Positions 1 to 43,576 of a stretch of 43,576 nucleotides of DNA are shown here, one piece after another. The stretch is from a virus: IMG/VR virus record IMGVR_UViG_3300036860_000844, positions 1 through 43,576 of that record; one strand, written 5' to 3'. A program made the translations under genes and the position numbers. The notes beneath the pieces are model-generated. The model did not search any database. It saw only the letters and a program-made list of their open reading frames with translations, and was not told where the DNA came from. Every line of letters begins with the position of its first letter. Position 1 is the first letter of the stretch.

Positions 1-930
1 TCACTTCGCCCAGATCCTGTCGCGGATCTTGCCGAGCGCCGCATCGCCCTTCACACCGTGGATGTACTTCTGTGCCGTCTGCAGCGAGCGGTGGTTCAGC
101 ATCTCGGCGATTTCGTAGACCGTGGCCCCGTCCTTCGCGGCCATCGAGGCGATCGTGTGGCGGATCATGTGGGCGCCGGCGCGGCCGAGACCGGCGCGGA
201 TCGTCCAGCGCGCGATCATGTTCGAGAACCCCTGGCGCGACCACTTCCGACCCTGACTGTTCAGGAGCAGCGGTTCCTCCGGCTTCGCCTCACGCTGACG
301 GAGGTAGGCGGTCAGCATCGTGGCGACGTCCTTGCCGAGCTTCTTCTTGCGGAGCCCACCGCCCTTCACGCGGACCTCGATGCAGACGTCCTCGTCGGAG
401 TCGAGCACGAGGCTCTTGACCTTTGCCTTGCACCACTCGCTCGCACGGAGCGGCTGATCGGCGACGAGGCAGCACGCGAGCTTCTCGCCCGGCGATGCGT
501 CCTCGATCGCGCGGAGGAGTTCGAGAAGCTGGTCCTCGGTCAGCCAGCGCTCGGGCGGCTCGACGTGCTTCGGGCGCTTGATGTGCTGGACCGGGTTCTT
601 CTCCACGAGGTGCTCAGAGCGCCGGCGGGGGTGGGGCTCGGTCATGGCCCAGGTCGCGAACGATGAGAGCGCGGACATCGCGCCCCGGATCGAGTTGTTC
701 CCGAGGCCCTGGTCGCGGAGGTAGGCGATGAACCCGCGGAGGTTATCCTCGGTGAACTCGGCGATGTCGTTCGGTCGGTTCTGGCTCCCGAGGTAGGCGA
801 CGAGCCGGTCGAAGTGCCGGAGGTAGGTGTCGGCCGTGTTCTCGGACTCCATCCCCTTCGTCCACTTCCGGGTCGCCTCTGAGAGCGTCATCGCGTCACC
901 CTCCCACTTCGGGATCTGAGTGCGCGCCAT
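1..930 (-). CDS. int: Tyrosine recombinase (phage integrase)
   Basis: A 309-residue site-specific recombinase that would integrate and excise the phage by cutting and rejoining attP and attB. Residues about 13-100 form the SAM-like core-binding domain and about 125-309 the catalytic domain. The full active-site set is visible: Arg162 (PLRASE), Lys in the basic beta-hairpin near 195-197, His254 and Arg257 (HMIRH), His280 (LNH) and the nucleophile Tyr289 (QKYIHG). The ATG at 930 follows an AAAGGGG ribosome site. It is the last gene of the leftward block but has its own upstream gap carrying a repressor operator (947-966), so it may be controlled separately from the replication genes. The stop codon is the first three bases of the window, so downstream sequence is not seen. 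The family call is secure; the attachment site is not identified. Confidence 0.96.
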   Translation of the reverse strand: MARTQIPKWEGDAMTLSEATRKWTKGMESENTADTYLRHFDRLVAYLGSQNRPNDIAEFTEDNLRGFIAYLRDQGLGNNSIRGAMSALSSFATWAMTEPHPRRRSEHLVEKNPVQHIKRPKHVEPPERWLTEDQLLELLRAIEDASPGEKLACCLVADQPLRASEWCKAKVKSLVLDSDEDVCIEVRVKGGGLRKKKLGKDVATMLTAYLRQREAKPEEPLLLNSQGRKWSRQGFSNMIARWTIRAGLGRAGAHMIRHTIASMAAKDGATVYEIAEMLNHRSLQTAQKYIHGVKGDAALGKIRDRIWAK

Positions 931-946
931 CCTATCACCCCTTTCG

Positions 947-966
947 ACTAGGAGTCAAGACCTAGT
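947..966. promoter_or_regulatory. Repressor operator upstream of the integrase (site A)
   Basis: The 20-bp palindrome ACTAGG-N8-CCTAGT has 7-bp perfect arms if one base is added on each side. On the minus strand its centre reads TCTTGACT, which supplies a -35-like TTGACT at 958-953; an 18-bp spacer leads to a weak TAGGAT that overlaps the integrase ATG. Read on the minus strand, this 20-mer matches the operator in front of the repressor (18158-18177) at 17 of 20 positions, the first 13 without a break. It also contains the stop codon of the preceding 54-residue gene. A role as a repressor operator on integrase transcription is inferred from the repetition, not demonstrated. Confidence 0.7.
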
Positions 967-1126
967 CCGAAAGCCGCGTTTCGCAGCGGCCACAGGCGTC
1001 GTACGATCGGCCATAGCAGGCCAGCAGCAGCAGGCGTCGCGTATCGGGGTCCGCGCCTGTCGGGTCCACGACTTCGAAGCGCCGCACCGGTACGTGGCCG
1101 AGGAGCCAGCAGATCAGACGCGTCAT
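962..1126 (-). CDS. 54-residue Cys-rich protein, putative zinc ribbon
   Basis: A small gene whose ATG overlaps the stop of the preceding gene by four bases (ATGA), as for most genes in this block. The product begins MTRLICWLLGH and has a Cys cluster near its end (CYGRSYDACGRC), so Cys6, Cys37, Cys45 and Cys48 could bind one zinc. Many phages carry short 'CWLxGH...CxxC' proteins of unknown role; this resembles that type. Its TAG stop lies inside the operator upstream of the integrase. No function can be assigned. Confidence 0.7.
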   Translation of the reverse strand: MTRLICWLLGHVPVRRFEVVDPTGADPDTRRLLLLACYGRSYDACGRCETRLSD

Positions 1127-1494
1127 CGCAGCGCCTTGACCCAGTAGTCGCCCTCGTCGCCCGGCGCGTGGAACTTGAACTTGTAGCGGTGCGCGAGCGA
1201 CGCGAGCCCGTCGGCCTGCGGGTGGGCGTTGTAGAGGTAGATCACGAGATCGTCGTACCCGGCGTCACGCGCGGCGCGGAGCCCTGCGCTCAGGGTCCCG
1301 AGCAGCGTGTTGTCGTTTCGGACGAACGAGATGATGTGCTCGACGAAGAACACGACACGTCCCCGCACCTTGTCGAAGTACGGGTACCCTGTGACGACGC
1401 CGGCAGGGAGGCCCGCCGGCTCGTAGGTGAAGACGGTGCGGCAGCGCGCGACGTGATAGATCCCTTTCGTCACGTCCTTCGGGAGGGGGCCCAT
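1123..1494 (-). CDS. Hypothetical protein, 123 residues
   Basis: The start ATG at 1494 overlaps the upstream stop as TGATG, preferred over an extension beginning at 1527 that would run further into the previous gene. The sequence looks globular, with alternating hydrophobic strands (GRVVFFVEHIISFV, DDLVIYLYNAH). The C-terminal half has an acetyltransferase-like rhythm (GLASLAHRYKFKFH), but no acetyl-CoA loop of the R/QxxGxG type is visible. It lies among a cupin, a probable acetyltransferase and nucleotide enzymes. Unrecognised otherwise. Confidence 0.75.
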   Translation of the reverse strand: MGPLPKDVTKGIYHVARCRTVFTYEPAGLPAGVVTGYPYFDKVRGRVVFFVEHIISFVRNDNTLLGTLSAGLRAARDAGYDDLVIYLYNAHPQADGLASLAHRYKFKFHAPGDEGDYWVKALR

Positions 1495-1835
1495 CAGATC
1501 TCCTCGTACACGTAGTACTTCTCGCACTCGAACCGGAGGACGTAGTCCTCGATGAAGTGCGCGGGGTCAGTGAGGGTGCCGCCCCAGACCGCGGGCCCCG
1601 AGCGCATGATCGCGCGCTTCATCCGGCGCAGCGGGCCGCCGCGCTCGTCGGCGTACGGCGCGCAGATCTGAGTCGAGCCATCGCGCTTGATGAGCAGCGC
1701 CTGCTTGCCGGGTCGGCGCAGCAGCCGCTCGATCTCTACCTCCAGCCTCTTCACCTTGTCCTGAAGCTGGAGGTTCGTGGTCTCGACGATTGCGACGTCC
1801 TGCGCGACTTCTCCGAGCCGTGCGCTGACGCTCAT
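1494..1835 (-). CDS. Hypothetical coiled-coil protein, 113 residues
   Basis: The ATG at 1835 overlaps the upstream stop by four bases (ATGA). Residues about 5-42 form a heptad-like segment (VAIVETTNLQLQDKVKRLEVEIERLL) predicted as a coiled coil, so the protein probably forms dimers or higher oligomers. The rest is a short globular part ending KYYVYEEI. No enzyme motif is visible, and the genes on either side give no clear hint. Confidence 0.72.
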   Translation of the reverse strand: MSVSARLGEVAQDVAIVETTNLQLQDKVKRLEVEIERLLRRPGKQALLIKRDGSTQICAPYADERGGPLRRMKRAIMRSGPAVWGGTLTDPAHFIEDYVLRFECEKYYVYEEI

Positions 1836-2242
1836 CGGAAGGGGACCTCCTTCCGGCCGTGCGTGAGCAGGACGTAGCGCTTCTCCTCGGGCAGGTACTC
1901 GGCCCAGATGTCGCGCCACGGTCCACGGAACGAGAGGACCCAGGTGCTGCCGACGCTCACGACCTTGTGGAAGGCGTCGCGGTCCGTGAAGATCCGGCGG
2001 AAGCTCGGCGTGTAGACGTTGTCGGCCGGGTGCTCGTCACCGCACGCGCAGAGCAGGTGCTCTTCGAGCCGGCCCTTCAGGACGAAGGACCACGCATTGA
2101 ACGCATGCGTGTGGTACGCCTCGCGCGAGCCGTCCTTGAAGTTCAGGAGCACGACGGAGAACAGGCTCTTGATCTCGATGAGGAACAGGCCCCAGACGTG
2201 GGACAGCATCCCGCCGTCCTTGCGATAGGAGAGGATCTTCAC
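1832..2242 (-). CDS. Cupin-fold protein
   Basis: A 136-residue protein starting at a GTG that overlaps the upstream stop as GTGA. Residues 30-110 have a cupin pattern: hydrophobic strands, YHTH (His44, His46) followed by a Gly turn (VLKGRLEEH), then a second strand pair with His92 (DAFHKVVSV). His44, His46 and His92 could form a metal site. Cupins range from isomerases to dioxygenases to simple binding proteins, so the reaction is unknown. The short tail LLTHGRKEV resembles other phage cupin-like proteins acting on small molecules. It sits beside a probable GNAT acetyltransferase, and the pair may act on a shared substrate; that link is inference. Confidence 0.65.
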   Translation of the reverse strand: MKILSYRKDGGMLSHVWGLFLIEIKSLFSVVLLNFKDGSREAYHTHAFNAWSFVLKGRLEEHLLCACGDEHPADNVYTPSFRRIFTDRDAFHKVVSVGSTWVLSFRGPWRDIWAEYLPEEKRYVLLTHGRKEVPFR

Positions 2243-2760
2243 GCAGCCTCCTTGAGCGCCGCTGCTGCGGGCTCGGGTGTCGGGCAGAGATCGCGGACGA
2301 ACATCCCGTAGCCGGGCACCGGGAACCAGACGTCGCCGGCGTAGATCCACGGGGAGTTCGCGCGCTTCGTCTCCTCGATGCAGCGCTGGTAGTGGCGCTC
2401 GTTGTCCTTATAGACCTGCACGATGGCGAGTTTGAATCCGCTCACCGCCGCGATGTCCGTGAGGAAGTTTCGGATCTCCATGCGGAACCCCCGCTTCTCG
2501 AATCTCGGGAAGATCCCGCACGCGAGGAAGACCTCGGTCGGCTCGGCGTGACTGGGAGTGAGCGAGCCCCAGCCCACGACCTCGAAGTTCTGCGCGGGTG
2601 CCGTGAACTCGTACACGGACTCCTCGCGCTTCACCCGTCGGTCAGTCGCCGACTCCCAGCCGTACGCGTCGTACATGACCTGCGCGCCGTGCGCGTGGTA
2701 GAAGCTCGCCCAGAGCGCCTGCGCTCGTTCCCGCGACATCAGGTCTGCGCGAAGCCGCAT
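2239..2760 (-). CDS. GNAT-like acetyltransferase, putative
   Basis: A 173-residue protein with an ATG at 2760 overlapping the previous stop (TAATG). The middle (about residues 75-135) has the GNAT order: a strand reporting activity (EVFLACGIFPRFEKRGF), where the FPRFEKRGF segment occupies the place of the acetyl-CoA-binding loop, then a helix (RMEIRNFLTDIAA), then a strand and N-H-x-x-x-x-R (NERHYQR) typical of the C-terminal helix. The canonical Q/RxxGxG/A is replaced by RFEKRGF, so binding may be altered. Substrate unknown; possibly modifies a host protein, a small molecule or a phage product. A second GNAT gene lies in the tail module. Confidence 0.6.
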   Translation of the reverse strand: MRLRADLMSRERAQALWASFYHAHGAQVMYDAYGWESATDRRVKREESVYEFTAPAQNFEVVGWGSLTPSHAEPTEVFLACGIFPRFEKRGFRMEIRNFLTDIAAVSGFKLAIVQVYKDNERHYQRCIEETKRANSPWIYAGDVWFPVPGYGMFVRDLCPTPEPAAAALKEAA

Positions 2761-2909
2761 TACTTCGCCCCGAATGGGAGCGGAGTGACCTCCACCTCGA
2801 ACAGCGTCGTCGCTCCATAGCGAACGTGGACCTTCGAGATCGAACCGCCCTCGTGCAGGGCGACCAGCCAGTCCTTCCACTCGACTAGCTGCACGATCTT
2901 GCTGTTCAT
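2760..2909 (-). CDS. Hypothetical protein, 49 residues
   Basis: A very short gene whose ATG overlaps the upstream stop (ATGA) and whose TAA overlaps the next ATG. The product alternates hydrophobic and charged residues (KIVQLVEWKDWLVALHEGG, then VHVRYGATTLFEVEVTPL), suggesting a small beta-rich domain. The overlaps on both sides and GC-rich third positions support it as real. No family recognised. Confidence 0.6.
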   Translation of the reverse strand: MNSKIVQLVEWKDWLVALHEGGSISKVHVRYGATTLFEVEVTPLPFGAK

Positions 2910-3160
2910 GCCCAGATCTCCGTGAGTTCGCCGAAGTGCTTCTTCCAGCCGGCGAGACAGTCGCCGCAGTGCTGCGGGTACTGGAGTTCGAGGAGCGCGT
3001 GCTCGATCGTGATGCCGCGCGTGTCGAGGATGCGCTTCAGTTCGAGAAGCTCCTTCAGACCGAACCCCGCGAGCCGGGGCTCGAAGACCTCGCGCAGCCA
3101 CGGGTCGATGTGCAGCTTCGGTCGCTGCAGATTGAAGACGTCGGCGTTGTCGCTCGGCAT
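2906..3160 (-). CDS. Hypothetical protein, 84 residues
   Basis: The ATG at 3160 overlaps the dNMP kinase stop by one base (TGATG). The product is mostly helical (LKELLELKRILDTRGITIEHALLELQ) and ends with a CGDC motif (HCGDCLAGWKKHFGEL) that could bind a metal or form a redox pair. Its coupling to the nucleotide kinase suggests co-translation but does not prove a shared role. Unrecognised. Confidence 0.68.
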   Translation of the reverse strand: MPSDNADVFNLQRPKLHIDPWLREVFEPRLAGFGLKELLELKRILDTRGITIEHALLELQYPQHCGDCLAGWKKHFGELTEIWA

Positions 3161-3873
3161 CAGATCCCGCCTCGGCCGCGGAGCGCGCGGACCGCGTTGA
3201 CCTCGTCCGTCGTGCGGAGGATGTCGTCGTGCGACTCGCGGGCCTTGAACGCGAACGGCGTTGCTCCGGCCGGGACGTCTCTGGCGACGCCATCGGGCGG
3301 CAGGTCCCAGCGCATCGGGCCCACGACCTCGTCGAGGTGGACCCAGACCGACTGCTCCAGATCCGCGATCGACCCGTCGTTGATAAAGACGTTGTCGAAC
3401 CCCTGGTAGACATCGACGAACGTCTCACTGGAGTGCGTCGAGTCCGGCGTCGGCGCGTTGGGGCGCACGACCTTCCAGATCTGCGAGCCCGAGAAGAGGC
3501 GGATGTAGTGGGCCTCGTTCTCGAACCGGACGTCAGGCACCACGACGCGCTCGTGCTGACGCGCGACCTTGTGCCAGAGCTTCGTCCAGTACTCGGGGTC
3601 GTCGCCCCGCCGGACCTCGGTGCCGTACTCCTGCAGAAGCTCGCGCACGCCGGCCGGCTTGATCGAGCGGACTAGCGCATCGATCGGCAGCGTCTCGTCG
3701 TAGCCGTTCAGCATCCCGAGAACGCGCAGCGTGCGGGGCAGGCGCTCGACGAGTTCCTGCTTCAGCGCGTCGCTCATCCGCACGATCACGTACCCGTGCT
3801 CGCGCACGAGGTAGTTCGCGATCACGTCCTTGCCATGACCGATCTTGCCGCTGATGCCGACGACCTGGGTCAT
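3160..3873 (-). CDS. Deoxynucleoside monophosphate kinase
   Basis: A 237-residue P-loop enzyme that would phosphorylate dNMPs to dNDPs to feed phage DNA synthesis. Residues 6-16 (GISGKIGHGKD) form the Walker A loop. LLQEYGTEVRR (about 79-89) and VVVPDVRFENEAHYI (about 110-124) are the segments that define the phage dNMP kinase family (T4 gp1/T5 type), with the Asp-Arg pair near the monophosphate. About 60 residues after position 175 form an extension of unknown use. The ATG overlaps the upstream stop (ATGA). Its neighbour two genes upstream is a nucleoside deoxyribosyltransferase-like protein, so both may serve nucleotide supply or salvage of host nucleotides. Confidence 0.85.
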   Translation of the reverse strand: MTQVVGISGKIGHGKDVIANYLVREHGYVIVRMSDALKQELVERLPRTLRVLGMLNGYDETLPIDALVRSIKPAGVRELLQEYGTEVRRGDDPEYWTKLWHKVARQHERVVVPDVRFENEAHYIRLFSGSQIWKVVRPNAPTPDSTHSSETFVDVYQGFDNVFINDGSIADLEQSVWVHLDEVVGPMRWDLPPDGVARDVPAGATPFAFKARESHDDILRTTDEVNAVRALRGRGGI

Positions 3874-4130
3874 GCTCCACCTCCGTACGACCAGCCGCGC
3901 GGCATCTCGTCGAGTGCTCCAGCGGCGGCGATCGCTTGTTCTGCCGGCATCGGTGCCGGGGCCGGAGTCGGTGTCGGTGCGGACGTCGAGGGCGTCGCGA
4001 TGTCGCCCTCGATCGTGAGATGGACGTCGCCCGCGTCGAACTTGAACGCCTTCACGGCGCCGCTGAACCCGAGAGCGCGCGCTAGCTCCTCGGTCGTGAC
4101 GACGACGTTGTGCGTGCTCTTGATCTTCAT
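3870..4130 (-). CDS. Hypothetical protein with Pro/Ala-rich linker, 86 residues
   Basis: The ATG at 4130 overlaps the upstream stop by four bases. Residues 1-43 form a small ordered domain (VVVTTEELARALGFSG, then VHLTIEG). A low-complexity linker rich in Pro, Thr and Ala follows (about 46-62), then a short tail. The ordered part resembles a mini helix-turn-helix (TTEELARALGFSGAVKAF), but is too short for a firm call. It lies between the deoxyribosyltransferase-like and dNMP kinase genes. Confidence 0.65.
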   Translation of the reverse strand: MKIKSTHNVVVTTEELARALGFSGAVKAFKFDAGDVHLTIEGDIATPSTSAPTPTPAPAPMPAEQAIAAAGALDEMPRGWSYGGGA

Positions 4131-4552
4131 GCGGCCTCCTTCGTGAGCGCGTCGAGCACGTCGTCCCAGGACAGGAAGTGCCGGTCGACGAGCGTGAGGA
4201 AGATGTTCTTGCCGTGCGTCCAGCGCGGGCCGACTGACCAGACCCTCGGCGAGTTCTTCCAGAACCGAAGCGCGAGCCCGGCGCCGTACTCGGACTCGCG
4301 CCCGCCGCGCCGGGTCGGACCCTCGGTGTCGACGATGATGAGATCCGCGCACACGACCTCGAACAGGTCGCGCTGCGCCTCCTTCAGCGCCTCGTCCTCG
4401 GCGACCTCGACCGGGATCGTGCTGTCATTGGTGACGTCGGTCTTGTCGAGCCACGTCGAGATCACGGTCCCGAGCCCGAGCCTGTGGATACGATCGCGCT
4501 CGTGGCGCAGTCGCTCGTTCGCTGAGAACTTCGCGGCGATGTAGATCCTCAT
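4127..4552 (-). CDS. Nucleoside 2-deoxyribosyltransferase-like protein
   Basis: A 141-residue protein starting MRIYIAAKFSA, the typical first strand and loop of the nucleoside 2-deoxyribosyltransferase / DUF4406 superfamily. A second strand CADLIIVDTEG (about 70-80) and the active-site-like segment GGRESEYGAGLAL (about 84-96), where a Glu sits before Gly-x-Gly/Ala, agree with the family. Members swap or hydrolyse the base of (deoxy)nucleosides or nucleotides. The ATG overlaps the upstream stop by four bases, which argues for this start. With the dNMP kinase it suggests nucleotide salvage or use of an unusual base; the substrate cannot be told from sequence. Confidence 0.75.
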   Translation of the reverse strand: MRIYIAAKFSANERLRHERDRIHRLGLGTVISTWLDKTDVTNDSTIPVEVAEDEALKEAQRDLFEVVCADLIIVDTEGPTRRGGRESEYGAGLALRFWKNSPRVWSVGPRWTHGKNIFLTLVDRHFLSWDDVLDALTKEAA

Positions 4553-4944
4553 GCCGGCCTCGCCCACGGGTTCGCGTTCCGTGCGTCGTGCAGGGTCTTG
4601 AGGACCTTCACGGCGTTCGGGTCGACCTCGTTCGCCGAGACCACGAGGCGCTCGGGCTGGTGCTCCACCGTCGGATCGACGGGCTTCGACTCGCCCTTCT
4701 GGTGGCGCAGGACCGCGCTGATGTCCTGATCGAAGACGTTCATGCCCTCCTCGAAGATCGCCGCAGCGAACAGGAAGAAGCTCTCGAACTGCTCCTTCAC
4801 GAGGTCGTGGCGCATCCGAAGCTGGCGCATGACCCGCTTCGGCAGGAGGGCCTTGAACTCCTCGAACATCCCCTGATCGGACTGGGGCTGCGCCGCTTCG
4901 CGTGCCTCGCGCCGACGCTCGGCTCGTGTCTTCGCCTCGCCCAC
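4549..4944 (-). CDS. Hypothetical protein, 131 residues
   Basis: Starts at a GTG overlapping the lipoprotein stop (TAGTG). The first 20 residues are strongly charged (KTRAERRREAREAAQPQ), followed by a helical segment (FEEFKALLPKRVMRQLRMRHDLVKEQFESFFLFAAAIFEEG) and a polar C-terminus. No transmembrane segment or catalytic motif is seen. It may be a structural or regulatory helix-rich protein. Not recognised. Confidence 0.7.
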   Translation of the reverse strand: MGEAKTRAERRREAREAAQPQSDQGMFEEFKALLPKRVMRQLRMRHDLVKEQFESFFLFAAAIFEEGMNVFDQDISAVLRHQKGESKPVDPTVEHQPERLVVSANEVDPNAVKVLKTLHDARNANPWARPA

Positions 4945-5129
4945 TACTTCGCCTCCTTGCAGGATGGGTCGGCCGGCGAGACGGCAATGCTGCCGTGGTT
5001 CGAGGTGTAGACGCGGTTGCCGTGGTCGCAGACCGAGTACACGGCGTTCGCGCCGACCTGCCCGGCGTACTCACCGCTGCAGCCGACCAGCACGAGCAGG
5101 GTCGCGATGATGATCAGGATCGTCTTCAC
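4944..5129 (-). CDS. Small phage lipoprotein
   Basis: A 61-residue protein with a GTG start preceded by GGAG at good spacing. Residues 1-16 are a lipoprotein signal: Lys2, a hydrophobic core (ILIIIATLLVL) and a lipobox LVGC with Cys17 as the lipidation site. The mature part of 45 residues has two more Cys and could form a small disulfide-linked domain. Phage lipoproteins of this size are often superinfection-exclusion or lysis-related proteins; its place in the early leftward block fits exclusion better than lysis, but that is inference. It begins 11 bases after the metallophosphoesterase stop. Confidence 0.82.
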   Translation of the reverse strand: MKTILIIIATLLVLVGCSGEYAGQVGANAVYSVCDHGNRVYTSNHGSIAVSPADPSCKEAK

Positions 5130-5140
5130 TCGTCGTCTCC

Positions 5141-5998
5141 TTACTCGTGCCCGGCGCGGTCGAGGTACGTCTGCAGGTAGTCGTGCTCGATCGCGTGCTG
5201 GCCGTCGGAGTAGTAGGTGTCCGGCTTCTGCGTCCGCAGGGCGCGACCGCTATGGATGCGGCCATCGAACGCGACGCGGATGAAGCTCGGCATCAGGGCG
5301 GGGTAGCCCTTGTCCTCGGCGTAGCCGGTGCGCGAGTCATACGCCGAGCCGCAGATGTACTGGCGCATGAGCTTCGTCCCGACCTTCCGCGCGCTGTTGT
5401 CGCAGAACTGGACCGAGCGCGGGTGAAGCTCCAGCGCGACGTGCGAGTGCGCGGTGAAGAGCGCGTCCACGAACTTGTGATTCGCGAACTGCTCGGCGGC
5501 CTGGATCTTCGAGCGCAGCGAGATCCCGCTGTCCGTGCCGTGGTGCCAGTACGTGTCGTAGTGCGAGCGATTGACGATGAAGTGCGCCATCGTCGCCACG
5601 CCCATGTACGGCATCCCGAGCGCGGTCAGCAGCGTGTGGTCGAAGCTGAGGCCGGTCTCCTTGTAGACGCGGTGACCGTGGTTACCGCGCACGCCGAACA
5701 GGCCCTTGTCCTTGATCGGGCGCAGCAGGTCGAGCAGCATCTCGATCTGAAGCTGGGGCGGCATAAGCTGCCCGTAGATGTCGCCCTTGCTGTACTTCGT
5801 GACGCACTCGCCGCCATCGCCCATGTAGATCCAGCGCGCACACGGGTCCTCGGCGATGCGCTTCAGGTGCTCCTTGACGAACTTCACGTCGGCCTGAGGG
5901 GCACCGATGTGAAGGCACGCGAGCGGGTAGAGCCGGATGACGGGCTCCGGCAGCTTGCGCGTGCTGAACTCGAAGTGGATGTAGGAGGGAGCGATCAC
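5141..5998 (-). CDS. Calcineurin-like metallophosphoesterase
   Basis: A 285-residue metal-dependent phosphoesterase of the calcineurin/SbcD-Mre11 fold. Motifs in order: LACLHIG near 27-32 (a degenerate first D-x-H motif), MGDGGE (59-64; Asp61), RGNHGHR (104-110; Asn106, His107), HHG (152-154) and AHSH (183-186). Most metal ligands are present, but the first Asp of the usual DxH is missing or shifted, so activity may be altered. Phage members usually act on DNA ends or cyclic nucleotides. It begins at a GTG overlapping the upstream stop (GTGA); longer extensions would enter the membrane-protein gene. It belongs to the replication/recombination block. Confidence 0.85.
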   Translation of the reverse strand: MIAPSYIHFEFSTRKLPEPVIRLYPLACLHIGAPQADVKFVKEHLKRIAEDPCARWIYMGDGGECVTKYSKGDIYGQLMPPQLQIEMLLDLLRPIKDKGLFGVRGNHGHRVYKETGLSFDHTLLTALGMPYMGVATMAHFIVNRSHYDTYWHHGTDSGISLRSKIQAAEQFANHKFVDALFTAHSHVALELHPRSVQFCDNSARKVGTKLMRQYICGSAYDSRTGYAEDKGYPALMPSFIRVAFDGRIHSGRALRTQKPDTYYSDGQHAIEHDYLQTYLDRAGHE

Positions 5999-6294
5999 GA
6001 GCGTCGTGCCCCTTTCTCGATTTTGTGGAGCGCGACCCAGTGCATCCCGAGCGAGCCCGTCATCGTGCCGGCCGTGTAGACGAGGCCGATCACGGCGATC
6101 TCGCCCCATGCCTTTGCGGTCATGGCGCGGAGCATTGAGTCGAAGAGGATGAACTGAGACGCGAACCAGATACCGTTCGACAGCACCGCGGCCCAGGCGT
6201 GGTAGCCGAGGCTGCTGCTGTTACGTGCGCGGCTCACCAGGGTGAAGCTCGCGTTCTGCGCGACGAGGAGGACGAACCAGAGGAGCCAGATCAT
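5995..6294 (-). CDS. Small membrane protein, about three helices
   Basis: A 99-residue integral membrane protein. Hydrophobic segments fall at about 1-18 (IWLLWFVLLVAQNASFTLV), 33-53 (AWAAVLSNGIWFASQFILF) and 64-85 (IAVIGLVYTAGTMTGSLGM), ending with a charged tail KIEKGARRS. The segment VSRARNSSSLGYHA resembles a conserved phage protein of unknown function. The ATG overlaps the upstream stop (ATGA). It is far from the lysis genes, so a holin role is unlikely. It may anchor replication at the membrane or change host entry, but no evidence decides. Confidence 0.75.
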   Translation of the reverse strand: MIWLLWFVLLVAQNASFTLVSRARNSSSLGYHAWAAVLSNGIWFASQFILFDSMLRAMTAKAWGEIAVIGLVYTAGTMTGSLGMHWVALHKIEKGARRS

Positions 6295-6503
6295 CGCCGC
6301 CACCTCCCGGCGGATGTGCGGTGCCATTTGTGCCGGGTCTCGGTCTCGAACGTGATGCGGACGCTGCGGATCGGGTTGTCGCCGTACTTGATCGCCTCGA
6401 CCGCGGTGATCTTCGAGGCACGCACAGGGACCTGGGCGTACCGCTTCACGTCTTCCTCGTTCAGGGTCACGATGACGGTGGTGCGAGCAGTGCGGTGCGC
6501 CAT
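6291..6503 (-). CDS. Hypothetical basic protein, 70 residues
   Basis: The ATG overlaps the resolvase stop by one base (TGATG). The product is basic with a beta-alpha-beta feel: TTVIVTLNEEDVKRYAQVPV, then ITAVEAIKYGDNPIRSVRITFETE, and a positively charged end (RHKWHRTSAGRWRR). It could bind nucleic acid and may assist the resolvase or helicase encoded upstream. Not recognised. Confidence 0.65.
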   Translation of the reverse strand: MAHRTARTTVIVTLNEEDVKRYAQVPVRASKITAVEAIKYGDNPIRSVRITFETETRHKWHRTSAGRWRR

Positions 6504-7030
6504 CAGGCAGCGGTCCTCCGTGCGTACTCGGCCATGAGCGCCCCATCGGCGCGACCGTGGTCCTTCTTGCGTGCGAAGAGATCGGCGTACTTCGGCCAGA
6601 TGCGCTGGGCCTGGAGACGGGCGGCGTCCTTGCCCTTGCCCTCGTCAGCGAGCATCACCTTCTGCCAGCGCTGCGGAGCGACGCGCTCGTACCGAACGCC
6701 GAGCCCCGCGAGCAGTCCTTCCCAGAGCCCGCAGCCGTAGCCCATGCTGAACATCGACGTCACGCCCTGGCCCGGCATCGCGTGAACCTTCTCGATCACC
6801 GCGTGGGCTGCGACGCCATGCGACGCACGAGTCATGTCCGCACCGACGACGCCGATCAGCGTCTTCACCATCGCTGCGAGGTCGTACTCGCGCTTGTTCC
6901 GACCGTTCGACTTCTTCACGGTCACGGTCGGCGTGTCGACGACAGCGACGTGCGGCTGAAGGTGATCGCCGCAGTACTTGATGTACGCGAGCGCCCCGTC
7001 GAGGCCAGGGTCGATCCCGATGTAGATCAC
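6503..7030 (-). CDS. RuvC-like Holliday junction resolvase
   Basis: A 175-residue RNase-H-fold endonuclease that would resolve branched DNA formed during replication and recombination before packaging. The start IYIGIDPGLDGALAY carries catalytic Asp7; IEKVHAMPGQG carries Glu80; the C-terminal KKDHGRADGALMAEYA carries Asp157 and Asp162, one or both being the last catalytic acids. The middle segment GLWEGLLAGLGVRYERVAPQRWQK is typical of phage and bacterial RuvC relatives. The GTG at 7030 overlaps the upstream stop (GTGA) and is chosen over a GTG eight codons earlier because this block uses such overlaps throughout. Confidence 0.88.
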   Translation of the reverse strand: MIYIGIDPGLDGALAYIKYCGDHLQPHVAVVDTPTVTVKKSNGRNKREYDLAAMVKTLIGVVGADMTRASHGVAAHAVIEKVHAMPGQGVTSMFSMGYGCGLWEGLLAGLGVRYERVAPQRWQKVMLADEGKGKDAARLQAQRIWPKYADLFARKKDHGRADGALMAEYARRTAA

Positions 7031-7284
7031 GCGATCGCCCGATTCCCCGACCACTGCGTGTGCGAGTTGCCACGCGCGTGATCAGCCGGACAGGGAAGTT
7101 CCTTGTGCTCTTCGTCCGGGGTATATCCCGTGAACGCGATGCCCCACGCTCGACGGAGTGCTTGCCAGTCGGGGTGCCCATCACAGACCACGCACTCGTC
7201 GGGCGCGTGAAGGATGCGCGAGTCGCAGTGCGGGAACTGCGGAATCTTTACAGCGCTTGGCTTCGGCTCGGCCCGTTTGAACAC
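7027..7284 (-). CDS. Small Cys/His-rich protein, putative zinc binder
   Basis: An 85-residue protein. A GTG at 7284 directly follows the helicase stop and lies nine bases after GAGGAGG, whereas the ATG at 7302 has no ribosome site, so the GTG is preferred. Conserved-looking residues: HCDSRILHAPDECVVCDGHP (Cys, His, CxxC), GIAFTGYTP, then PCPADHARG and HTQWSGN. This pattern is familiar from small phage proteins encoded beside replication genes, with unknown function; the Cys and His residues could bind one or two zinc ions. Confidence 0.72.
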   Translation of the reverse strand: MFKRAEPKPSAVKIPQFPHCDSRILHAPDECVVCDGHPDWQALRRAWGIAFTGYTPDEEHKELPCPADHARGNSHTQWSGNRAIA

Positions 7285-7285
7285 C

Positions 7286-8434
7286 CTATTCGTCCTCCTC
7301 ATCGCCGCGAGTCCAGCGCTGCTCGTTGAACCAGAGCGGGCGCTTCTCATCGCGCACGAGATCCACGACGTGCCCCTTCTCGGAGCGGTGACGGTTCTTC
7401 TTCACGACGATCGAGACGGGGTCGTCCTCGGTCTTGCCCCCGACCATGTGGAATCCGAACCACGCGGAGTACTCGACCTCGCCGGTCTCCTTGCCGAGCT
7501 TCGAGGTGGCGGTGCCGTACGTGGCGCGGTCCTTCTCGGAAAGCGCGAGGACCATGTAGCCGTCCTTCGCCCAGTCCTCGAACCGACGGAGCCAGGACTC
7601 CAGCGACTCGCGCTTGTGATCGACGCGGGTCGGGAGCTTCTGCAGCGGGTCGATGACGATCAGCGCCGGCGGCTTGTGCGCCTGGATGAACGCCGGGATC
7701 TCCGTCGTGAACCCGCGCATGTCGACGTAGCGGATGCGCTTCGCCGCCTTCGGGTACTTGTCCTTCGGTAGCTGGCGCTGCAGTCGGTAGCGCATGACGC
7801 GCTTCGAGTTCTCGGCGTCGCAGTACGCGACCGGCCACTTGTGCTTACCGGCGGCGATGGCTGCGATCTGCAGCGCGAGCGTCGACTTGCCGGCGCCGGG
7901 ATCGCCGGCGATGACCCAGAACCCCATGAGCCCGCCGCTCGCCTTCGAGATCTTCTTCAGCGGGCCGAGGTCGGGGCCCTCCGGTGCGTCCTCCACGTCC
8001 TCGGCGAAGAGCGTGGGGTCCTCGTCGTCCTCAGTCTCGATGCGGATCGCGTTCTGCAGCGCGGCCGGGTCGAGCTTCGACTCGCCTAGCTGCCGGCTGG
8101 CCTCGTTCATCAGGGTCACGAGGGCCTGCCGCTGACGGACGGCGCGGAGGATCTCGCGTGCGCCCTCCGGTTCGAGCCCGGCCATCTTCTTCAGGAACGG
8201 CCGGATGACCTCGGGCTCGGCGCCCTCTTCCTCGGCCATCGTTGCGACGGCCTGGAGCGTGAGCTTCTTGTCCTTCTTCGAGCCGAGCTTCTTGATCGCG
8301 AGGTGCAGCCACTGCGCCTCACGCCCTAGCTCGGCCTTCTCGACGACGTCGACCGGGACCTCGCCCCGCATCATCGCGACGAGGAGCATCCGCTCCAGGG
8401 CGGGGGAGAGCGCGGCGATCGGCTGCTGCTTCAT
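7286..8434 (-). CDS. DnaB-like replicative helicase / RecA-fold ATPase
   Basis: A 382-residue ATPase of the DnaB/RecA superfamily that would unwind DNA at the phage fork. Residues 1-140 resemble the DnaB N-terminal helical domain; an acidic linker (ETEDDEDPTLFAEDVED) follows. The motor domain carries Walker A GDPGAGKST (about 177-185), Walker B ALIVIDPLQ (Asp262) and later segments GYMVLALSEKDRA and IVVKKNRHRSEKG, comparable to helicase motifs 3 and 4. The ATG at 8434 overlaps the nuclease stop by four bases. It lies with a Toprim primase-like gene and a polymerase, so the phage carries most of its own replisome. No separate helicase loader is recognised. Confidence 0.88.
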   Translation of the reverse strand: MKQQPIAALSPALERMLLVAMMRGEVPVDVVEKAELGREAQWLHLAIKKLGSKKDKKLTLQAVATMAEEEGAEPEVIRPFLKKMAGLEPEGAREILRAVRQRQALVTLMNEASRQLGESKLDPAALQNAIRIETEDDEDPTLFAEDVEDAPEGPDLGPLKKISKASGGLMGFWVIAGDPGAGKSTLALQIAAIAAGKHKWPVAYCDAENSKRVMRYRLQRQLPKDKYPKAAKRIRYVDMRGFTTEIPAFIQAHKPPALIVIDPLQKLPTRVDHKRESLESWLRRFEDWAKDGYMVLALSEKDRATYGTATSKLGKETGEVEYSAWFGFHMVGGKTEDDPVSIVVKKNRHRSEKGHVVDLVRDEKRPLWFNEQRWTRGDEEDE

Positions 8435-9150
8435 GCGTTCCCGTCGGTCGGCTTCGCCTCCATCCGACGCCAGACCTTCCACGCTTCGAGCGCGGCCTTG
8501 AAGTCATCGATCGTGTACTCGCGCGGCACGACCTTGACCTCGGGCTCGCCGCCCTCCTTCGGCAGGCGCACGATCACGCCGTACGCGGACGGCATCTTCA
8601 TGCGCTTCGCCATATGGCGGTACGCGACGTTCTGCAGGAAGGCCTCGGGGTAGATCCGGTTGCCGGTCTTCCAGTCGAGCAGGAAGCGCCGGCCCTTGCG
8701 GTCCTCGCCGTAGAAGTCCATCGTCCCGGCGACGCGCAGGTCGTCGTCGTGCAGCGTGCGCTCGGTCCCGAGCGGCTTGATGCCCTCGCTCCGGAACCAG
8801 TCGCGGCAGGACTCGAAGCACTTCCGCGCTTCGCCTTCGAGCACGGGCCGATCACCGACCTGCAGCCCGAGCTTCTTGCGGAGCACCCACTCGATCGCCG
8901 CGTGCGCTTGGTTGCCGATGTTGACGGCCTTCTCCAGCGTCTCCTTCGCGGCCTTCTTGTTTTCGAGGATGAGCTTCGCCGCTGCCTTGCCGGTCGTGCA
9001 GCCGGCGGCGAGCTTCGCGTCGGTCTCGCGCTGCTGCTTCGCGTACCAGTACTGAAGTGCCGGCTTGCTGAACACCGACAGGACCGTCGTGACCGACGGG
9101 TACTGGCGATCGTTGATGTTGTAGAACCGTGCCTCGTCCTTGAACGCCAC
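8431..9150 (-). CDS. PD-(D/E)XK nuclease, Cas4/RecB-like exonuclease
   Basis: A 239-residue nuclease. The core motif is visible as AGTMDFYG (Asp145) followed 14 residues later by LLDWKTGN (Asp159, Lys161), with an upstream His83 (NQAHAAIE) and a downstream Q in FLQNVAYR, the order of RecB/Cas4-type exonucleases. There is no Cys cluster for an iron-sulfur site, unlike true Cas4. The start is a GTG at 9150 preceded by AGGAG at six bases; a GTG 24 codons upstream lacks a ribosome site. It probably acts in recombination or host DNA breakdown. It is four-base coupled to the helicase. Confidence 0.87.
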   Translation of the reverse strand: MAFKDEARFYNINDRQYPSVTTVLSVFSKPALQYWYAKQQRETDAKLAAGCTTGKAAAKLILENKKAAKETLEKAVNIGNQAHAAIEWVLRKKLGLQVGDRPVLEGEARKCFESCRDWFRSEGIKPLGTERTLHDDDLRVAGTMDFYGEDRKGRRFLLDWKTGNRIYPEAFLQNVAYRHMAKRMKMPSAYGVIVRLPKEGGEPEVKVVPREYTIDDFKAALEAWKVWRRMEAKPTDGNA

Positions 9151-9238
9151 GCGGTCTCCTGTTCGAGGTGGGATGGGATGCGCGTTCTCGAAGCAGCCGC
9201 GCCCCTGCTTGCCGGTCGCCACTACCCGGCGTGCTGAA

Positions 9239-9433
9239 CTACAGAACGTGGATGTCGTTGAGGAGCGACACCTCGTTGAGAACGGCCGCGACCTTGTAGT
9301 CCTTCGCGGCCCGCGCCTTCGCCTTGCTCACCGCTTCGTCACCGGAAGTCGCCACGACGTTGTAGACCTCCGTCTCGGCGTCTTCGGCCTTCTTCGCGGG
9401 GAGTTCGATGGAGACCCGGTAGAGGCCTCTCAC
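9239..9433 (-). CDS. Hypothetical protein, 64 residues
   Basis: Starts at a GTG overlapping the previous stop (GTGA). The product has a beta-alpha-beta layout: GLYRVSIELPAKKAED, then AETEVYNVVATSGDEAVSKAKARAAK, then a final hydrophobic strand. Similar small alpha/beta proteins accompany phage single-strand-binding proteins, but no family is recognised. It lies between the charged SSB-like gene and the nuclease. Confidence 0.68.
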   Translation of the reverse strand: MRGLYRVSIELPAKKAEDAETEVYNVVATSGDEAVSKAKARAAKDYKVAAVLNEVSLLNDIHVL

Positions 9434-9792
9434 CAGTCGTCGCCGTCCTCGTCGCGCTTCTTCTTCTTCTTCTTGGGACGGTCCTCGTCCTCGTCTTCCT
9501 CGTCCTCGTCGCGCCGCTTCTTCTTCGGGCGATCCTCGTCCTCGTCCTCGTCGTCACGGCGCTTGCCACGGCCGCCGTCGGACACGTCGATCGAGAGGGA
9601 GAACGGACGGTCCTCGTCGTCCTGGCGCCGCACGAACACGACGACGCCGTCGTCCTCGTCGGCCTTCTTCACGACCTTGACGAGCTTCTCGTAGTACTCG
9701 CCCTTGAAGCTGCCGACGTAGAGCCCCTTCTTCTTCGTCTTGAAGAGGCCGGTGAAGACACCACTGCCCTTGCTCTTCTTGTCGTACGCCAT
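9430..9792 (-). CDS. Probable ssDNA-binding protein with charged repeat tail
   Basis: A 120-residue protein in two parts. Residues 1-70 form a compact beta-rich domain (GVFTGLFKTKKKGLYVG, then DGVVVFVRR, FSLSIDVSD) that could be an OB-like fold. Residues 75-120 are two copies of a block alternating acidic runs (DEDEDEDRP) and basic runs (KKKRR, KKKKKK), ending RDEDGDDW. An acidic tail ending in an aromatic residue is the signature of bacterial SSB and T7 gp2.5, which recruit polymerase and helicase through it. The position between polymerase and nuclease genes supports this role. No fold motif is diagnostic, so the call is tentative. Confidence 0.5.
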   Translation of the reverse strand: MAYDKKSKGSGVFTGLFKTKKKGLYVGSFKGEYYEKLVKVVKKADEDDGVVVFVRRQDDEDRPFSLSIDVSDGGRGKRRDDEDEDEDRPKKKRRDEDEEDEDEDRPKKKKKKRDEDGDDW

Positions 9793-9810
9793 GTGTTCCT
9801 TTCTGGAGGG

Positions 9811-9909
9811 TTACTCGCCGCGGAGTTTGCGGCGGATGCAGCGCGGACACTCCCAGAGGTGAGCGTCTTCACGCCAGCGCATCGCGATCTTGCAGATGAA
9901 GCAGATCAT
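9811..9909 (-). CDS. 32-residue zinc-ribbon microprotein
   Basis: A tiny gene whose ATG overlaps the DNA polymerase stop (ATGA). The product has two CxxC pairs, CFIC at residues 3-6 and CPRC at about 22-25, spaced like a minimal zinc ribbon, followed by a basic end (RRKLRGE). It is translationally coupled to the polymerase and may assist replication or regulation; its role is unknown. Confidence 0.65.
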   Translation of the reverse strand: MICFICKIAMRWREDAHLWECPRCIRRKLRGE

Positions 9910-12677
9910 TCGGCAGCCCAGACAGGGCCGCGTGCGACATCGACGCCGAGCGGGATCTTGAACTTCGGTACCAGCGCGCGGAGCGTCGGAACCGCGCGCA
10001 TCGTCTCCACGATGATCTCTTCGTCTCGCTTCGCGGAGCGCGGATGGAGATCGTTCACGAGCGAGTCGTGAACCTCGTTGATCGGCAGCGCGAACTTCGG
10101 CCAGTCCCGCTTGAGCAGCGCCGCGTGGTAATCGACGAGCGACATCTTGTGCTCCTTCAGGAGCGTGGACTCGATGTCGATGAGCGCCGACCCCGTGACC
10201 GCGGAGGCGAGGTGCTGCGTGCGGACGTTCGCGGCCTCGTTCGCCGTGTGCCAGAACCCAGGCGTGTCCCGTCCCTCGGGACACGGGAGATGCCGGACGT
10301 AGCCCGTCTCACAGACGATCTGCTGCGTCTCCAGCACCTCACGTACGCGCTCCTCCTGATAGCGCCGCAGCCGCGGGAACTTCTCGTGGTACCGTTCGAG
10401 GATCGCTGCCGTCTTGCGCTCGTGCTCGTCGTACTTCTTCGCGAGCCGGACCTGAAGCTGGTACCAGAGCTTCCAGGCCATCTTCGGCGCACGCATCCGG
10501 TAGTTCGAGCCGAGCACCGCCTCCTTCACGACGCGGTACTCGATGGTGCCCTTCTCGTACTCCTTGCCGAGAAGCTCCTTCGCCACGAGCAGGTAGCCGG
10601 ACTTCTTCGGGTGCGTGAAGTACTCGAACAGCTTCTCGTCTCGCGCCTGCCACGCGATGAGGACTACTTCGAGGGACTTGTAGTCCGCGTTGAGGACGAG
10701 ACCCTTCGGCCAGCGCGAGCGGATGATCCGGCGCGCTTCCTTCGGCCAGTTCTGGGAGTTCGTAGCTGACATGGAGTCAGCGTCATCCCTTCCAGAAGAA
10801 CGCCGCGCAGTGCGCGCGCCATGCGCTCGCAGTCGGAAACGCAGGAGGCCAAGATCGTCTGTGACTCGCTCGACAGTATCGATAAGCGGGGGCGCGGTCG
10901 TCTTGCGGTCCTCGCTGCCGTACCACGTCGAGAGCATCTTGTGCGACTTCTTGAACTCGACGAGGTGCTTGACCTCTGGGACATGCGCGTACTCCTTCAG
11001 CAGGGTCTTGTCGACCTGGGGCAGGCCAGTCGAGGTCTTCGCCAGCGGCTTCAGCTTCAGCTTCTTGAAGAGCAGCACACGCAGGTGATCGGTGTTCGTC
11101 GGGACGAACTCCTCGATCCGGTGCTTCGCTGCCGCGCGTTCGAGTAGCTCCTTCGTCCGGTTCGCTTCGGCCTGCAGCCGCTTGCCCATCCCGTGCAGCG
11201 CCTTCATGTCGACGAACGCGCCGGCGAGGTAGATCCGATGCAGAGACATCGCGACGCGATGCACGAACTCGACGTACTCCCGGCGCGGGAGGTTCGGCTT
11301 GAAGTGCTCCGCGAGTACGGCCGAGGCCCAGGCATCGAGGCGGCATCTTTGTGCGCGCTGCTCGGGGGTCCATTCGGCCGCCGTTCCGCCGTCGTCGAGG
11401 ATCTTCTGCGTGTCCTCTTTCCACGGCTCGACGTTCTTCTCGGAGAGCAGGAGGTTGTCGAGCTTGAAGGTGCCGCGCACCTCCTGACCGCTCACCATCC
11501 CGCGGTTCTCATCGACGAACTTAGCGAGGAGCAGCGAGTCGCGGACCTTCTGACCGCTGACCCACTCCTCTCGACCGAGCCCGAGCGCGACGATCTGATC
11601 GACGTCGCCGTCGACCGAGTGCCCGAGCAGGACGCGCGCCGTGAACGGTTCCTTCAGGCGCTCCTTCAGCGCCTCGAACTCCTTCGTCCCGACGTCAGCG
11701 GCTATCGCGTACTTCGTATCCGCGAGCCCCAGCGTGAGTAGCTTGTCGCCGACGTACTCGGTGTCGACCGAGACCACGTCGTCGTTGGGCTCGCGCAGCT
11801 TCGGGTAGGACAGCACGGGCAGATCGAAGCGCTTCATGTCGGCCACGACGTACTCGCGTAGGTGCGCGTTGCCCTCGTCGAGCAAGGTCGCCGTATCGTA
11901 CGTGGCGTACACCGTCGGCACGTAGCTCGCCGCCGCGGGTAGGCCTACGTCGAACTTCATAGCCGCGACGCCGGCGACCTCCAGCTTCCGACCGCGGAGA
12001 TGCACGAGCGCCGGCGCGGTCCGGTTGAGGATCGCTCGTGCGGCTGAGTCGCCCATCGCGAGCACGCCCTTCGGTTGCCAGCGCTGGAGCACGCCGAGCA
12101 GGAACGGACGGCACATGCGGATCTGCGCCATCGTCGGGCGCTTCGTCTCGCTGCGGGCCCAGGCCGGCGGCCGATCGCCCTGCACCTTGTGGTCGGAGCC
12201 TCCGCATCGGAGAGCGAACGCGATAGCGACGTCCTCGCGCTCGTAGCCCGCCTCCTTCATGAGCCGGCGAAGCAGCCGGCCCTCGGCCTCGGCCCACGGG
12301 GAGTCACCATCGAGCGGGGCCTCGACCACGACGAGGAGCTTCCGCGTCCAGTCCTGCGGAATGAACGGTCGCACGAACGCCGACGCGCACGTCTCGTGGA
12401 GCGCGCAGTGGTTGCAGAGCCCTCGCTCCTTGCCGGCCTCGCCCTGCTTCAGCGGAACGATCGAGAGCGCATTGAGCGTCTGCTTCTTCGCGTCCTTCTT
12501 CGGCGACTCGTACTTGTACTCCGTCTTCGCCTTCTCGGGCGCGGCCCAGGAGTTCTTGAAGTCCGGCACCGACCCCGTCGCGCCCTTAAGGCGGCCGGGC
12601 TCGTGCTCGCCCTTGTGCTTCGCGGGGAGCTTGCACTCCCAGTCGATCGTTCCGGGGCAGAGCTTCTTCACCGCCAT
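9906..12677 (-). CDS. Family A DNA polymerase with N-terminal UDG-like domain
   Basis: A 923-residue replicative polymerase. Residues about 85-280 match the uracil-DNA glycosylase superfamily: CNHC (88-91), VVVEAPLDGD and a downstream GRLL, then RMCRPFLLGVL and VLAMGDSAARAIL. The usual catalytic signatures are changed (GEAPG becomes VEAPL, the late HP motif reads TYDTA), so it is probably not an active glycosylase. Residues about 300-455 form the 3'-5' exonuclease (VDTE, Asp305 and Glu307; Asp356/358; Asp448). The palm follows: motif A NADYKSLE (Asp665), motif B VVKEAVLGSNY (about 717-726) and motif C EVHDSL (His870-Asp871, with Ser replacing the common Glu). The ATG at 12677 has GGAGG upstream and overlaps the HNH gene by ten bases; longer in-frame starts run through that gene. 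Confidence 0.93.
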   Translation of the reverse strand: MAVKKLCPGTIDWECKLPAKHKGEHEPGRLKGATGSVPDFKNSWAAPEKAKTEYKYESPKKDAKKQTLNALSIVPLKQGEAGKERGLCNHCALHETCASAFVRPFIPQDWTRKLLVVVEAPLDGDSPWAEAEGRLLRRLMKEAGYEREDVAIAFALRCGGSDHKVQGDRPPAWARSETKRPTMAQIRMCRPFLLGVLQRWQPKGVLAMGDSAARAILNRTAPALVHLRGRKLEVAGVAAMKFDVGLPAAASYVPTVYATYDTATLLDEGNAHLREYVVADMKRFDLPVLSYPKLREPNDDVVSVDTEYVGDKLLTLGLADTKYAIAADVGTKEFEALKERLKEPFTARVLLGHSVDGDVDQIVALGLGREEWVSGQKVRDSLLLAKFVDENRGMVSGQEVRGTFKLDNLLLSEKNVEPWKEDTQKILDDGGTAAEWTPEQRAQRCRLDAWASAVLAEHFKPNLPRREYVEFVHRVAMSLHRIYLAGAFVDMKALHGMGKRLQAEANRTKELLERAAAKHRIEEFVPTNTDHLRVLLFKKLKLKPLAKTSTGLPQVDKTLLKEYAHVPEVKHLVEFKKSHKMLSTWYGSEDRKTTAPPLIDTVERVTDDLGLLRFRLRAHGARTARRSSGRDDADSMSATNSQNWPKEARRIIRSRWPKGLVLNADYKSLEVVLIAWQARDEKLFEYFTHPKKSGYLLVAKELLGKEYEKGTIEYRVVKEAVLGSNYRMRAPKMAWKLWYQLQVRLAKKYDEHERKTAAILERYHEKFPRLRRYQEERVREVLETQQIVCETGYVRHLPCPEGRDTPGFWHTANEAANVRTQHLASAVTGSALIDIESTLLKEHKMSLVDYHAALLKRDWPKFALPINEVHDSLVNDLHPRSAKRDEEIIVETMRAVPTLRALVPKFKIPLGVDVARGPVWAAE

Positions 12678-12958
12678 CTCCGTCTGCCTCCGTCCGACCC
12701 GTTGCACCCGCGGCACAGTAGCCGCACCAGTCCTCGCGTCCACTCGTCGCGGTATCGCTTGAGCCGCTCGAACTGGCTGACCGCTCTCGGTTGCCAGGAG
12801 CGGCCGAAGGGATGGTCGAACTCCAGATCGTCGATCTCGTCGCAGTGCGCGCACCTGCCGCCCATCTCCTCGATGAGCGCCCAGCGGTCGCGGTGGTACT
12901 GCTCTAGTCGCTTGAGGTGATGCCTGCGCTGCGGCGTGAGTACAGCGACATCAGACAC
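12668..12958 (-). CDS. HNH endonuclease
   Basis: A 96-residue protein with an HNH fold bound to structural zinc: CAHC (about 36-39), LEFDHPFGR with the catalytic Asp-His, and LCRGCNG (about 81-87) giving the second Cys pair and the Asn. It would nick or cut DNA. Free-standing HNH genes next to polymerase genes can be homing endonucleases or repair/packaging nucleases. The N-terminal 30 residues are helical and basic (RRHHLKRLEQYHRDRW) and may bind DNA. It overlaps the primase stop by eight bases and the polymerase start by ten, so it is embedded in the replication operon. Confidence 0.82.
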   Translation of the reverse strand: MSDVAVLTPQRRHHLKRLEQYHRDRWALIEEMGGRCAHCDEIDDLEFDHPFGRSWQPRAVSQFERLKRYRDEWTRGLVRLLCRGCNGSDGGRRRWR

Positions 12959-13586
12959 CGAGGATCGCGCGACGCTGGTTCACCGGGACCTCGGCGAGAT
13001 CCTTGTAGGGCCGCGTCGTCTTCATCGTGCCGTTGAGCCCGCGCGACGAGAGCTTCGTCAGCGTCAGCGCAGCCTCGGCGAACGAGTCCTTGTCCGGCAC
13101 CACGATCGCGGTGTAGGCGGGGAAGCAGGACGCGATGTAGTCGAGGGCCTCGCGGTTCGGGGTGTTCCCCAGGAGCGCGACTCCGATCACGCCGACCTCG
13201 GCCGCCGCGAGCGCGTCCATCGGGCCCTCGACGACGACGATCGCGAGATCCGAGAAGAGCATCGGCCACGCGATGATGACCGCGGGGCCGCGCGCACCGT
13301 GCGAGGACTGGTAGCGCTTCAGCGCGCCCTTGTCGATCGCGCGCGCCTGCCAGTGCCTGAGCGCAGACGGCGAGGCCGGCATGACCACACGAAGCTCGCC
13401 GTCGCCGGCCTGCATCGACGGGTACCAGAGGTTGTGCCGCGCGAGCGAGGCACTGAGCCCGCGGTTCGTCAGGTACTGGTCGAAGTCCTCCCAGTACTCG
13501 GGCCCGGCGAAGGTCGGCATCGTGCGGTCGCCGGCGTCGTACGACGAACGAGCACGCCGCTCCTCGACCTCGTGCTCGTAGATCAC
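12951..13586 (-). CDS. Toprim-domain primase-like protein
   Basis: A 211-residue protein with a DnaG-type Toprim domain. IVVVEGPMDALAAAEVG (Glu120, Asp124) and VVPDKDS (Asp165, Asp167) are the two metal-binding Toprim motifs. The preceding 110 residues contain strands seen in primase cores (LRVVMPASPSALRHWQARAID, GPAVIIAWPM), but the N-terminal zinc-binding domain of full primases is missing. It probably makes RNA primers or acts as a primase-helicase partner; the helicase is encoded separately. The GTG at 13586 overlaps the upstream stop as GTGA. Its first nine codons are almost identical to those of the gene just upstream (26-bp repeat). Confidence 0.8.
   Translation of the reverse strand: MIYEHEVEERRARSSYDAGDRTMPTFAGPEYWEDFDQYLTNRGLSASLARHNLWYPSMQAGDGELRVVMPASPSALRHWQARAIDKGALKRYQSSHGARGPAVIIAWPMLFSDLAIVVVEGPMDALAAAEVGVIGVALLGNTPNREALDYIASCFPAYTAIVVPDKDSFAEAALTLTKLSSRGLNGTMKTTRPYKDLAEVPVNQRRAILGV
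13560..13585. repeat. 26-bp direct repeat, copy at the primase gene start
   Basis: The 26 bases encoding residues 1-9 of the primase-like protein are identical to 13784-13809 at the start of the preceding 75-residue gene. Outside the repeat the two genes differ at once. Both copies include the coupled start, ATG in one and GTG in the other. Confidence 0.85.
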
Positions 13587-13810
13587 GCGTTGTCCTCGCT
13601 CTCGTACCCCAGGTCTCTCTCGGCGTCCTCATAGCCCATCGTGTAACCGTCGCCGTGGCCGATGTTGTAGGCGACAGTGAAGATCTGGACTTCGCGCTCG
13701 GAAAGCCCGTCGGCGGGAAGGTTGCCGAGTTCACCCGCCAGCAGAATCGCGCTCGTGATAGCGGACGCCCGATCGTTGGGCATCTCCTCGACCTCGTGCT
13801 CGTAGATCAT
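13583..13810 (-). CDS. Hypothetical acidic protein, 75 residues
   Basis: The ATG at 13810 overlaps the upstream stop (ATGA). The first nine residues (MIYEHEVEE) are the same as those of the primase-like protein immediately downstream, because a 26-bp stretch is repeated. The rest is helical, then acidic (AERDLGYESEDNA), with YNIGHGDGYTMGYEDAERD that resembles small phage proteins of unknown function. The repeat suggests this gene was inserted or duplicated into an operon junction. Function unknown. Confidence 0.7.
   Translation of the reverse strand: MIYEHEVEEMPNDRASAITSAILLAGELGNLPADGLSEREVQIFTVAYNIGHGDGYTMGYEDAERDLGYESEDNA
13784..13809. repeat. 26-bp direct repeat, copy at the 75-residue gene start
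   Basis: Identical to 13560-13585. The two copies are 224 bp apart and bracket the body of the 75-residue gene, as expected if that gene arrived by recombination at a duplicated junction. Confidence 0.85.
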
Positions 13811-13974
13811 CGATCCTCCTTACGTGCACCGAGATAGCCACGACGAAATGCGTCGTTCACGGGGCCGGCTTCGACGATCCGAATCATCCGATCGTCGCCA
13901 TCGTTGAAGGCGTGCGCGGCCTCACGGCCCGCAGCCTGATCGTTCCGAGCGACGATCACTTCGAGGCAATGCAT
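13807..13974 (-). CDS. Hypothetical protein, 55 residues
   Basis: A small gene bounded by a TAATG overlap upstream and an ATGA overlap downstream, inside a chain of such junctions. The product starts MHCLEVIVARNDQAAGREAA and ends GYLGARKEDR. It is mixed alpha/beta with no recognised motif. The last codons carry the AAGGAGG ribosome site of the next gene. Its codon use fits its neighbours. Confidence 0.62.
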   Translation of the reverse strand: MHCLEVIVARNDQAAGREAAHAFNDGDDRMIRIVEAGPVNDAFRRGYLGARKEDR

Positions 13975-14075
13975 TACTTCCACCGCTTCCAGAACCAGAG
14001 CGTCGTCTTCACGCGCTCCGGCTTGGCGATGTACACGGACGGGATCTCGTACGCGCCGGCGAGAGTCTTCTGCAT
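13974..14075 (-). CDS. 33-residue microprotein
   Basis: A very short gene joined to its neighbours by one-base overlaps on both sides (TGATG upstream, TAATG downstream). The product MQKTLAGAYEIPSV... ends in a basic, Trp-rich tail (TTLWFWKRWK) that could touch membrane or nucleic acid. It is supported mainly by the continuous chain of overlaps. Function unknown. Confidence 0.5.
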   Translation of the reverse strand: MQKTLAGAYEIPSVYIAKPERVKTTLWFWKRWK

Positions 14076-14377
14076 CAGACGACGACTCCCTTCTCGGTCC
14101 GCGCCTCCAGGCGCAGCACCGGCTTGCCGTTCTTCGTGTCGACGCCGAACACGACGTCGTGCGTCTTCGCCGGCGCCGCGATCAGCCGGGCGAAGTGCTT
14201 CGCGCGGAGCCGCTTCCCCGCCGTGTTGCGGACGCCCTTGCGCTGCCGCGGACCATCGCTGCGGCCCTTGCCGCCGTGCTTCTTGCGACGGCCCTCGATC
14301 TTCTTCTTGCGCCGTGCCTGCGAGCGTGTGTAGACGCCGTCGACTTTCGTCTCGACCGTCGTCTCCACCGTCTCCAT
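14075..14377 (-). CDS. Very basic protein, 100 residues
   Basis: The ATG at 14377 overlaps the upstream stop (TGATG). After an acidic start, residues about 16-60 are dense in Arg and Lys (SQARRKKKIEGRRKKHGG, RQRKGVRN), then comes a short globular end (HDVVFGVDTKNGKPVLRLEA). Likely a nucleic-acid or ribosome-binding protein; small basic early proteins can act as host inhibitors. Not recognised. Confidence 0.65.
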   Translation of the reverse strand: METVETTVETKVDGVYTRSQARRKKKIEGRRKKHGGKGRSDGPRQRKGVRNTAGKRLRAKHFARLIAAPAKTHDVVFGVDTKNGKPVLRLEARTEKGVVV

Positions 14378-14691
14378 CAGATCGCCGCCAGTCGGGCGGC
14401 GTGTTTCGGGCAGCCGCTGCGGAAGTTCGGAACACCGCAAGTGCAGGTCAGCAGGCGCTGGTACTCGGGCGACGCTTCGAGTTCGGCCCACTGCGCGGCG
14501 AACTGCTCGCGCGCATCGCGGCGCGCCCGTGCGTCGTTGCCGACACGCTGGCGGGCGGCGATGGAGGCGAGCGTATCGAGCGCAGCCGCGAGGGTAGCGC
14601 GAACACGCGCCGCTGTGGAGAGCATCTGCTCTCCCTCGCTCAGTTCCGCGCGCTGCTGCGCTGCGAACTCGGTGTAGCTGTACGTCTTCAT
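14377..14691 (-). CDS. Helical protein with a C-terminal Cys cluster, 104 residues
   Basis: The ATG at 14691 overlaps the previous stop by one base; a GTG one codon earlier is less likely. Residues 10-70 are Ala-rich helices (AAALDTLASIAARQRVGNDARARRD). The end, CTCGVPNFRSGCPKH, holds three Cys and a His that may bind zinc. Unknown function. Confidence 0.65.
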   Translation of the reverse strand: MKTYSYTEFAAQQRAELSEGEQMLSTAARVRATLAAALDTLASIAARQRVGNDARARRDAREQFAAQWAELEASPEYQRLLTCTCGVPNFRSGCPKHAARLAAI

Positions 14692-15083
14692 CACGCCACC
14701 TCCGTCGCGGTCAGCGATTGACGCGTGAACTTCGGCCGATTCGCGCGGTCGAACTCTTCACCGCCCACCTCGCCGATGCACTTGAAGACGTCCCATCGGC
14801 GGGCGTACTTTCGGTAGTCGTCCTTAAGAGCGGTCACCCACCGATGGAGGTACTTCTCGTGATCGACCGTCAGACCGATCTCGTGGTACGTGATCGAGAT
14901 CTCGACGCGATGCACGCGGTCGGGGTCGGCATCGAGCGCCTCGCGCTCGTGCTTCTCGGCCCAGGCCTCGCCTACCGGCTGATAGGCGTTCTCCAGCACC
15001 TCGTGGCAGGTCCGGCATCGGGCGCGGACCCGGTTGACCGGGCTGCAGATCGTGACGCCCTGAAGCTCCTCAGCAGCCTGCAT
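14691..15083 (-). CDS. Hypothetical protein, 130 residues
   Basis: Overlaps the sigma factor 3' end by 14 bases; its ATG is preceded by AAGGAGG. Near the start there is CRTCHEVLENAY, a CxxC that could be half a metal site, then a mixed alpha/beta domain (VHRVEISITYHEIGLTVDHEKYLHRWVTALKDDYRKYARRW). Immediately following the sigma factor, it is a candidate partner or anti-sigma factor by position only; no ZAS motif (HxxxCxxC) is seen. Confidence 0.68.
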   Translation of the reverse strand: MQAAEELQGVTICSPVNRVRARCRTCHEVLENAYQPVGEAWAEKHEREALDADPDRVHRVEISITYHEIGLTVDHEKYLHRWVTALKDDYRKYARRWDVFKCIGEVGGEEFDRANRPKFTRQSLTATEVA

Positions 15084-15615
15084 AGCCGGCCTCCTTGTCT
15101 TGTTGCACTCCCTGTGACACCGCCGAGGGGGTCTCGCGGGACATCAGTTCCTGCGTGAGCAGAGGCCACCACTTCCGCTGCACCTCCTTCTTGAGCGCCT
15201 CGAAGGGGCGACCTAGCTCCTCCCCGACCGCCTCCCAGGTCTCGCCCTCGACGTACACGGCCCAGATCGCACGCCGTGCGTGCTCGGGGAGCTTCGAGAG
15301 CGCACGCTCGACATCGACCTTGAGCACGAGATCCTCTTCGTTGATGACCCGCGGCGGATTCCGATCGAGGTACTCGGCCTCGTGATCGAGTGCGCGGGTA
15401 GAGGTACGGAGCGCGTTCTGTGCGGTGTTCTGCACGGCCGTCGTAAGCCATGCCTCGATGTCCTTGACGTCGCGCTTCCACTGGCCGCCCGCGAAGGCGT
15501 CCTCGATCGCCCGCTGCACGACATCCTCGGCGTCACGGCCGACGAGATTCGCTGCCACCTTCAGCAGGCGCGGGCGTTGCGCCTCGACCGCCTGCTCGAA
15601 CTGCGTCCTGTTCAT
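15070..15615 (-). CDS. ECF-like RNA polymerase sigma factor
   Basis: A 181-residue protein built like an ECF (group 4) sigma factor, carrying regions 2 and 4 only. Region 2 lies at about 8-72: RLLKVAANLVGRDAEDVVQRAIEDAF (region 2.1-2.2, which binds the polymerase beta' clamp), then WLTTAVQNTAQNALR (region 2.4, which reads the -10). Region 4 lies at about 100-150: ALSKLPEHARRAIWAVYVEGETWEAVGEELG and the recognition helix EALKKEVQRK. It would redirect host RNA polymerase to phage promoters. The ATG follows GAGGAG and a 110-base leader, so it may have its own control. Residues 159-170 (SRETPSAVSQGV) are encoded by DNA repeated at 19113. Sigma identity is probable; its target promoters are not known. 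Confidence 0.75.
   Translation of the reverse strand: MNRTQFEQAVEAQRPRLLKVAANLVGRDAEDVVQRAIEDAFAGGQWKRDVKDIEAWLTTAVQNTAQNALRTSTRALDHEAEYLDRNPPRVINEEDLVLKVDVERALSKLPEHARRAIWAVYVEGETWEAVGEELGRPFEALKKEVQRKWWPLLTQELMSRETPSAVSQGVQQDKEAGYAGC
15111..15144 (-). repeat. 34-bp dispersed repeat, sigma-gene copy
   Basis: Read on the minus strand, these 34 bases match 19113-19146 on the plus strand at 31 positions. Here they encode MSRETPSAVSQ near the sigma factor C-terminus. Confidence 0.8.
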
Positions 15616-15662
15616 AGACAGACTCCTCGCGATGGGGATCTGAGCCCCTGACTTGTGCTGCG

Positions 15663-15680
15663 CCGGCGTACAGACGCCGG
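15663..15680 (-). other. Hairpin in the leader of the sigma factor gene
   Basis: In the 111-base gap between the upstream gene and the sigma factor, CCGGCGT-ACAG-ACGCCGG forms a perfect 7-bp stem with a 4-base loop. A second weaker GGGG/CCCC hairpin lies at 15634-15648. Neither is followed by a U-run on the minus strand, so they are not classical terminators; they may slow transcription or protect the sigma message. Confidence 0.45.
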
Positions 15681-15726
15681 GCGTAGTACGTGAGCGGTCT
15701 ACTGCTCTACGAGACGCGGAGGAGTG

Positions 15727-15969
15727 CTACGCGGGGGGAGCGTCAGTGCGGACGGCAGAGTACTTCGCGGAGTGAATCGACGACAGCACCGGGCGCAGAC
15801 GCGGAGCCGGTGTCGGCGGCACGCGCGACTCGCGCGCCTGCCATATATGGAACCGGCCGAGCGCGGCCGCCGTCTTGCGGAGGATCTGCAGAGCGCGTCG
15901 GCTCTGCATCGCCTCCGGCAGGCGAAGGTACGCTTGATACGAGGCCCAGGCCGTGAGCGAGATCGTCAC
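15727..15969 (-). CDS. Hypothetical protein, 80 residues
   Basis: Starts at a GTG overlapping the upstream stop (GTGA); an ATG far upstream would cover two other genes. Residues 4-48 are helical (WASYQAYLRLPEAMQSRRALQILRKTAAALGRFHIW), and the C-terminus is Pro-, Ser- and basic-rich, probably disordered. It closes the first coupled group of genes; the 111-base leader of the sigma factor follows. Unrecognised. Confidence 0.65.
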   Translation of the reverse strand: MTISLTAWASYQAYLRLPEAMQSRRALQILRKTAAALGRFHIWQARESRVPPTPAPRLRPVLSSIHSAKYSAVRTDAPPA

Positions 15970-16157
15970 TTCTTCAGCATCCTGTCCGCGAGCCAGTGCT
16001 CGCGCGCCGTCAGGTGCGCCGCGTAGCTCTTCACGAGATACTCGGCGTCCTTGATCGCTTGCGTACGGTCGAGGGTCTTGCCGTCCTCCGACTGCGCGAC
16101 GCGAAGCGAGCGAAGCTCGCGGAGCGCGTCGAGGTACCGGTCGAGGTTCTTGCTCAT
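15966..16157 (-). CDS. Helical protein, 63 residues
   Basis: ATG overlapping the upstream stop (ATGA). The product is a likely all-helical coiled coil (NLDRYLDALRELRSLRVAQ, then AIKDAEYLVKSYAAHLTAREHWLADRMLKK). No motif recognised; coupled on both sides. Confidence 0.65.
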   Translation of the reverse strand: MSKNLDRYLDALRELRSLRVAQSEDGKTLDRTQAIKDAEYLVKSYAAHLTAREHWLADRMLKK

Positions 16158-16435
16158 CGTCCGTCCTCGCAGTAGAAGTACTTCCCGAAGACCTCACGCT
16201 CTTCGTCCGAGCCTCCGTACCGGAAGAGATCCCGCATCGTGTCTTCCCAGCCCTCATGCGAGCGACGCGCGCATGCCTCGCAGATCTCCCTCTTCTTCGG
16301 GTACGGACCGTGCTCATCAGTCACGAAGCTAACCGTCTTCACGAGTCGGCCGCAGAGCGTCCTCGCTGGGCCGACGGTGCGCCACCACTTCCCGCCGGTG
16401 TTAATGTCGCGGAAGTGCGTCCTCGGATAGCTCAT
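16154..16435 (-). CDS. Cys-containing protein, 93 residues
   Basis: The ATG at 16435 overlaps the upstream stop (ATGA). Cys residues in TLCGRL, ICEACARR and FYCEDGR, together with nearby His, may form a treble-clef-like metal site (C...CxxC). The start MSYPRTHFRDINTGGKWWRT looks like a small beta-rich domain. Early small zinc proteins of phages often bind host factors or DNA; no evidence is specific here. Confidence 0.65.
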   Translation of the reverse strand: MSYPRTHFRDINTGGKWWRTVGPARTLCGRLVKTVSFVTDEHGPYPKKREICEACARRSHEGWEDTMRDLFRYGGSDEEREVFGKYFYCEDGR

Positions 16436-16611
16436 GCCGTCGCTCCCTGGAACGCCTGCAGCGGCATCGCTGTCAGGTGGTAGAGCTTGCAGCGCGGGCA
16501 CTCATACGCGCGGCACGGGACCTTCGCGGTCCAGGCGCGGACCGAGCGCATCGGAGCCCGCAGCGCTCGCTCGGCCTCGCCCTTCGTGAGGAACCCCGTC
16601 TTGCCGCACAT
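16432..16611 (-). CDS. 59-residue zinc-ribbon protein
   Basis: A short gene with AAGGAGG nine bases before its ATG. The C-terminal half reads VPCRAYECPRCKLYHLT, close to the common phage pattern 'YxCPxCxxWHLT', in which the Cys and His bind one zinc. The N-terminal half is helical and basic. It begins the four-gene coupled group after the hairpins that follow the DUF932 gene. Role unknown, probably nucleic-acid or protein binding. Confidence 0.7.
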   Translation of the reverse strand: MCGKTGFLTKGEAERALRAPMRSVRAWTAKVPCRAYECPRCKLYHLTAMPLQAFQGATA

Positions 16612-16635
16612 CTCGCACCTCCTTGGCCTCGTCAG

Positions 16636-16673
16636 GCACCGCGTTACGGTGCTACGCCGGGGCGCGGGCCCCG
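16636..16673 (-). terminator. Tandem hairpins after the DUF932 gene, possible attenuator
   Basis: The 72-base gap between two leftward genes holds GCACCG-CGTTA-CGGTGC (16636-16652) and CGGGGC-GCGG-GCCCCG (16658-16673), two perfect 6-bp GC-rich stems. There is no T-run after them on the minus strand, so intrinsic termination is uncertain. They could reduce expression of the downstream genes relative to the first three. Confidence 0.4.
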
Positions 16674-16683
16674 ACGTTTCGGC

Positions 16684-17421
16684 CTAGTTCGCGCCGAAAC
16701 CGAACGCCCTCCCGAGATCCGTGAGCGTGCGGAATTGCGACGACGGCGCGAGCGCCTTGACGGCGCGCGTGCAGGCGTTGTGGAGCCCCCACGTCGTGCG
16801 GGGCGCGCTGTCCTCGTACCCCAGCGTCTCAGCGCGGAAGTAGTTCGTGGCGGCCTCGTCGTAGATCGAGACCGGCAGCACTCCGTCGTAGCGGAGATCG
16901 AAGAGCCGGACCTTCGCCTCATCGTCCGTGACTCGATGATTCTCGGCCTCGATGATCTGGGCATTGAACCGGCGGAACCCGTCGAGGAAGCGGCCCAGGC
17001 CCTCACGAATGACGTGCGCGAGTTGCAGCGCACGCGAGTGCTTGCGGAGCGCGATCTTCTCGCCGGAGAGCGCGAGGTTGTCGCACACGAACACGCGAGC
17101 GCCACCGACTAGCTGGATCGAGAGCGCCTTGTCGTTCGAGTGCCGCAGACCGAGCGCCATGCCGCGGTCCGCGCCCTCCCAGCCGAGGTCCAGCGTGCCG
17201 AAGAGCGCGAGCCCCTCCTTGCCCACGGCATACTGCTCGCGGCGGATGTTGAGCCCGAGCTTCCCGACCTGATCGACGACGGTGCCGACGAGTTCAGCGT
17301 GCGCGACCGGACGCCACGTCGAGGTGCCGACAGGCGGCGCGAAACGCGCGAGGCCTGCGCGGTCCACGATCTCGCACTTGAACTTCGGGTTGTGCGCGAC
17401 GAGTGTGCTGTTCTGTTCCAT
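16684..17421 (-). CDS. DUF932 family protein
   Basis: A 245-residue member of the phage/plasmid DUF932 family. Recognisable segments are MALGLRHSNDKALSIQLVGGARVFVCDNLALSGE (about 88-121) and ALRKHSRA, matching the family pattern 'LGLRNSxDKS...GxRVFVCDNLxFSGE...RKHT'. The function of the family is not established; it is common on mobile elements and early in phage genomes. The ATG at 17421 is preceded by AGGAGG. It is the third gene from the leftward promoter and the largest of the first group, so it is likely made early. Confidence 0.8.
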   Translation of the reverse strand: MEQNSTLVAHNPKFKCEIVDRAGLARFAPPVGTSTWRPVAHAELVGTVVDQVGKLGLNIRREQYAVGKEGLALFGTLDLGWEGADRGMALGLRHSNDKALSIQLVGGARVFVCDNLALSGEKIALRKHSRALQLAHVIREGLGRFLDGFRRFNAQIIEAENHRVTDDEAKVRLFDLRYDGVLPVSIYDEAATNYFRAETLGYEDSAPRTTWGLHNACTRAVKALAPSSQFRTLTDLGRAFGFGAN

Positions 17422-17425
17422 TGTG

Positions 17426-17605
17426 CTAGTCCTCCTGGCGCTGTGATCGCAACCAGTCGATCTGTGCTTGCGCCTCGGGTACGCGCTTGACGATGGAGCG
17501 GAGGCAGCGCTCGCACGTCGTGTTGAAGATCTGCTCGGTGACGTTCGTGCTCAGAGTACGGCAGAGCGGAGAGCCAGAGACGCTGAGATGAATCGGACGC
17601 GCCAT
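17426..17605 (-). CDS. 59-residue protein with a Cys pair
   Basis: The ATG at 17605 overlaps the previous stop by one base. The middle has CERCLRSIV (CxxC) with another Cys earlier (PLCRTL), a possible partial zinc site, followed by a helix (PEAQAQIDWLRSQ). The second gene from the leftward promoter. Not recognised. Confidence 0.65.
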   Translation of the reverse strand: MARPIHLSVSGSPLCRTLSTNVTEQIFNTTCERCLRSIVKRVPEAQAQIDWLRSQRQED

Positions 17606-17817
17606 CACAGCACCCGCACGCGCAGCCCGTCGTTGGCTGCGCCTTCGATGATGGCGCCGATAAAGCGGTGCTCGACCGCGACAGCGCGGCCGAAGTAGGC
17701 CCACGGCTCCGCGTTGACGTGCTCGTTGAGCCACTCGCGAGCAGCGGGGGTGAGCGGGCGGAACAACCAAACGCTGCCGTGGTTCTCTGCCTCGAAGTGA
17801 ACGGTGCGGTCTTCCAT
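17605..17817 (-). CDS. First leftward gene, 70-residue conserved phage protein
   Basis: The first gene after the leftward promoter, with a strong AAGGAGG ribosome site. The product (HFEAENHGSVWLFRPLT, then REWLNEHV and AVEHRFIGAIIEGAANDGL) resembles a small protein seen in many phages of Proteobacteria, whose function is unknown. The pattern of two short strands and two helices suggests a compact single domain. Being first in the early operon it may counter a host function. Confidence 0.78.
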   Translation of the reverse strand: MEDRTVHFEAENHGSVWLFRPLTPAAREWLNEHVNAEPWAYFGRAVAVEHRFIGAIIEGAANDGLRVRVL

Positions 17818-17839
17818 CTCTTCCTCCTTGGAGTATCGA

Positions 17840-17873
17840 CCTAGCGACGTAATGCTAGGCGTACTATCCTAGT
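17840..17873. promoter_or_regulatory. Double operator at the leftward promoter (site B)
   Basis: Three half-sites are evenly spaced every 14 bases: CCTAGC (17840-17845), GCTAGG (17854-17859) and CCTAGT (17868-17873). The right pair forms GCTAGG-N8-CCTAGT, the same layout as the sites near the integrase and repressor; it fits between the -35 and -10 of the leftward promoter. The left pair forms the inverse arrangement and covers the transcription start. A repressor bound here would block the early operon. Confidence 0.7.
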
Positions 17874-17880
17874 AAGTCAA
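17852..17880 (-). promoter_or_regulatory. Leftward early promoter
   Basis: On the minus strand, TTGACT (17880-17875) is separated by 17 bases from TAGCAT (17857-17852), a good sigma-70-type promoter. The start would fall near 17845, about 28 bases before the first ATG and upstream of its AAGGAGG. It is the only obvious strong promoter for the forty leftward genes and is overlapped by operators. Confidence 0.65.
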
Positions 17881-18157
17881 CACAGAAAGTGCGTGTCGTG
17901 TAAATACGTAAATCTTCAGGCTGAATTGCCTGTCACGATGCTGACGGCGCCGCCCGCCGTCATGCGATCATCTCTGCGTGTTGCAGCGCGCGAGCCAAAG
18001 TGGGGAAAAAGTTATCCACATCCAATTCACGGGAAACGCGCGCGAGCTTCGTAGTCGAAGGGAGATCGTCCTGAACAGATCGCGACCGAAGTGGACGAGC
18101 AGTCCACGCCGTCATGACACGGACGCACGGTGTCGAGATCGTGACTGCGCCAGAGGA
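17881..18157. other. Divergent control region with a DnaA box, candidate origin
   Basis: No convincing gene lies here. The segment is less GC-rich than its surroundings. An AT-rich stretch at about 17900-17917 contains GTAAATAC followed by GTAAAT; CAGGC-TGAATT-GCCTG forms a 5-bp stem at 17917-17932; and a perfect DnaA box TTATCCACA lies at 18012-18020. An AT-rich unwinding region plus a DnaA site between divergent operons fits a replication origin, but one box is few for a DnaA-driven origin. Confidence 0.45.
18012..18020 (+). promoter_or_regulatory. Perfect consensus DnaA box
   Basis: TTATCCACA is the strongest form of the bacterial DnaA recognition site. In GC-rich DNA it is expected rarely by chance, and this copy is in the one region between the divergent operons. 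Confidence 0.6.
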
Positions 18158-18177
18158 ACTAGGTCTTGACACCCAGG
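18158..18177. promoter_or_regulatory. Repressor operator at its own promoter (site C)
   Basis: ACTAGG-TCTTGACA-CCCAGG has one perfect and one degenerate half-site of the same operator type. It contains the TTGACA -35 of the repressor promoter, so binding would shut off the repressor gene itself (autoregulation). It shares 13 contiguous bases with the integrase-side site read on the minus strand. Confidence 0.65.
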
Positions 18178-18194
18178 CGAAATGGGCGTAAACG
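18166..18194 (+). promoter_or_regulatory. Repressor promoter
   Basis: A perfect TTGACA (18166-18171), 17-base spacer and a weak TAAACG (18189-18194). Transcription would start at about 18201-18202, where a GTG begins the repressor frame, suggesting a leaderless message as for lambda cI from PRM. The poor -10 may require activation. Confidence 0.5.
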
Positions 18195-18201
18195 CAAGAT
18201 C

Positions 18202-18411
18202 GTGATACCGGCATCAATAGGTGAGAGAATCCGTACCGCACGAGAGCGCGCGAAGCTCACGCAGGACCAACTCACGCGCGTGCTCAACGTGTCGAGCGGA
18301 CTTGTATCGAAATGGGAACGCAACGAGCTAGAGCCAGGGGCCGCGAACATTCGTGCGCTCGCAAAAGCGCTAGCGGTGAGCGCCGACTTCCTTCTCGGAC
18401 TCACGGAGTGA
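18202..18411 (+). CDS. Cro/C1-type helix-turn-helix repressor
   Basis: A 69-residue protein that is almost entirely one HTH_3 (XRE-family) domain: IGERIRTARERAKLTQDQLTRVLNVSSGLVSKWERNELEP, then a closing helix (IRALAKALAVSADFLLGLTE). The recognition helix is SSGLVSKWE. There is no C-terminal dimerisation or LexA-like cleavage domain, so induction probably does not work by self-cleavage. The frame is open back to a TTG at 18166, but that would lie on the promoter -35; the GTG at 18202 is preferred. It is the likely binder of the RCTAGG-N8-CCTAGY operators and the master of the lysogenic state; it could alternatively be a Cro-like protein. Confidence 0.82.
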   Translation: MIPASIGERIRTARERAKLTQDQLTRVLNVSSGLVSKWERNELEPGAANIRALAKALAVSADFLLGLTE

Positions 18412-18432
18412 AACGATGGGAGACGTGGTGTT

Positions 18433-18648
18433 GTGCCTTCGCTTCAATGTCGTCGCTGTCGAGGTCTGATCAATCCAGATGAACCGATGCTCGTGGTCGT
18501 GATCGAGGAGCCGAGGAGATGGTGCGATCCCGCGCACGCTGCTGCGCGCCTCGATTACTCTCGCGCTCGCTGGCATATCGCCTGCGCGCCGAACGCCGTG
18601 AGGAGATACACGCCGGCGGTCTACGGCATCGCTAGGGGATCTGAGTGA
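18433..18648 (+). CDS. Cys-containing protein of the lysogeny operon, 71 residues
   Basis: Starts at GTG 18433, 21 bases after the repressor stop. It begins LQCRRCRGLI (CxxC) and later has WCDPAH and HIACAP, so four Cys and two His might bind zinc. Its last bases overlap the next start as GTGA. It would be transcribed with the repressor, so it may be expressed in the lysogen. Function unknown; the start is not certain because the ribosome site is weak. Confidence 0.6.
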   Translation: MPSLQCRRCRGLINPDEPMLVVVIEEPRRWCDPAHAAARLDYSRARWHIACAPNAVRRYTPAVYGIARGSE

Positions 18649-18785
18649 GTAACCAGTGCGCGTGCGGACACGGAAAGCTCTCGCATGACATGGGAGCGGG
18701 TACGTGCCTCGTCTGTCGCACAGGGAAGTGCATGACGTACGTGCCGTTCGAGCCCGTGCCCGCGGGCCCGTGGAGGAAGAGGTGA
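18645..18785 (+). CDS. 46-residue zinc-ribbon microprotein
   Basis: A GTG start overlapping the upstream stop (GTGA) and a stop overlapping the next GTG the same way. The product has CACGHGKLSH and GTCLVCRTGKC: Cys5, Cys7, His9 plus CxxC, a likely minimal zinc ribbon. Its pattern is close to small Cys-rich proteins seen in actinobacterial and proteobacterial phages. Unknown function. Confidence 0.65.
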   Translation: MSNQCACGHGKLSHDMGAGTCLVCRTGKCMTYVPFEPVPAGPWRKR

Positions 18786-19093
18786 GCCACCGCTACATCA
18801 AGCGCCCGCGTCCCGAGCCCACGAGCGAGGACTTCGTCGCGCTCGCTATCGTCCTCGGCCCGCTCGCGTGGCCCGTGCGCTGGGCGTGGAGGAAGCTCCG
18901 CGCGCTCTGCGCTCTCGCACTGATCGCCGCGGTGCTCGGAGGCTGCGGGGCCTCGATCGCGATCATGCGGAACGCGCGCACCGGCCATCAGGTCGAGTGC
19001 CACGAGAACCTCTGGGACGGCATCCCGAACACGCTCGGGAGGTGCATCCGAGCCTACGAGCAGGCCGGCTACGAGGTCATAGGACGCCAGTAG
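18782..19093 (+). CDS. Putative lipoprotein of the lysogeny operon
   Basis: A 103-residue protein starting at a GTG coupled to the previous stop (GTGA). A hydrophobic stretch ALCALALIAAVL leads to a lipobox LGGC at about residues 55-58, so residues 1-57 would be an unusually long signal region. A GTG at codon 33 (VRWAWRKLRAL...) would give a normal-length lipoprotein signal and may be the true start. The mature part, MRNARTGHQVECHENLW and CIRAYEQAGYEVIGRQ, resembles small phage or bacterial lipoproteins. Expression with the repressor suggests lysogenic conversion or superinfection exclusion. Confidence 0.65.
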   Translation: MSHRYIKRPRPEPTSEDFVALAIVLGPLAWPVRWAWRKLRALCALALIAAVLGGCGASIAIMRNARTGHQVECHENLWDGIPNTLGRCIRAYEQAGYEVIGRQ

Positions 19094-19112
19094 CGACGCA
19101 CACTTACAACTC

Positions 19113-19146
19113 ATGTCCCGCGACCCCCCGTCGGCGGTGTCACAGG
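19113..19146 (+). repeat. 34-bp dispersed repeat, right copy
   Basis: Matches 31 of 34 bases of the minus-strand sequence at 15111-15144 in the sigma factor gene. Here it would encode MSRDPPSAVSQ if translated, the same frame as in the sigma gene. Confidence 0.8.
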
Positions 19147-19200
19147 TAGTGACCGCGACGGGGGAGATCCCTCGCACCGAAGCACTCAAGAGCATGGACA

Positions 19201-19231
19201 GAGGGGGCGACTCGAACCGGGTCGTCCCCTC
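19201..19231 (+). terminator. Strong hairpin after the lysogeny operon
   Basis: GAGGGGGCGAC and GTCGTCCCCTC pair over 11 bp with one G-U, with loop TCGAACCGG. No T-run follows, but it lies 108 bases after the lipoprotein stop and could end or slow the repressor transcript. Confidence 0.4.
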
Positions 19232-19517
19232 GCGTCGTTTCGGGAGCGCGAGCCCAAGCGAGCGCGCTCCTCGATCGTTTCAATCCTCCCTCGTCTCGAT
19301 CGGTACTCCCTCCTTACGCAGCACGCGAGCCAGCGCGCTCCGCTGCGCTCCGCGCTCACGCAGTGTTCACGCGAGTCGTGAGAAACGCTTCGCGTGCTCG
19401 TACCGCGGTAGGGGCCGACACACGGCGGCAGTTCGTACGAGTCGTGCTCGTAGGTAACGGCGGAAACTCACCCCACAAGGAGCGCGCGATCCCCTCTCTT
19501 CAGAGCGATGGTGACGA

Positions 19518-19817
19518 ATGGCTCGATGCCCTCGATGCCGACACGAGTTCTACTCGCGCATCGAACTCCCAGTCGAACCGCTCTTCACGCTCGAAGTCGC
19601 AGCCGAGATCATCCCGTTCACCTCAGCGCAGTCGCTCGCGACGTACCTCAAGCGACATCACAAGGACTGGCAGCGCTACTACCGCGTCATCGCCCACGGC
19701 AGACGACGCACGCTCATGCGCTTCGTCAACGCCGAGCAGATCAAAGCGCTCCGCAGCGAAGTCGTCCGCAGCGAGTGGCGTAGTCCCAAGCGACGCGCCG
19801 CAAGTACCAGCGCGTAG
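19518..19817 (+). CDS. Zinc-ribbon plus helix-turn-helix-like protein, 99 residues
   Basis: The N-terminus MARCPRCRHEFYSR holds a CxxC ribbon. Then TLEVAAEIIPFTSAQSLATYLKRHHKDWQRYYRVIAHGRRRTLMRFVNAEQIKALR reads like a MerR/excisionase-type winged helix that would bind DNA. It stands just before the packaging genes, so it may be a regulator of late genes or a small-terminase-like DNA-recognition protein. The ATG at 19518 has only a weak ribosome site. Role not settled. Confidence 0.62.
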   Translation: MARCPRCRHEFYSRIELPVEPLFTLEVAAEIIPFTSAQSLATYLKRHHKDWQRYYRVIAHGRRRTLMRFVNAEQIKALRSEVVRSEWRSPKRRAASTSA

Positions 19818-19854
19818 AGCGGACTCTCCGACACTCGCGACGAAGGCCGGTGCG

Positions 19855-20202
19855 ATGTCTGTGCGAGAGGAAATTCGCGCGCTCGCGGGCGTCGACATCG
19901 CGCGGCTCGCAGAACTCGAACGCAAGCGCATCGCGCGCATCGACGAAGCTCTCGACGCGCAAGAGACGAAGTTCTTCACGTATCAGGGCGAAGTGATCGA
20001 GGAGCGCGACGTGATCGATCACACGACTCGGCTCGCAGCGGCGACGCTCGCCGGCCGTGTGACGGGCACAGACCCGAGTAAGTCCGCGTCGGATCAGGGC
20101 AAGGGCGGGCCGACGAATGTCCTCGTGCAGATCGTGACGGGCGACGAGGTCGTGCGCGAGATCCGCGGCACTGCCGAGGTCATCGACGCTAAACCCGCGT
20201 AG
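19855..20202 (+). CDS. Possible small terminase subunit, 115 residues
   Basis: A mostly helical protein: VREEIRALAGVDIARLAELERKRIARIDEALDAQ, then a mixed part FFTYQGEVIEERDVIDHTTRLAAATLAGRVTG and a C-terminal strand-rich tail (VLVQIVTGDEVVREI). Helical oligomerisation segments and the position before the large terminase fit a small terminase subunit, but no clear N-terminal DNA-binding motif is present. The HTH-like gene just upstream could supply that part. Tentative. Confidence 0.4.
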   Translation: MSVREEIRALAGVDIARLAELERKRIARIDEALDAQETKFFTYQGEVIEERDVIDHTTRLAAATLAGRVTGTDPSKSASDQGKGGPTNVLVQIVTGDEVVREIRGTAEVIDAKPA

Positions 20203-20571
20203 CTGCTGAGGTCCAGCAGAACCACAATTCTGCCACCGCTTCGGGCGGCGCGAGATCGATCTCCCGGCGGGCACATCGACCCGCCCCTATGCCCCGGAAA
20301 AAGGGGACGGCCCACCGCGCGTGGGATCGGTTCCGGCGCGGCGTACAGAAAATCGGCTCACTTAAAACTTCGATCGGGCGTCCGCACTCCGCGGCGTAGG
20401 ACGACGCAGTTACCGCGGCCGAGGCGAGTACAGGTGTCGCTCACCCGAGGCTCCGACGATCGAAACAACTTCCTGCTCGTGCGGCACCGACTCGTGAACG
20501 ACGTACTCCGCTGACAGCCAAGCCGTCGTATCCGAGCACGGCCCGCACGAGCATCTCACGCAAGGAGCCCC
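20203..20571. other. 369-bp gap, possible late promoter or packaging region
   Basis: No gene is supported. It begins with CTGCTG-AGGTC-CAGCAG (20203-20219, perfect 6-bp stem). A locally AT-rich stretch (GTACAGAAAATCGGCTCACTTAAAACTTCG) lies near 20345-20375. It ends with the AAGGAG ribosome site of the next gene. No sigma-70 consensus pair is evident. It is a plausible place for a promoter read by the phage sigma factor. Confidence 0.4.
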
Positions 20572-20832
20572 ATGCCTCTCGACCTGAACAAGCTGACGCA
20601 TCTCTCCGCGGAACGCGACGAGTGCAAGGTCATGCTCTCGCGTGTCGAGGAAGAGCACGAGCGTGTCACGAAGAAGCTCGTGGCGTACCGCGAGCGCATC
20701 TCGTCGATCGAGGCCCTTATCACAGCCGAGGTCGGCTCCCCCGTGACGTTCGACACGAGTGTGGACCCTATCGACGTTCTCATCATGAGCGCTGCGGATG
20801 TGACCGCTACGCCGAAGCTGGAGACCGTGTGA
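20572..20832 (+). CDS. Coiled-coil protein before the terminase, 86 residues
   Basis: ATG with AAGGAG upstream. Residues 3-55 form a charged coiled coil (LTHLSAERDECKVMLSRVEEEHERVTKKLVAYRERISSIEALI). The C-terminus contains DPIDVLIMSAADV. It overlaps the next gene as GTGA. It may be a head or packaging accessory protein; not recognised. Confidence 0.68.
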   Translation: MPLDLNKLTHLSAERDECKVMLSRVEEEHERVTKKLVAYRERISSIEALITAEVGSPVTFDTSVDPIDVLIMSAADVTATPKLETV

Positions 20833-20999
20833 GCGACGAGAAGGGCGGCAAGAACGACATGCTGCCGAATGCTCGCGTGATGCACAACCCGCCGCCGCGT
20901 CCCGACTGGATTCTTCCAGTGATCGTCTACGACGTGCGTGATGTCTTCGGCGTCCTCGTCGTCAAGAAGGTTGCGGTCCCGCTCTCCACCTCGAACTGA
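20829..20999 (+). CDS. Hypothetical protein, 56 residues
   Basis: A GTG at 20829 overlaps the upstream stop, and its TGA overlaps the terminase ATG (TGATG). The product ends in hydrophobic strands (DWILPVIVYDVRDVFGVLVVKKVAVPL). The double coupling supports it as a gene; it may be made in proportion to the terminase. Function unknown. Confidence 0.6.
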   Translation: MSDEKGGKNDMLPNARVMHNPPPRPDWILPVIVYDVRDVFGVLVVKKVAVPLSTSN

Positions 21000-22486
21000 T
21001 GTCGTCGGAGCAGGTAGTCGTCCGCATCCCTCGCTACCTGAAGTGGCGCAGCTATCAGGCGCCGTTCTGGAAGGCGATGATCGGTGGCTGCAAGCGCGCC
21101 GCGCTCGTGTGGCATCGACGCGCCGGCAAGGACCTCACGGTTCTGCAGTGGGTGATCGCCGCGATGCTCACGCGTCCCGGCACCTACTACTACTTCTTCC
21201 CGAGCTACGCGCAGGCGAAGAAGGTCATCTGGGACGGCCAGGACAAGAGCGGCAAGCCGTTCCTCTCGAACTTCCCCCCGGAACTCATCGCCGGTCGCTG
21301 GGAAGACGATCTCATGCTCCGGCTGAAGCTGCCGAACGGTGGGCACTCGACGTTCCAACTCATCGGCGTCGACAAGCTCGGCAAGGAGAAGTCCGGCGAC
21401 TCGATCGTCGGTACGAACCCGGTCGGCTGCGTCTTCTCCGAGTACTCGCTGATGAGCGAGCGCGCATGGAACCTGATGCGCCCGGTGCTCCGCGAGAACG
21501 ATGGCTGGGCGGTCTTCGTGTACACGCCCCGCGGCAAGAACCACGGCTACAAGCTCTGGCGAAACATCCAGACCGAAGAGAACTGGTTCAAGTCGCTGCA
21601 GACCGTCGAGACGACGCGTCGCGATGCCGAGGGCGAAGACGACCGGGTGGTCGTGACGAAGGACGACATCGAGGCCGACCTACGCGAGGGCATGGACCCC
21701 GCGCTCGTGAAGCAGGAGTACTACTGCTCGTTCGAGGGCGCGCTCTCGGGTTCGTACTACGGCGACCTCATTGTGAAGGCCCGCGAGGAAGGACGTATCC
21801 GGCGCGGTCTCTTCGTCGGCGGCAAGCTCGTCGACACGGGCTGGGACCTCGGTGTGGACGACGCGACGGTCATCGGGTTCACGCAGCACACGCACACGAT
21901 CAACGGACCCGGTGTCTCGTGGATCGACTACGAAGAGGGCAGCGGCCTCGGGCTCGATCACTACGCCGGCGTGATCCACGGCAAGAAGCGCTACTCGTAC
22001 GGTCAGCACTTCGGACCGCACGACCTCAAGGTCACGGAGTGGGGCACCGGCAACACGCGGCTGCAGCTAGCCGAGCGTGAGGGCCTGTTCTTCACGGTCG
22101 TTCCGAAGCTGCACGTCGCTGACGGCATCCAGGCCGTGCGCCGGCTGCTCGCGGTGAGCGAGTTCGACGAAGAGAAGTGCAGCGCGCCGGAGTACGAGAA
22201 CGAGCGCGGCGAGGGATTCACGATGCGCCGGCACGGGCTGCTCGATGGCCTGATGGCATATCGCCGCGAGTGGGACGAGAACCTCGCGACGTGGCGCGCG
22301 ACCCCGGTCCATGACTGGGCCTCGCACATCGCCGACATGGCTCGGTACCGCGCGATCGGCTACTACGACCTCACCTCGGCGAAGAAGGACGACGCGTACC
22401 CCGACTGGTCGGTGTTCGACTCCGACCGGAAGCTGCGCGAGCACGAGGAAGCGATGCGCGCCGGCTGGAGCGTCTTCGATGCCTAA
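20999..22486 (+). CDS. terL: Terminase large subunit
   Basis: The 495-residue packaging motor that cuts and pumps DNA into the prohead. ATPase domain: Walker A HRRAGKDL at 39-46 (Lys44), Walker B VGCVFSEYS at 142-150 with catalytic Glu148 and the coupling motif TPRGKNH (176-182). The nuclease domain begins about 270; GWDLGVDDAT carries the first acidic ligand (Asp283), and later segments LKVTEWGTGN and GFTMRRHGLLDGLMAYRR fit the RNase H-like core. The start overlaps the previous stop by one base. It resembles the terminases of BPP-1-like podoviruses. Ends of the packaged genome cannot be inferred from it. Confidence 0.93.
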   Translation: MSSEQVVVRIPRYLKWRSYQAPFWKAMIGGCKRAALVWHRRAGKDLTVLQWVIAAMLTRPGTYYYFFPSYAQAKKVIWDGQDKSGKPFLSNFPPELIAGRWEDDLMLRLKLPNGGHSTFQLIGVDKLGKEKSGDSIVGTNPVGCVFSEYSLMSERAWNLMRPVLRENDGWAVFVYTPRGKNHGYKLWRNIQTEENWFKSLQTVETTRRDAEGEDDRVVVTKDDIEADLREGMDPALVKQEYYCSFEGALSGSYYGDLIVKAREEGRIRRGLFVGGKLVDTGWDLGVDDATVIGFTQHTHTINGPGVSWIDYEEGSGLGLDHYAGVIHGKKRYSYGQHFGPHDLKVTEWGTGNTRLQLAEREGLFFTVVPKLHVADGIQAVRRLLAVSEFDEEKCSAPEYENERGEGFTMRRHGLLDGLMAYRREWDENLATWRATPVHDWASHIADMARYRAIGYYDLTSAKKDDAYPDWSVFDSDRKLREHEEAMRAGWSVFDA

Positions 22487-22904
22487 GCTCGTCAGTGCGC
22501 TCGGCGGGAAGCCTGCGGTCCTCGCGCCCGCGGCGACGCTCGCGAAGGACGCGAAGCTCGGCGACCAGCAGCCCCCGAACATCGCGCTCGACGACCGGCT
22601 CACGTCGGCGACTGAACTCATCGCGGCCGAGATCCCCTCGCTCTCCTTTGCGACGCAGCACACGTCCTCGACGCTCGCGGAGTCGCCGATCCTCGCTGCT
22701 CCACCGATCGACATCGGTGGTGGAGGCGGCGACGGAGGCGGCGGTGCGGGCAGCGGTGACGGTAGTGGCGACGGCGGCGGTGCGGGCGACGGAAGCGGTG
22801 ACGGCTCGGGCGATGGCTCTGGTGACGGCGGTGACGGTAGTGGCGACGGCGGCGGCGACGGCGGTGGTGATGGCGGTGCTGGCGGCGACGGCGGCGCGTA
22901 CTGA
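22479..22904 (+). CDS. Gly/Asp-rich low-complexity protein, 141 residues
   Basis: The ATG lies eight bases inside the terminase end. Residues 1-80 look like a normal protein, rich in Ala and Leu (LVSALGGKPAVLAPAATLAKDAK). Residues about 83-141 are almost purely Gly, Asp and Ser (GDGSGDGGGAGDGSGDGSG pattern). Such acidic glycine-rich tracts can bind calcium or act as flexible spacers. DNA repeats underlie it: 27 bases at 22754-22780 recur exactly at 22829-22855. Unusual next to a terminase; perhaps a minor virion or chaperone-like protein. Function unknown. Confidence 0.7.
   Translation: MPKLVSALGGKPAVLAPAATLAKDAKLGDQQPPNIALDDRLTSATELIAAEIPSLSFATQHTSSTLAESPILAAPPIDIGGGGGDGGGGAGSGDGSGDGGGAGDGSGDGSGDGSGDGGDGSGDGGGDGGGDGGAGGDGGAY
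22724..22900 (+). repeat. GGC/GAC tandem-like repeat tract
   Basis: About 175 bp of imperfect GGY-GAY repeats encoding the Gly/Asp tail; a 27-bp unit at 22754-22780 is repeated exactly 75 bp downstream. Such tracts expand and contract by slippage. Confidence 0.75.
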
Positions 22905-22928
22905 AATTCCTCGAAGGAGATAGAAGCG

Positions 22929-23144
22929 ATGGGCGGCTCGAAGGCACCGAAACCAGCACCTCAGACGACTCCTCCCCCTCAGGCGCCGGACCCGGCCGAC
23001 AAGGTCGCGAAGGAGAAGGAGGCCGAGGAGCGCCAGAAGGTGCAGATGAAGCGCGGCTCCTCTCGGACCGTTGCGACGAGCCCGATGGGCGTGCTCGGCG
23101 CGGCTCCCACGAACGCTCCCGAACTCAAGGGATCGCTGGGCTAG
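22929..23144 (+). CDS. Small protein preceding the portal, 71 residues
   Basis: ATG preceded by AAGGAG. It begins MGGSKAPKPAPQTTPPPQAPD, a Pro-rich start, then a charged helix (DKVAKEKEAEERQKVQMKRG), then SSRTVATSPMGVLG. Many podoviruses encode such a Pro-rich protein with a 'RGRxSTLLTGPxGVLG'-like end directly before the portal; its role is unknown, probably a minor head component. Confidence 0.7.
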   Translation: MGGSKAPKPAPQTTPPPQAPDPADKVAKEKEAEERQKVQMKRGSSRTVATSPMGVLGAAPTNAPELKGSLG

Positions 23145-23147
23145 CCC

Positions 23148-24842
23148 GTGGCCTCTGTCCGTAAATCGGTCGAGGAGAAGATCGAGGAGTACGAGAAGGA
23201 ACTCGCGCGTCGCCGACTCGTCGAGCCCGGCTGGCAGGATAACTCCACGTTCATTCTGCCGAAGCGTTCCGACATCCTGTTCAATCGTCAGCCGGGGCAG
23301 AACCGCTTCGAGAAGGTCATGGACTCGACGGCGATCCTCTCGAACGTCGTGCTGGCGGCCTCGATGCAGGGCTCGCTCGTGTCCTCGGCCGTGCGCTGGT
23401 TCAGCCTCGCGATCCGCGACATCGAGCTAGCGCCGAACCACAAGCTCCGGCTCCTGCTCGATCAGTGCGCGGACATGATGTACTCCGCGATCCAGCAGAG
23501 CAACCACGCGAGCGAGACGAGCGAGATGTGTCTCGACCTCGGTGCGCTCGGGCAGGGCGGCCTCTTCGTCGAGGAGAACGACCCCGAGCCCGGCCGGATC
23601 TTCACGGGCCTCCGTCACACCGCGCTGCACCCCGGTGAGTTCTGCATCGGCGAGAGCCCCGATGGCTACGTCGACACGGTCTACCGGATGTTCAAGCTAC
23701 CGATTCGAGTCGCGTACCGGAAGTGGGGCAACGCGCTCTCGCCTAAGACGCTGGAGCGGCGGGAGAAGCACGGGACCGAGGAGATCGAGTTCCTGCACGT
23801 CGTGACGCCGAACGATTACCAGTCGAAGCGCGCCGCGAAGTGGCCGGTCTACTCCTGCTACATCGAGTACGGCGAGAAGCATCGCGTTGAAGAGGGCGGG
23901 TACGAGGAGTTCCCGTTCATGTTCCCGCGCTGGTCGAAGTCGACCGGCGAGATCTACGGCACGGGTCCCGGCCACGTCGCGATCCACGACACGAAGACGC
24001 TCAACAAGGCCGTCGAACTGAAGCTCCGCGGGTGGGCCCTCATGGTGAACCCGCCGATTCAGGTTCGCGACCAGGGCGTCATCGGCACCGTCAAGCTGAA
24101 CCCGTTCGGTCAGACGCACGTCCGCGATATGGAGTCGATCAAGCCTCTCTGGGAAGTCGGCGGTCGGATGGACATCGCCGACATGGAAGAGGACAAGCTC
24201 CGGCAGCAGATCCGGCGCGTGTTCTACTCCGACCAGCTTCAGCTTCAGGAAGGGCCGCAGATGACGGCCTACGAGGTGCAGGTCCGGTACGAACTCATGC
24301 AGCGCGTGCTCGGGCCCACGCTCGGTCGTCTCGAAGTGGAGTGGCTGAACCCGTACATCGAGCGCGTGTTCTGGATCATGCTGCGGCGCTCGCAGAAGGA
24401 CTCTCCGTTCCGTCAGGTCGCGGCGATGCTGAAGAAGATGGGCAAGCCGCTCGACATTGAGTACGAGGGCCCGCTCGCGCGAGCGCAGCGGTTGCAGGAG
24501 TCGATCGCGCTGCAGCGGTTCTTCCAGATCGCGCTGCCGATCGGCGAAGCGTTTCCCGACTCGCTCGACAAGATCGACCCCGACGAGATCCTCGACATCC
24601 ACGGGTTCGCGACCGGTATTCCGGCCCGCGCGCTGCGTTCGCCGGAAGCACTGCAGAAGATCCGCGACGCGAAGGCGAAGGCTCGTGCGGATCAGGCGAA
24701 TCAGCAGGCGGCGCTGACGTCGATGGAGACCGCCGGCAAGGGCGCGTCCGCAGCGAAGGCGCTCGCCGAGGCTAGTGCGAGCGGGGTGGTCCCGCCGATC
24801 GCGGGGAACATGGCAGTGCAGGCCGTTCCGAGGGCGGCGTAA
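23148..24842 (+). CDS. Portal (head-tail connector) protein, T7 gp8-like
   Basis: The 564-residue ring protein at the capsid vertex through which DNA enters and leaves. It starts at GTG, four bases after the previous stop. Features of the T7 head-tail connector family: an N-terminal charged helix (VEEKIEEYEKELARRR), DSTAILSNVVLAASMQGSL, then LGALGQGGLFVEE, the wing-like segment GTGPGHVAIHDTKTLNKAVELKLRG, and MTAYEVQVRYELMQRVLGPTLGRLEVEWLNPYIERVFWIMLRR near the stem and crown. The C-terminal 80 residues are Ala-rich. It sits in the conserved order terminase, portal, Bbp19, scaffold, capsid. Confidence 0.93.
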   Translation: MASVRKSVEEKIEEYEKELARRRLVEPGWQDNSTFILPKRSDILFNRQPGQNRFEKVMDSTAILSNVVLAASMQGSLVSSAVRWFSLAIRDIELAPNHKLRLLLDQCADMMYSAIQQSNHASETSEMCLDLGALGQGGLFVEENDPEPGRIFTGLRHTALHPGEFCIGESPDGYVDTVYRMFKLPIRVAYRKWGNALSPKTLERREKHGTEEIEFLHVVTPNDYQSKRAAKWPVYSCYIEYGEKHRVEEGGYEEFPFMFPRWSKSTGEIYGTGPGHVAIHDTKTLNKAVELKLRGWALMVNPPIQVRDQGVIGTVKLNPFGQTHVRDMESIKPLWEVGGRMDIADMEEDKLRQQIRRVFYSDQLQLQEGPQMTAYEVQVRYELMQRVLGPTLGRLEVEWLNPYIERVFWIMLRRSQKDSPFRQVAAMLKKMGKPLDIEYEGPLARAQRLQESIALQRFFQIALPIGEAFPDSLDKIDPDEILDIHGFATGIPARALRSPEALQKIRDAKAKARADQANQQAALTSMETAGKGASAAKALAEASASGVVPPIAGNMAVQAVPRAA

Positions 24843-24845
24843 CGC

Positions 24846-25157
24846 ATGGCGAAGAAACGTGACGTGCTGCGCGAGACGCTGCACGAGGTCGGACAAGAGG
24901 TCAGCGCGACGGAGACGAAAGCAGCGCTGACGCCGGAGCGGATCGCACTCGCGTACGCGCGCGTGTTCTCCGGTGAGGACGGCGAGATCGTCCTCGAAGA
25001 TCTCAAGGCGAAGTTCAACGGCACGACAGTTCGTATCCGCCCGACGGGAATCGACCCGTACGAGGTGGTCTTCAGAGAAGGCGAGCGGCACATCTACCTC
25101 CACCTCGTGGAGATGAAGACCCCGCCGCCCGCACCAGTCAGCAGCGAAGGAGAGTAG
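24846..25157 (+). CDS. Bbp19-family protein
   Basis: A 103-residue protein with the pattern of BPP-1 Bbp19 relatives: AYARVFSGEDGEIVLEDLKAKF, then a short variable part and EVVFREGERHIYLHLVEM. The family is found between portal and scaffold in BPP-1-like podoviruses; its role in the virion is not established. Its ATG lies four bases after the portal stop. The C-terminus is Pro-rich. Confidence 0.75.
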   Translation: MAKKRDVLRETLHEVGQEVSATETKAALTPERIALAYARVFSGEDGEIVLEDLKAKFNGTTVRIRPTGIDPYEVVFREGERHIYLHLVEMKTPPPAPVSSEGE

Positions 25158-25158
25158 G

Positions 25159-26025
25159 TTGCCGGACGACCAGAACCAAGGCGGTCAGCAGAACGACCAG
25201 AACCAAGGCGGTCAGCAGCAACAGCAGCAGCCGGACGGATGGATCGCGACACTCCCCGAGGAGCTTCGCGCCGCACCGGCCGTGAAGAAGTTCAAGGGCA
25301 AGGACTGGAACGAGGTCGGCCCGCAGGTCCTGAAGTCCTACGTGAATCTGGAGAAGTGGCAGATCCCCGGCGAGAACGCGACGCCGGAAGAGCGCGCCGC
25401 GTACGCGCGCCGGCGCGGGGTCCCCGAGAAGATCGAGGACTTCAAGGTCGAGCCGAAGGTTCCGGCCGGCGTGCCGTGGTCCCCGGAAGCGCAGGCCGAC
25501 TTCGTGAAGTTCGCGCACGCGGAAGGTCTCACGCCTCGCGAGGCGAACGCGGTCCTGAACTACTACCTGGAGAACGCCGGTCGTGGCATGGATCTCCAGA
25601 CGACGCAGACCGCGAAGGCGATCGAAGAGACGCACGCGGGCCTGCAGAAGAAGTGGGGAGCCGACTACAAGCGGAACGTCGGTCTCGTCGCGCGAGGCAT
25701 CGAGGAGTACGGCAGCGCCTCGTTCAACGAGCTTCTCGATCACGTCGTGATCAAGGGCCCCGACGGGAAGGACGTGAAGCTCGGCAATCATCCCGTGATG
25801 CTGGAGTTCCTGAAGTTCCACGGCGAGCAGCGGCTCGAAGCCGGGATGATCGACGGCGGCACGCTCCTGACGACGCAGGCCGACGCCGCGAAGGAACTCG
25901 AAGCGTACAAGGACGAGATCCGCTCGAAGGGCAAGGAGCACCCGTACATGAAGGGTGACGCCGCTGCGAAGAAGAAGATGACCGAACTGATGCAGCGCGC
26001 GTACCCGGAGCAGAAGCGCGACTGA
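25159..26025 (+). CDS. Scaffolding protein
   Basis: A 288-residue protein that would guide capsid assembly and then leave the head, as T7 gp9 does. It starts at a TTG, preceded by GGAG. The Gln/Asn/Gly-rich start includes a doubled 24-bp unit (25168-25191 and 25195-25218). It is acidic and helical: PEELRAAPAVKKFKGKDWNEVGPQVLKSYVNLEKWQ, VPWSPEAQADFVKFAHAEGLTPREANAVLNYYLENAG, ending in a Lys/Arg-rich capsid-contact region (AAAKKKMTELMQRAYPEQKRD). The position directly before the capsid gene supports the call. Confidence 0.85.
   Translation: MPDDQNQGGQQNDQNQGGQQQQQQPDGWIATLPEELRAAPAVKKFKGKDWNEVGPQVLKSYVNLEKWQIPGENATPEERAAYARRRGVPEKIEDFKVEPKVPAGVPWSPEAQADFVKFAHAEGLTPREANAVLNYYLENAGRGMDLQTTQTAKAIEETHAGLQKKWGADYKRNVGLVARGIEEYGSASFNELLDHVVIKGPDGKDVKLGNHPVMLEFLKFHGEQRLEAGMIDGGTLLTTQADAAKELEAYKDEIRSKGKEHPYMKGDAAAKKKMTELMQRAYPEQKRD
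25168..25218 (+). repeat. 24-bp tandem repeat in the scaffold gene
   Basis: Two identical 24-bp units separated by three bases encode DQNQGGQQ twice. In frame, 27-bp period. Confidence 0.85.
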
Positions 26026-26040
26026 CAGCCAAGCCCCCGA

Positions 26041-26068
26041 GACGTGGCGGGGTATCCGCTTCCACGTC
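26041..26068 (+). other. Bulged hairpin after the scaffold gene
   Basis: Outer stem GACGTG/CACGTC and inner stem GCGG/CCGC with loop GGTAT and a TTC bulge on the 3' side. The architecture is like the one at 27300-27331 on the other side of the capsid gene. No U-run; more like an RNA-processing or pausing structure. Confidence 0.5.
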
Positions 26069-26078
26069 ACCACTTTCA

Positions 26079-26094
26079 GAGCGCCAAGGCGCTC
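26079..26094 (+). other. GAGCGC-CAAG-GCGCTC hairpin before the tRNA
   Basis: A perfect 6-bp stem with a four-base loop, seven bases upstream of the tRNA 5' end. It may insulate or mark processing of the tRNA from the late transcript. Confidence 0.5.
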
Positions 26095-26100
26095 AACGCT

Positions 26101-26175
26101 GTGACGCAAGGCTAGATGGCGAGCCGGTGGGTTGTGGACCCACGGAGCGCGGTTCAAGTCCGCGGCGTCACCCCA
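26101..26175 (+). tRNA. tRNA-His (anticodon GTG)
   Basis: A complete cloverleaf: acceptor GTGACGC pairs with GCGTCAC; D stem GGCT/AGCC with GG in the loop; anticodon stem GTGGG/CCCAC with loop TTGTGGA (anticodon GTG, histidine); 4-base variable loop; T stem CGCGG/CCGCG with loop TTCAAGT; discriminator C73 and encoded CCA. The base before position 1 is T, so the G-1 of most bacterial tRNA-His is not encoded, although C73, its usual partner, is present. It lies between scaffold and capsid genes and would be cut from the late message. Confidence 0.93.
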
Positions 26176-26209
26176 TCGCACGACAGACCCCGACACCCTC
26201 GCGAGAGGC

Positions 26210-26304
26210 CGGGTGCCACCAGGGAAGCTGGTCGGGAGAGCGCGCCGTCACCGCGCAGGACGAGCCGGCGTAGGCCGGGAACTCACCGCCTCACGTAGCA
26301 CCCG
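26210..26304 (+). ncRNA. Multi-hairpin RNA element upstream of the capsid gene
   Basis: The ends CGGGTGC (26210-26216) and GCACCCG (26298-26304) can pair, enclosing three hairpins in series: ACCAG-GGAAG-CTGGT (26218-26232), GCGCG-CCGTCAC-CGCGC (26240-26256) and GAG-CCGGC-GTAG-GCCGG-CTC (26262-26284). The overall size is tRNA-like (95 nt), but there is no TTC T-loop and no U33, so it is not a tRNA. It lies between the tRNA and the capsid ribosome site and may regulate capsid translation or be an independent small RNA. Chance pairing in GC-rich DNA remains possible. Confidence 0.4.
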
Positions 26305-26336
26305 CCTCAGCAGTCCTCCGCAAAAGGAACAGAACC

Positions 26337-27266
26337 ATGTCCGACCTCACCACATCGATGATTCGGCAGTACCACGCGAACATCGAACTCAAGCTGCAGC
26401 AGGAAGGCGCTGTGCTCGCGCAGTACGTTCGCAACGAGCCGCAGTCGAGCGAGAAGCAGTTCTACGAGCAGGCAGATGGCGTGAGTGCCGAGCCGGTGAC
26501 GACCCGGTTCGCCGAGTCGCCGCAGGCCAACACGCCGTTCGATCGGCGTATGGTCACGATCGCGCCGTACCACGTCGGTGACTTCATCGACACGTTCGAG
26601 CGCGTGCAGACCCTGGCCGATCCGAAGAGCATCATCGTCGACAACTTCGTGCGGGCGCTCGGCCGCGAGAAGGACCGCGTGATCTACGAGGCCCTCTTCG
26701 GCACCGCGTACTCCGGCAAGGAGGGCACGACCTCGGTCGCGTACTCCACGACGGCGAGCACGTCGGGCGGCCTCAACGTCGTGGCCGACTTCAAGACCGC
26801 GAACTCCGGCCTCCTCGTCGAGAAGCTGATCGAGGCCAAGCGCGTGCTGCTCTCGAAGTTCAACAAGGTCGGCGAAGAGCCGTGGGTCATCGTGATCAAC
26901 AGCGACGGCCTGAGCGACCTGCTCAACCTCACGCCGATCCAGTCGGCCGACTACAACTCGATCAAGGCGCTCGTGAAGGGTGAGGTCAACACCTTCATGG
27001 GCTTCGACTTCGTGGGCTGGGAAGGCTACGTCAAGAACGGCACGAACGTGCTGCAAGGCACGGGCGTGAACGCCGAGGTGGTGTACCGCTACCCCGCGTT
27101 CGTGAAGAGCGGCCTGCTCTGCGCGACGGGCATGGATGTCATGACCCGCATCGTGGAGCGCTTCGATCGCTCGTTCCACTGGTACGCCTACGCCCGCGCG
27201 ATGTTCGGCGCGGTGCGGATGCAGGAGAACAAGATCGTCTGCATCGAGCGCTGGATCAGCGGCTAG
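26337..27266 (+). CDS. Major capsid protein
   Basis: A 309-residue protein in the capsid position of the T7/BPP-1 order, directly after scaffold and tRNA. ATG preceded by AAAAGGA. The order of segments fits an HK97-type fold: an N-terminal arm (MIRQYHANIELKLQQEGAVLAQYV), E-loop-like region (RRMVTIAPYHVGDFIDTFERVQ), a long spine helix (NFVRALGREKDRVIYEALFG), and P- and A-domain strands (EPWVIVINSDGLSDLLNL, FMGFDFVGWEGYV). The C-terminus WYAYARAMFGAVRMQENKIVCIERW is typical. No obvious cleavage site. It is likely the most highly expressed gene; 70 bases of non-coding leader contain RNA structure. Confidence 0.9.
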   Translation: MSDLTTSMIRQYHANIELKLQQEGAVLAQYVRNEPQSSEKQFYEQADGVSAEPVTTRFAESPQANTPFDRRMVTIAPYHVGDFIDTFERVQTLADPKSIIVDNFVRALGREKDRVIYEALFGTAYSGKEGTTSVAYSTTASTSGGLNVVADFKTANSGLLVEKLIEAKRVLLSKFNKVGEEPWVIVINSDGLSDLLNLTPIQSADYNSIKALVKGEVNTFMGFDFVGWEGYVKNGTNVLQGTGVNAEVVYRYPAFVKSGLLCATGMDVMTRIVERFDRSFHWYAYARAMFGAVRMQENKIVCIERWISG

Positions 27267-27299
27267 TCCCTGATCGGCTAGTGGCTCCGTAGTCGCCGC

Positions 27300-27331
27300 T
27301 GGCAGACCGGCTTGAGCCGAAAAGTCTGCCA
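27300..27331 (+). terminator. Long bulged hairpin after the capsid gene
   Basis: TGGCAGAC pairs with GTCTGCCA (8 bp), and an inner CGGC-TTGA-GCCG stem with an AAAA bulge on the 3' side completes it. Located 34 bases after the capsid stop with no T-run. It may be a weak terminator or an RNase III-type processing site giving excess capsid mRNA. Confidence 0.5.
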
Positions 27332-27390
27332 CCCCACCTCAACAGTAGCGGACGCGAGGTTCGACACCTCCCCGCGAAAGGAAAGAAACA

Positions 27391-27864
27391 ATGGCTCTCA
27401 CTCCCGCAGTCTCCACGCAGTACGCGAACTACGCCGCCGTTCCGCCCGTCCTCAACGACGGCCGCGATCACGGCAAGCTCCGCATGGCGTACGCGAAGCT
27501 GACGTACACCGCCGGCGGAACCGGCACCGCGCAGATGATCCGTATGCCGGCCGGTCGCGTGCGGATCTTCCCGCACATCAGCCGCAACACCACGACGCAG
27601 AACGCCTCTGCGTCCTCGACGCTTTCGGTCGGTCTCGGTGCCTACACCAAGGCCGACGGCAGCGCCCAGTCCGCGTCGACCACGGCGCTCCTGAACGCTG
27701 CCGCGGTCGGTGCCGCGACCGTGGACGCCGCTCTGACGTCCACGGCAGGCCCCGTCGAACTGGAGAGCAAGCAGGGTGTCGACGTGACGATCACCTGGGG
27801 CACGGCGAACTCGCCCGCGTCCGGTGACCATCACCTCCTCATCGCCTACGTGCTCGCCGGCTAG
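27391..27864 (+). CDS. Virion protein after the capsid gene, possible decoration protein
   Basis: A 157-residue protein with AAAGGAAAG upstream of the ATG. It is Ala/Thr/Ser-rich and beta-type: AKLTYTAGGTGTAQMIRMPAGRVRIFPHISRN, GLGAYTKADGSAQSAS, VDVTITWGTANSP, HHLLIAYVLAG. This composition fits a surface or decoration (head fibre) protein. A gene of this size follows the capsid gene in several BPP-1-like phages, with uncertain role. Confidence 0.68.
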   Translation: MALTPAVSTQYANYAAVPPVLNDGRDHGKLRMAYAKLTYTAGGTGTAQMIRMPAGRVRIFPHISRNTTTQNASASSTLSVGLGAYTKADGSAQSASTTALLNAAAVGAATVDAALTSTAGPVELESKQGVDVTITWGTANSPASGDHHLLIAYVLAG

Positions 27865-28095
27865 ATGATTCGACGCTTCGTCTACGACGCAGCGTCTGAT
27901 CAGGTTGTCGAGGTGGGAGAGATTCGCTCTTCCACCTCGGCAGCAGATCGCTACGAAGAGGCGGCTGACCGTAAGCGTCGTCTGAGCGACGACGCGCGCG
28001 CCGGTCGACATCTTCGTGAGGCCTCAATCGAACGCGCGGACCGCCGCGAGTTCGCTCTCAAGAAGTACGGCACCGAATCCCGCTGGACCGAGTAG
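27865..28095 (+). CDS. Hypothetical charged protein, 76 residues
   Basis: ATG directly after the previous stop. The product is charged and helical from residue 25 on (ADRYEEAADRKRRLSDDARAGRHLREASIERADRREFALKKYG). Probably a minor structural or assembly protein; unrecognised. Confidence 0.65.
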   Translation: MIRRFVYDAASDQVVEVGEIRSSTSAADRYEEAADRKRRLSDDARAGRHLREASIERADRREFALKKYGTESRWTE

Positions 28096-28104
28096 GAGAC
28101 CCCC

Positions 28105-28716
28105 GTGGCAGCGAACAGCGACGTCGAGATCGTGAATATGGCGCTCGTCCTGCTCGGCTCTAGTCCGATCACCGCAATGGACGAGGGCACGAAGGCCGCG
28201 ACTCTCGCGTCGCAGATCTTCGACACCGAGCGCGACGCGACGCTGTACGACTTCGACTGGAACTTCGCGAGCAAGCGGCTCTCACTCGCGCGCGATGCCG
28301 CGGCACCCGCGTTCGGGTTCGCGTACTCGTTCCAGCTTCCGCCCGACTACATCCGCGTGCTGGAGGTCTCCCCGGACCGGATGGCCTACAAGATCGAGGG
28401 CCGCAAGCTCGTGTGCGATGCGACCTCGGTGTACATCCGCTACACGCGGCAGGTCACGAGCCCGAGCGAGTGGTCTCCCGCCTTCAAGGCCGCGTTCGCT
28501 GCGCGCCTCGCGTGGCGCATGGCGCTGCCTCTTACCGAGCTTTCGTCCGTTGCCGCGCAGAAGGGCAAGGAGTACGAAGCGCTCCTGGGCGGCGGCCGTA
28601 GCTCCGATTCGCAGGAGGGCGGCGCTGAGTCCGCGCTCGGCCCCGGTGCTGACGTTCTCATCGATACGCGGCACGTCTACGACGGCCTGAGCAACGGCCA
28701 GTGGTGGGTCGGCTAG
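28105..28716 (+). CDS. Tail tubular protein A, T7 gp11-like
   Basis: A 203-residue gatekeeper protein that joins portal and tail nozzle. It starts at GTG after GGAG. Family features: IVNMALVLLGSSPITAMDEGTKAA, LYDFDWNFASKRLSLA, YSFQLPPDYIRVLEV, YIRYTRQVTSPSEWSPAFKAAFAARLAWRMALPLT. The end ALGPGADVLIDTRHVYDGLSNG is often seen in gp11-like proteins. Its place directly before the gp12-like gene confirms it. Confidence 0.9.
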   Translation: MAANSDVEIVNMALVLLGSSPITAMDEGTKAATLASQIFDTERDATLYDFDWNFASKRLSLARDAAAPAFGFAYSFQLPPDYIRVLEVSPDRMAYKIEGRKLVCDATSVYIRYTRQVTSPSEWSPAFKAAFAARLAWRMALPLTELSSVAAQKGKEYEALLGGGRSSDSQEGGAESALGPGADVLIDTRHVYDGLSNGQWWVG

Positions 28717-28717
28717 A

Positions 28718-30958
28718 GTGGCGCGCGTACATCCGATCTTCTCCAGCTTCACCGCCGGAGAACTGAGCCCGCTTCTCTACGGCCGCGTCGACTTCGACAA
28801 GTACACGACGGGAGCGCGCCGTATCGAGAACCTGATCGTCAACCCGCACGGTCCGGTCTCGCGTCGGCCCGGCACTCGGTTCGTTGCCGAGGTCAAGGAC
28901 TCGACGAAGAACACGTACGTCATCCCGTTCGAGTTCTCGACGCAGCAGGCGTACATCATCGAGTTCGGCGATCAGTACATGAGGTTCTATAAGGACGGCG
29001 GCCGTATCGAGTCGCCGCCCGGCTCGCCGGTCGAAGCGAATCCCGCGCCGCCGTACGCCGCGGCGCAGATCCCGTACGTGAAGTTCATCCAGTCCGCGGA
29101 CACGGTCTACTTCTTCCACTCCGACGTCGCGCCGCAGAAGCTCATTCGGTTCTCACACACGTCGTGGTCGGTGAAGCCGGTTCGCTTCATGCCGCCGGCG
29201 ACGTACGAGGCCGGGCTCCAGCCCGCGACGACTCTGACGCTCGGCGCGGTGACAGGCCTCGGTGTGACGTTCACCGCCGGGTCGAGCGTGTTCATCGCGG
29301 GCGATGTCGGCCGGATGATCACGAGCGGCGACGGCCGCGCGATCATCACGGCGCAGGGCGGGACCACGGCGACCGTCGACATTGTCGATGACTTCGCGTC
29401 GGTCGGTCCGATCGCGAGCGGAAGCTGGACGATCGAGGGGTCTCCGAACGTCGAGATCACTCCGAGCGTCGATAAGCCGAAGCACGCCCGTACGACGCTC
29501 ACCGTGACCGGCGTCGTCGCCGCGTTCCGCTCCTCTGATGTCGGCCGGTACGTTCGTGTGAACAAGGGCGTCGTGAAGATCATCCGGTTCACGAGCGCGT
29601 CCTCGGTCGATGCCGAGGTCCTCGCCCCGCTCAAGGACAAGACCGCATCCCCGAGTGGTGCGTGGTCGCTCGAAGACTCGGCCTGGAGCGCCTCCCGCGG
29701 CTACCCGCGTGCGGGCTCCTTCCACGAGCAGCGGATGGTGGTGGCCGGCTCGAACTTTCAGCCGCAGTCGTTCTGGGCCTCGGCCTCCGCGGATCTGGAG
29801 AACTTCGGGCTCGGCCCCGACGACGACGACGCGTACGAGTTCAAGATCGCTGCGAACGACGTGAACACGATCCTCTGGATCGTCCCGACGCGCGTGCTCC
29901 TGATGGGTACCGCATCGAGCGAGTTCAAGGCCGTCGGCAGCAACGACAGCGCGATCACGCCGACGAACGTCAACGTCAACACTGAGACCGCCTGGGGCTC
30001 GTCGGATCGAGTACGCCCGGTCCGCATCGCGCACACCGGCATCTTCGTCTCGCGCTCGCGTCGCGAGGTCCGCGAGATCCTGTTCTCGGTCGACCGCGAC
30101 AGCTACGTCTCGAACAATCTCCTGCTGCTCGCCGAGCACCTCACGCGCACGTACGGCGTGACGGACCTCGCGTTCCAGCGGAACCCGGCCCCGACGGTCT
30201 GGGCGATCCGAGAGGACGGCGTCCTGCTCTCGTGCGCATATCAGCGCGAGCACAACATCGTCGCCTGGGCGCGGCACTTCACGGGCTCCGATCAGCCGCA
30301 GGACGGAAGCTCGCCGGTGAAGGGCAAGTTCGAGTCGGTCGCGGTGATCCCGCACTGGAGCGCGAACCGCGACGTCCCGTTCTTCGTCGTGAGGCGCGTG
30401 CTCGCCGGCGGCACGAAGCGCTACATCGAGCACTTCGACGAAGCGAACGGCTATTACGGGAAGCTCTACGTCGACTGCGGCCTGAGCGCGGTCTTCGGTA
30501 GCCCGGTCAGTGGCGTGAGCGGCCTGGGCCATCTCGAAGGCGAGACGGTGCAGATCGTCGGCGACGGCGCGGTCTACCCGCCGAAGGTTGTGACCGGCGG
30601 CGCGGTCGCGCTCGACGGCAATACCGCGCTGGCCGTCGAGGTAGGCCTGCCGTACTACTCGACGCTGGAGACGATGAACCCCGAGGTCCCGCTGCAGGGT
30701 ACCTCGCAGGGCCGGCAGAAGCACTGGTCCGAGATCTTCGTGCGGCTCGACTCCTCGCTCGGTTGCTTCGTGAACGACGAGGAGCTTCCGTTCCGCGCAT
30801 CGGGCGATGACATGGACGCGCCGCCCCCGATCTTCACCGGCGATCACAAGATCTCGAACCTTGGTCGCGAGGGCATGGCCTCGATCAAGGTGCAGCAGCT
30901 ACAGCCGCTCCCGCTGACCGTGATCGCGGTGTTCGGCACGATCGGCATCGGCGACTGA
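28718..30958 (+). CDS. Tail tubular protein B, T7 gp12-like nozzle
   Basis: A 746-residue tail-nozzle protein, starting at GTG two bases after the previous stop. The N-terminus, IFSSFTAGELSPLLYGRVDFDKYTTGARRIENLIVNPHGPVSRRPGTRFVAE, is a strong family signature, followed by FEFSTQQAYIIEFGDQYMRFYKDGG. The rest is beta-rich, fitting the propeller and nozzle of gp12, with SPVKGKFESVAVIP and late conserved segments. It would form a hexameric tube with the gp11-like protein. Confidence 0.92.
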   Translation: MARVHPIFSSFTAGELSPLLYGRVDFDKYTTGARRIENLIVNPHGPVSRRPGTRFVAEVKDSTKNTYVIPFEFSTQQAYIIEFGDQYMRFYKDGGRIESPPGSPVEANPAPPYAAAQIPYVKFIQSADTVYFFHSDVAPQKLIRFSHTSWSVKPVRFMPPATYEAGLQPATTLTLGAVTGLGVTFTAGSSVFIAGDVGRMITSGDGRAIITAQGGTTATVDIVDDFASVGPIASGSWTIEGSPNVEITPSVDKPKHARTTLTVTGVVAAFRSSDVGRYVRVNKGVVKIIRFTSASSVDAEVLAPLKDKTASPSGAWSLEDSAWSASRGYPRAGSFHEQRMVVAGSNFQPQSFWASASADLENFGLGPDDDDAYEFKIAANDVNTILWIVPTRVLLMGTASSEFKAVGSNDSAITPTNVNVNTETAWGSSDRVRPVRIAHTGIFVSRSRREVREILFSVDRDSYVSNNLLLLAEHLTRTYGVTDLAFQRNPAPTVWAIREDGVLLSCAYQREHNIVAWARHFTGSDQPQDGSSPVKGKFESVAVIPHWSANRDVPFFVVRRVLAGGTKRYIEHFDEANGYYGKLYVDCGLSAVFGSPVSGVSGLGHLEGETVQIVGDGAVYPPKVVTGGAVALDGNTALAVEVGLPYYSTLETMNPEVPLQGTSQGRQKHWSEIFVRLDSSLGCFVNDEELPFRASGDDMDAPPPIFTGDHKISNLGREGMASIKVQQLQPLPLTVIAVFGTIGIGD

Positions 30959-31368
30959 TGATCGTCGTCCCGGTGCCGTCGGATCTCCCGGTCGTTCGTG
31001 ATCTCCACGCGATCCATCATCCCGGCTACCCGCACCCCGAGGGCAAGACGCTCGGGGCGTACATCAACGGCCGATTCGTTGGATACGCGATCTACAAGAT
31101 CGAGGGTCCGCATCTGATCCTCGTGGATACCGGCGTCGAGCCGTGGGCGATGGGACACGGCGTCGGCACTGCGCTCATGCAGGCCCGGATCGAGATCGCC
31201 GGAGAGTGCGGGTGCGAGATGGTGGTTGGCACAACGCAACCTCGTAACGCTCCGATGCTCCAGATCCTCCGTCGGTTCGGGTTCAGTGAGTGCGGCGTGG
31301 TTCCTCGCGCGTACGCGGACGGTAGCGACGCGCTCATCTTCGCTCTTTACCTCAAGGCGACGAAATGA
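30958..31368 (+). CDS. GNAT acetyltransferase in the tail module
   Basis: A 136-residue N-acetyltransferase of the GNAT fold. Motif A is in LVDTGVEPWAMGHGVGTALMQARIEIAGECGCEMVVG (acetyl-CoA loop near MGHGVGTAL; GxGxG/A-like), motif B in TTQPRNAPMLQILRRFGFSECG with the Asn and the final-helix turn. It is coupled to the nozzle gene (TGATG) and to the next gene (ATGA). Acetyltransferases in the same tail position occur in other podoviruses; a target in the virion or cell wall is unproven. Confidence 0.85.
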   Translation: MIVVPVPSDLPVVRDLHAIHHPGYPHPEGKTLGAYINGRFVGYAIYKIEGPHLILVDTGVEPWAMGHGVGTALMQARIEIAGECGCEMVVGTTQPRNAPMLQILRRFGFSECGVVPRAYADGSDALIFALYLKATK

Positions 31369-32048
31369 TCGAACGCTTCTTCAGGTTCCTCGACTGGCTA
31401 CAGCAGAAGTTCACGGCTCCCTGCCTGCTCTGTCACCGCGACTATCCGGTGTGGGCGGGCTGCGAGCACGGCTACACGATCGCCGGAATCATCGCGGTCG
31501 TGGTCGCGGCAGCGGCGGCCGGTGCGAGCGCGTACATGGCGTCGGAGGCTCAGGCCGATGCGGCGCGCGAGCAGAAGAAGATGGCGCGGCGTCAGGCCGA
31601 GGTCGCGGACTGGCAGAAGAAGGCCGAGGAGCAGCAGGCCGAGGCCGCTCGGAAGCAGGCCCGTCTCCGCGCATCGCGCATCCTGAACTCGCAGGCCTCC
31701 AAGGCGGGCGCCGCCGGCGTCGTCGCGAGCGAGGGCTCGCTCCTTACGAACCAGATGGAGGCCGCGTCGCTCGCGCAGTACGACGAGGACCTCGCAGCCT
31801 ACTCGCACCGCCTCAACGCGGCCGGCGCGGAGATCACCGCCGACACGCATCGCTATGAGTCGCGGATCTTCGGTGCGCGCGCGGCGAACATCAAAGCGAA
31901 CCAGTGGCTGAACGTCGGGATCTCCGCAGCCGGTGCCGGCGCAAGCGCGTACACGTCGTCGGGAATGGGCCGCAGCGGTGGCGGCGGCACGGTCGCGACG
32001 CAGACTCAGCAGACGGGCACGCAAGACACCTACGGGAACCTCGCCTAA
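31365..32048 (+). CDS. Internal virion protein, T7 gp14-like position
   Basis: A 227-residue protein. Its N-terminus holds a CLLCHRDYPVWAGC cluster and a hydrophobic segment AGIIAVVVAAAAAGASAYM (about 45-63), then a long helix (EQKKMARRQAEVADWQKKAEEQQAEAARKQ), then RILNSQASKAGAAGVVASEGSLL with a glycine-rich end. The last part matches phage internal virion proteins of the gp14 class, which form the outer-membrane channel on ejection. The cysteine-bearing extension is not usual for the family. The order before two more internal virion genes supports this. Confidence 0.75.
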   Translation: MIERFFRFLDWLQQKFTAPCLLCHRDYPVWAGCEHGYTIAGIIAVVVAAAAAGASAYMASEAQADAAREQKKMARRQAEVADWQKKAEEQQAEAARKQARLRASRILNSQASKAGAAGVVASEGSLLTNQMEAASLAQYDEDLAAYSHRLNAAGAEITADTHRYESRIFGARAANIKANQWLNVGISAAGAGASAYTSSGMGRSGGGGTVATQTQQTGTQDTYGNLA

Positions 32049-33775
32049 TGCCGATCCGATTCGATCGCTACGAGGTCCCCCGCGGCGGGCTCCCCGGCGC
32101 TCCTCACGCGCAGGGCGGGTACTCGACTCCTGGCCCCGACATGTCGACGGCCGATGCGCTCGCGACAGTCTCGAAGGCCGCATCGCACGTCGGCAAGGAG
32201 TTCATGGAGGCGCAGGCCCGCAAGGACGCGCTCGCGGAGAAGGTCGCGGTCGGCGAGCGGTTCCTCGCTGCCTCCGAGGAGATGGACCGCAAGCTCATCG
32301 AACTGGAGCAGGACCCCGAGCGCCGCGCGAAGGCAGCGGAGCAGTGGGGCCAGTTCATCGACTCGCGCATGGGCGCGTGGTCGACCGGGCTCACCGCCGA
32401 TGGCACGGCCGCGCTCCAGCAGCGCCTGATCGAGAAGCGCGCGTCCGGCGGCCACCACGCTCGGATGATCGAGGTGAAGGATCTGCAGGACCGCTCGAAC
32501 GCGACGCTCGTCGGGTACGGCGGCCGGTTCCTCGAAGCGTTCTCGCGTGACGCCGGCGACGTGCCGCACTACGTGACGGGACCCGACGGCGTCGAGCGCG
32601 AGGTCGAGATCCCCGAGCTTCGAGATCTCCGCGACGCCTACGGCCACGCGGTCGAGTCGGGCGCGAAGACGAAGGCCGAGGCCGAGTCCGAGATCAAGGG
32701 CCTCATCGAGAAGGGCGCGCACCAGAAGGCGATCCGCATGGTGATCAGCGAGGACCCCGAGCAGGTCGCTCGCGTACGCGCGCTCGTGACGAACGAGGAA
32801 CTCAAGCCGAAGTCGACGTTCCTGAAGGACGTGAAGCCGGAGTCCCGCAACTCGATCCTGAAGGCCGCGAAGGAGCAGCTTGAGCACCTCCGCACGAAGG
32901 CGAACGAGGAAGAGGACCGCGCTCGTCGGCTCGGCAAGGAGCGCGAGGCCGAGTGGGAGAAGCGGCAGAAGGAAGAGGACAACGGTGCGACGACCGCGCT
33001 GGTCCTCGACATCCTGGGCGGCAAGGCCGGGTTCGCAGAACTCAACAAGTCGCTGCCGTACAACCAGACGCTGCGCCAGGACCCCGCGAAGGTCGAGCAC
33101 GTCTACGGCCTCATCGAGAACCGCGGCAAGGCCGGCGGCACGACGAACTGGACGCTCTACAACCAGATCTGGACGCGCATCCACGAGACGCGCGGTGCGA
33201 TGGACGCGACGTCCGCGGTGCTGCCGTACGTCGGCAAACAGAACGGCATCGCGCGCGAGGACGCCGAGAAGCTGATCACGGCCGGCAAGCTCGCGGGCGA
33301 GAACAGTGTGTTCAAGGACGACTTCTTCCAAGCCGGTCAGAAGGACATCGACCGCAACCTGCAGCCGCCTGTCGGCATTATCGACGAGGCGAAGCAGCGC
33401 CGATACGCCGAGGCCTCGCGCGAGTTCTTCGATCGCTCGTCGAAGCTCGTGCGCGCCGGCAAGCGTGAAGAGATCCCCGGCCTCGCGCGCGAGATCTCCG
33501 ATCGCTACGTGAAGCAGGCCGATCGCATCACCGTGTTCGCTCCGAAGTACGTGCCGCGCTACCCGGACAAGGAGTCGACGGTCCAGACCTACGTCCAGCA
33601 GTACGGGCCAAGCTGGTCCTGGGCCCCCTCGGTGCGGCAGGAGTTCGATCGGCAGATCTGGCTGCACGAGCAGATCGAGATCGAGCGCAGGCAGAAGGAT
33701 CAGGAGAACACCGGCGGTAAGCCGGGCCCGAAGCCGAAGTCTCAGTCGAAGCTCCCCAGCCCCTACTCGCAGTAG
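32048..33775 (+). CDS. Internal virion protein, T7 gp15-like position
   Basis: A 575-residue helical protein whose ATG overlaps the previous stop (TAATG). Long charged helices predominate (MEAQARKDALAEKVAVGERFLAASEEMDRKLIELEQ, EQLEHLRTKANEEEDRARRLGKEREAEWEKRQKEE), and the last 30 residues are Gly/Pro/Lys-rich. No enzymatic motif is seen. Size and order (gp14-, gp15-, gp16-like) fit an ejection protein forming the periplasmic tunnel. Confidence 0.75.
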   Translation: MPIRFDRYEVPRGGLPGAPHAQGGYSTPGPDMSTADALATVSKAASHVGKEFMEAQARKDALAEKVAVGERFLAASEEMDRKLIELEQDPERRAKAAEQWGQFIDSRMGAWSTGLTADGTAALQQRLIEKRASGGHHARMIEVKDLQDRSNATLVGYGGRFLEAFSRDAGDVPHYVTGPDGVEREVEIPELRDLRDAYGHAVESGAKTKAEAESEIKGLIEKGAHQKAIRMVISEDPEQVARVRALVTNEELKPKSTFLKDVKPESRNSILKAAKEQLEHLRTKANEEEDRARRLGKEREAEWEKRQKEEDNGATTALVLDILGGKAGFAELNKSLPYNQTLRQDPAKVEHVYGLIENRGKAGGTTNWTLYNQIWTRIHETRGAMDATSAVLPYVGKQNGIAREDAEKLITAGKLAGENSVFKDDFFQAGQKDIDRNLQPPVGIIDEAKQRRYAEASREFFDRSSKLVRAGKREEIPGLAREISDRYVKQADRITVFAPKYVPRYPDKESTVQTYVQQYGPSWSWAPSVRQEFDRQIWLHEQIEIERRQKDQENTGGKPGPKPKSQSKLPSPYSQ

Positions 33776-33802
33776 CTCGCTCTCCACCCCACAGGAGACC
33801 CC

Positions 33803-36800
33803 GTGGCCGAAGACCTGAAGCCGTTCTACGTCCGTTCGCTGGAGGACCGTCAGCGCGCCGTCGAAACCTCGGCGGGCGATGCGGCGCTCGCGCAGTTCGA
33901 GCCGATGACGTCGCCTCAGGCGAAGCCGACGGATGGGTCCGTGCAGATCAACGCGGACCCGAGCGCTCCGCAGGACCTCTCGAAGGTCCCCGGCTACAAG
34001 CCGACGTGGATGCCGCCGGCGAAGCGGCTGCAGACGCCCTCGCCTGACGAAGCACGCCGCATGATGGGCCGCCCCACGCGCACGTACGTGCCGGGTGAGG
34101 ATCTGCCCGCCGAGGACCAGCCGCAGACGCTGCAGGAACAGATCGACGCAACGATGCGGAGTCTGAACACCGAGCAGGGGATGGACCCGGAGACGGGTCT
34201 GCACCCGAAGCTCAAGACGCTGATCGAGTATGTCGCCAACACGAAGGACGTCGCGGATCTCCAGAAGCGACTGAACAGCCCCGAGGGCGTGAGCCTGATC
34301 GAGGGCCTCGGTCTCAGCACGCCGTTCATGAACGCGGTGATGCACGCGGCCCACGAGGTCCTCACGGCCGGCGGCGTACCCGAGCCCTACTCCTCGGTCG
34401 GCGAGTACGTCTCCGCGCTTCTCGTCCCCTCGCGCATGGCGATCCAGGCCGGCGGTGCGGTCGCGCTCGATCGCGTCGGTACCGGGGAGCCCGGCGCTGC
34501 CGGCAAGGTCGTGAAGCAGATCGGGGCCACGGCCCTCGACAAGGTCCGGCAGATCCGTGACGGCGGGCTCTCGAAGACTCTCGCCGGCGAACTCGCGACG
34601 AACCAGGGGTTCTCGTGGAGCGTAGCCGGACGTCGTGCCGTGAAGTTCCCCGAGGCGACTCGCGGCGTCTCGATCGCGCCGGAACTGGAGCAGGCGATCA
34701 AGGGCGTCGCGTCGCCGGAGCAGATCAGCGCGTACCTCAAGAAGAACGAGAAGGTCCTCAAGGACCCGCGTGCCGCGTTCGGTGGCTGGTACGACAAGGG
34801 CTCGAACACGACCTACCTCGACATCTCGGTCGCGGCGAAGAGCCACGAGGCGAACGCGGTCGGTGCGTCGACCGGGCAGCGCGCGATCTTCGACCCGGTC
34901 ACGAAGGACAGCATCCCCGTCGACTACGGTGCGAAGGGGCCGCACCCATACCACGCGTCGTCCGAGCCGCTGAAGCCGCAGGACATCGAGATCGCGCGAG
35001 CGTACGACGCCGCCGCCTCGAACCCGGATCTGAAGCCGCACTGGGACTCGCTCGCGAGTGAGACCGATCGCCTGTTCGAGGAGATCTCGAAGACAGGTCC
35101 GCGCATGGAACTCGTGGACGGTCAGCCGTACACGAGCGCCGAGCAGATGGCGAAAGAGGTCCGCGAGACCGGTGTGATGAAGGTCTCGAAGGACAATAGC
35201 GAGCACCCGTTCTGGACGCCCGAACAGAACGCGCGCTTCCGTTACGTCCACGACATGCTCGGTCACGTCGAGCCCGGTCACGACTTCTCGCTCGAAGGCG
35301 AGTACCGCGCGTGGCTCGCGCACGAGACGAAGCTCGCCGACGAGACCGCGAAGACCGCGCTCAAGACGGAGGTCTACGGACAGGCCGCGTCCGCGGTCGC
35401 GAACAGCGGGCGCTTCGCCGAGCAGAAGGCCGTCGACCTGGGCAAGGGCCTCGCACCGATCGAGGAGCGGCTTTCGAAGGGCCTAGACCTCGTCAACCCG
35501 CCGAGCATGGAGCAGCGGTTCGCCGACGCGCAGGCCGCGTTCGCGCAGGGCGCACAGCGCTCCGAGGCAGGGCTCCAGCAGATGGAGGGGCTCCTGCAGG
35601 ACTCGAAGGGCTGGGTCGACGGTGTGAAGACCGTCGTCTCCGAGGCCGGCGCGGAGTTCGTCAGCGCGGTTGAGAAGGACGGGCAGCGGATCGTGTCGTA
35701 TCGCGATCCGGTCACGGGCAAGACCGGCGAGATCTCCGTCGACAAGCTCTCGAAGCACAACCTCCAGGCCGAACTCGGCAACGCGCGAGCGGTCGAGGCG
35801 AACGGTGGTCTGCTCCCCGATCAGGTCCGCGCGAAGCTCGCCGAACTCGAAGCTGGCGGTCTGAAGAACACGGACGAGTACCGCGCGCTGCTCGACGAGC
35901 TAGGCCCCGAGGGCACGGCTTTCAAGCGCGAGGCGAGCCTCTCGCCCGAGGCGGCGCAGGCGAAGCACAACGCCGCGGTCGAGGCCGGCGGCGCGCAGCC
36001 GATCGGGATCACCGCGGACCCCGACGGCAACCCGATGGTCTGGTTCAACGATCCGATCACGGGCTCGACGCACCTCCTGTTCGGGAACGAGGTCTCGCCG
36101 GAGCGCGTGAAGCAGGTCCTCGAAGAGAGCCGCAAGGCCTGGGGCAAGGGCGCGCTCGGTATGGCGGCCGGAGCCGCCGTCGGGGATGACGACGATCCGT
36201 ACAGCGGCACGGTCCTCGGCGCTGCGCTCGGGATCGGTGTCGGGAACCTGAAGCTCCTGCGCGATCCGGCGCTCGCCGAGAAGCTCGCCGGCAAGCTCCG
36301 CGTGGGCGGCCGGCTGGAGAACGCGCTCGTCGCGCGTGGTGTGGGGAAACTCCTGATGCACGGCGCGGACGATCTGAAGTTCGCGCAGGAGATGTACAAG
36401 GAGTTCGGCTCCGCGATCATCCCGCACCTCGACTCTCTGCTCGCGCGCTCGAAGAAGGCGCTCGCGGAGAAGATCGACACGCTCGACTTCCTCACGCCGT
36501 ACGAGGAGGTCTCGAAGTACTGGAACGCGGTCTCCGACACGGCGCCTGACTGGTACGGCACGCCTGCGCTCCTGCGGCAGATCGTCGGTCCCGACACCGA
36601 ACTCATGGCCTCGCTGCTCGCGGCGACGTCCCCGCAGCAGGCCGTGCGTCCGAACGTCGATGCCGCGCTCGCGGTCTACAAGATCCTGAAGACCGAGCCG
36701 ACGTTCCTCTGGAAGAAGCTCATCGGTCCCGAGAACGAGAAGCTCATGGCGAAGTTCGGGATCTCGGGCGAGAACATCCTGCCGAACGTCTGGCGGGCGA

Positions 36801-39800
36801 TCCGCCGCGAGGAACTGAACGGCAACAAGGTCGTCGACTTCAAGCACGCGATCCTCGGCGACGAGAGCGTGTTCACGGTTGACCGCCACATCGCGCGGTT
36901 CGCCGGCGTACAGCAGCGGGCCTCCGGCCTGAACGACGCCGAGTACTCGACGCTCTCGGAGTGGGGCAAGCAGTTCGCCTCGAACATGGGGACCCCGCCG
37001 CGCTACGCGCAGCAGCGTCTCTGGATCGGCGGGCGTCTGGTCGAGGGGATCGAGGACGAGTTCAAGGGCAGCAACAACCCCCTCTTCGACACCGTCGCTG
37101 AGATGGCGAAGGAGCAGGGCGTCCTCGACCTCGTGCCGAAATCCTCGCTGCTCGGCGAGGAGGGACGCACCCGCGCCGGCGTCGCGTGGGTCCTGGGCCG
37201 TGCCGCGCTCGGTGCCGTCATCGGCGGCGAGATGGGCGACACGAACGAGGAGCGCCTCCGCAACGCGCTGATGGGCGTCGGTGTCGTGGGGCTCGCCCCG
37301 ACCGCCATCGCGAAGCTCTCGCGTCTCGTGAAGGACAACGCGCACGTCGTGCGGAACCTCGTGCGGAAGCCGACGAACCAGTACCCGCCCGAGGTAGCTC
37401 AGGCCCTGGACCGCCTGTTCACCGGCTACGACGCCGAGATCGCGGCGGCCACGCGCGGCGTGCGCCCGCACGCGCAGGCCCTGAACGAGGCCGAGCAGAT
37501 GATCCGCTCCGGCCAGATGGGGATGGACGAGGTTCGCGCGTGGTTCCCCGGCCAGACGATGAACGACGCCGAGGCGATGGCCTTCATCAAGACGATGGCG
37601 ACGCACGCGACCCTCGTGCAGGACTACGTCTCCGGTCTCGCGCAGCAGGCCTCGAAGGGCGCGCTCCCGCCCGAGGCGGTCGACGGGCTGCTGCAGCGCC
37701 TGTTCACGCTTCGCGAGTTCCTGCCGCGTCCCGCCGGCATCCGCGCCGAGTCGGGCCGCACGCTCTCGGCGATGAACGAACCGACGGCCGGCTGGAACGC
37801 GTACCTCGACCAGTGGCACCAGATCTTCACCGATCCGAAGCTCGGCATGACGCCTGAGTCGCTGATCGCAACGATCTCGAAGTTCAAGCGCCCCGACCAG
37901 TTCGCGCGGCTCGCCGTCGCGCAGCAGGCGCCGGGCTGGACCGACATGATCATCGAGGGGCTCTACGGTGCGCTCCTCGGGAACCCGGTCACGCTCTCCG
38001 TGAACGCGGCGGCCGATGCCCTGACCGCGAGCTACGCCGTGATCGAGCGGACCGCCGGCGCGGTGATGGGCGACTCCTTGCACTGGGCCGAGCCGTTCGC
38101 GCTCCTCTACGGCTACACGAAGTCGATCCCGCTCGCGTGGAAGAACGCGGTCAATACGTTCCAGACCGGGCAGAGCGCGTTCGGTGGCGCCTCGAAGGTC
38201 GAGGCCGCAGCCGGCCCGATGAGCGGCGTGACGCACGACTGGCTGAAGCAGACGATGCTCGGGAAGATCGCCGAAACCCTGGTACCGGTCTCGCTCGGCA
38301 GCGCCGCGTACGCCGCGGGGATGGACCCGATGCAGGCCGCGACCGTCGCGTGGGCGACGCATCCCGCGACGTGGGCACTCGGCCCGCGCGCGCTGAAGTC
38401 CACCGACGAGATCTTCAAGACGATGCTGTTCGAGGGCGAGAAGTGGGCCCAGGCGCTGCGCCGTGGTGCGGCGATTACGGACCCCAAGCTCCGCAAGCAG
38501 AAGATCGCGGAGATCGTGCAGAGCCCGAACTCGGTCGTGCGCGGCGCGGCTGAGAACTTCGCGAACGAGTTCACGTTCAACGGTCGGCCCGGCCCGATCA
38601 TGCAGGGACTGATGGACGGCATCAACGACCCGAACCTGCCGGGTCCGTACAAGGTCTTCGCGAAGACGCAGGTTCCGTTCCTGAACGTCCCGAACAACAT
38701 CTTCAAGTTCATCGGTCGGCGCACGCCGGGGCTCCAGCAGCTTTCCGCAAGCTGGTGGAACGACCTGAAGACGCCGGGCCCGCGCCAGGACACCGCGCTC
38801 GGGCAGCTAGCGCTCGGGGCCTCGTGGCTCTCGGTGATCGCGGCCGAGGCCGCGCAGGGCAACATCGTGGGCTCCGGCCCCGGAGATCCGAACCTGTTCC
38901 GCGAGTGGATCGCGGACGGTAATCAGGAGTATTCGGCCCGGTTCGGCAACAAGACCTTCTCGATCAACCGCCTCGATCCGTTCGGCGGCATGATCGGCCT
39001 CGTCTCGGACTGGGCCGCGATCTCCGCGCACATCGATGACGCGACGAACGACCAGATCGCGACAGCGCTCCTCATGGCGGTCTCGAAGGACATGATGTCG
39101 AAGACCTACCTGCAGGGCGCGTCGAACGTCCTCGACGCGATCACGACGAAGGACCCGAACAAGGCCTACCGCTGGCTCCAGCAGTCGAGCGGGACGCTCA
39201 CGCCCTCGCTCGTGAAGCAGCAGCGGCAGATCGCGGACCCGTACTTCCGCGAGGTGCGCGGGCTGATCGACGCGCAGATGGACCGCCTGCCGGAGTTCTC
39301 GAAGAAGCTCGCCGTGCGGAAGAACATCTTCGCTGATCCGATCACGAACCACGAGCCGATCGGCTACGGCGTCGACCTCGTGAACCCGTTCGTGATGCGG
39401 ACGAAGAAGAACGACCCCGCCTCGAAGGCGCTGCTCGACAACAAGATCTCGGTCGCGATGCCGGGCTGGGCGATCTTCGGCGGCGACGACAAGAAGTTCA
39501 CGCTCGATCCGCAGCGCGAGTCGGTCGGCGTGCCGCTCTCGGCCGAGCAGCGAGATGAACTGGTCGATCTGATCGGCAAGCCGCTGAAGCGCGAGTGGCT
39601 CGCCTTCGTGAACTCCTCCGACTACGACGCGAAGAACGTGGGGCCGGACTCGATGAACGCGCTGGTGTTCCGCCGCCTCTACACGAAGTTCCGCGAGGCC
39701 GGAGTGAAGACCCTCGTGGACAAGTACCCGCTGCTGGAGCGTGACCTCGAAGTGGTTCTCGCCCGCCGGAAGCAGTCGCTCGAATCCCCGCTCGCTCCCC

Positions 39801-39823
39801 GCCAACTGGAGAACGCACGATGA
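33803..39823 (+). CDS. Giant internal virion protein, T7 gp16-like with polyvalent domains
   Basis: A 2006-residue ejection protein; GTG start after AGGAG. No lytic transglycosylase domain is apparent at the N-terminus, unlike T7 gp16. Residues about 290-400 (DPRAAFGGWYDKGSNTTYLDIS) and about 470-525 (FRYVHDMLGH, YRAWLAHETKLA) resemble large-polyvalent-protein domains of phages. A second globular, possibly enzymatic region lies at about 855-1080 (KFAQEMYKEFGSAIIPHLD, MASLLAATSPQQAVRPNVDAAL). Two Gly/Ala-rich hydrophobic stretches at about 785-815 and 1129-1170 (ALGMAAGAAVGDD and ALGAVIGGEMGDT) look like paired glycine zippers for membrane insertion. The C-terminal half has hydrophobic helices. 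It would enter the host with the DNA. Confidence 0.82.
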   Translation: MAEDLKPFYVRSLEDRQRAVETSAGDAALAQFEPMTSPQAKPTDGSVQINADPSAPQDLSKVPGYKPTWMPPAKRLQTPSPDEARRMMGRPTRTYVPGEDLPAEDQPQTLQEQIDATMRSLNTEQGMDPETGLHPKLKTLIEYVANTKDVADLQKRLNSPEGVSLIEGLGLSTPFMNAVMHAAHEVLTAGGVPEPYSSVGEYVSALLVPSRMAIQAGGAVALDRVGTGEPGAAGKVVKQIGATALDKVRQIRDGGLSKTLAGELATNQGFSWSVAGRRAVKFPEATRGVSIAPELEQAIKGVASPEQISAYLKKNEKVLKDPRAAFGGWYDKGSNTTYLDISVAAKSHEANAVGASTGQRAIFDPVTKDSIPVDYGAKGPHPYHASSEPLKPQDIEIARAYDAAASNPDLKPHWDSLASETDRLFEEISKTGPRMELVDGQPYTSAEQMAKEVRETGVMKVSKDNSEHPFWTPEQNARFRYVHDMLGHVEPGHDFSLEGEYRAWLAHETKLADETAKTALKTEVYGQAASAVANSGRFAEQKAVDLGKGLAPIEERLSKGLDLVNPPSMEQRFADAQAAFAQGAQRSEAGLQQMEGLLQDSKGWVDGVKTVVSEAGAEFVSAVEKDGQRIVSYRDPVTGKTGEISVDKLSKHNLQAELGNARAVEANGGLLPDQVRAKLAELEAGGLKNTDEYRALLDELGPEGTAFKREASLSPEAAQAKHNAAVEAGGAQPIGITADPDGNPMVWFNDPITGSTHLLFGNEVSPERVKQVLEESRKAWGKGALGMAAGAAVGDDDDPYSGTVLGAALGIGVGNLKLLRDPALAEKLAGKLRVGGRLENALVARGVGKLLMHGADDLKFAQEMYKEFGSAIIPHLDSLLARSKKALAEKIDTLDFLTPYEEVSKYWNAVSDTAPDWYGTPALLRQIVGPDTELMASLLAATSPQQAVRPNVDAALAVYKILKTEPTFLWKKLIGPENEKLMAKFGISGENILPNVWRAIRREELNGNKVVDFKHAILGDESVFTVDRHIARFAGVQQRASGLNDAEYSTLSEWGKQFASNMGTPPRYAQQRLWIGGRLVEGIEDEFKGSNNPLFDTVAEMAKEQGVLDLVPKSSLLGEEGRTRAGVAWVLGRAALGAVIGGEMGDTNEERLRNALMGVGVVGLAPTAIAKLSRLVKDNAHVVRNLVRKPTNQYPPEVAQALDRLFTGYDAEIAAATRGVRPHAQALNEAEQMIRSGQMGMDEVRAWFPGQTMNDAEAMAFIKTMATHATLVQDYVSGLAQQASKGALPPEAVDGLLQRLFTLREFLPRPAGIRAESGRTLSAMNEPTAGWNAYLDQWHQIFTDPKLGMTPESLIATISKFKRPDQFARLAVAQQAPGWTDMIIEGLYGALLGNPVTLSVNAAADALTASYAVIERTAGAVMGDSLHWAEPFALLYGYTKSIPLAWKNAVNTFQTGQSAFGGASKVEAAAGPMSGVTHDWLKQTMLGKIAETLVPVSLGSAAYAAGMDPMQAATVAWATHPATWALGPRALKSTDEIFKTMLFEGEKWAQALRRGAAITDPKLRKQKIAEIVQSPNSVVRGAAENFANEFTFNGRPGPIMQGLMDGINDPNLPGPYKVFAKTQVPFLNVPNNIFKFIGRRTPGLQQLSASWWNDLKTPGPRQDTALGQLALGASWLSVIAAEAAQGNIVGSGPGDPNLFREWIADGNQEYSARFGNKTFSINRLDPFGGMIGLVSDWAAISAHIDDATNDQIATALLMAVSKDMMSKTYLQGASNVLDAITTKDPNKAYRWLQQSSGTLTPSLVKQQRQIADPYFREVRGLIDAQMDRLPEFSKKLAVRKNIFADPITNHEPIGYGVDLVNPFVMRTKKNDPASKALLDNKISVAMPGWAIFGGDDKKFTLDPQRESVGVPLSAEQRDELVDLIGKPLKREWLAFVNSSDYDAKNVGPDSMNALVFRRLYTKFREAGVKTLVDKYPLLERDLEVVLARRKQSLESPLAPRQLENAR

Positions 39824-41991
39824 GTGTGACGACCGAATCCAACAAGAGCCCGTATACGGGCACCGGTGCCCAGACCGTCTTCCCCTACACGTTCAAGATC
39901 TTCAAGGACACGGACCTCAAAGTGTATGTGGGCGGCGTGCTGAAGACGCTGACGACCGACTACACGGTCGACGGCGTCGGGAACGATCTCGGCGGGAACG
40001 TGACGTTCGTCTCCGCGCCGGCGAACGGCGCATCAGTCGTCCTCGTCCGGGTGCTCCTGAAGACGCAGGAGACGGTGTACCCGTCGAATGCCAAGTTCCC
40101 GGCGAAGGTCCATGAGGCCGCGCTCGACCGGGCGATCATGCTGATCCAGCAGCTAGCCGAGGTCGACTCGCGCTGCCTGAAGCTCGCGATCACGACCGCG
40201 CTCACCGAACCGACGATGACCGACCCGACGCAGGCCGGGCACTTCCTGCGCGTCGCGTCGCTCTCTCCGCTCGCGTTCGAGTTCGCGAGCGTCACCGGCC
40301 AGGGTGCGATCGGCCTGCCGCTCTCGCTCGCCGATGGGGGCCTGGGCGCTTCGTTTGCCAGCCGCGACGCTGCGGTCGCCGGCCTGAACGTCGGGCAGTG
40401 GAAGCAGGGCGCGGACATCGCGTCGGCCGCCACGATCACGCTGCCGAACCCGCTCGACGGAAACCTGATCAAGATCACAGGCAGCACCGGGATCTCGACC
40501 CTCAGCACGACGGGCGTCACCGCTGGCACGCGGCTCACGCTGTGGTTTACAGGCACGCCGCTGCTAACGCACGGCGCGAACTTCTTCCTGCAGGGGCAGG
40601 CGAACTATCAGGTCGTCGCGAACGATCTGATCGAATTCGTCTATCTCGGCTCCTCGAAGTGGCAGGAGACCCGTCGGATCAATGCCGCCGCCGCGACGGG
40701 CAAGTTCCTGAAGGACGACGGAACGTTCTCGGTCTTGCCGTCGCAAGGGCTCGCGCAGGACTTCCACGGGCTGCACGCGAAGACTGGCCCCGACAACGAC
40801 ACGCGCAAGACGACCGTCGCACTCCTCAACCTCAAGTCCGTCGTTATGAGCGACGGCACGCGATACGACGACGTGACCCGTGAAGGGACGGACGCGCCGC
40901 TCACGGCGGCGATCACGGCCTCAGGCGCCGGCGGACTCGACACTGGCGCCGAGGCAGCGTCCACATGGTACTCGTACCGCCTGATCGGCAAGTCGAGTAC
41001 GAAGGCCAAAACGGACCTGAAGCTGGTCCTACACCGAGAGAAGGACTTCTTCCTCGACGAGTCGTTCCAGACGAACAACGCGAACGGTAACGTGCGCGAC
41101 GCCGCCGCACGCACGAAGGTCGCGCAGGGCATCAAGGTCGACACGACCGGCAAGTTCGTCATGTTCGTGTGCTACCTGACCCGCGTCGGCTCCCCGACCG
41201 GCAACGTGTGGCTGGAAGTACAAGGCGACAACGCCGGCAACCCGAACGGCGTCGTGCTCGCCACGTCCGAGAAGAAGGACGTCAACCACATCTCTTCAAA
41301 CTCGGTGCAGAAGCAGTGGTTCTTGTTCCGCGTGCCGGCGACGATCACGGCCACCACGCAGTACCACGTGGTCATGCGCGGTGACTTCGCCATCGACGGC
41401 GTAAACTTCGTTCGCTGGTGGGGCGAGAACGCGAATAACTACGCGAACGGCGTCGCAAAGCAGGCAGACGGCTCCGACGTGTGGTCAGCGCTTTCGGGCG
41501 TCCTCGATCTGTCGTTGGAGGTCTACATCGTCCGCAACGACGCGGCGGTGACGTACCCGGCGACCTACGACCATGAGTGCTTGCTCGGGTACGTTTACAA
41601 CGACTCGGGCTCCGACTTCGAGCCGTTCGAGCAGATCGGTCGGTACGTCAAGCCGCTTCTCAGTAAGAGTCGCACGGACGGCAGCGGGACGTTCTTGCGA
41701 CCTGACCTGCTGGACTTCTCGGCGTGGTTCCCCCCCGTACTCGTGACGGCGCACTTCAACGTCAAGGACACTACAGCGGCGAACAGCATCAAGATCGCAC
41801 AGGTACCCGAGGGCGGCGCCGAACAGTCGACCGGTACAGCGGGGTACGCGTTCGGCGTCGGTTACGTCACGACGCAAGGTGCCGAGGGCTCGGCCCACCA
41901 CCATCCGGTGCTGTGCAGCCACCAGCGTTTGTACATGTCCGGCGGTGGCGCGACGACGTCGGCGCATCTTATGGGCTGGGAGTTCTTCTAA
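39820..41991 (+). CDS. Tail fibre protein, T7 gp17-like N-terminus
   Basis: A 723-residue receptor-binding fibre. Residues 1-150 match the T7 tail-fibre attachment domain: YTGTGAQTVFPYTFKIFKDTDLKVYVGGVLKTL, DYTVDGVGNDLGGNVTFVSAPANGASVVLVR, KFPAKVHEAALDRAIMLIQQLAEV. A repeating shaft follows (about 200-330), and the C-terminal 380 residues are beta-rich with carbohydrate-binding-like segments (VWLEVQGDNAGNPNG, WFLFRVPATITATTQYHVVMRGDF). It overlaps the previous gene by four bases (ATGA). The distal part is unlike any T7-type tip I recognise, so host range cannot be inferred. Confidence 0.9.
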   Translation: MSVTTESNKSPYTGTGAQTVFPYTFKIFKDTDLKVYVGGVLKTLTTDYTVDGVGNDLGGNVTFVSAPANGASVVLVRVLLKTQETVYPSNAKFPAKVHEAALDRAIMLIQQLAEVDSRCLKLAITTALTEPTMTDPTQAGHFLRVASLSPLAFEFASVTGQGAIGLPLSLADGGLGASFASRDAAVAGLNVGQWKQGADIASAATITLPNPLDGNLIKITGSTGISTLSTTGVTAGTRLTLWFTGTPLLTHGANFFLQGQANYQVVANDLIEFVYLGSSKWQETRRINAAAATGKFLKDDGTFSVLPSQGLAQDFHGLHAKTGPDNDTRKTTVALLNLKSVVMSDGTRYDDVTREGTDAPLTAAITASGAGGLDTGAEAASTWYSYRLIGKSSTKAKTDLKLVLHREKDFFLDESFQTNNANGNVRDAAARTKVAQGIKVDTTGKFVMFVCYLTRVGSPTGNVWLEVQGDNAGNPNGVVLATSEKKDVNHISSNSVQKQWFLFRVPATITATTQYHVVMRGDFAIDGVNFVRWWGENANNYANGVAKQADGSDVWSALSGVLDLSLEVYIVRNDAAVTYPATYDHECLLGYVYNDSGSDFEPFEQIGRYVKPLLSKSRTDGSGTFLRPDLLDFSAWFPPVLVTAHFNVKDTTAANSIKIAQVPEGGAEQSTGTAGYAFGVGYVTTQGAEGSAHHHPVLCSHQRLYMSGGGATTSAHLMGWEFF

Positions 41992-41994
41992 GCC

Positions 41995-42192
41995 ATGGGC
42001 GATCCCGAGATCTACGAACGGCTCGCCACTCTCGAAGCAAAGCAGCAGGCGCAGCACGAGCTACTCACGGAAGTACGCGACGACATCAAGCTGCTCCTCG
42101 GGTTCCGTGCCGGTCTGACGGCGGTCTCAGCCGTCGTCTCCCTCATCGTCGGATCGATCGTCGCGTTCCTCTTCAAGAAGGCCGGCTCATGA
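41995..42192 (+). CDS. Holin-like protein, XhlA type
   Basis: A 65-residue protein with an N-terminal coiled coil (YERLATLEAKQQAQHELLTEVRDDIKLLL) and one C-terminal membrane helix (AVSAVVSLIVGSIVAFLF) ending in Lys-Lys. This layout is that of haemolysin XhlA-like phage proteins. It comes just before the endolysin, to which it is coupled (ATGA). It would permeabilise the inner membrane or help the other membrane protein in lysis. Confidence 0.75.
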   Translation: MGDPEIYERLATLEAKQQAQHELLTEVRDDIKLLLGFRAGLTAVSAVVSLIVGSIVAFLFKKAGS

Positions 42193-42590
42193 CCCAGTAC
42201 TTCACCGAGGCCGAACTCCGCTGTAAGTGCGGTCGCCCCGCATGCGACGCACCGAAGCCGTCGATGGCGCTCCTCTCGATGCTCGATCTCGTGCGCCGTG
42301 CCGTCGGGCGTCCGCTCCCGGTGAACAGCGGGTGCCGCTGCGCGTGGTGGAACGCGAAGCAGGGCGGCGTGAAGGGCAGCGAGCACGAGACCGGCGAGGG
42401 CGCCGACATCGCCTGCCCCGACTCGTCCCTGCGGTTCCGCATCCTCATGGCCGCGTGGCAGACCGGCGTCGCACGGGTCGGGACCGGCAAGGACTTCATC
42501 CACCTCGGCGTCTCGAAGACCCACGACCAGAATGTGGTCTGGCACTACTACGGCAACGGGACCTGCACCGTCTGCCACAAGGAGCCCTGA
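42189..42590 (+). CDS. Endolysin, M15-family peptidase
   Basis: A 133-residue zinc peptidase cutting peptidoglycan cross-links (D-Ala/meso-DAP-type bonds in the family). The Peptidase_M15_3 pattern is complete: VNSGCRC (Ser47, Arg50), SEHETGEGADI (zinc ligands His66 and Asp73) and DFIHLGV (His105). No signal sequence, so release needs the holin. Cys residues at both ends (RCKCGRPAC and TCTVC) may bind a structural zinc or form disulfides, which is not standard. The start ATG overlaps the holin stop. Confidence 0.9.
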   Translation: MTQYFTEAELRCKCGRPACDAPKPSMALLSMLDLVRRAVGRPLPVNSGCRCAWWNAKQGGVKGSEHETGEGADIACPDSSLRFRILMAAWQTGVARVGTGKDFIHLGVSKTHDQNVVWHYYGNGTCTVCHKEP

Positions 42591-42997
42591 TGCCCGCTGC
42601 TCTTCTCGCCGTGCTCCTCCCTGCGCTGATCCCGGTCCTGGCTGACGGAGTTCGCGGGGTCGTCTCGTACTTCTCCGGTGGCGCTGGCGCCCGTCCGCAG
42701 AACGTGGACGAGGCCGTGAAGCTCATGGCCGCCGAGGCCGAGCGTCTGAAGGCCCTGGCCGCGCTCGATGCACCGGCCACTGATGCCTCGCTCTGGGTGA
42801 AGAACCTTCGCGCGTCGTTCCGCTACATCGCGGCCGGGTTCTTCGTGGTTCAGCCATACGTGCTCGTGCTCGCGAAGGGCTCGGGCATGGAGATCGCGGA
42901 CGAGTTCATCGCGCTCTCGTTCGAGGCCGCGACGTCGGCCTTCTCCTTCATCTTCGGCGACCGGATGTACGCCGGGCTGAAGGGCCTCAAGAAGTAG
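42590..42997 (+). CDS. Membrane protein of the lysis cassette, 3TM holin-like
   Basis: A 135-residue protein. Hydrophobic segments are at 2-20 (AALLAVLLPALIPVLADG), about 77-97 (YIAAGFFVVQPYVLVLA) and 105-125 (FIALSFEAATSAFSFIFG), separated by a charged amphipathic stretch (NVDEAVKLMAAEAERLKALAAL). The final part FSFIFGDRMYAGLKGLKK is typical of 3TM phage holin/DUF3154-type proteins. Its ATG overlaps the endolysin stop (TGATG). It may be the main holin, with the XhlA-like protein an accessory. Confidence 0.78.
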   Translation: MPAALLAVLLPALIPVLADGVRGVVSYFSGGAGARPQNVDEAVKLMAAEAERLKALAALDAPATDASLWVKNLRASFRYIAAGFFVVQPYVLVLAKGSGMEIADEFIALSFEAATSAFSFIFGDRMYAGLKGLKK

Positions 42998-43006
42998 CCC
43001 ACCTCA

Positions 43007-43027
43007 CCGCCCTGCGATGTGGGGCGG
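43007..43027 (+). terminator. Hairpin between the lysis cassette and the zincin gene
   Basis: CCGCCC pairs with GGGCGG across a 9-base loop, ten bases after the holin stop. No T-run follows. A second small stem CTCCC-CTC-GGGAG lies just before the zincin start. Possible partial terminator. Confidence 0.4.
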
Positions 43028-43051
43028 AATCCTCCCCTCGGGAGTCCCACC

Positions 43052-43576
43052 ATGAGACGTCTGCTCGCTGTCCTCCTGCTCCTCTCGCTGCTCGCCGGCG
43101 GCAGCTACGCCTCGGCTACCCCGCGGTTCACCCTCCGAGACCTCGTCGCCTGGACCGGCTGCACGGCCGAGGTGGTCACCAGTGACGCGCACGGGATCGA
43201 GGAGTCCTTCTACCTGCCCGAACAGCACGCCCTCTACCTGGGGACCGCTCCGGCCCCCAGCTACGTCGTCCTGATGGTCGCCTTGCACGAGTCGGCACAC
43301 TGCCTCCAGATGCAGGAGGGGTATCTGGTCCCGCTCTGGACGGCCGAGGGCTCGGTGGCGGTCGAGCTAGACGCGGACCGGCGGGCGGCTGAGATGGCCT
43401 GCGACCTGGGGCTCGACGGCGCGCGTCTGCTCCACGACGTCTTCGCGTGGCTGCACTCCGAGTTCGGCTACGACGGCGACGGCTCCCACGGCACGATCGA
43501 GGAGCGGATCTCCCAGGCCGACCACGCGCTCGGGTGCCGGAACGTGCCGGCTCAGGCCCCGATCCTGACTCGGTAG
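43052..43576 (+). CDS. Secreted zincin-type metalloprotein
   Basis: A 174-residue protein with a Sec signal peptide (MRRLLAVLLLLSLLAGGSYA, cleavage near Ala20-Ser21). An HExxH zinc motif is present (HESAH, 79-83), and VELDADRRAAEMA (about 104-116) offers a third ligand Glu105, as in gluzincin-like peptidases. Cys residues at 37, 84, 117 and 162 may form disulfides outside the cytoplasm. It stands after the lysis genes with its own 54-base gap, where spanin genes often lie; it may aid lysis, or be a separate cargo gene acting in the periplasm. The stop codon is the last base of the window. Confidence 0.75.
   Translation: MRRLLAVLLLLSLLAGGSYASATPRFTLRDLVAWTGCTAEVVTSDAHGIEESFYLPEQHALYLGTAPAPSYVVLMVALHESAHCLQMQEGYLVPLWTAEGSVAVELDADRRAAEMACDLGLDGARLLHDVFAWLHSEFGYDGDGSHGTIEERISQADHALGCRNVPAQAPILTR

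Follow-up and report, generated by a model that had tools for sequence, protein, structure and literature searches.

In the virus-derived stretch of DNA analysed here (43,576 nt, hereafter the window), a tyrosine integrase gene (int) stands at one end, far from a leftward operon and from the gene of a 69-residue XRE protein. Similar short palindromes at the promoters of all three raise the question of whether int, the leftward operon and the XRE gene are governed by one operator, and whether the small XRE protein binds it.

Candidate operators and their promoters

The window was scanned for RCTAGG-N8-CCTAGY, and exact matches were found at two places only, OI in front of int and OL1 in the leftward promoter P_L (Table 1). 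The sequence-only reading had claimed palindromes at both positions and had put OL1 between the -35 and -10 elements; both claims held, as the P_L hexamers flank this site. It had also described a third palindrome, OR, which does lie over the repressor -35 and resembles OI, with 17 of 20 bases identical to reversed OI and 13 of them contiguous, as claimed, but departs from the consensus at two positions and has a single good half. The likeness of OI and OR extends to 25 of 29 bases over 938-966 and 18158-18186, across the -35 and beyond. A half-site noticed earlier at 17840 proved real, but belongs to a whole imperfect site, OL2, which keeps the N8 spacing of the other sites. On the basis of their sequences, OI, OL1, OL2 and OR are four likely operators of the window.

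Table 1. Positions of the genes, candidate promoters and candidate operators in the window.
Feature	Position	Strand	Description
Tyrosine integrase (int)	1..930	-	PF00589, E 6.2e-25
P_int	929..958	-	TTGACT - 18 - TAGGAT, TG preceding the -10
OI	947..966	-	ACTAGGAGTCAAGACCTAGT; exact palindromic candidate operator, centre at the -35 of P_int
Phage sigma factor, leftward arm	15070..15615	-	PF04542; context for late genes
First gene of leftward operon, 70 aa	17605..17817	-	No family match
OL2	17826..17845	.	Imperfect candidate operator, about +1 to +20 of P_L, extends to the SD
P_L	17852..17880	-	TTGACT - 17 - TAGCAT; predicted start near 17845
OL1	17854..17873	.	GCTAGGCGTACTATCCTAGT; exact palindromic candidate operator in the -35/-10 spacer of P_L
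OR	18158..18177	+	ACTAGGTCTTGACACCCAGG; candidate operator with one half good and the other poor; -35 hexamer central
P_rep	18166..18194	+	TTGACA - 17 - TAAACG, weak -10; candidate from hexamer search
XRE protein, 69 aa	18202..18411	+	HTH_3, E 2e-11; DNA-binding domain only

Counting both strands, the window contains three copies of TTGACA or TTGACT, each of them in or beside a candidate operator, and these hexamers form the -35 elements of three promoter candidates. A hexamer search returned four promoter rows, the three with TTGAC[A/T] being P_int, P_L and P_rep, and a stricter promoter scan of the whole window listed two promoters, each with an operator, P_rep not being listed. OL1 and OL2 cover the spacer and the start of P_L, and OI and OR each cover a -35. 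The predicted start of P_rep lies close to the GTG, so that its mRNA is perhaps leaderless. Since the listed int ATG at 930 falls, as read by eye, within the -10 of P_int, ATG 891, behind an SD-like GGAGG, is more likely the int start; in the alignment, int of the related phage G001 has an ATG with the same SD spacing. The record starts at the int stop codon, and the att site would therefore probably lie beyond int. The inverted arms of OI had prompted the idea that it is an attachment core, which was rejected because other sites match OI and att is probably located elsewhere; OI was also considered as a terminator, and the terminator scan lists none there.

Agreement of the sites with one another and with chance

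Palindromes picked by eye in a long sequence may arise by chance, and several comparisons point that way. The consensus scan with up to three mismatches, which had been put forward as a discriminating check, gave 32 matches against a shuffle mean of 37.4, no better than chance. Recurring dyads with 5-bp arms are common in the window (54 words with at least 2 A/T, against 20-42, mean 27, in 30 shuffles), and a match of 17/20 by itself arose in 4.1% of the 3000 random pairs compared and in 0.4% of as many shuffles. Nor was the P_L region tied to the other two in a plain 20-mer comparison, where the best match was 14/20 (reached by 32% and 38% of 997 random pairs each).

The remaining comparisons argue against chance. 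The exact pattern was present in none of 30 dinucleotide shuffles, and with at most two mismatches the window gave six matches, four of them the operators and two (8311 and 38806) inside long ORFs. A match of 25 of 29 bases, as between the two intergenic regions, came up only twice among 3000 random pairs of segments and never in 3000 shuffles of the regions. Leave-one-out matrices ranked OI 1, OL1 2, OL2 1 and OR 1 in the 43.6 kb window, and a directed matrix trained on OI and OR alone returned OL2, on which it had not been trained, as the best non-training site. Together with the coincidence of the sites with all three TTGACA/TTGACT hexamers, these results make chance a very improbable explanation.

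Relatives of the phage and of its candidate operator

In viral contigs, ACTAGGTCTTGACNCCNAG found no relatives of the operator, and the looser CTAGGNNTTGACNCCTAG found 30 stretches, 6 in records of 106-111 kb taken for cluster J mycobacteriophages and 24 others; the exact operator was present in 2 of the 94 loci examined, both of which are pieces of the window itself. No relatives of the first leftward gene or of the DNA polymerase were found in viral contigs. In the phage collection the integrase matched 29 records and the XRE protein 16, all below 60% identity, and in genome contigs int matched two loci at 26%. The best 80 of 556 TerL loci were taken, and in the records of 46 of these an integrase was found in 3 (2 over the cut-off) and HTH_3 in 5; the two with a clear integrase had a different layout and no HTH_3 match, and were dropped as comparison loci. 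An XRE relative at 43% (L003) was examined for CTAG and palindromes, and weak XRE matches were obtained in L079, L027 and L071.

The sole related phage found with this integrase was G001 (IMGVR_UViG_3300045968_000201), which has the same layout, its leftward arm likewise encoding a sigma factor on the same strand, and is 51% identical in int, 44% in TerL and 44% in the XRE protein (27/62). When the int, leftward and repressor regions of G001 were compared directly with one another, nothing shared was revealed (P 0.55-0.99). Only once its promoters were located by hexamers did a spacer element emerge that is shared by five leftward promoters, the int promoter included; the alignment of this element on TTCGCG was chosen by eye. 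This element is TACGCG-N4-CGCGTA-like, unlike RCTAGG-N8-CCTAGY of the window. When the matrix was built from the spacers of just the other four leftward promoters, the int-promoter spacer ranked 1 of 61,120. The repressor promoter is no clear member of the group, its best site ranking 88 with a three-site matrix. The sequence-only reading had proposed a comparison with related prophages; in G001 int is linked to the leftward promoters too, but by another element and with the repressor promoter not clearly included. That one shared operator ties int, the leftward operon and the XRE gene together is well supported, because sites lie on all three TTGAC[A/T] promoter candidates, OL2 was recovered unseen, and G001 links its int promoter to leftward promoters by a different element.

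A very similar palindrome occurs in cluster J (Omegavirus) mycobacteriophages, Wanda and others, where CTAGG-N8-CCTAG with a central TTGAC is repeated at promoters as in the window. These phages carry CTAGGTGTTGACACCTAG at right-arm promoters, and no copy was found in the Wanda immunity region. We considered whether cluster J repressors have the same recognition helix, and rejected this because the palindrome is absent from that region and Wanda gp100 and gp101 are not close relatives; the annotated repressor gp100 gave no more than a short local match of 27 residues to the XRE protein. The full cluster J 18-mer was not among the matches listed in a literature letter search, and no paper joining CTAGG with a phage repressor operator in a prophage was found in the literature searched. 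The cluster J case lends some weight to the view that the window sites are bound by something else, namely the integrase on its own promoter, a host regulator, or merely RNA polymerase as promoter elements. One cluster J report raises the possibility that the integrase regulates its own expression via an inverted repeat at the int start (PMC3706429), and the 25/29 likeness of OI and OR also spans the -35 and beyond. On the other side, the match of OL1 and OL2 to OI does not involve a -35 hexamer, the att site is probably located beyond int, and the different spacer element of the G001 promoters argues against a fixed host or polymerase signal. We regard another binder as distinctly unlikely.

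The XRE protein as candidate repressor

The XRE protein scored 44.2 bits with the HTH_3 profile against a curated cut-off of 23, which places it in the XRE/HTH_3 family. Its ORF stops at residue 69, after the DNA-binding domain, and no C-terminal oligomerisation or self-cleavage domain of the lambda/P22 CI type follows; full P22 C2 has a C-terminal domain, and the P22 operator differs from that of the window. The nearest solved relative by sequence is the DNA-binding, N-terminal domain of P22 C2 (PDB 2r1j, 3jxb, 1adr; E 1.8e-12, residues 6-65), in which the recognition-helix stretch reads vsnvaisqwers, compared with vssglvskwern in the XRE protein. Another CI-type feature, a group of homologous palindromic operators on the divergent promoters next to the gene, is present in the sequence, with OL1, OL2 and OR within 17826-18177, although OR is a poor palindrome. 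An ImmA partner (Peptidase_M78), as expected of an ImmR/ImmA-type switch, was found in neither of two possibly incomplete records (G000 and G001). Of the 263 ORFs listed for the window, 44 distinct ones were scanned against Pfam, and only the XRE protein and the sigma factor among them matched DNA-binding regulators. Most small window ORFs have no family match, and a further regulator could hide there.

We infer binding of the shared operators by the XRE protein from the position of its gene next to them, from its fold family and from the presence of a site at the promoter of that gene; it may be a maintenance repressor or, less probably, a shut-off protein like Cro. As a Cro- or Apl-like lytic regulator it would damp P_L and int during infection, and another, unrecognised protein would be the maintenance repressor. 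Its 69 residues without an oligomerisation or cleavage domain, and the place of its gene as first of the rightward arm on the same strand as the late genes, are consistent with such a role, and 186 Apl is described as acting both at att and between early promoters. However, no other HTH regulator was found among the 44 distinct ORFs scanned, G001 likewise has a single HTH_3 protein in the corresponding place, and the window sites are palindromes, as opposed to the direct repeats described for Apl. This role seems unlikely, if less so than binding by another factor.

Our preferred reading, held with moderate confidence, is that the sites are operators of the XRE protein, which would repress the early operon, int and itself; one small protein would thus probably hold all three promoters shut. 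As a dimer, it would bind RCTAGG-N8-CCTAGY, close P_L via OL1 in the -35/-10 spacer and OL2 at the start site, close the separate int promoter via OI on the -35, and limit its own synthesis via OR, presumably the weaker site, on the -35 of P_rep. In the prophage, the early genes and int would be silent together. When the repressor is lost, or not yet built up after infection, P_L would give the replication genes and the phage sigma factor, and P_int the integrase, and the sigma factor may then serve late expression. In support of this reading, the XRE gene adjoins the sites, has a site of its own and encodes a predicted P22 C2-like domain, and the linking of int to leftward promoters recurs in G001 with another element. 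Against it, OR is a poor palindrome and the P_rep -10 is weak, the P_L region does not stand out in the plain 20-mer comparison, the G001 repressor promoter is not clearly in the shared-element set, the exact operator is confined, among the 94 loci, to the two pieces of the window, and the cluster J palindrome is absent from the Wanda immunity region, so that a palindrome of this kind can have a different binder. In 20001-43576 the scans gave no sigma-70-like promoter, where chance alone would produce only 1.5, and expression of the late genes may therefore rely on the phage sigma factor. The earlier claim that all three key decisions of the phage are under one repressor is therefore right as to the shared operator at these three places, but goes too far, as the late genes may need the sigma factor and the XRE protein might instead be Cro-like.

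Among known switches, the window resembles that of mycobacteriophage BPs in its short candidate repressor, an operator within the early promoter, an operator near the repressor promoter and further copies elsewhere. The BPs repressor, gp33, has 103 aa and binds five regulatory regions; one operator lies within the early lytic promoter, between its -10 and -35, another close to the promoter of the repressor, and further copies in small intergenic regions (PMC4557955). The window has one such distant site, OI at int, known from sequence alone. In BPs a single promoter serves both repressor and int, attP is inside the repressor gene, an operator consists of a 12-bp palindrome and a variable second half, and Prep showed no regulation in the reporter test (PMC4557955). 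In the window, by contrast, int has a candidate promoter and operator to itself, and the dyad reads RCTAGG-N8-CCTAGY. In the literature searched, which includes few subscription journals, we recognised no report of a separate int promoter under the operator of an immunity repressor.

The arrangement is a tidy example of an already familiar kind of phage switch. More tentatively, the host-type promoters of this phage might number only three, each closed by the same 69-residue DNA-binding domain, with the rest of its expression handed to the phage sigma factor, and the wiring of early operon and int might be kept among relatives while the operator is replaced at each promoter, that is, by coordinated operator turnover; we consider this possible, though doubtful. 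Even if ordinary, the locus yields a clean, testable switch annotation for a lineage of uncultivated temperate phages: the operator sequence is defined, its likely sites number four, the candidate repressor is very small, and int is probably under the same control. G001, with another element at the matching promoters, would make it possible to study how a repressor changes in step with its whole set of operators.

Operator sites and promoters in the window

The sequence-only reading had proposed three RCTAGG-N8-CCTAGY palindromes as operators of a short XRE protein. Two of them, OI in front of the integrase gene (int) and OL1 at the leftward operon, match this consensus exactly, which occurred in none of 30 shuffles, while OR at the repressor gene carries two mismatches. 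The claimed resemblance of OI and OR (13 contiguous bases, 17 of 20 overall) was correct, and the match between their regions reaches 25 of 29 when extended. Among 3000 random segment pairs 2 equalled the longer match, and among 3000 shuffles none did; 17 of 20 alone was equalled by 4.1% of the pairs and 0.4% of the shuffles. The scan at three mismatches, suggested as a discriminating check, gave 32 matches versus 37.4 in shuffles, which is no excess. A plain 20-mer comparison linked the region of int to that of the repressor with 17/20, a level that none of 997 random pairs of this smaller size attained, and linked the region of P_L, the candidate leftward promoter, to neither (14/20; 32% and 38%). 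The case for the P_L sites therefore comes from their exact consensus match, the matrix and the geometry of the promoter.

Counting both strands, the window contains one TTGACA and two TTGACT, and all three are the −35 of the candidate promoters of int, the leftward operon and the XRE gene (P_int, P_L and P_rep). A hexamer search (−35 with at least 5/6; −10 starting with TA, with 3/6) returned four rows, the fourth being weaker (13336, minus, TCGACA), and a stricter scan returned two promoters, both among the three candidates. Since 1.8, 1.3 and 0.2 were expected by chance in three stretches of the window, the number of promoters is unremarkable; their coincidence with the operators is remarkable. 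The −35 lies at the centre of both OI and OR, and OL1 fills the spacer of P_L. The int ATG at 930 falls inside the −10 of P_int, and the int start is therefore more likely ATG 891, behind GGAGG; int of the related contig G001 has an ATG with identical SD spacing.

The half-site noticed at 17840 is, according to the matrix, half of a whole fourth site, OL2, which begins at about +1 of P_L. A directed matrix from OI and OR only gave OL2 as the best other site in the whole window on both strands. With a symmetric matrix from the same training pair, OL2 came sixth and OL1 eighth, and with OL1 alone as training, OI ranked first and OL2 second. The leave-one-out ranks among non-training positions were 1 for OI, OL2 and OR, and 2 for OL1.

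Features of the window and of two phages compared with it
Feature	Position	Strand	Details
Integrase	left end of window	minus
Leftward arm			DNA polymerase, helicase, exonuclease, sigma factor
Phage sigma factor	15070-15615	minus	leftward arm
XRE gene	18202-18411	plus
OI	947-966
OL1	17854-17873
OL2	17826-17845
OR	18158-18177
P_int candidate	958-929	minus	TTGACT-18-TAGGAT, TG before −10
P_L candidate	17880-17852	minus	TTGACT-17-TAGCAT
P_rep candidate	18166-18194	plus	TTGACA-17-TAAACG
G001 promoters with common spacer	19862, 19086, 18664, 7025, 5843 (int)
CTAGGTGTTGACACCTAG in Wanda (92000-109960), exact	11231, 13407, 16407
CTAGGTGTTGACACCTAG in Wanda (92000-109960), one mismatch	8655, 15246, 17538

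Gene layout and the related contig G001

The window (43,576 bases, 66% G+C) ends on both sides exactly on stop codons (TCA..., ...TAG), which would fit a prophage cut at gene borders. Downstream of the XRE gene lie the terminase and rightward ORFs. No sigma-70-like promoter was found in 20001-43576, and the phage sigma factor may drive the late genes. A single 982-aa frame (9906-12854, minus) holds a family A DNA polymerase and, upstream, a uracil-DNA-glycosylase-superfamily domain; a deoxynucleotide monophosphate kinase homologue is encoded at 3160-3873, minus (PF21448, E 9.2e-14). The arms of a 44-nt inverted repeat (89%), translated by eye, encode near-identical ORF beginnings, MSRETPSAVSQ.. 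(15106-15149, minus, in overlap with the end of the sigma gene) and MSRDPPSAVSQ.. (19108-19151, plus, ORF 19113-19457).

Identities of 51% (integrase), 44% (TerL) and 44% (XRE) all lead to a single related phage contig, IMGVR_UViG_3300045968_000201 (G001), whose gene order is the same. In each of the two, the leftward arm includes a sigma factor gene; the window DNA polymerase has no match in G001, which encodes its own family A polymerase. Direct comparison of the int, leftward and repressor promoter regions of G001 found nothing common (P 0.55-0.99). Its hexamer promoter listing had six rows, five sharing one spacer and the sixth (11812) without it. A leave-one-out matrix of the spacers only, aligned on TTCGCG, gave ranks of 13, 1, 1 and 1, with int ranking 1 of 61,120. 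In a symmetric matrix trained on the three clearest palindromes, which rank 1-3, an unrelated place (26779) ranked 4, int 5 and leftward promoter 19862 6, and nothing close to the repressor promoter ranked above 88. G001 thus supports a putative element shared by its int and leftward promoters, so far without the repressor promoter.

Besides the spacer element, the G001 promoters near 15863, 15087 and 14665 (stretch L007, minus) repeat the stretch after the −10 (TCGYGTAGTC), in two of the three followed by AATCCAACAACGCG, and are a repeated promoter-leader cassette. At the G001 int start (stretch L004, 5015-5034), the loop of a perfect 8-bp inverted repeat, TCGTTGGG-AGGA-CCCAACGA, holds part of the SD, with the ATG directly behind; translational control of int is possible.

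Similar palindromes in other phages

The scan for CTAGGNNTTGACNCCTAG gave 30 stretches, six of them in 106-111 kb records presumed to be Omegavirus mycobacteriophages. Wanda is among the six (100% DNA match), and the others are presumably LittleE, Courthouse, Redno2, Thibault and MiaZeal. CTAGGTGTTGACACCTAG is present exactly, in one to three copies, in five of these records, and in the sixth as one copy with a change. PMC3706429 groups Omega, LittleE, Courthouse and Thibault as 'cluster J'; 'promoter' and 'palindrom' have 0 occurrences in its text. In these Omegavirus phages the palindrome sits at right-arm promoters, with a −35 at its centre and, judged by eye, an ATG directly behind the −10. 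We take 'cluster J' to extend to the remaining Omegavirus phages of the set. Wanda gp100, the immunity repressor, is separated from gp101 by a gap (record 58905-59183) that contains no CTAGGTGTTGACACCTAG copy at five or fewer mismatches. The likeness to these phages cautions against taking every such palindrome at a −35 for an immunity operator.

The 18-mer CTAGGCTTTGACACCTAG, identical in five contigs of differing G+C (L102, L119, L121, L123, L124; 0.31-0.49), has several copies within longer inverted repeats and may be an unrelated hairpin element.

The XRE protein

Of the 44 distinct ORFs of the window that were scanned, the 69-residue XRE protein alone matched HTH_3. Its nearest solved relative is the P22 C2 DNA-binding domain (1.8e-12), from whose alignment the GTG start was taken; the aligned residues, 6-65, leave no space for a second domain. 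Without a C-terminal domain, the protein is not of the lambda/P22 CI type. Neither ImmA nor an HTH_17 excisionase was found in the window or G001. Most probably, the sites are four putative operators, on three promoters, of one short XRE repressor, and within the part of the literature examined mycobacteriophage BPs offers the nearest described parallel to this candidate switch. The 69-aa protein is placed among the multi-operator phage repressors, with putative binding and a putative maintenance or Cro-like role.

Follow-up and report, generated by a model that had tools for sequence, protein, structure and literature searches.

A phage tRNA-His gene with C73 and without an encoded G-1, and its counterparts in phage T5 and mobile tRNA arrays

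The base G-1 is a textbook identity element of tRNA-His, and the question raised by the locus described here is how a phage tRNA-His gene that does not encode this base could be matured, charged and used. The window, that is the whole stretch of 43,576 bases that was analysed, comprises an entire IMG/VR virus record, a podovirus with 66% G+C.

The tRNA-His gene and its place in the virus record

The tRNA-His gene lies between two open reading frames in a segment with the following features:

25159 to 26025, + strand: open reading frame upstream of the tRNA, with coding-like composition, occupying the position that the 'putative protease' gene has in the relative MW202510.1 (identity by gene order only)
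26079 to 26094, + strand: short G+C-rich hairpin (GAGCGCCAAGGCGCTC) directly before the tRNA leader, read in the sequence and forming in computed folds
26100, + strand: base -1, read directly as T (G in bacterial tRNA-His)
26101 to 26175, + strand: tRNA-His(GUG) gene with C73 and encoded CCA, without G-1 (ARAGORN, RF00005 and stems read base by base)
26176 to 26336, + strand: non-coding stretch from the tRNA to the capsid gene, which would be the capsid mRNA leader if co-transcribed
26337 to 27266, + strand: major capsid protein gene (tblastn matches to capsid proteins annotated in HTVC010P-like phages and in Vibrio phages)

ARAGORN returned a single tRNA for the 43,576 bases, tRNA-His(gtg) at 26101-26175 (+), which is thus not a unit of a tRNA array, while the match to Rfam RF00005 at 26101-26172 scored 43.4 bits, above the gathering score of 29, and places the gene in this family. 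A fast-filter Rfam scan of the whole window missed it. The acceptor stem GTGACGC/GCGTCAC is paired at 7/7 positions, the four stems together at 21/21, and the anticodon loop TTGTGGA, C73 and CCA are all present on direct reading. The tRNA-His pattern occurs at one place in the window and in none of 100 shuffles. The full cloverleaf with CCA, GTG anticodon, C73 and T-1 described in the earlier note is therefore borne out by ARAGORN, RF00005 and base-by-base reading, although that note is silent on two further features, namely position 8, which is A rather than T, and a variable loop of 4 nt with G as its last base (G48). A8 is found in 44/732 distinct viral tRNAs, as against T8 in 648/732. The usual tRNA tertiary contacts include 8-14 and 15-48, and neither contact is standard in the window tRNA-His given A8 and a 4-nt variable loop ending in G. 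The cloverleaf is furthermore not the minimum-energy fold predicted by ViennaRNA (-32.5 versus -37.4 kcal/mol for the gene), and with the leader included the enforced cloverleaf lies 2.4 kcal/mol above the minimum. Folding of the 312 bases around the gene is no better than that of shuffles (z 0.66), and no promoter-like or terminator-like site was found at 25700-26400.

Relatives of the capsid protein occur in Pelagibacter phages (e.g. HTVC010P) and Vibrio phages (77 records, all below 60% identity), with the closest virus contigs being 58 and 55% identical in this protein. No tRNA was found in the 90 stretches fetched from relatives, in which at least two contigs are present twice, and no capsid-protein relative was found among species genomes with the six peptide patterns used. 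A 16-base anticodon-arm pattern was discarded as a clue to the host, its matches falling on four contigs with no tRNA-His there. An integrase-family protein gene at 1-930 (-) and a sigma-factor-like protein gene at 15070-15615 (-) suggest that the phage may be temperate. The tRNA as phage integration site was rejected, as 25 kb of the linear record separate it from the integrase-like gene; outside the tRNA gene the window has no 17-base match to the tRNAs of the sampled bacterial loci. Histidine codons make up 164/8160 codons in 14 reading frames of the window, so that codon demand by itself does not account for a tRNA-His gene and was rejected as its sole explanation.

Viral tRNA-His genes and phage T5

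Virus contigs were scanned with a tRNA-His pattern in which positions -1 and 73 were free and an encoded CCA was required, giving at least 120 stretches, in which ARAGORN identified 92 tRNA-His genes with enough flank, near-duplicates included. Filtering for CCA in register reduced these to 84, and the no-G-1/C73 genes from 18/92 in the first count to 13. Among the matches listed, the 84 genes comprise 50 with G-1/C73, 13 without G-1 and with C73, 14 without G-1 and with A73, four with G-1/A73 and three others, G-1 thus being missing from 13/63 viral C73/CCA genes listed (near-duplicates included). The -1 base of the 13 genes listed is T in 11 and A in two, and since T also stands ahead of 471/657 non-His viral tRNAs, where it is the commonest base, the missing G has been replaced by the base usual there. 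The acceptor stem starts with GTG in 13/13 no-G-1/C73, 34/49 G-1/C73 and 0/14 no-G-1/A73 viral genes listed. From their sequences, the 13 genes look like ordinary bacterial tRNA-His genes from which G-1 alone has been removed. They have more tRNA neighbours than the 50 G-1/C73 genes (Mann-Whitney p = 0.016, near-duplicates included), a trend to which the lone tRNA-His of the window is an exception.

Like canonical bacterial tRNA-His (G-1:C73), the window gene has C73, the GUG anticodon and the GTG/CAC acceptor end, but with T at 26100 it lacks the encoded G-1. Alphaproteobacterial tRNA-His also lacks an encoded G-1, but there with A73, in contrast to C73 in the window gene. The earlier note had invoked this type for comparison; it proves to be a separate kind, as none of the 14 viral no-G-1/A73 genes listed has the GTG acceptor start. 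The same note's statement that bacteria nearly always encode G-1 agrees with the scan of 369 genomes of one class, in which the no-G-1/C73 form was found only in the seed genome. Its view that C73 without G-1 is unusual thus holds for cells (1/369 genomes, one class) but not for phages (13/63 viral C73/CCA genes listed, with T5 as a named example).

Escherichia phage T5 (AY543070.1, complement 30206-30283) has a tRNA-His with T-1 and C73. A note in its GenBank entry describes the tRNA-His with a changed anticodon as an effective amber suppressor, suggesting that E. coli can use a tRNA-His without an encoded G-1 in translation, the inserted amino acid being unspecified in the note. The changed anticodon is printed in the entry as CAU, which is taken to be a slip for CUA. 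The T5 tRNAs were reportedly identified by charging in older papers. Two T5 tRNA-His species are given in a review table (PMC4810235, available text). Relatives of the T5 gene are present in 503 phage records, as against none in E. coli genomes at E 0.001. T-1/C73 is read in seven of ten named phages (T5, KNP2, SPLA5a, AAS21, EcSzw_1, 26175IV and phagemcphageface), the six besides T5 being enterobacterial phages, and G-1 in the other three (XacN1 and phiEa104 with G-1/C73, pEa_SNUABM_50 with G-1/A73); similarity to the T5 gene decided the choice of eight of the ten, so that 7/10 is not a rate. T5 tRNA-His and its relatives share with the window gene T-1, C73, the GTG acceptor start, the GUG anticodon and the encoded CCA, all in a phage genome, and the window gene is filed, by these sequence features, as a further member of this T5-like kind. 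The two differ in that the T5 gene is one of 21 ARAGORN tRNA genes in the stretch read, whereas the window has one, and in their tRNA bodies, blastn of the window gene giving no match in phages or plasmids.

Two less likely readings of the window gene are considered here. In the first, the gene is decaying, or was recently acquired, and is turning into a pseudogene, in keeping with the fetched relatives without a tRNA, with A8 and G48, and with the nearest tRNA-His among those compared, which is 80% identical and has G-1. This is improbable, as 21/21 stem pairs and the CCA are intact and the T-1/C73 form is kept in the relatives of T5, so that the loss of G-1 alone is no sign of decay. The second, to which a slightly greater but still low probability is given, is a role other than that of amino acid donor: the tRNA would either be a processing site at which the 5' end of the capsid mRNA is released, or act as a decoy that draws off an enzyme cutting tRNAs. 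The tRNA stands alone between two late genes, immediately ahead of the capsid leader, and its core is weakened and its G-1 lost, all of which would suit such a role. C73, however, would be free to drift in a non-donor, but is kept with the anticodon, the GTG acceptor start and the CCA in the window and in the 13 viral genes; this conservation of C73, anticodon and acceptor end favours charging with histidine over a decoy. No tRNA is seen at the site upstream of the capsid gene in the relatives, which argues that the operon has no need of one.

Cellular genomes, plasmid arrays and Thg1

One genome each for 84,980 species was scanned for the C73/no-G-1 tRNA-His pattern, giving at least 116 loci, and at least 100 cellular genes pass as no-G-1/C73 in register, with T (91), C (5) or A (4) at -1 among the matches listed. 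These occur in dense tRNA clusters, 82/100 of the genes listed having at least three other tRNAs within 1.5 kb. The taxa among the loci listed include Lachnospiraceae, Rhizobacter, Piscinibacter, Streptomyces, Acidithiobacillus and Planctomycetaceae. Twenty-two of the genomes were taken further (isolates first, some metagenome assemblies and three archaea). An additional G-1/C73 copy is present in 16 of the 19 bacterial genomes among them, and has fewer tRNA neighbours than the no-G-1 copy of the same genome (16 pairs, Wilcoxon p = 0.0014). The seed genome of the class scan mentioned above is G031 (Granulosicoccaceae), the figure of 369 denoting genomes scanned rather than genomes with a pattern-readable tRNA-His, and the no-G-1/C73 form appears, from these sequences, to be rare in cells. 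Shared protein neighbours of the bacterial no-G-1 genes were rejected as a lead, as the largest clusters look, by eye, like translated tRNA genes.

Of nine plasmid stretches read, eight contain tRNAs and seven a tRNA-His. The latter lacks G-1 in Mycobacterium intracellulare, Mycolicibacterium and Pseudarthrobacter and has G-1 in Methylibium, two Variovorax and Polaromonas, indicating that mobile arrays are mixed. Plasmid and chromosomal arrays resemble the window in containing a mobile tRNA-His that partly lacks G-1 (3/7 plasmid stretches), but they contain many tRNAs, in contrast to the single tRNA of the window. An HNH endonuclease gene is annotated in or next to each of six plasmid tRNA arrays (L462-L465, L467, L468). 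The tRNA-His genes of Burkholderiales arrays (L217, L232, L241, L264, L272, L293 and similar) have a 5' flank, gcgcttgggt, complementary to the 3' flank ccccaagcgc after C73, so that the acceptor stem could extend beyond the U-1/C73 mismatch.

Post-transcriptional addition of the missing base, raised in the earlier note, would require that, once RNase P has cut, the host or another mobile element supplies a Thg1-like enzyme to place G-1 opposite C73. In vitro, addition of G opposite C73 is within the reach of Thg1-like proteins, according to the available text of PMC6471195. In G461, G463 and G466 one contig contains both a Thg1 gene and a no-G-1 tRNA-His, with 9 to 15 kb between them, and among 48 genomes of one family both no-G-1/C73 genomes have Thg1, which is present in 4/48 overall. 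The Thg1 family (PF04446) has, however, no match in the window, so that a tRNA-His paired with a Thg1-family gene of the same genome is not seen here. No match was found either in the 16 bacterial genomes holding both G-1 and no-G-1 forms, while G040 and G042 have Thg1 and encode G-1. A pattern that is not exhaustive revealed a tRNA-His in three of 26 virus contigs that have a Thg1 relative, two being G-1/C73 and one T-1/T73; addition of G-1 by a Thg1 of the phage itself was rejected, with no PF04446 match in the window and no T-1/C73 tRNA-His seen in these 26 contigs. A search of 12 of the 13 other no-G-1/C73 virus records (all but L183) with PF04446 gave a single sub-threshold fragment, and the family matched in 3/22 genomes of a first no-G-1 batch (G031 plus two archaeal genomes), in 6/20 further ones (8/23 when G031 and G072 are recounted) and in 4/369 genomes of the class of G031. 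Thg1 is thus mostly absent, but lies near a no-G-1 tRNA-His in three assemblies, which suggests that it may serve some elements but not most. For the window gene, addition by such an enzyme is very improbable, and post-transcriptional addition in general has little support; the question of recognition posed alongside it stands, and T5 makes it testable.

The Thg1 contig of G463 (C94, L427) has the look of a large phage, with Thg1-like, RNA ligase, adenylosuccinate synthetase and LAGLIDADG genes, so that the Thg1-like gene and a T-1/C73 tRNA-His occur together on a phage-like contig, and a virus contig nearly as long encodes a Thg1-like protein 92% identical to that of G463. On the G461 contig (C79, L426), an RlaP-family RNA repair gene, an AAA gene and a WYL gene are found nearby, while the G466 contig (C5, L428) contains both a Thg1-like gene and a no-G-1/C73 tRNA-His. 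The related genomes G031 (L354) and G072 (L416) both contain a T-1/C73 tRNA-His in a Pro-Arg-His-Leu tRNA cluster as well as a Thg1-like gene, a pairing which hints that a bacterial Thg1-like protein may add G-1 in the cell.

Maturation, charging and role of the tRNA, and an RNA motif in capsid leaders

The best explanation, to which an even chance is given, is that the gene produces a functional supplementary tRNA-His despite the loss of its encoded G-1, for which we infer transcription, a 5' end at +1, weak G-1-free charging with histidine by the host HisRS and a benefit to the phage. The tRNA would probably be transcribed with the late (capsid) genes and cleaved by the host RNase P at the ordinary +1, after U-1, so that the mature tRNA would begin at G1 of the 7-pair acceptor stem. 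The host HisRS, relying on C73 and the GUG anticodon, would then charge it with histidine at lower efficiency, and the phage would draw on its own tRNA-His once the host tRNA pool is depleted or cleaved. The intact 21/21 stem pairs, C73, anticodon and CCA favour a working tRNA. Bacterial HisRS reads G-1, C73 and the anticodon, with a strong dependence on G-1 in the available text of PMC9976931, and this dependence would count against the explanation. A8 and G48, predicted to weaken the tRNA core, likewise speak against it together with the non-minimum cloverleaf, as do the lack of a tRNA in the 90 relative stretches and of a promoter-like site at 25700-26400.

RNase P may alternatively leave U-1 in place, so that the extra 5' nucleotide and phosphate read by HisRS are kept and only the base is changed (U-1 opposite C73). 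The 78-base T5 annotation, one 5' base longer than the ARAGORN gene, takes in U-1, and according to the available text of PMC9976931 in E. coli the 5' phosphate is positioned by G-1, while A. pernix HisRS accepts A-1 and C-1. The annotation may, however, reflect convention rather than RNA ends, U is the usual base just before viral tRNAs, where cleavage after U is the rule, and U-1 does not pair with C73. Retention of U-1 is consequently judged unlikely, at around one chance in a handful.

As regards a benefit from the working supplementary tRNA-His, the available texts of PMC11555353, PMC12409363 and PMC10264068 describe phage tRNAs, other than tRNA-His, that rescue phages from tRNA-cutting defences; tRNA-His is listed among the probable cleavage products of the PARIS nuclease AriB (PMC12409363), and tRNA arrays have likewise been suggested to counter such defences (PMC12803027). 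By analogy, the window tRNA-His may have an anti-defence role. More broadly, it is tentatively proposed, at well below even likelihood, that phage and mobile-array tRNA-His make up a recurrent class no longer bound by the near-universal G-1 rule, keeping C73 and the anticodon and being charged by ordinary bacterial HisRS without G-1, perhaps thereby evading nucleases, or factors of the host, to which the host tRNA-His is subject. The T5 tRNA-His gene itself is already known as a public record. In the available texts of PMC9976931 and PMC6471195, a missing G-1 is named for mitochondria and for certain alphaproteobacteria and eukaryotes, and an archaeon is said to follow another rule at -1, while phages are not named; no remark on phage or mobile tRNA-His without G-1 was found in the portions of the literature searched, most subscription journals lying outside its scope. 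The recurrence of such genes in phages and mobile elements, next to a host copy with G-1, asks how far HisRS manages without G-1 in the cell and whether identity elements shift once a virus makes use of a tRNA. With T5 in E. coli K-12 there is a laboratory phage in which the charging of a no-G-1 tRNA-His becomes directly testable.

A separate observation concerns the stretch ahead of the capsid gene in relatives of this phage. Many HTVC010P-like capsid leaders (L016-L082, 190 bases before the capsid gene) contain a repeated GGG-UAG-C / G-UCC bulged hairpin, once per orientation, and the two hairpins flank a likely H-type pseudoknot with varying complementary stems. The window leader (26176-26336) is without the form of the motif found in the relatives, and Rfam at gathering gave no match in the loci of 13 relatives at the fast setting, which had also missed the window tRNA. 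Two copies of the motif occur in 46/80 capsid leaders (79 relatives and the window), and the pseudoknot score of 20 non-redundant leaders is 15.75, versus 12.08 (sd 0.99) over 20 shuffle rounds. The motif is possibly an undescribed cis-acting RNA.
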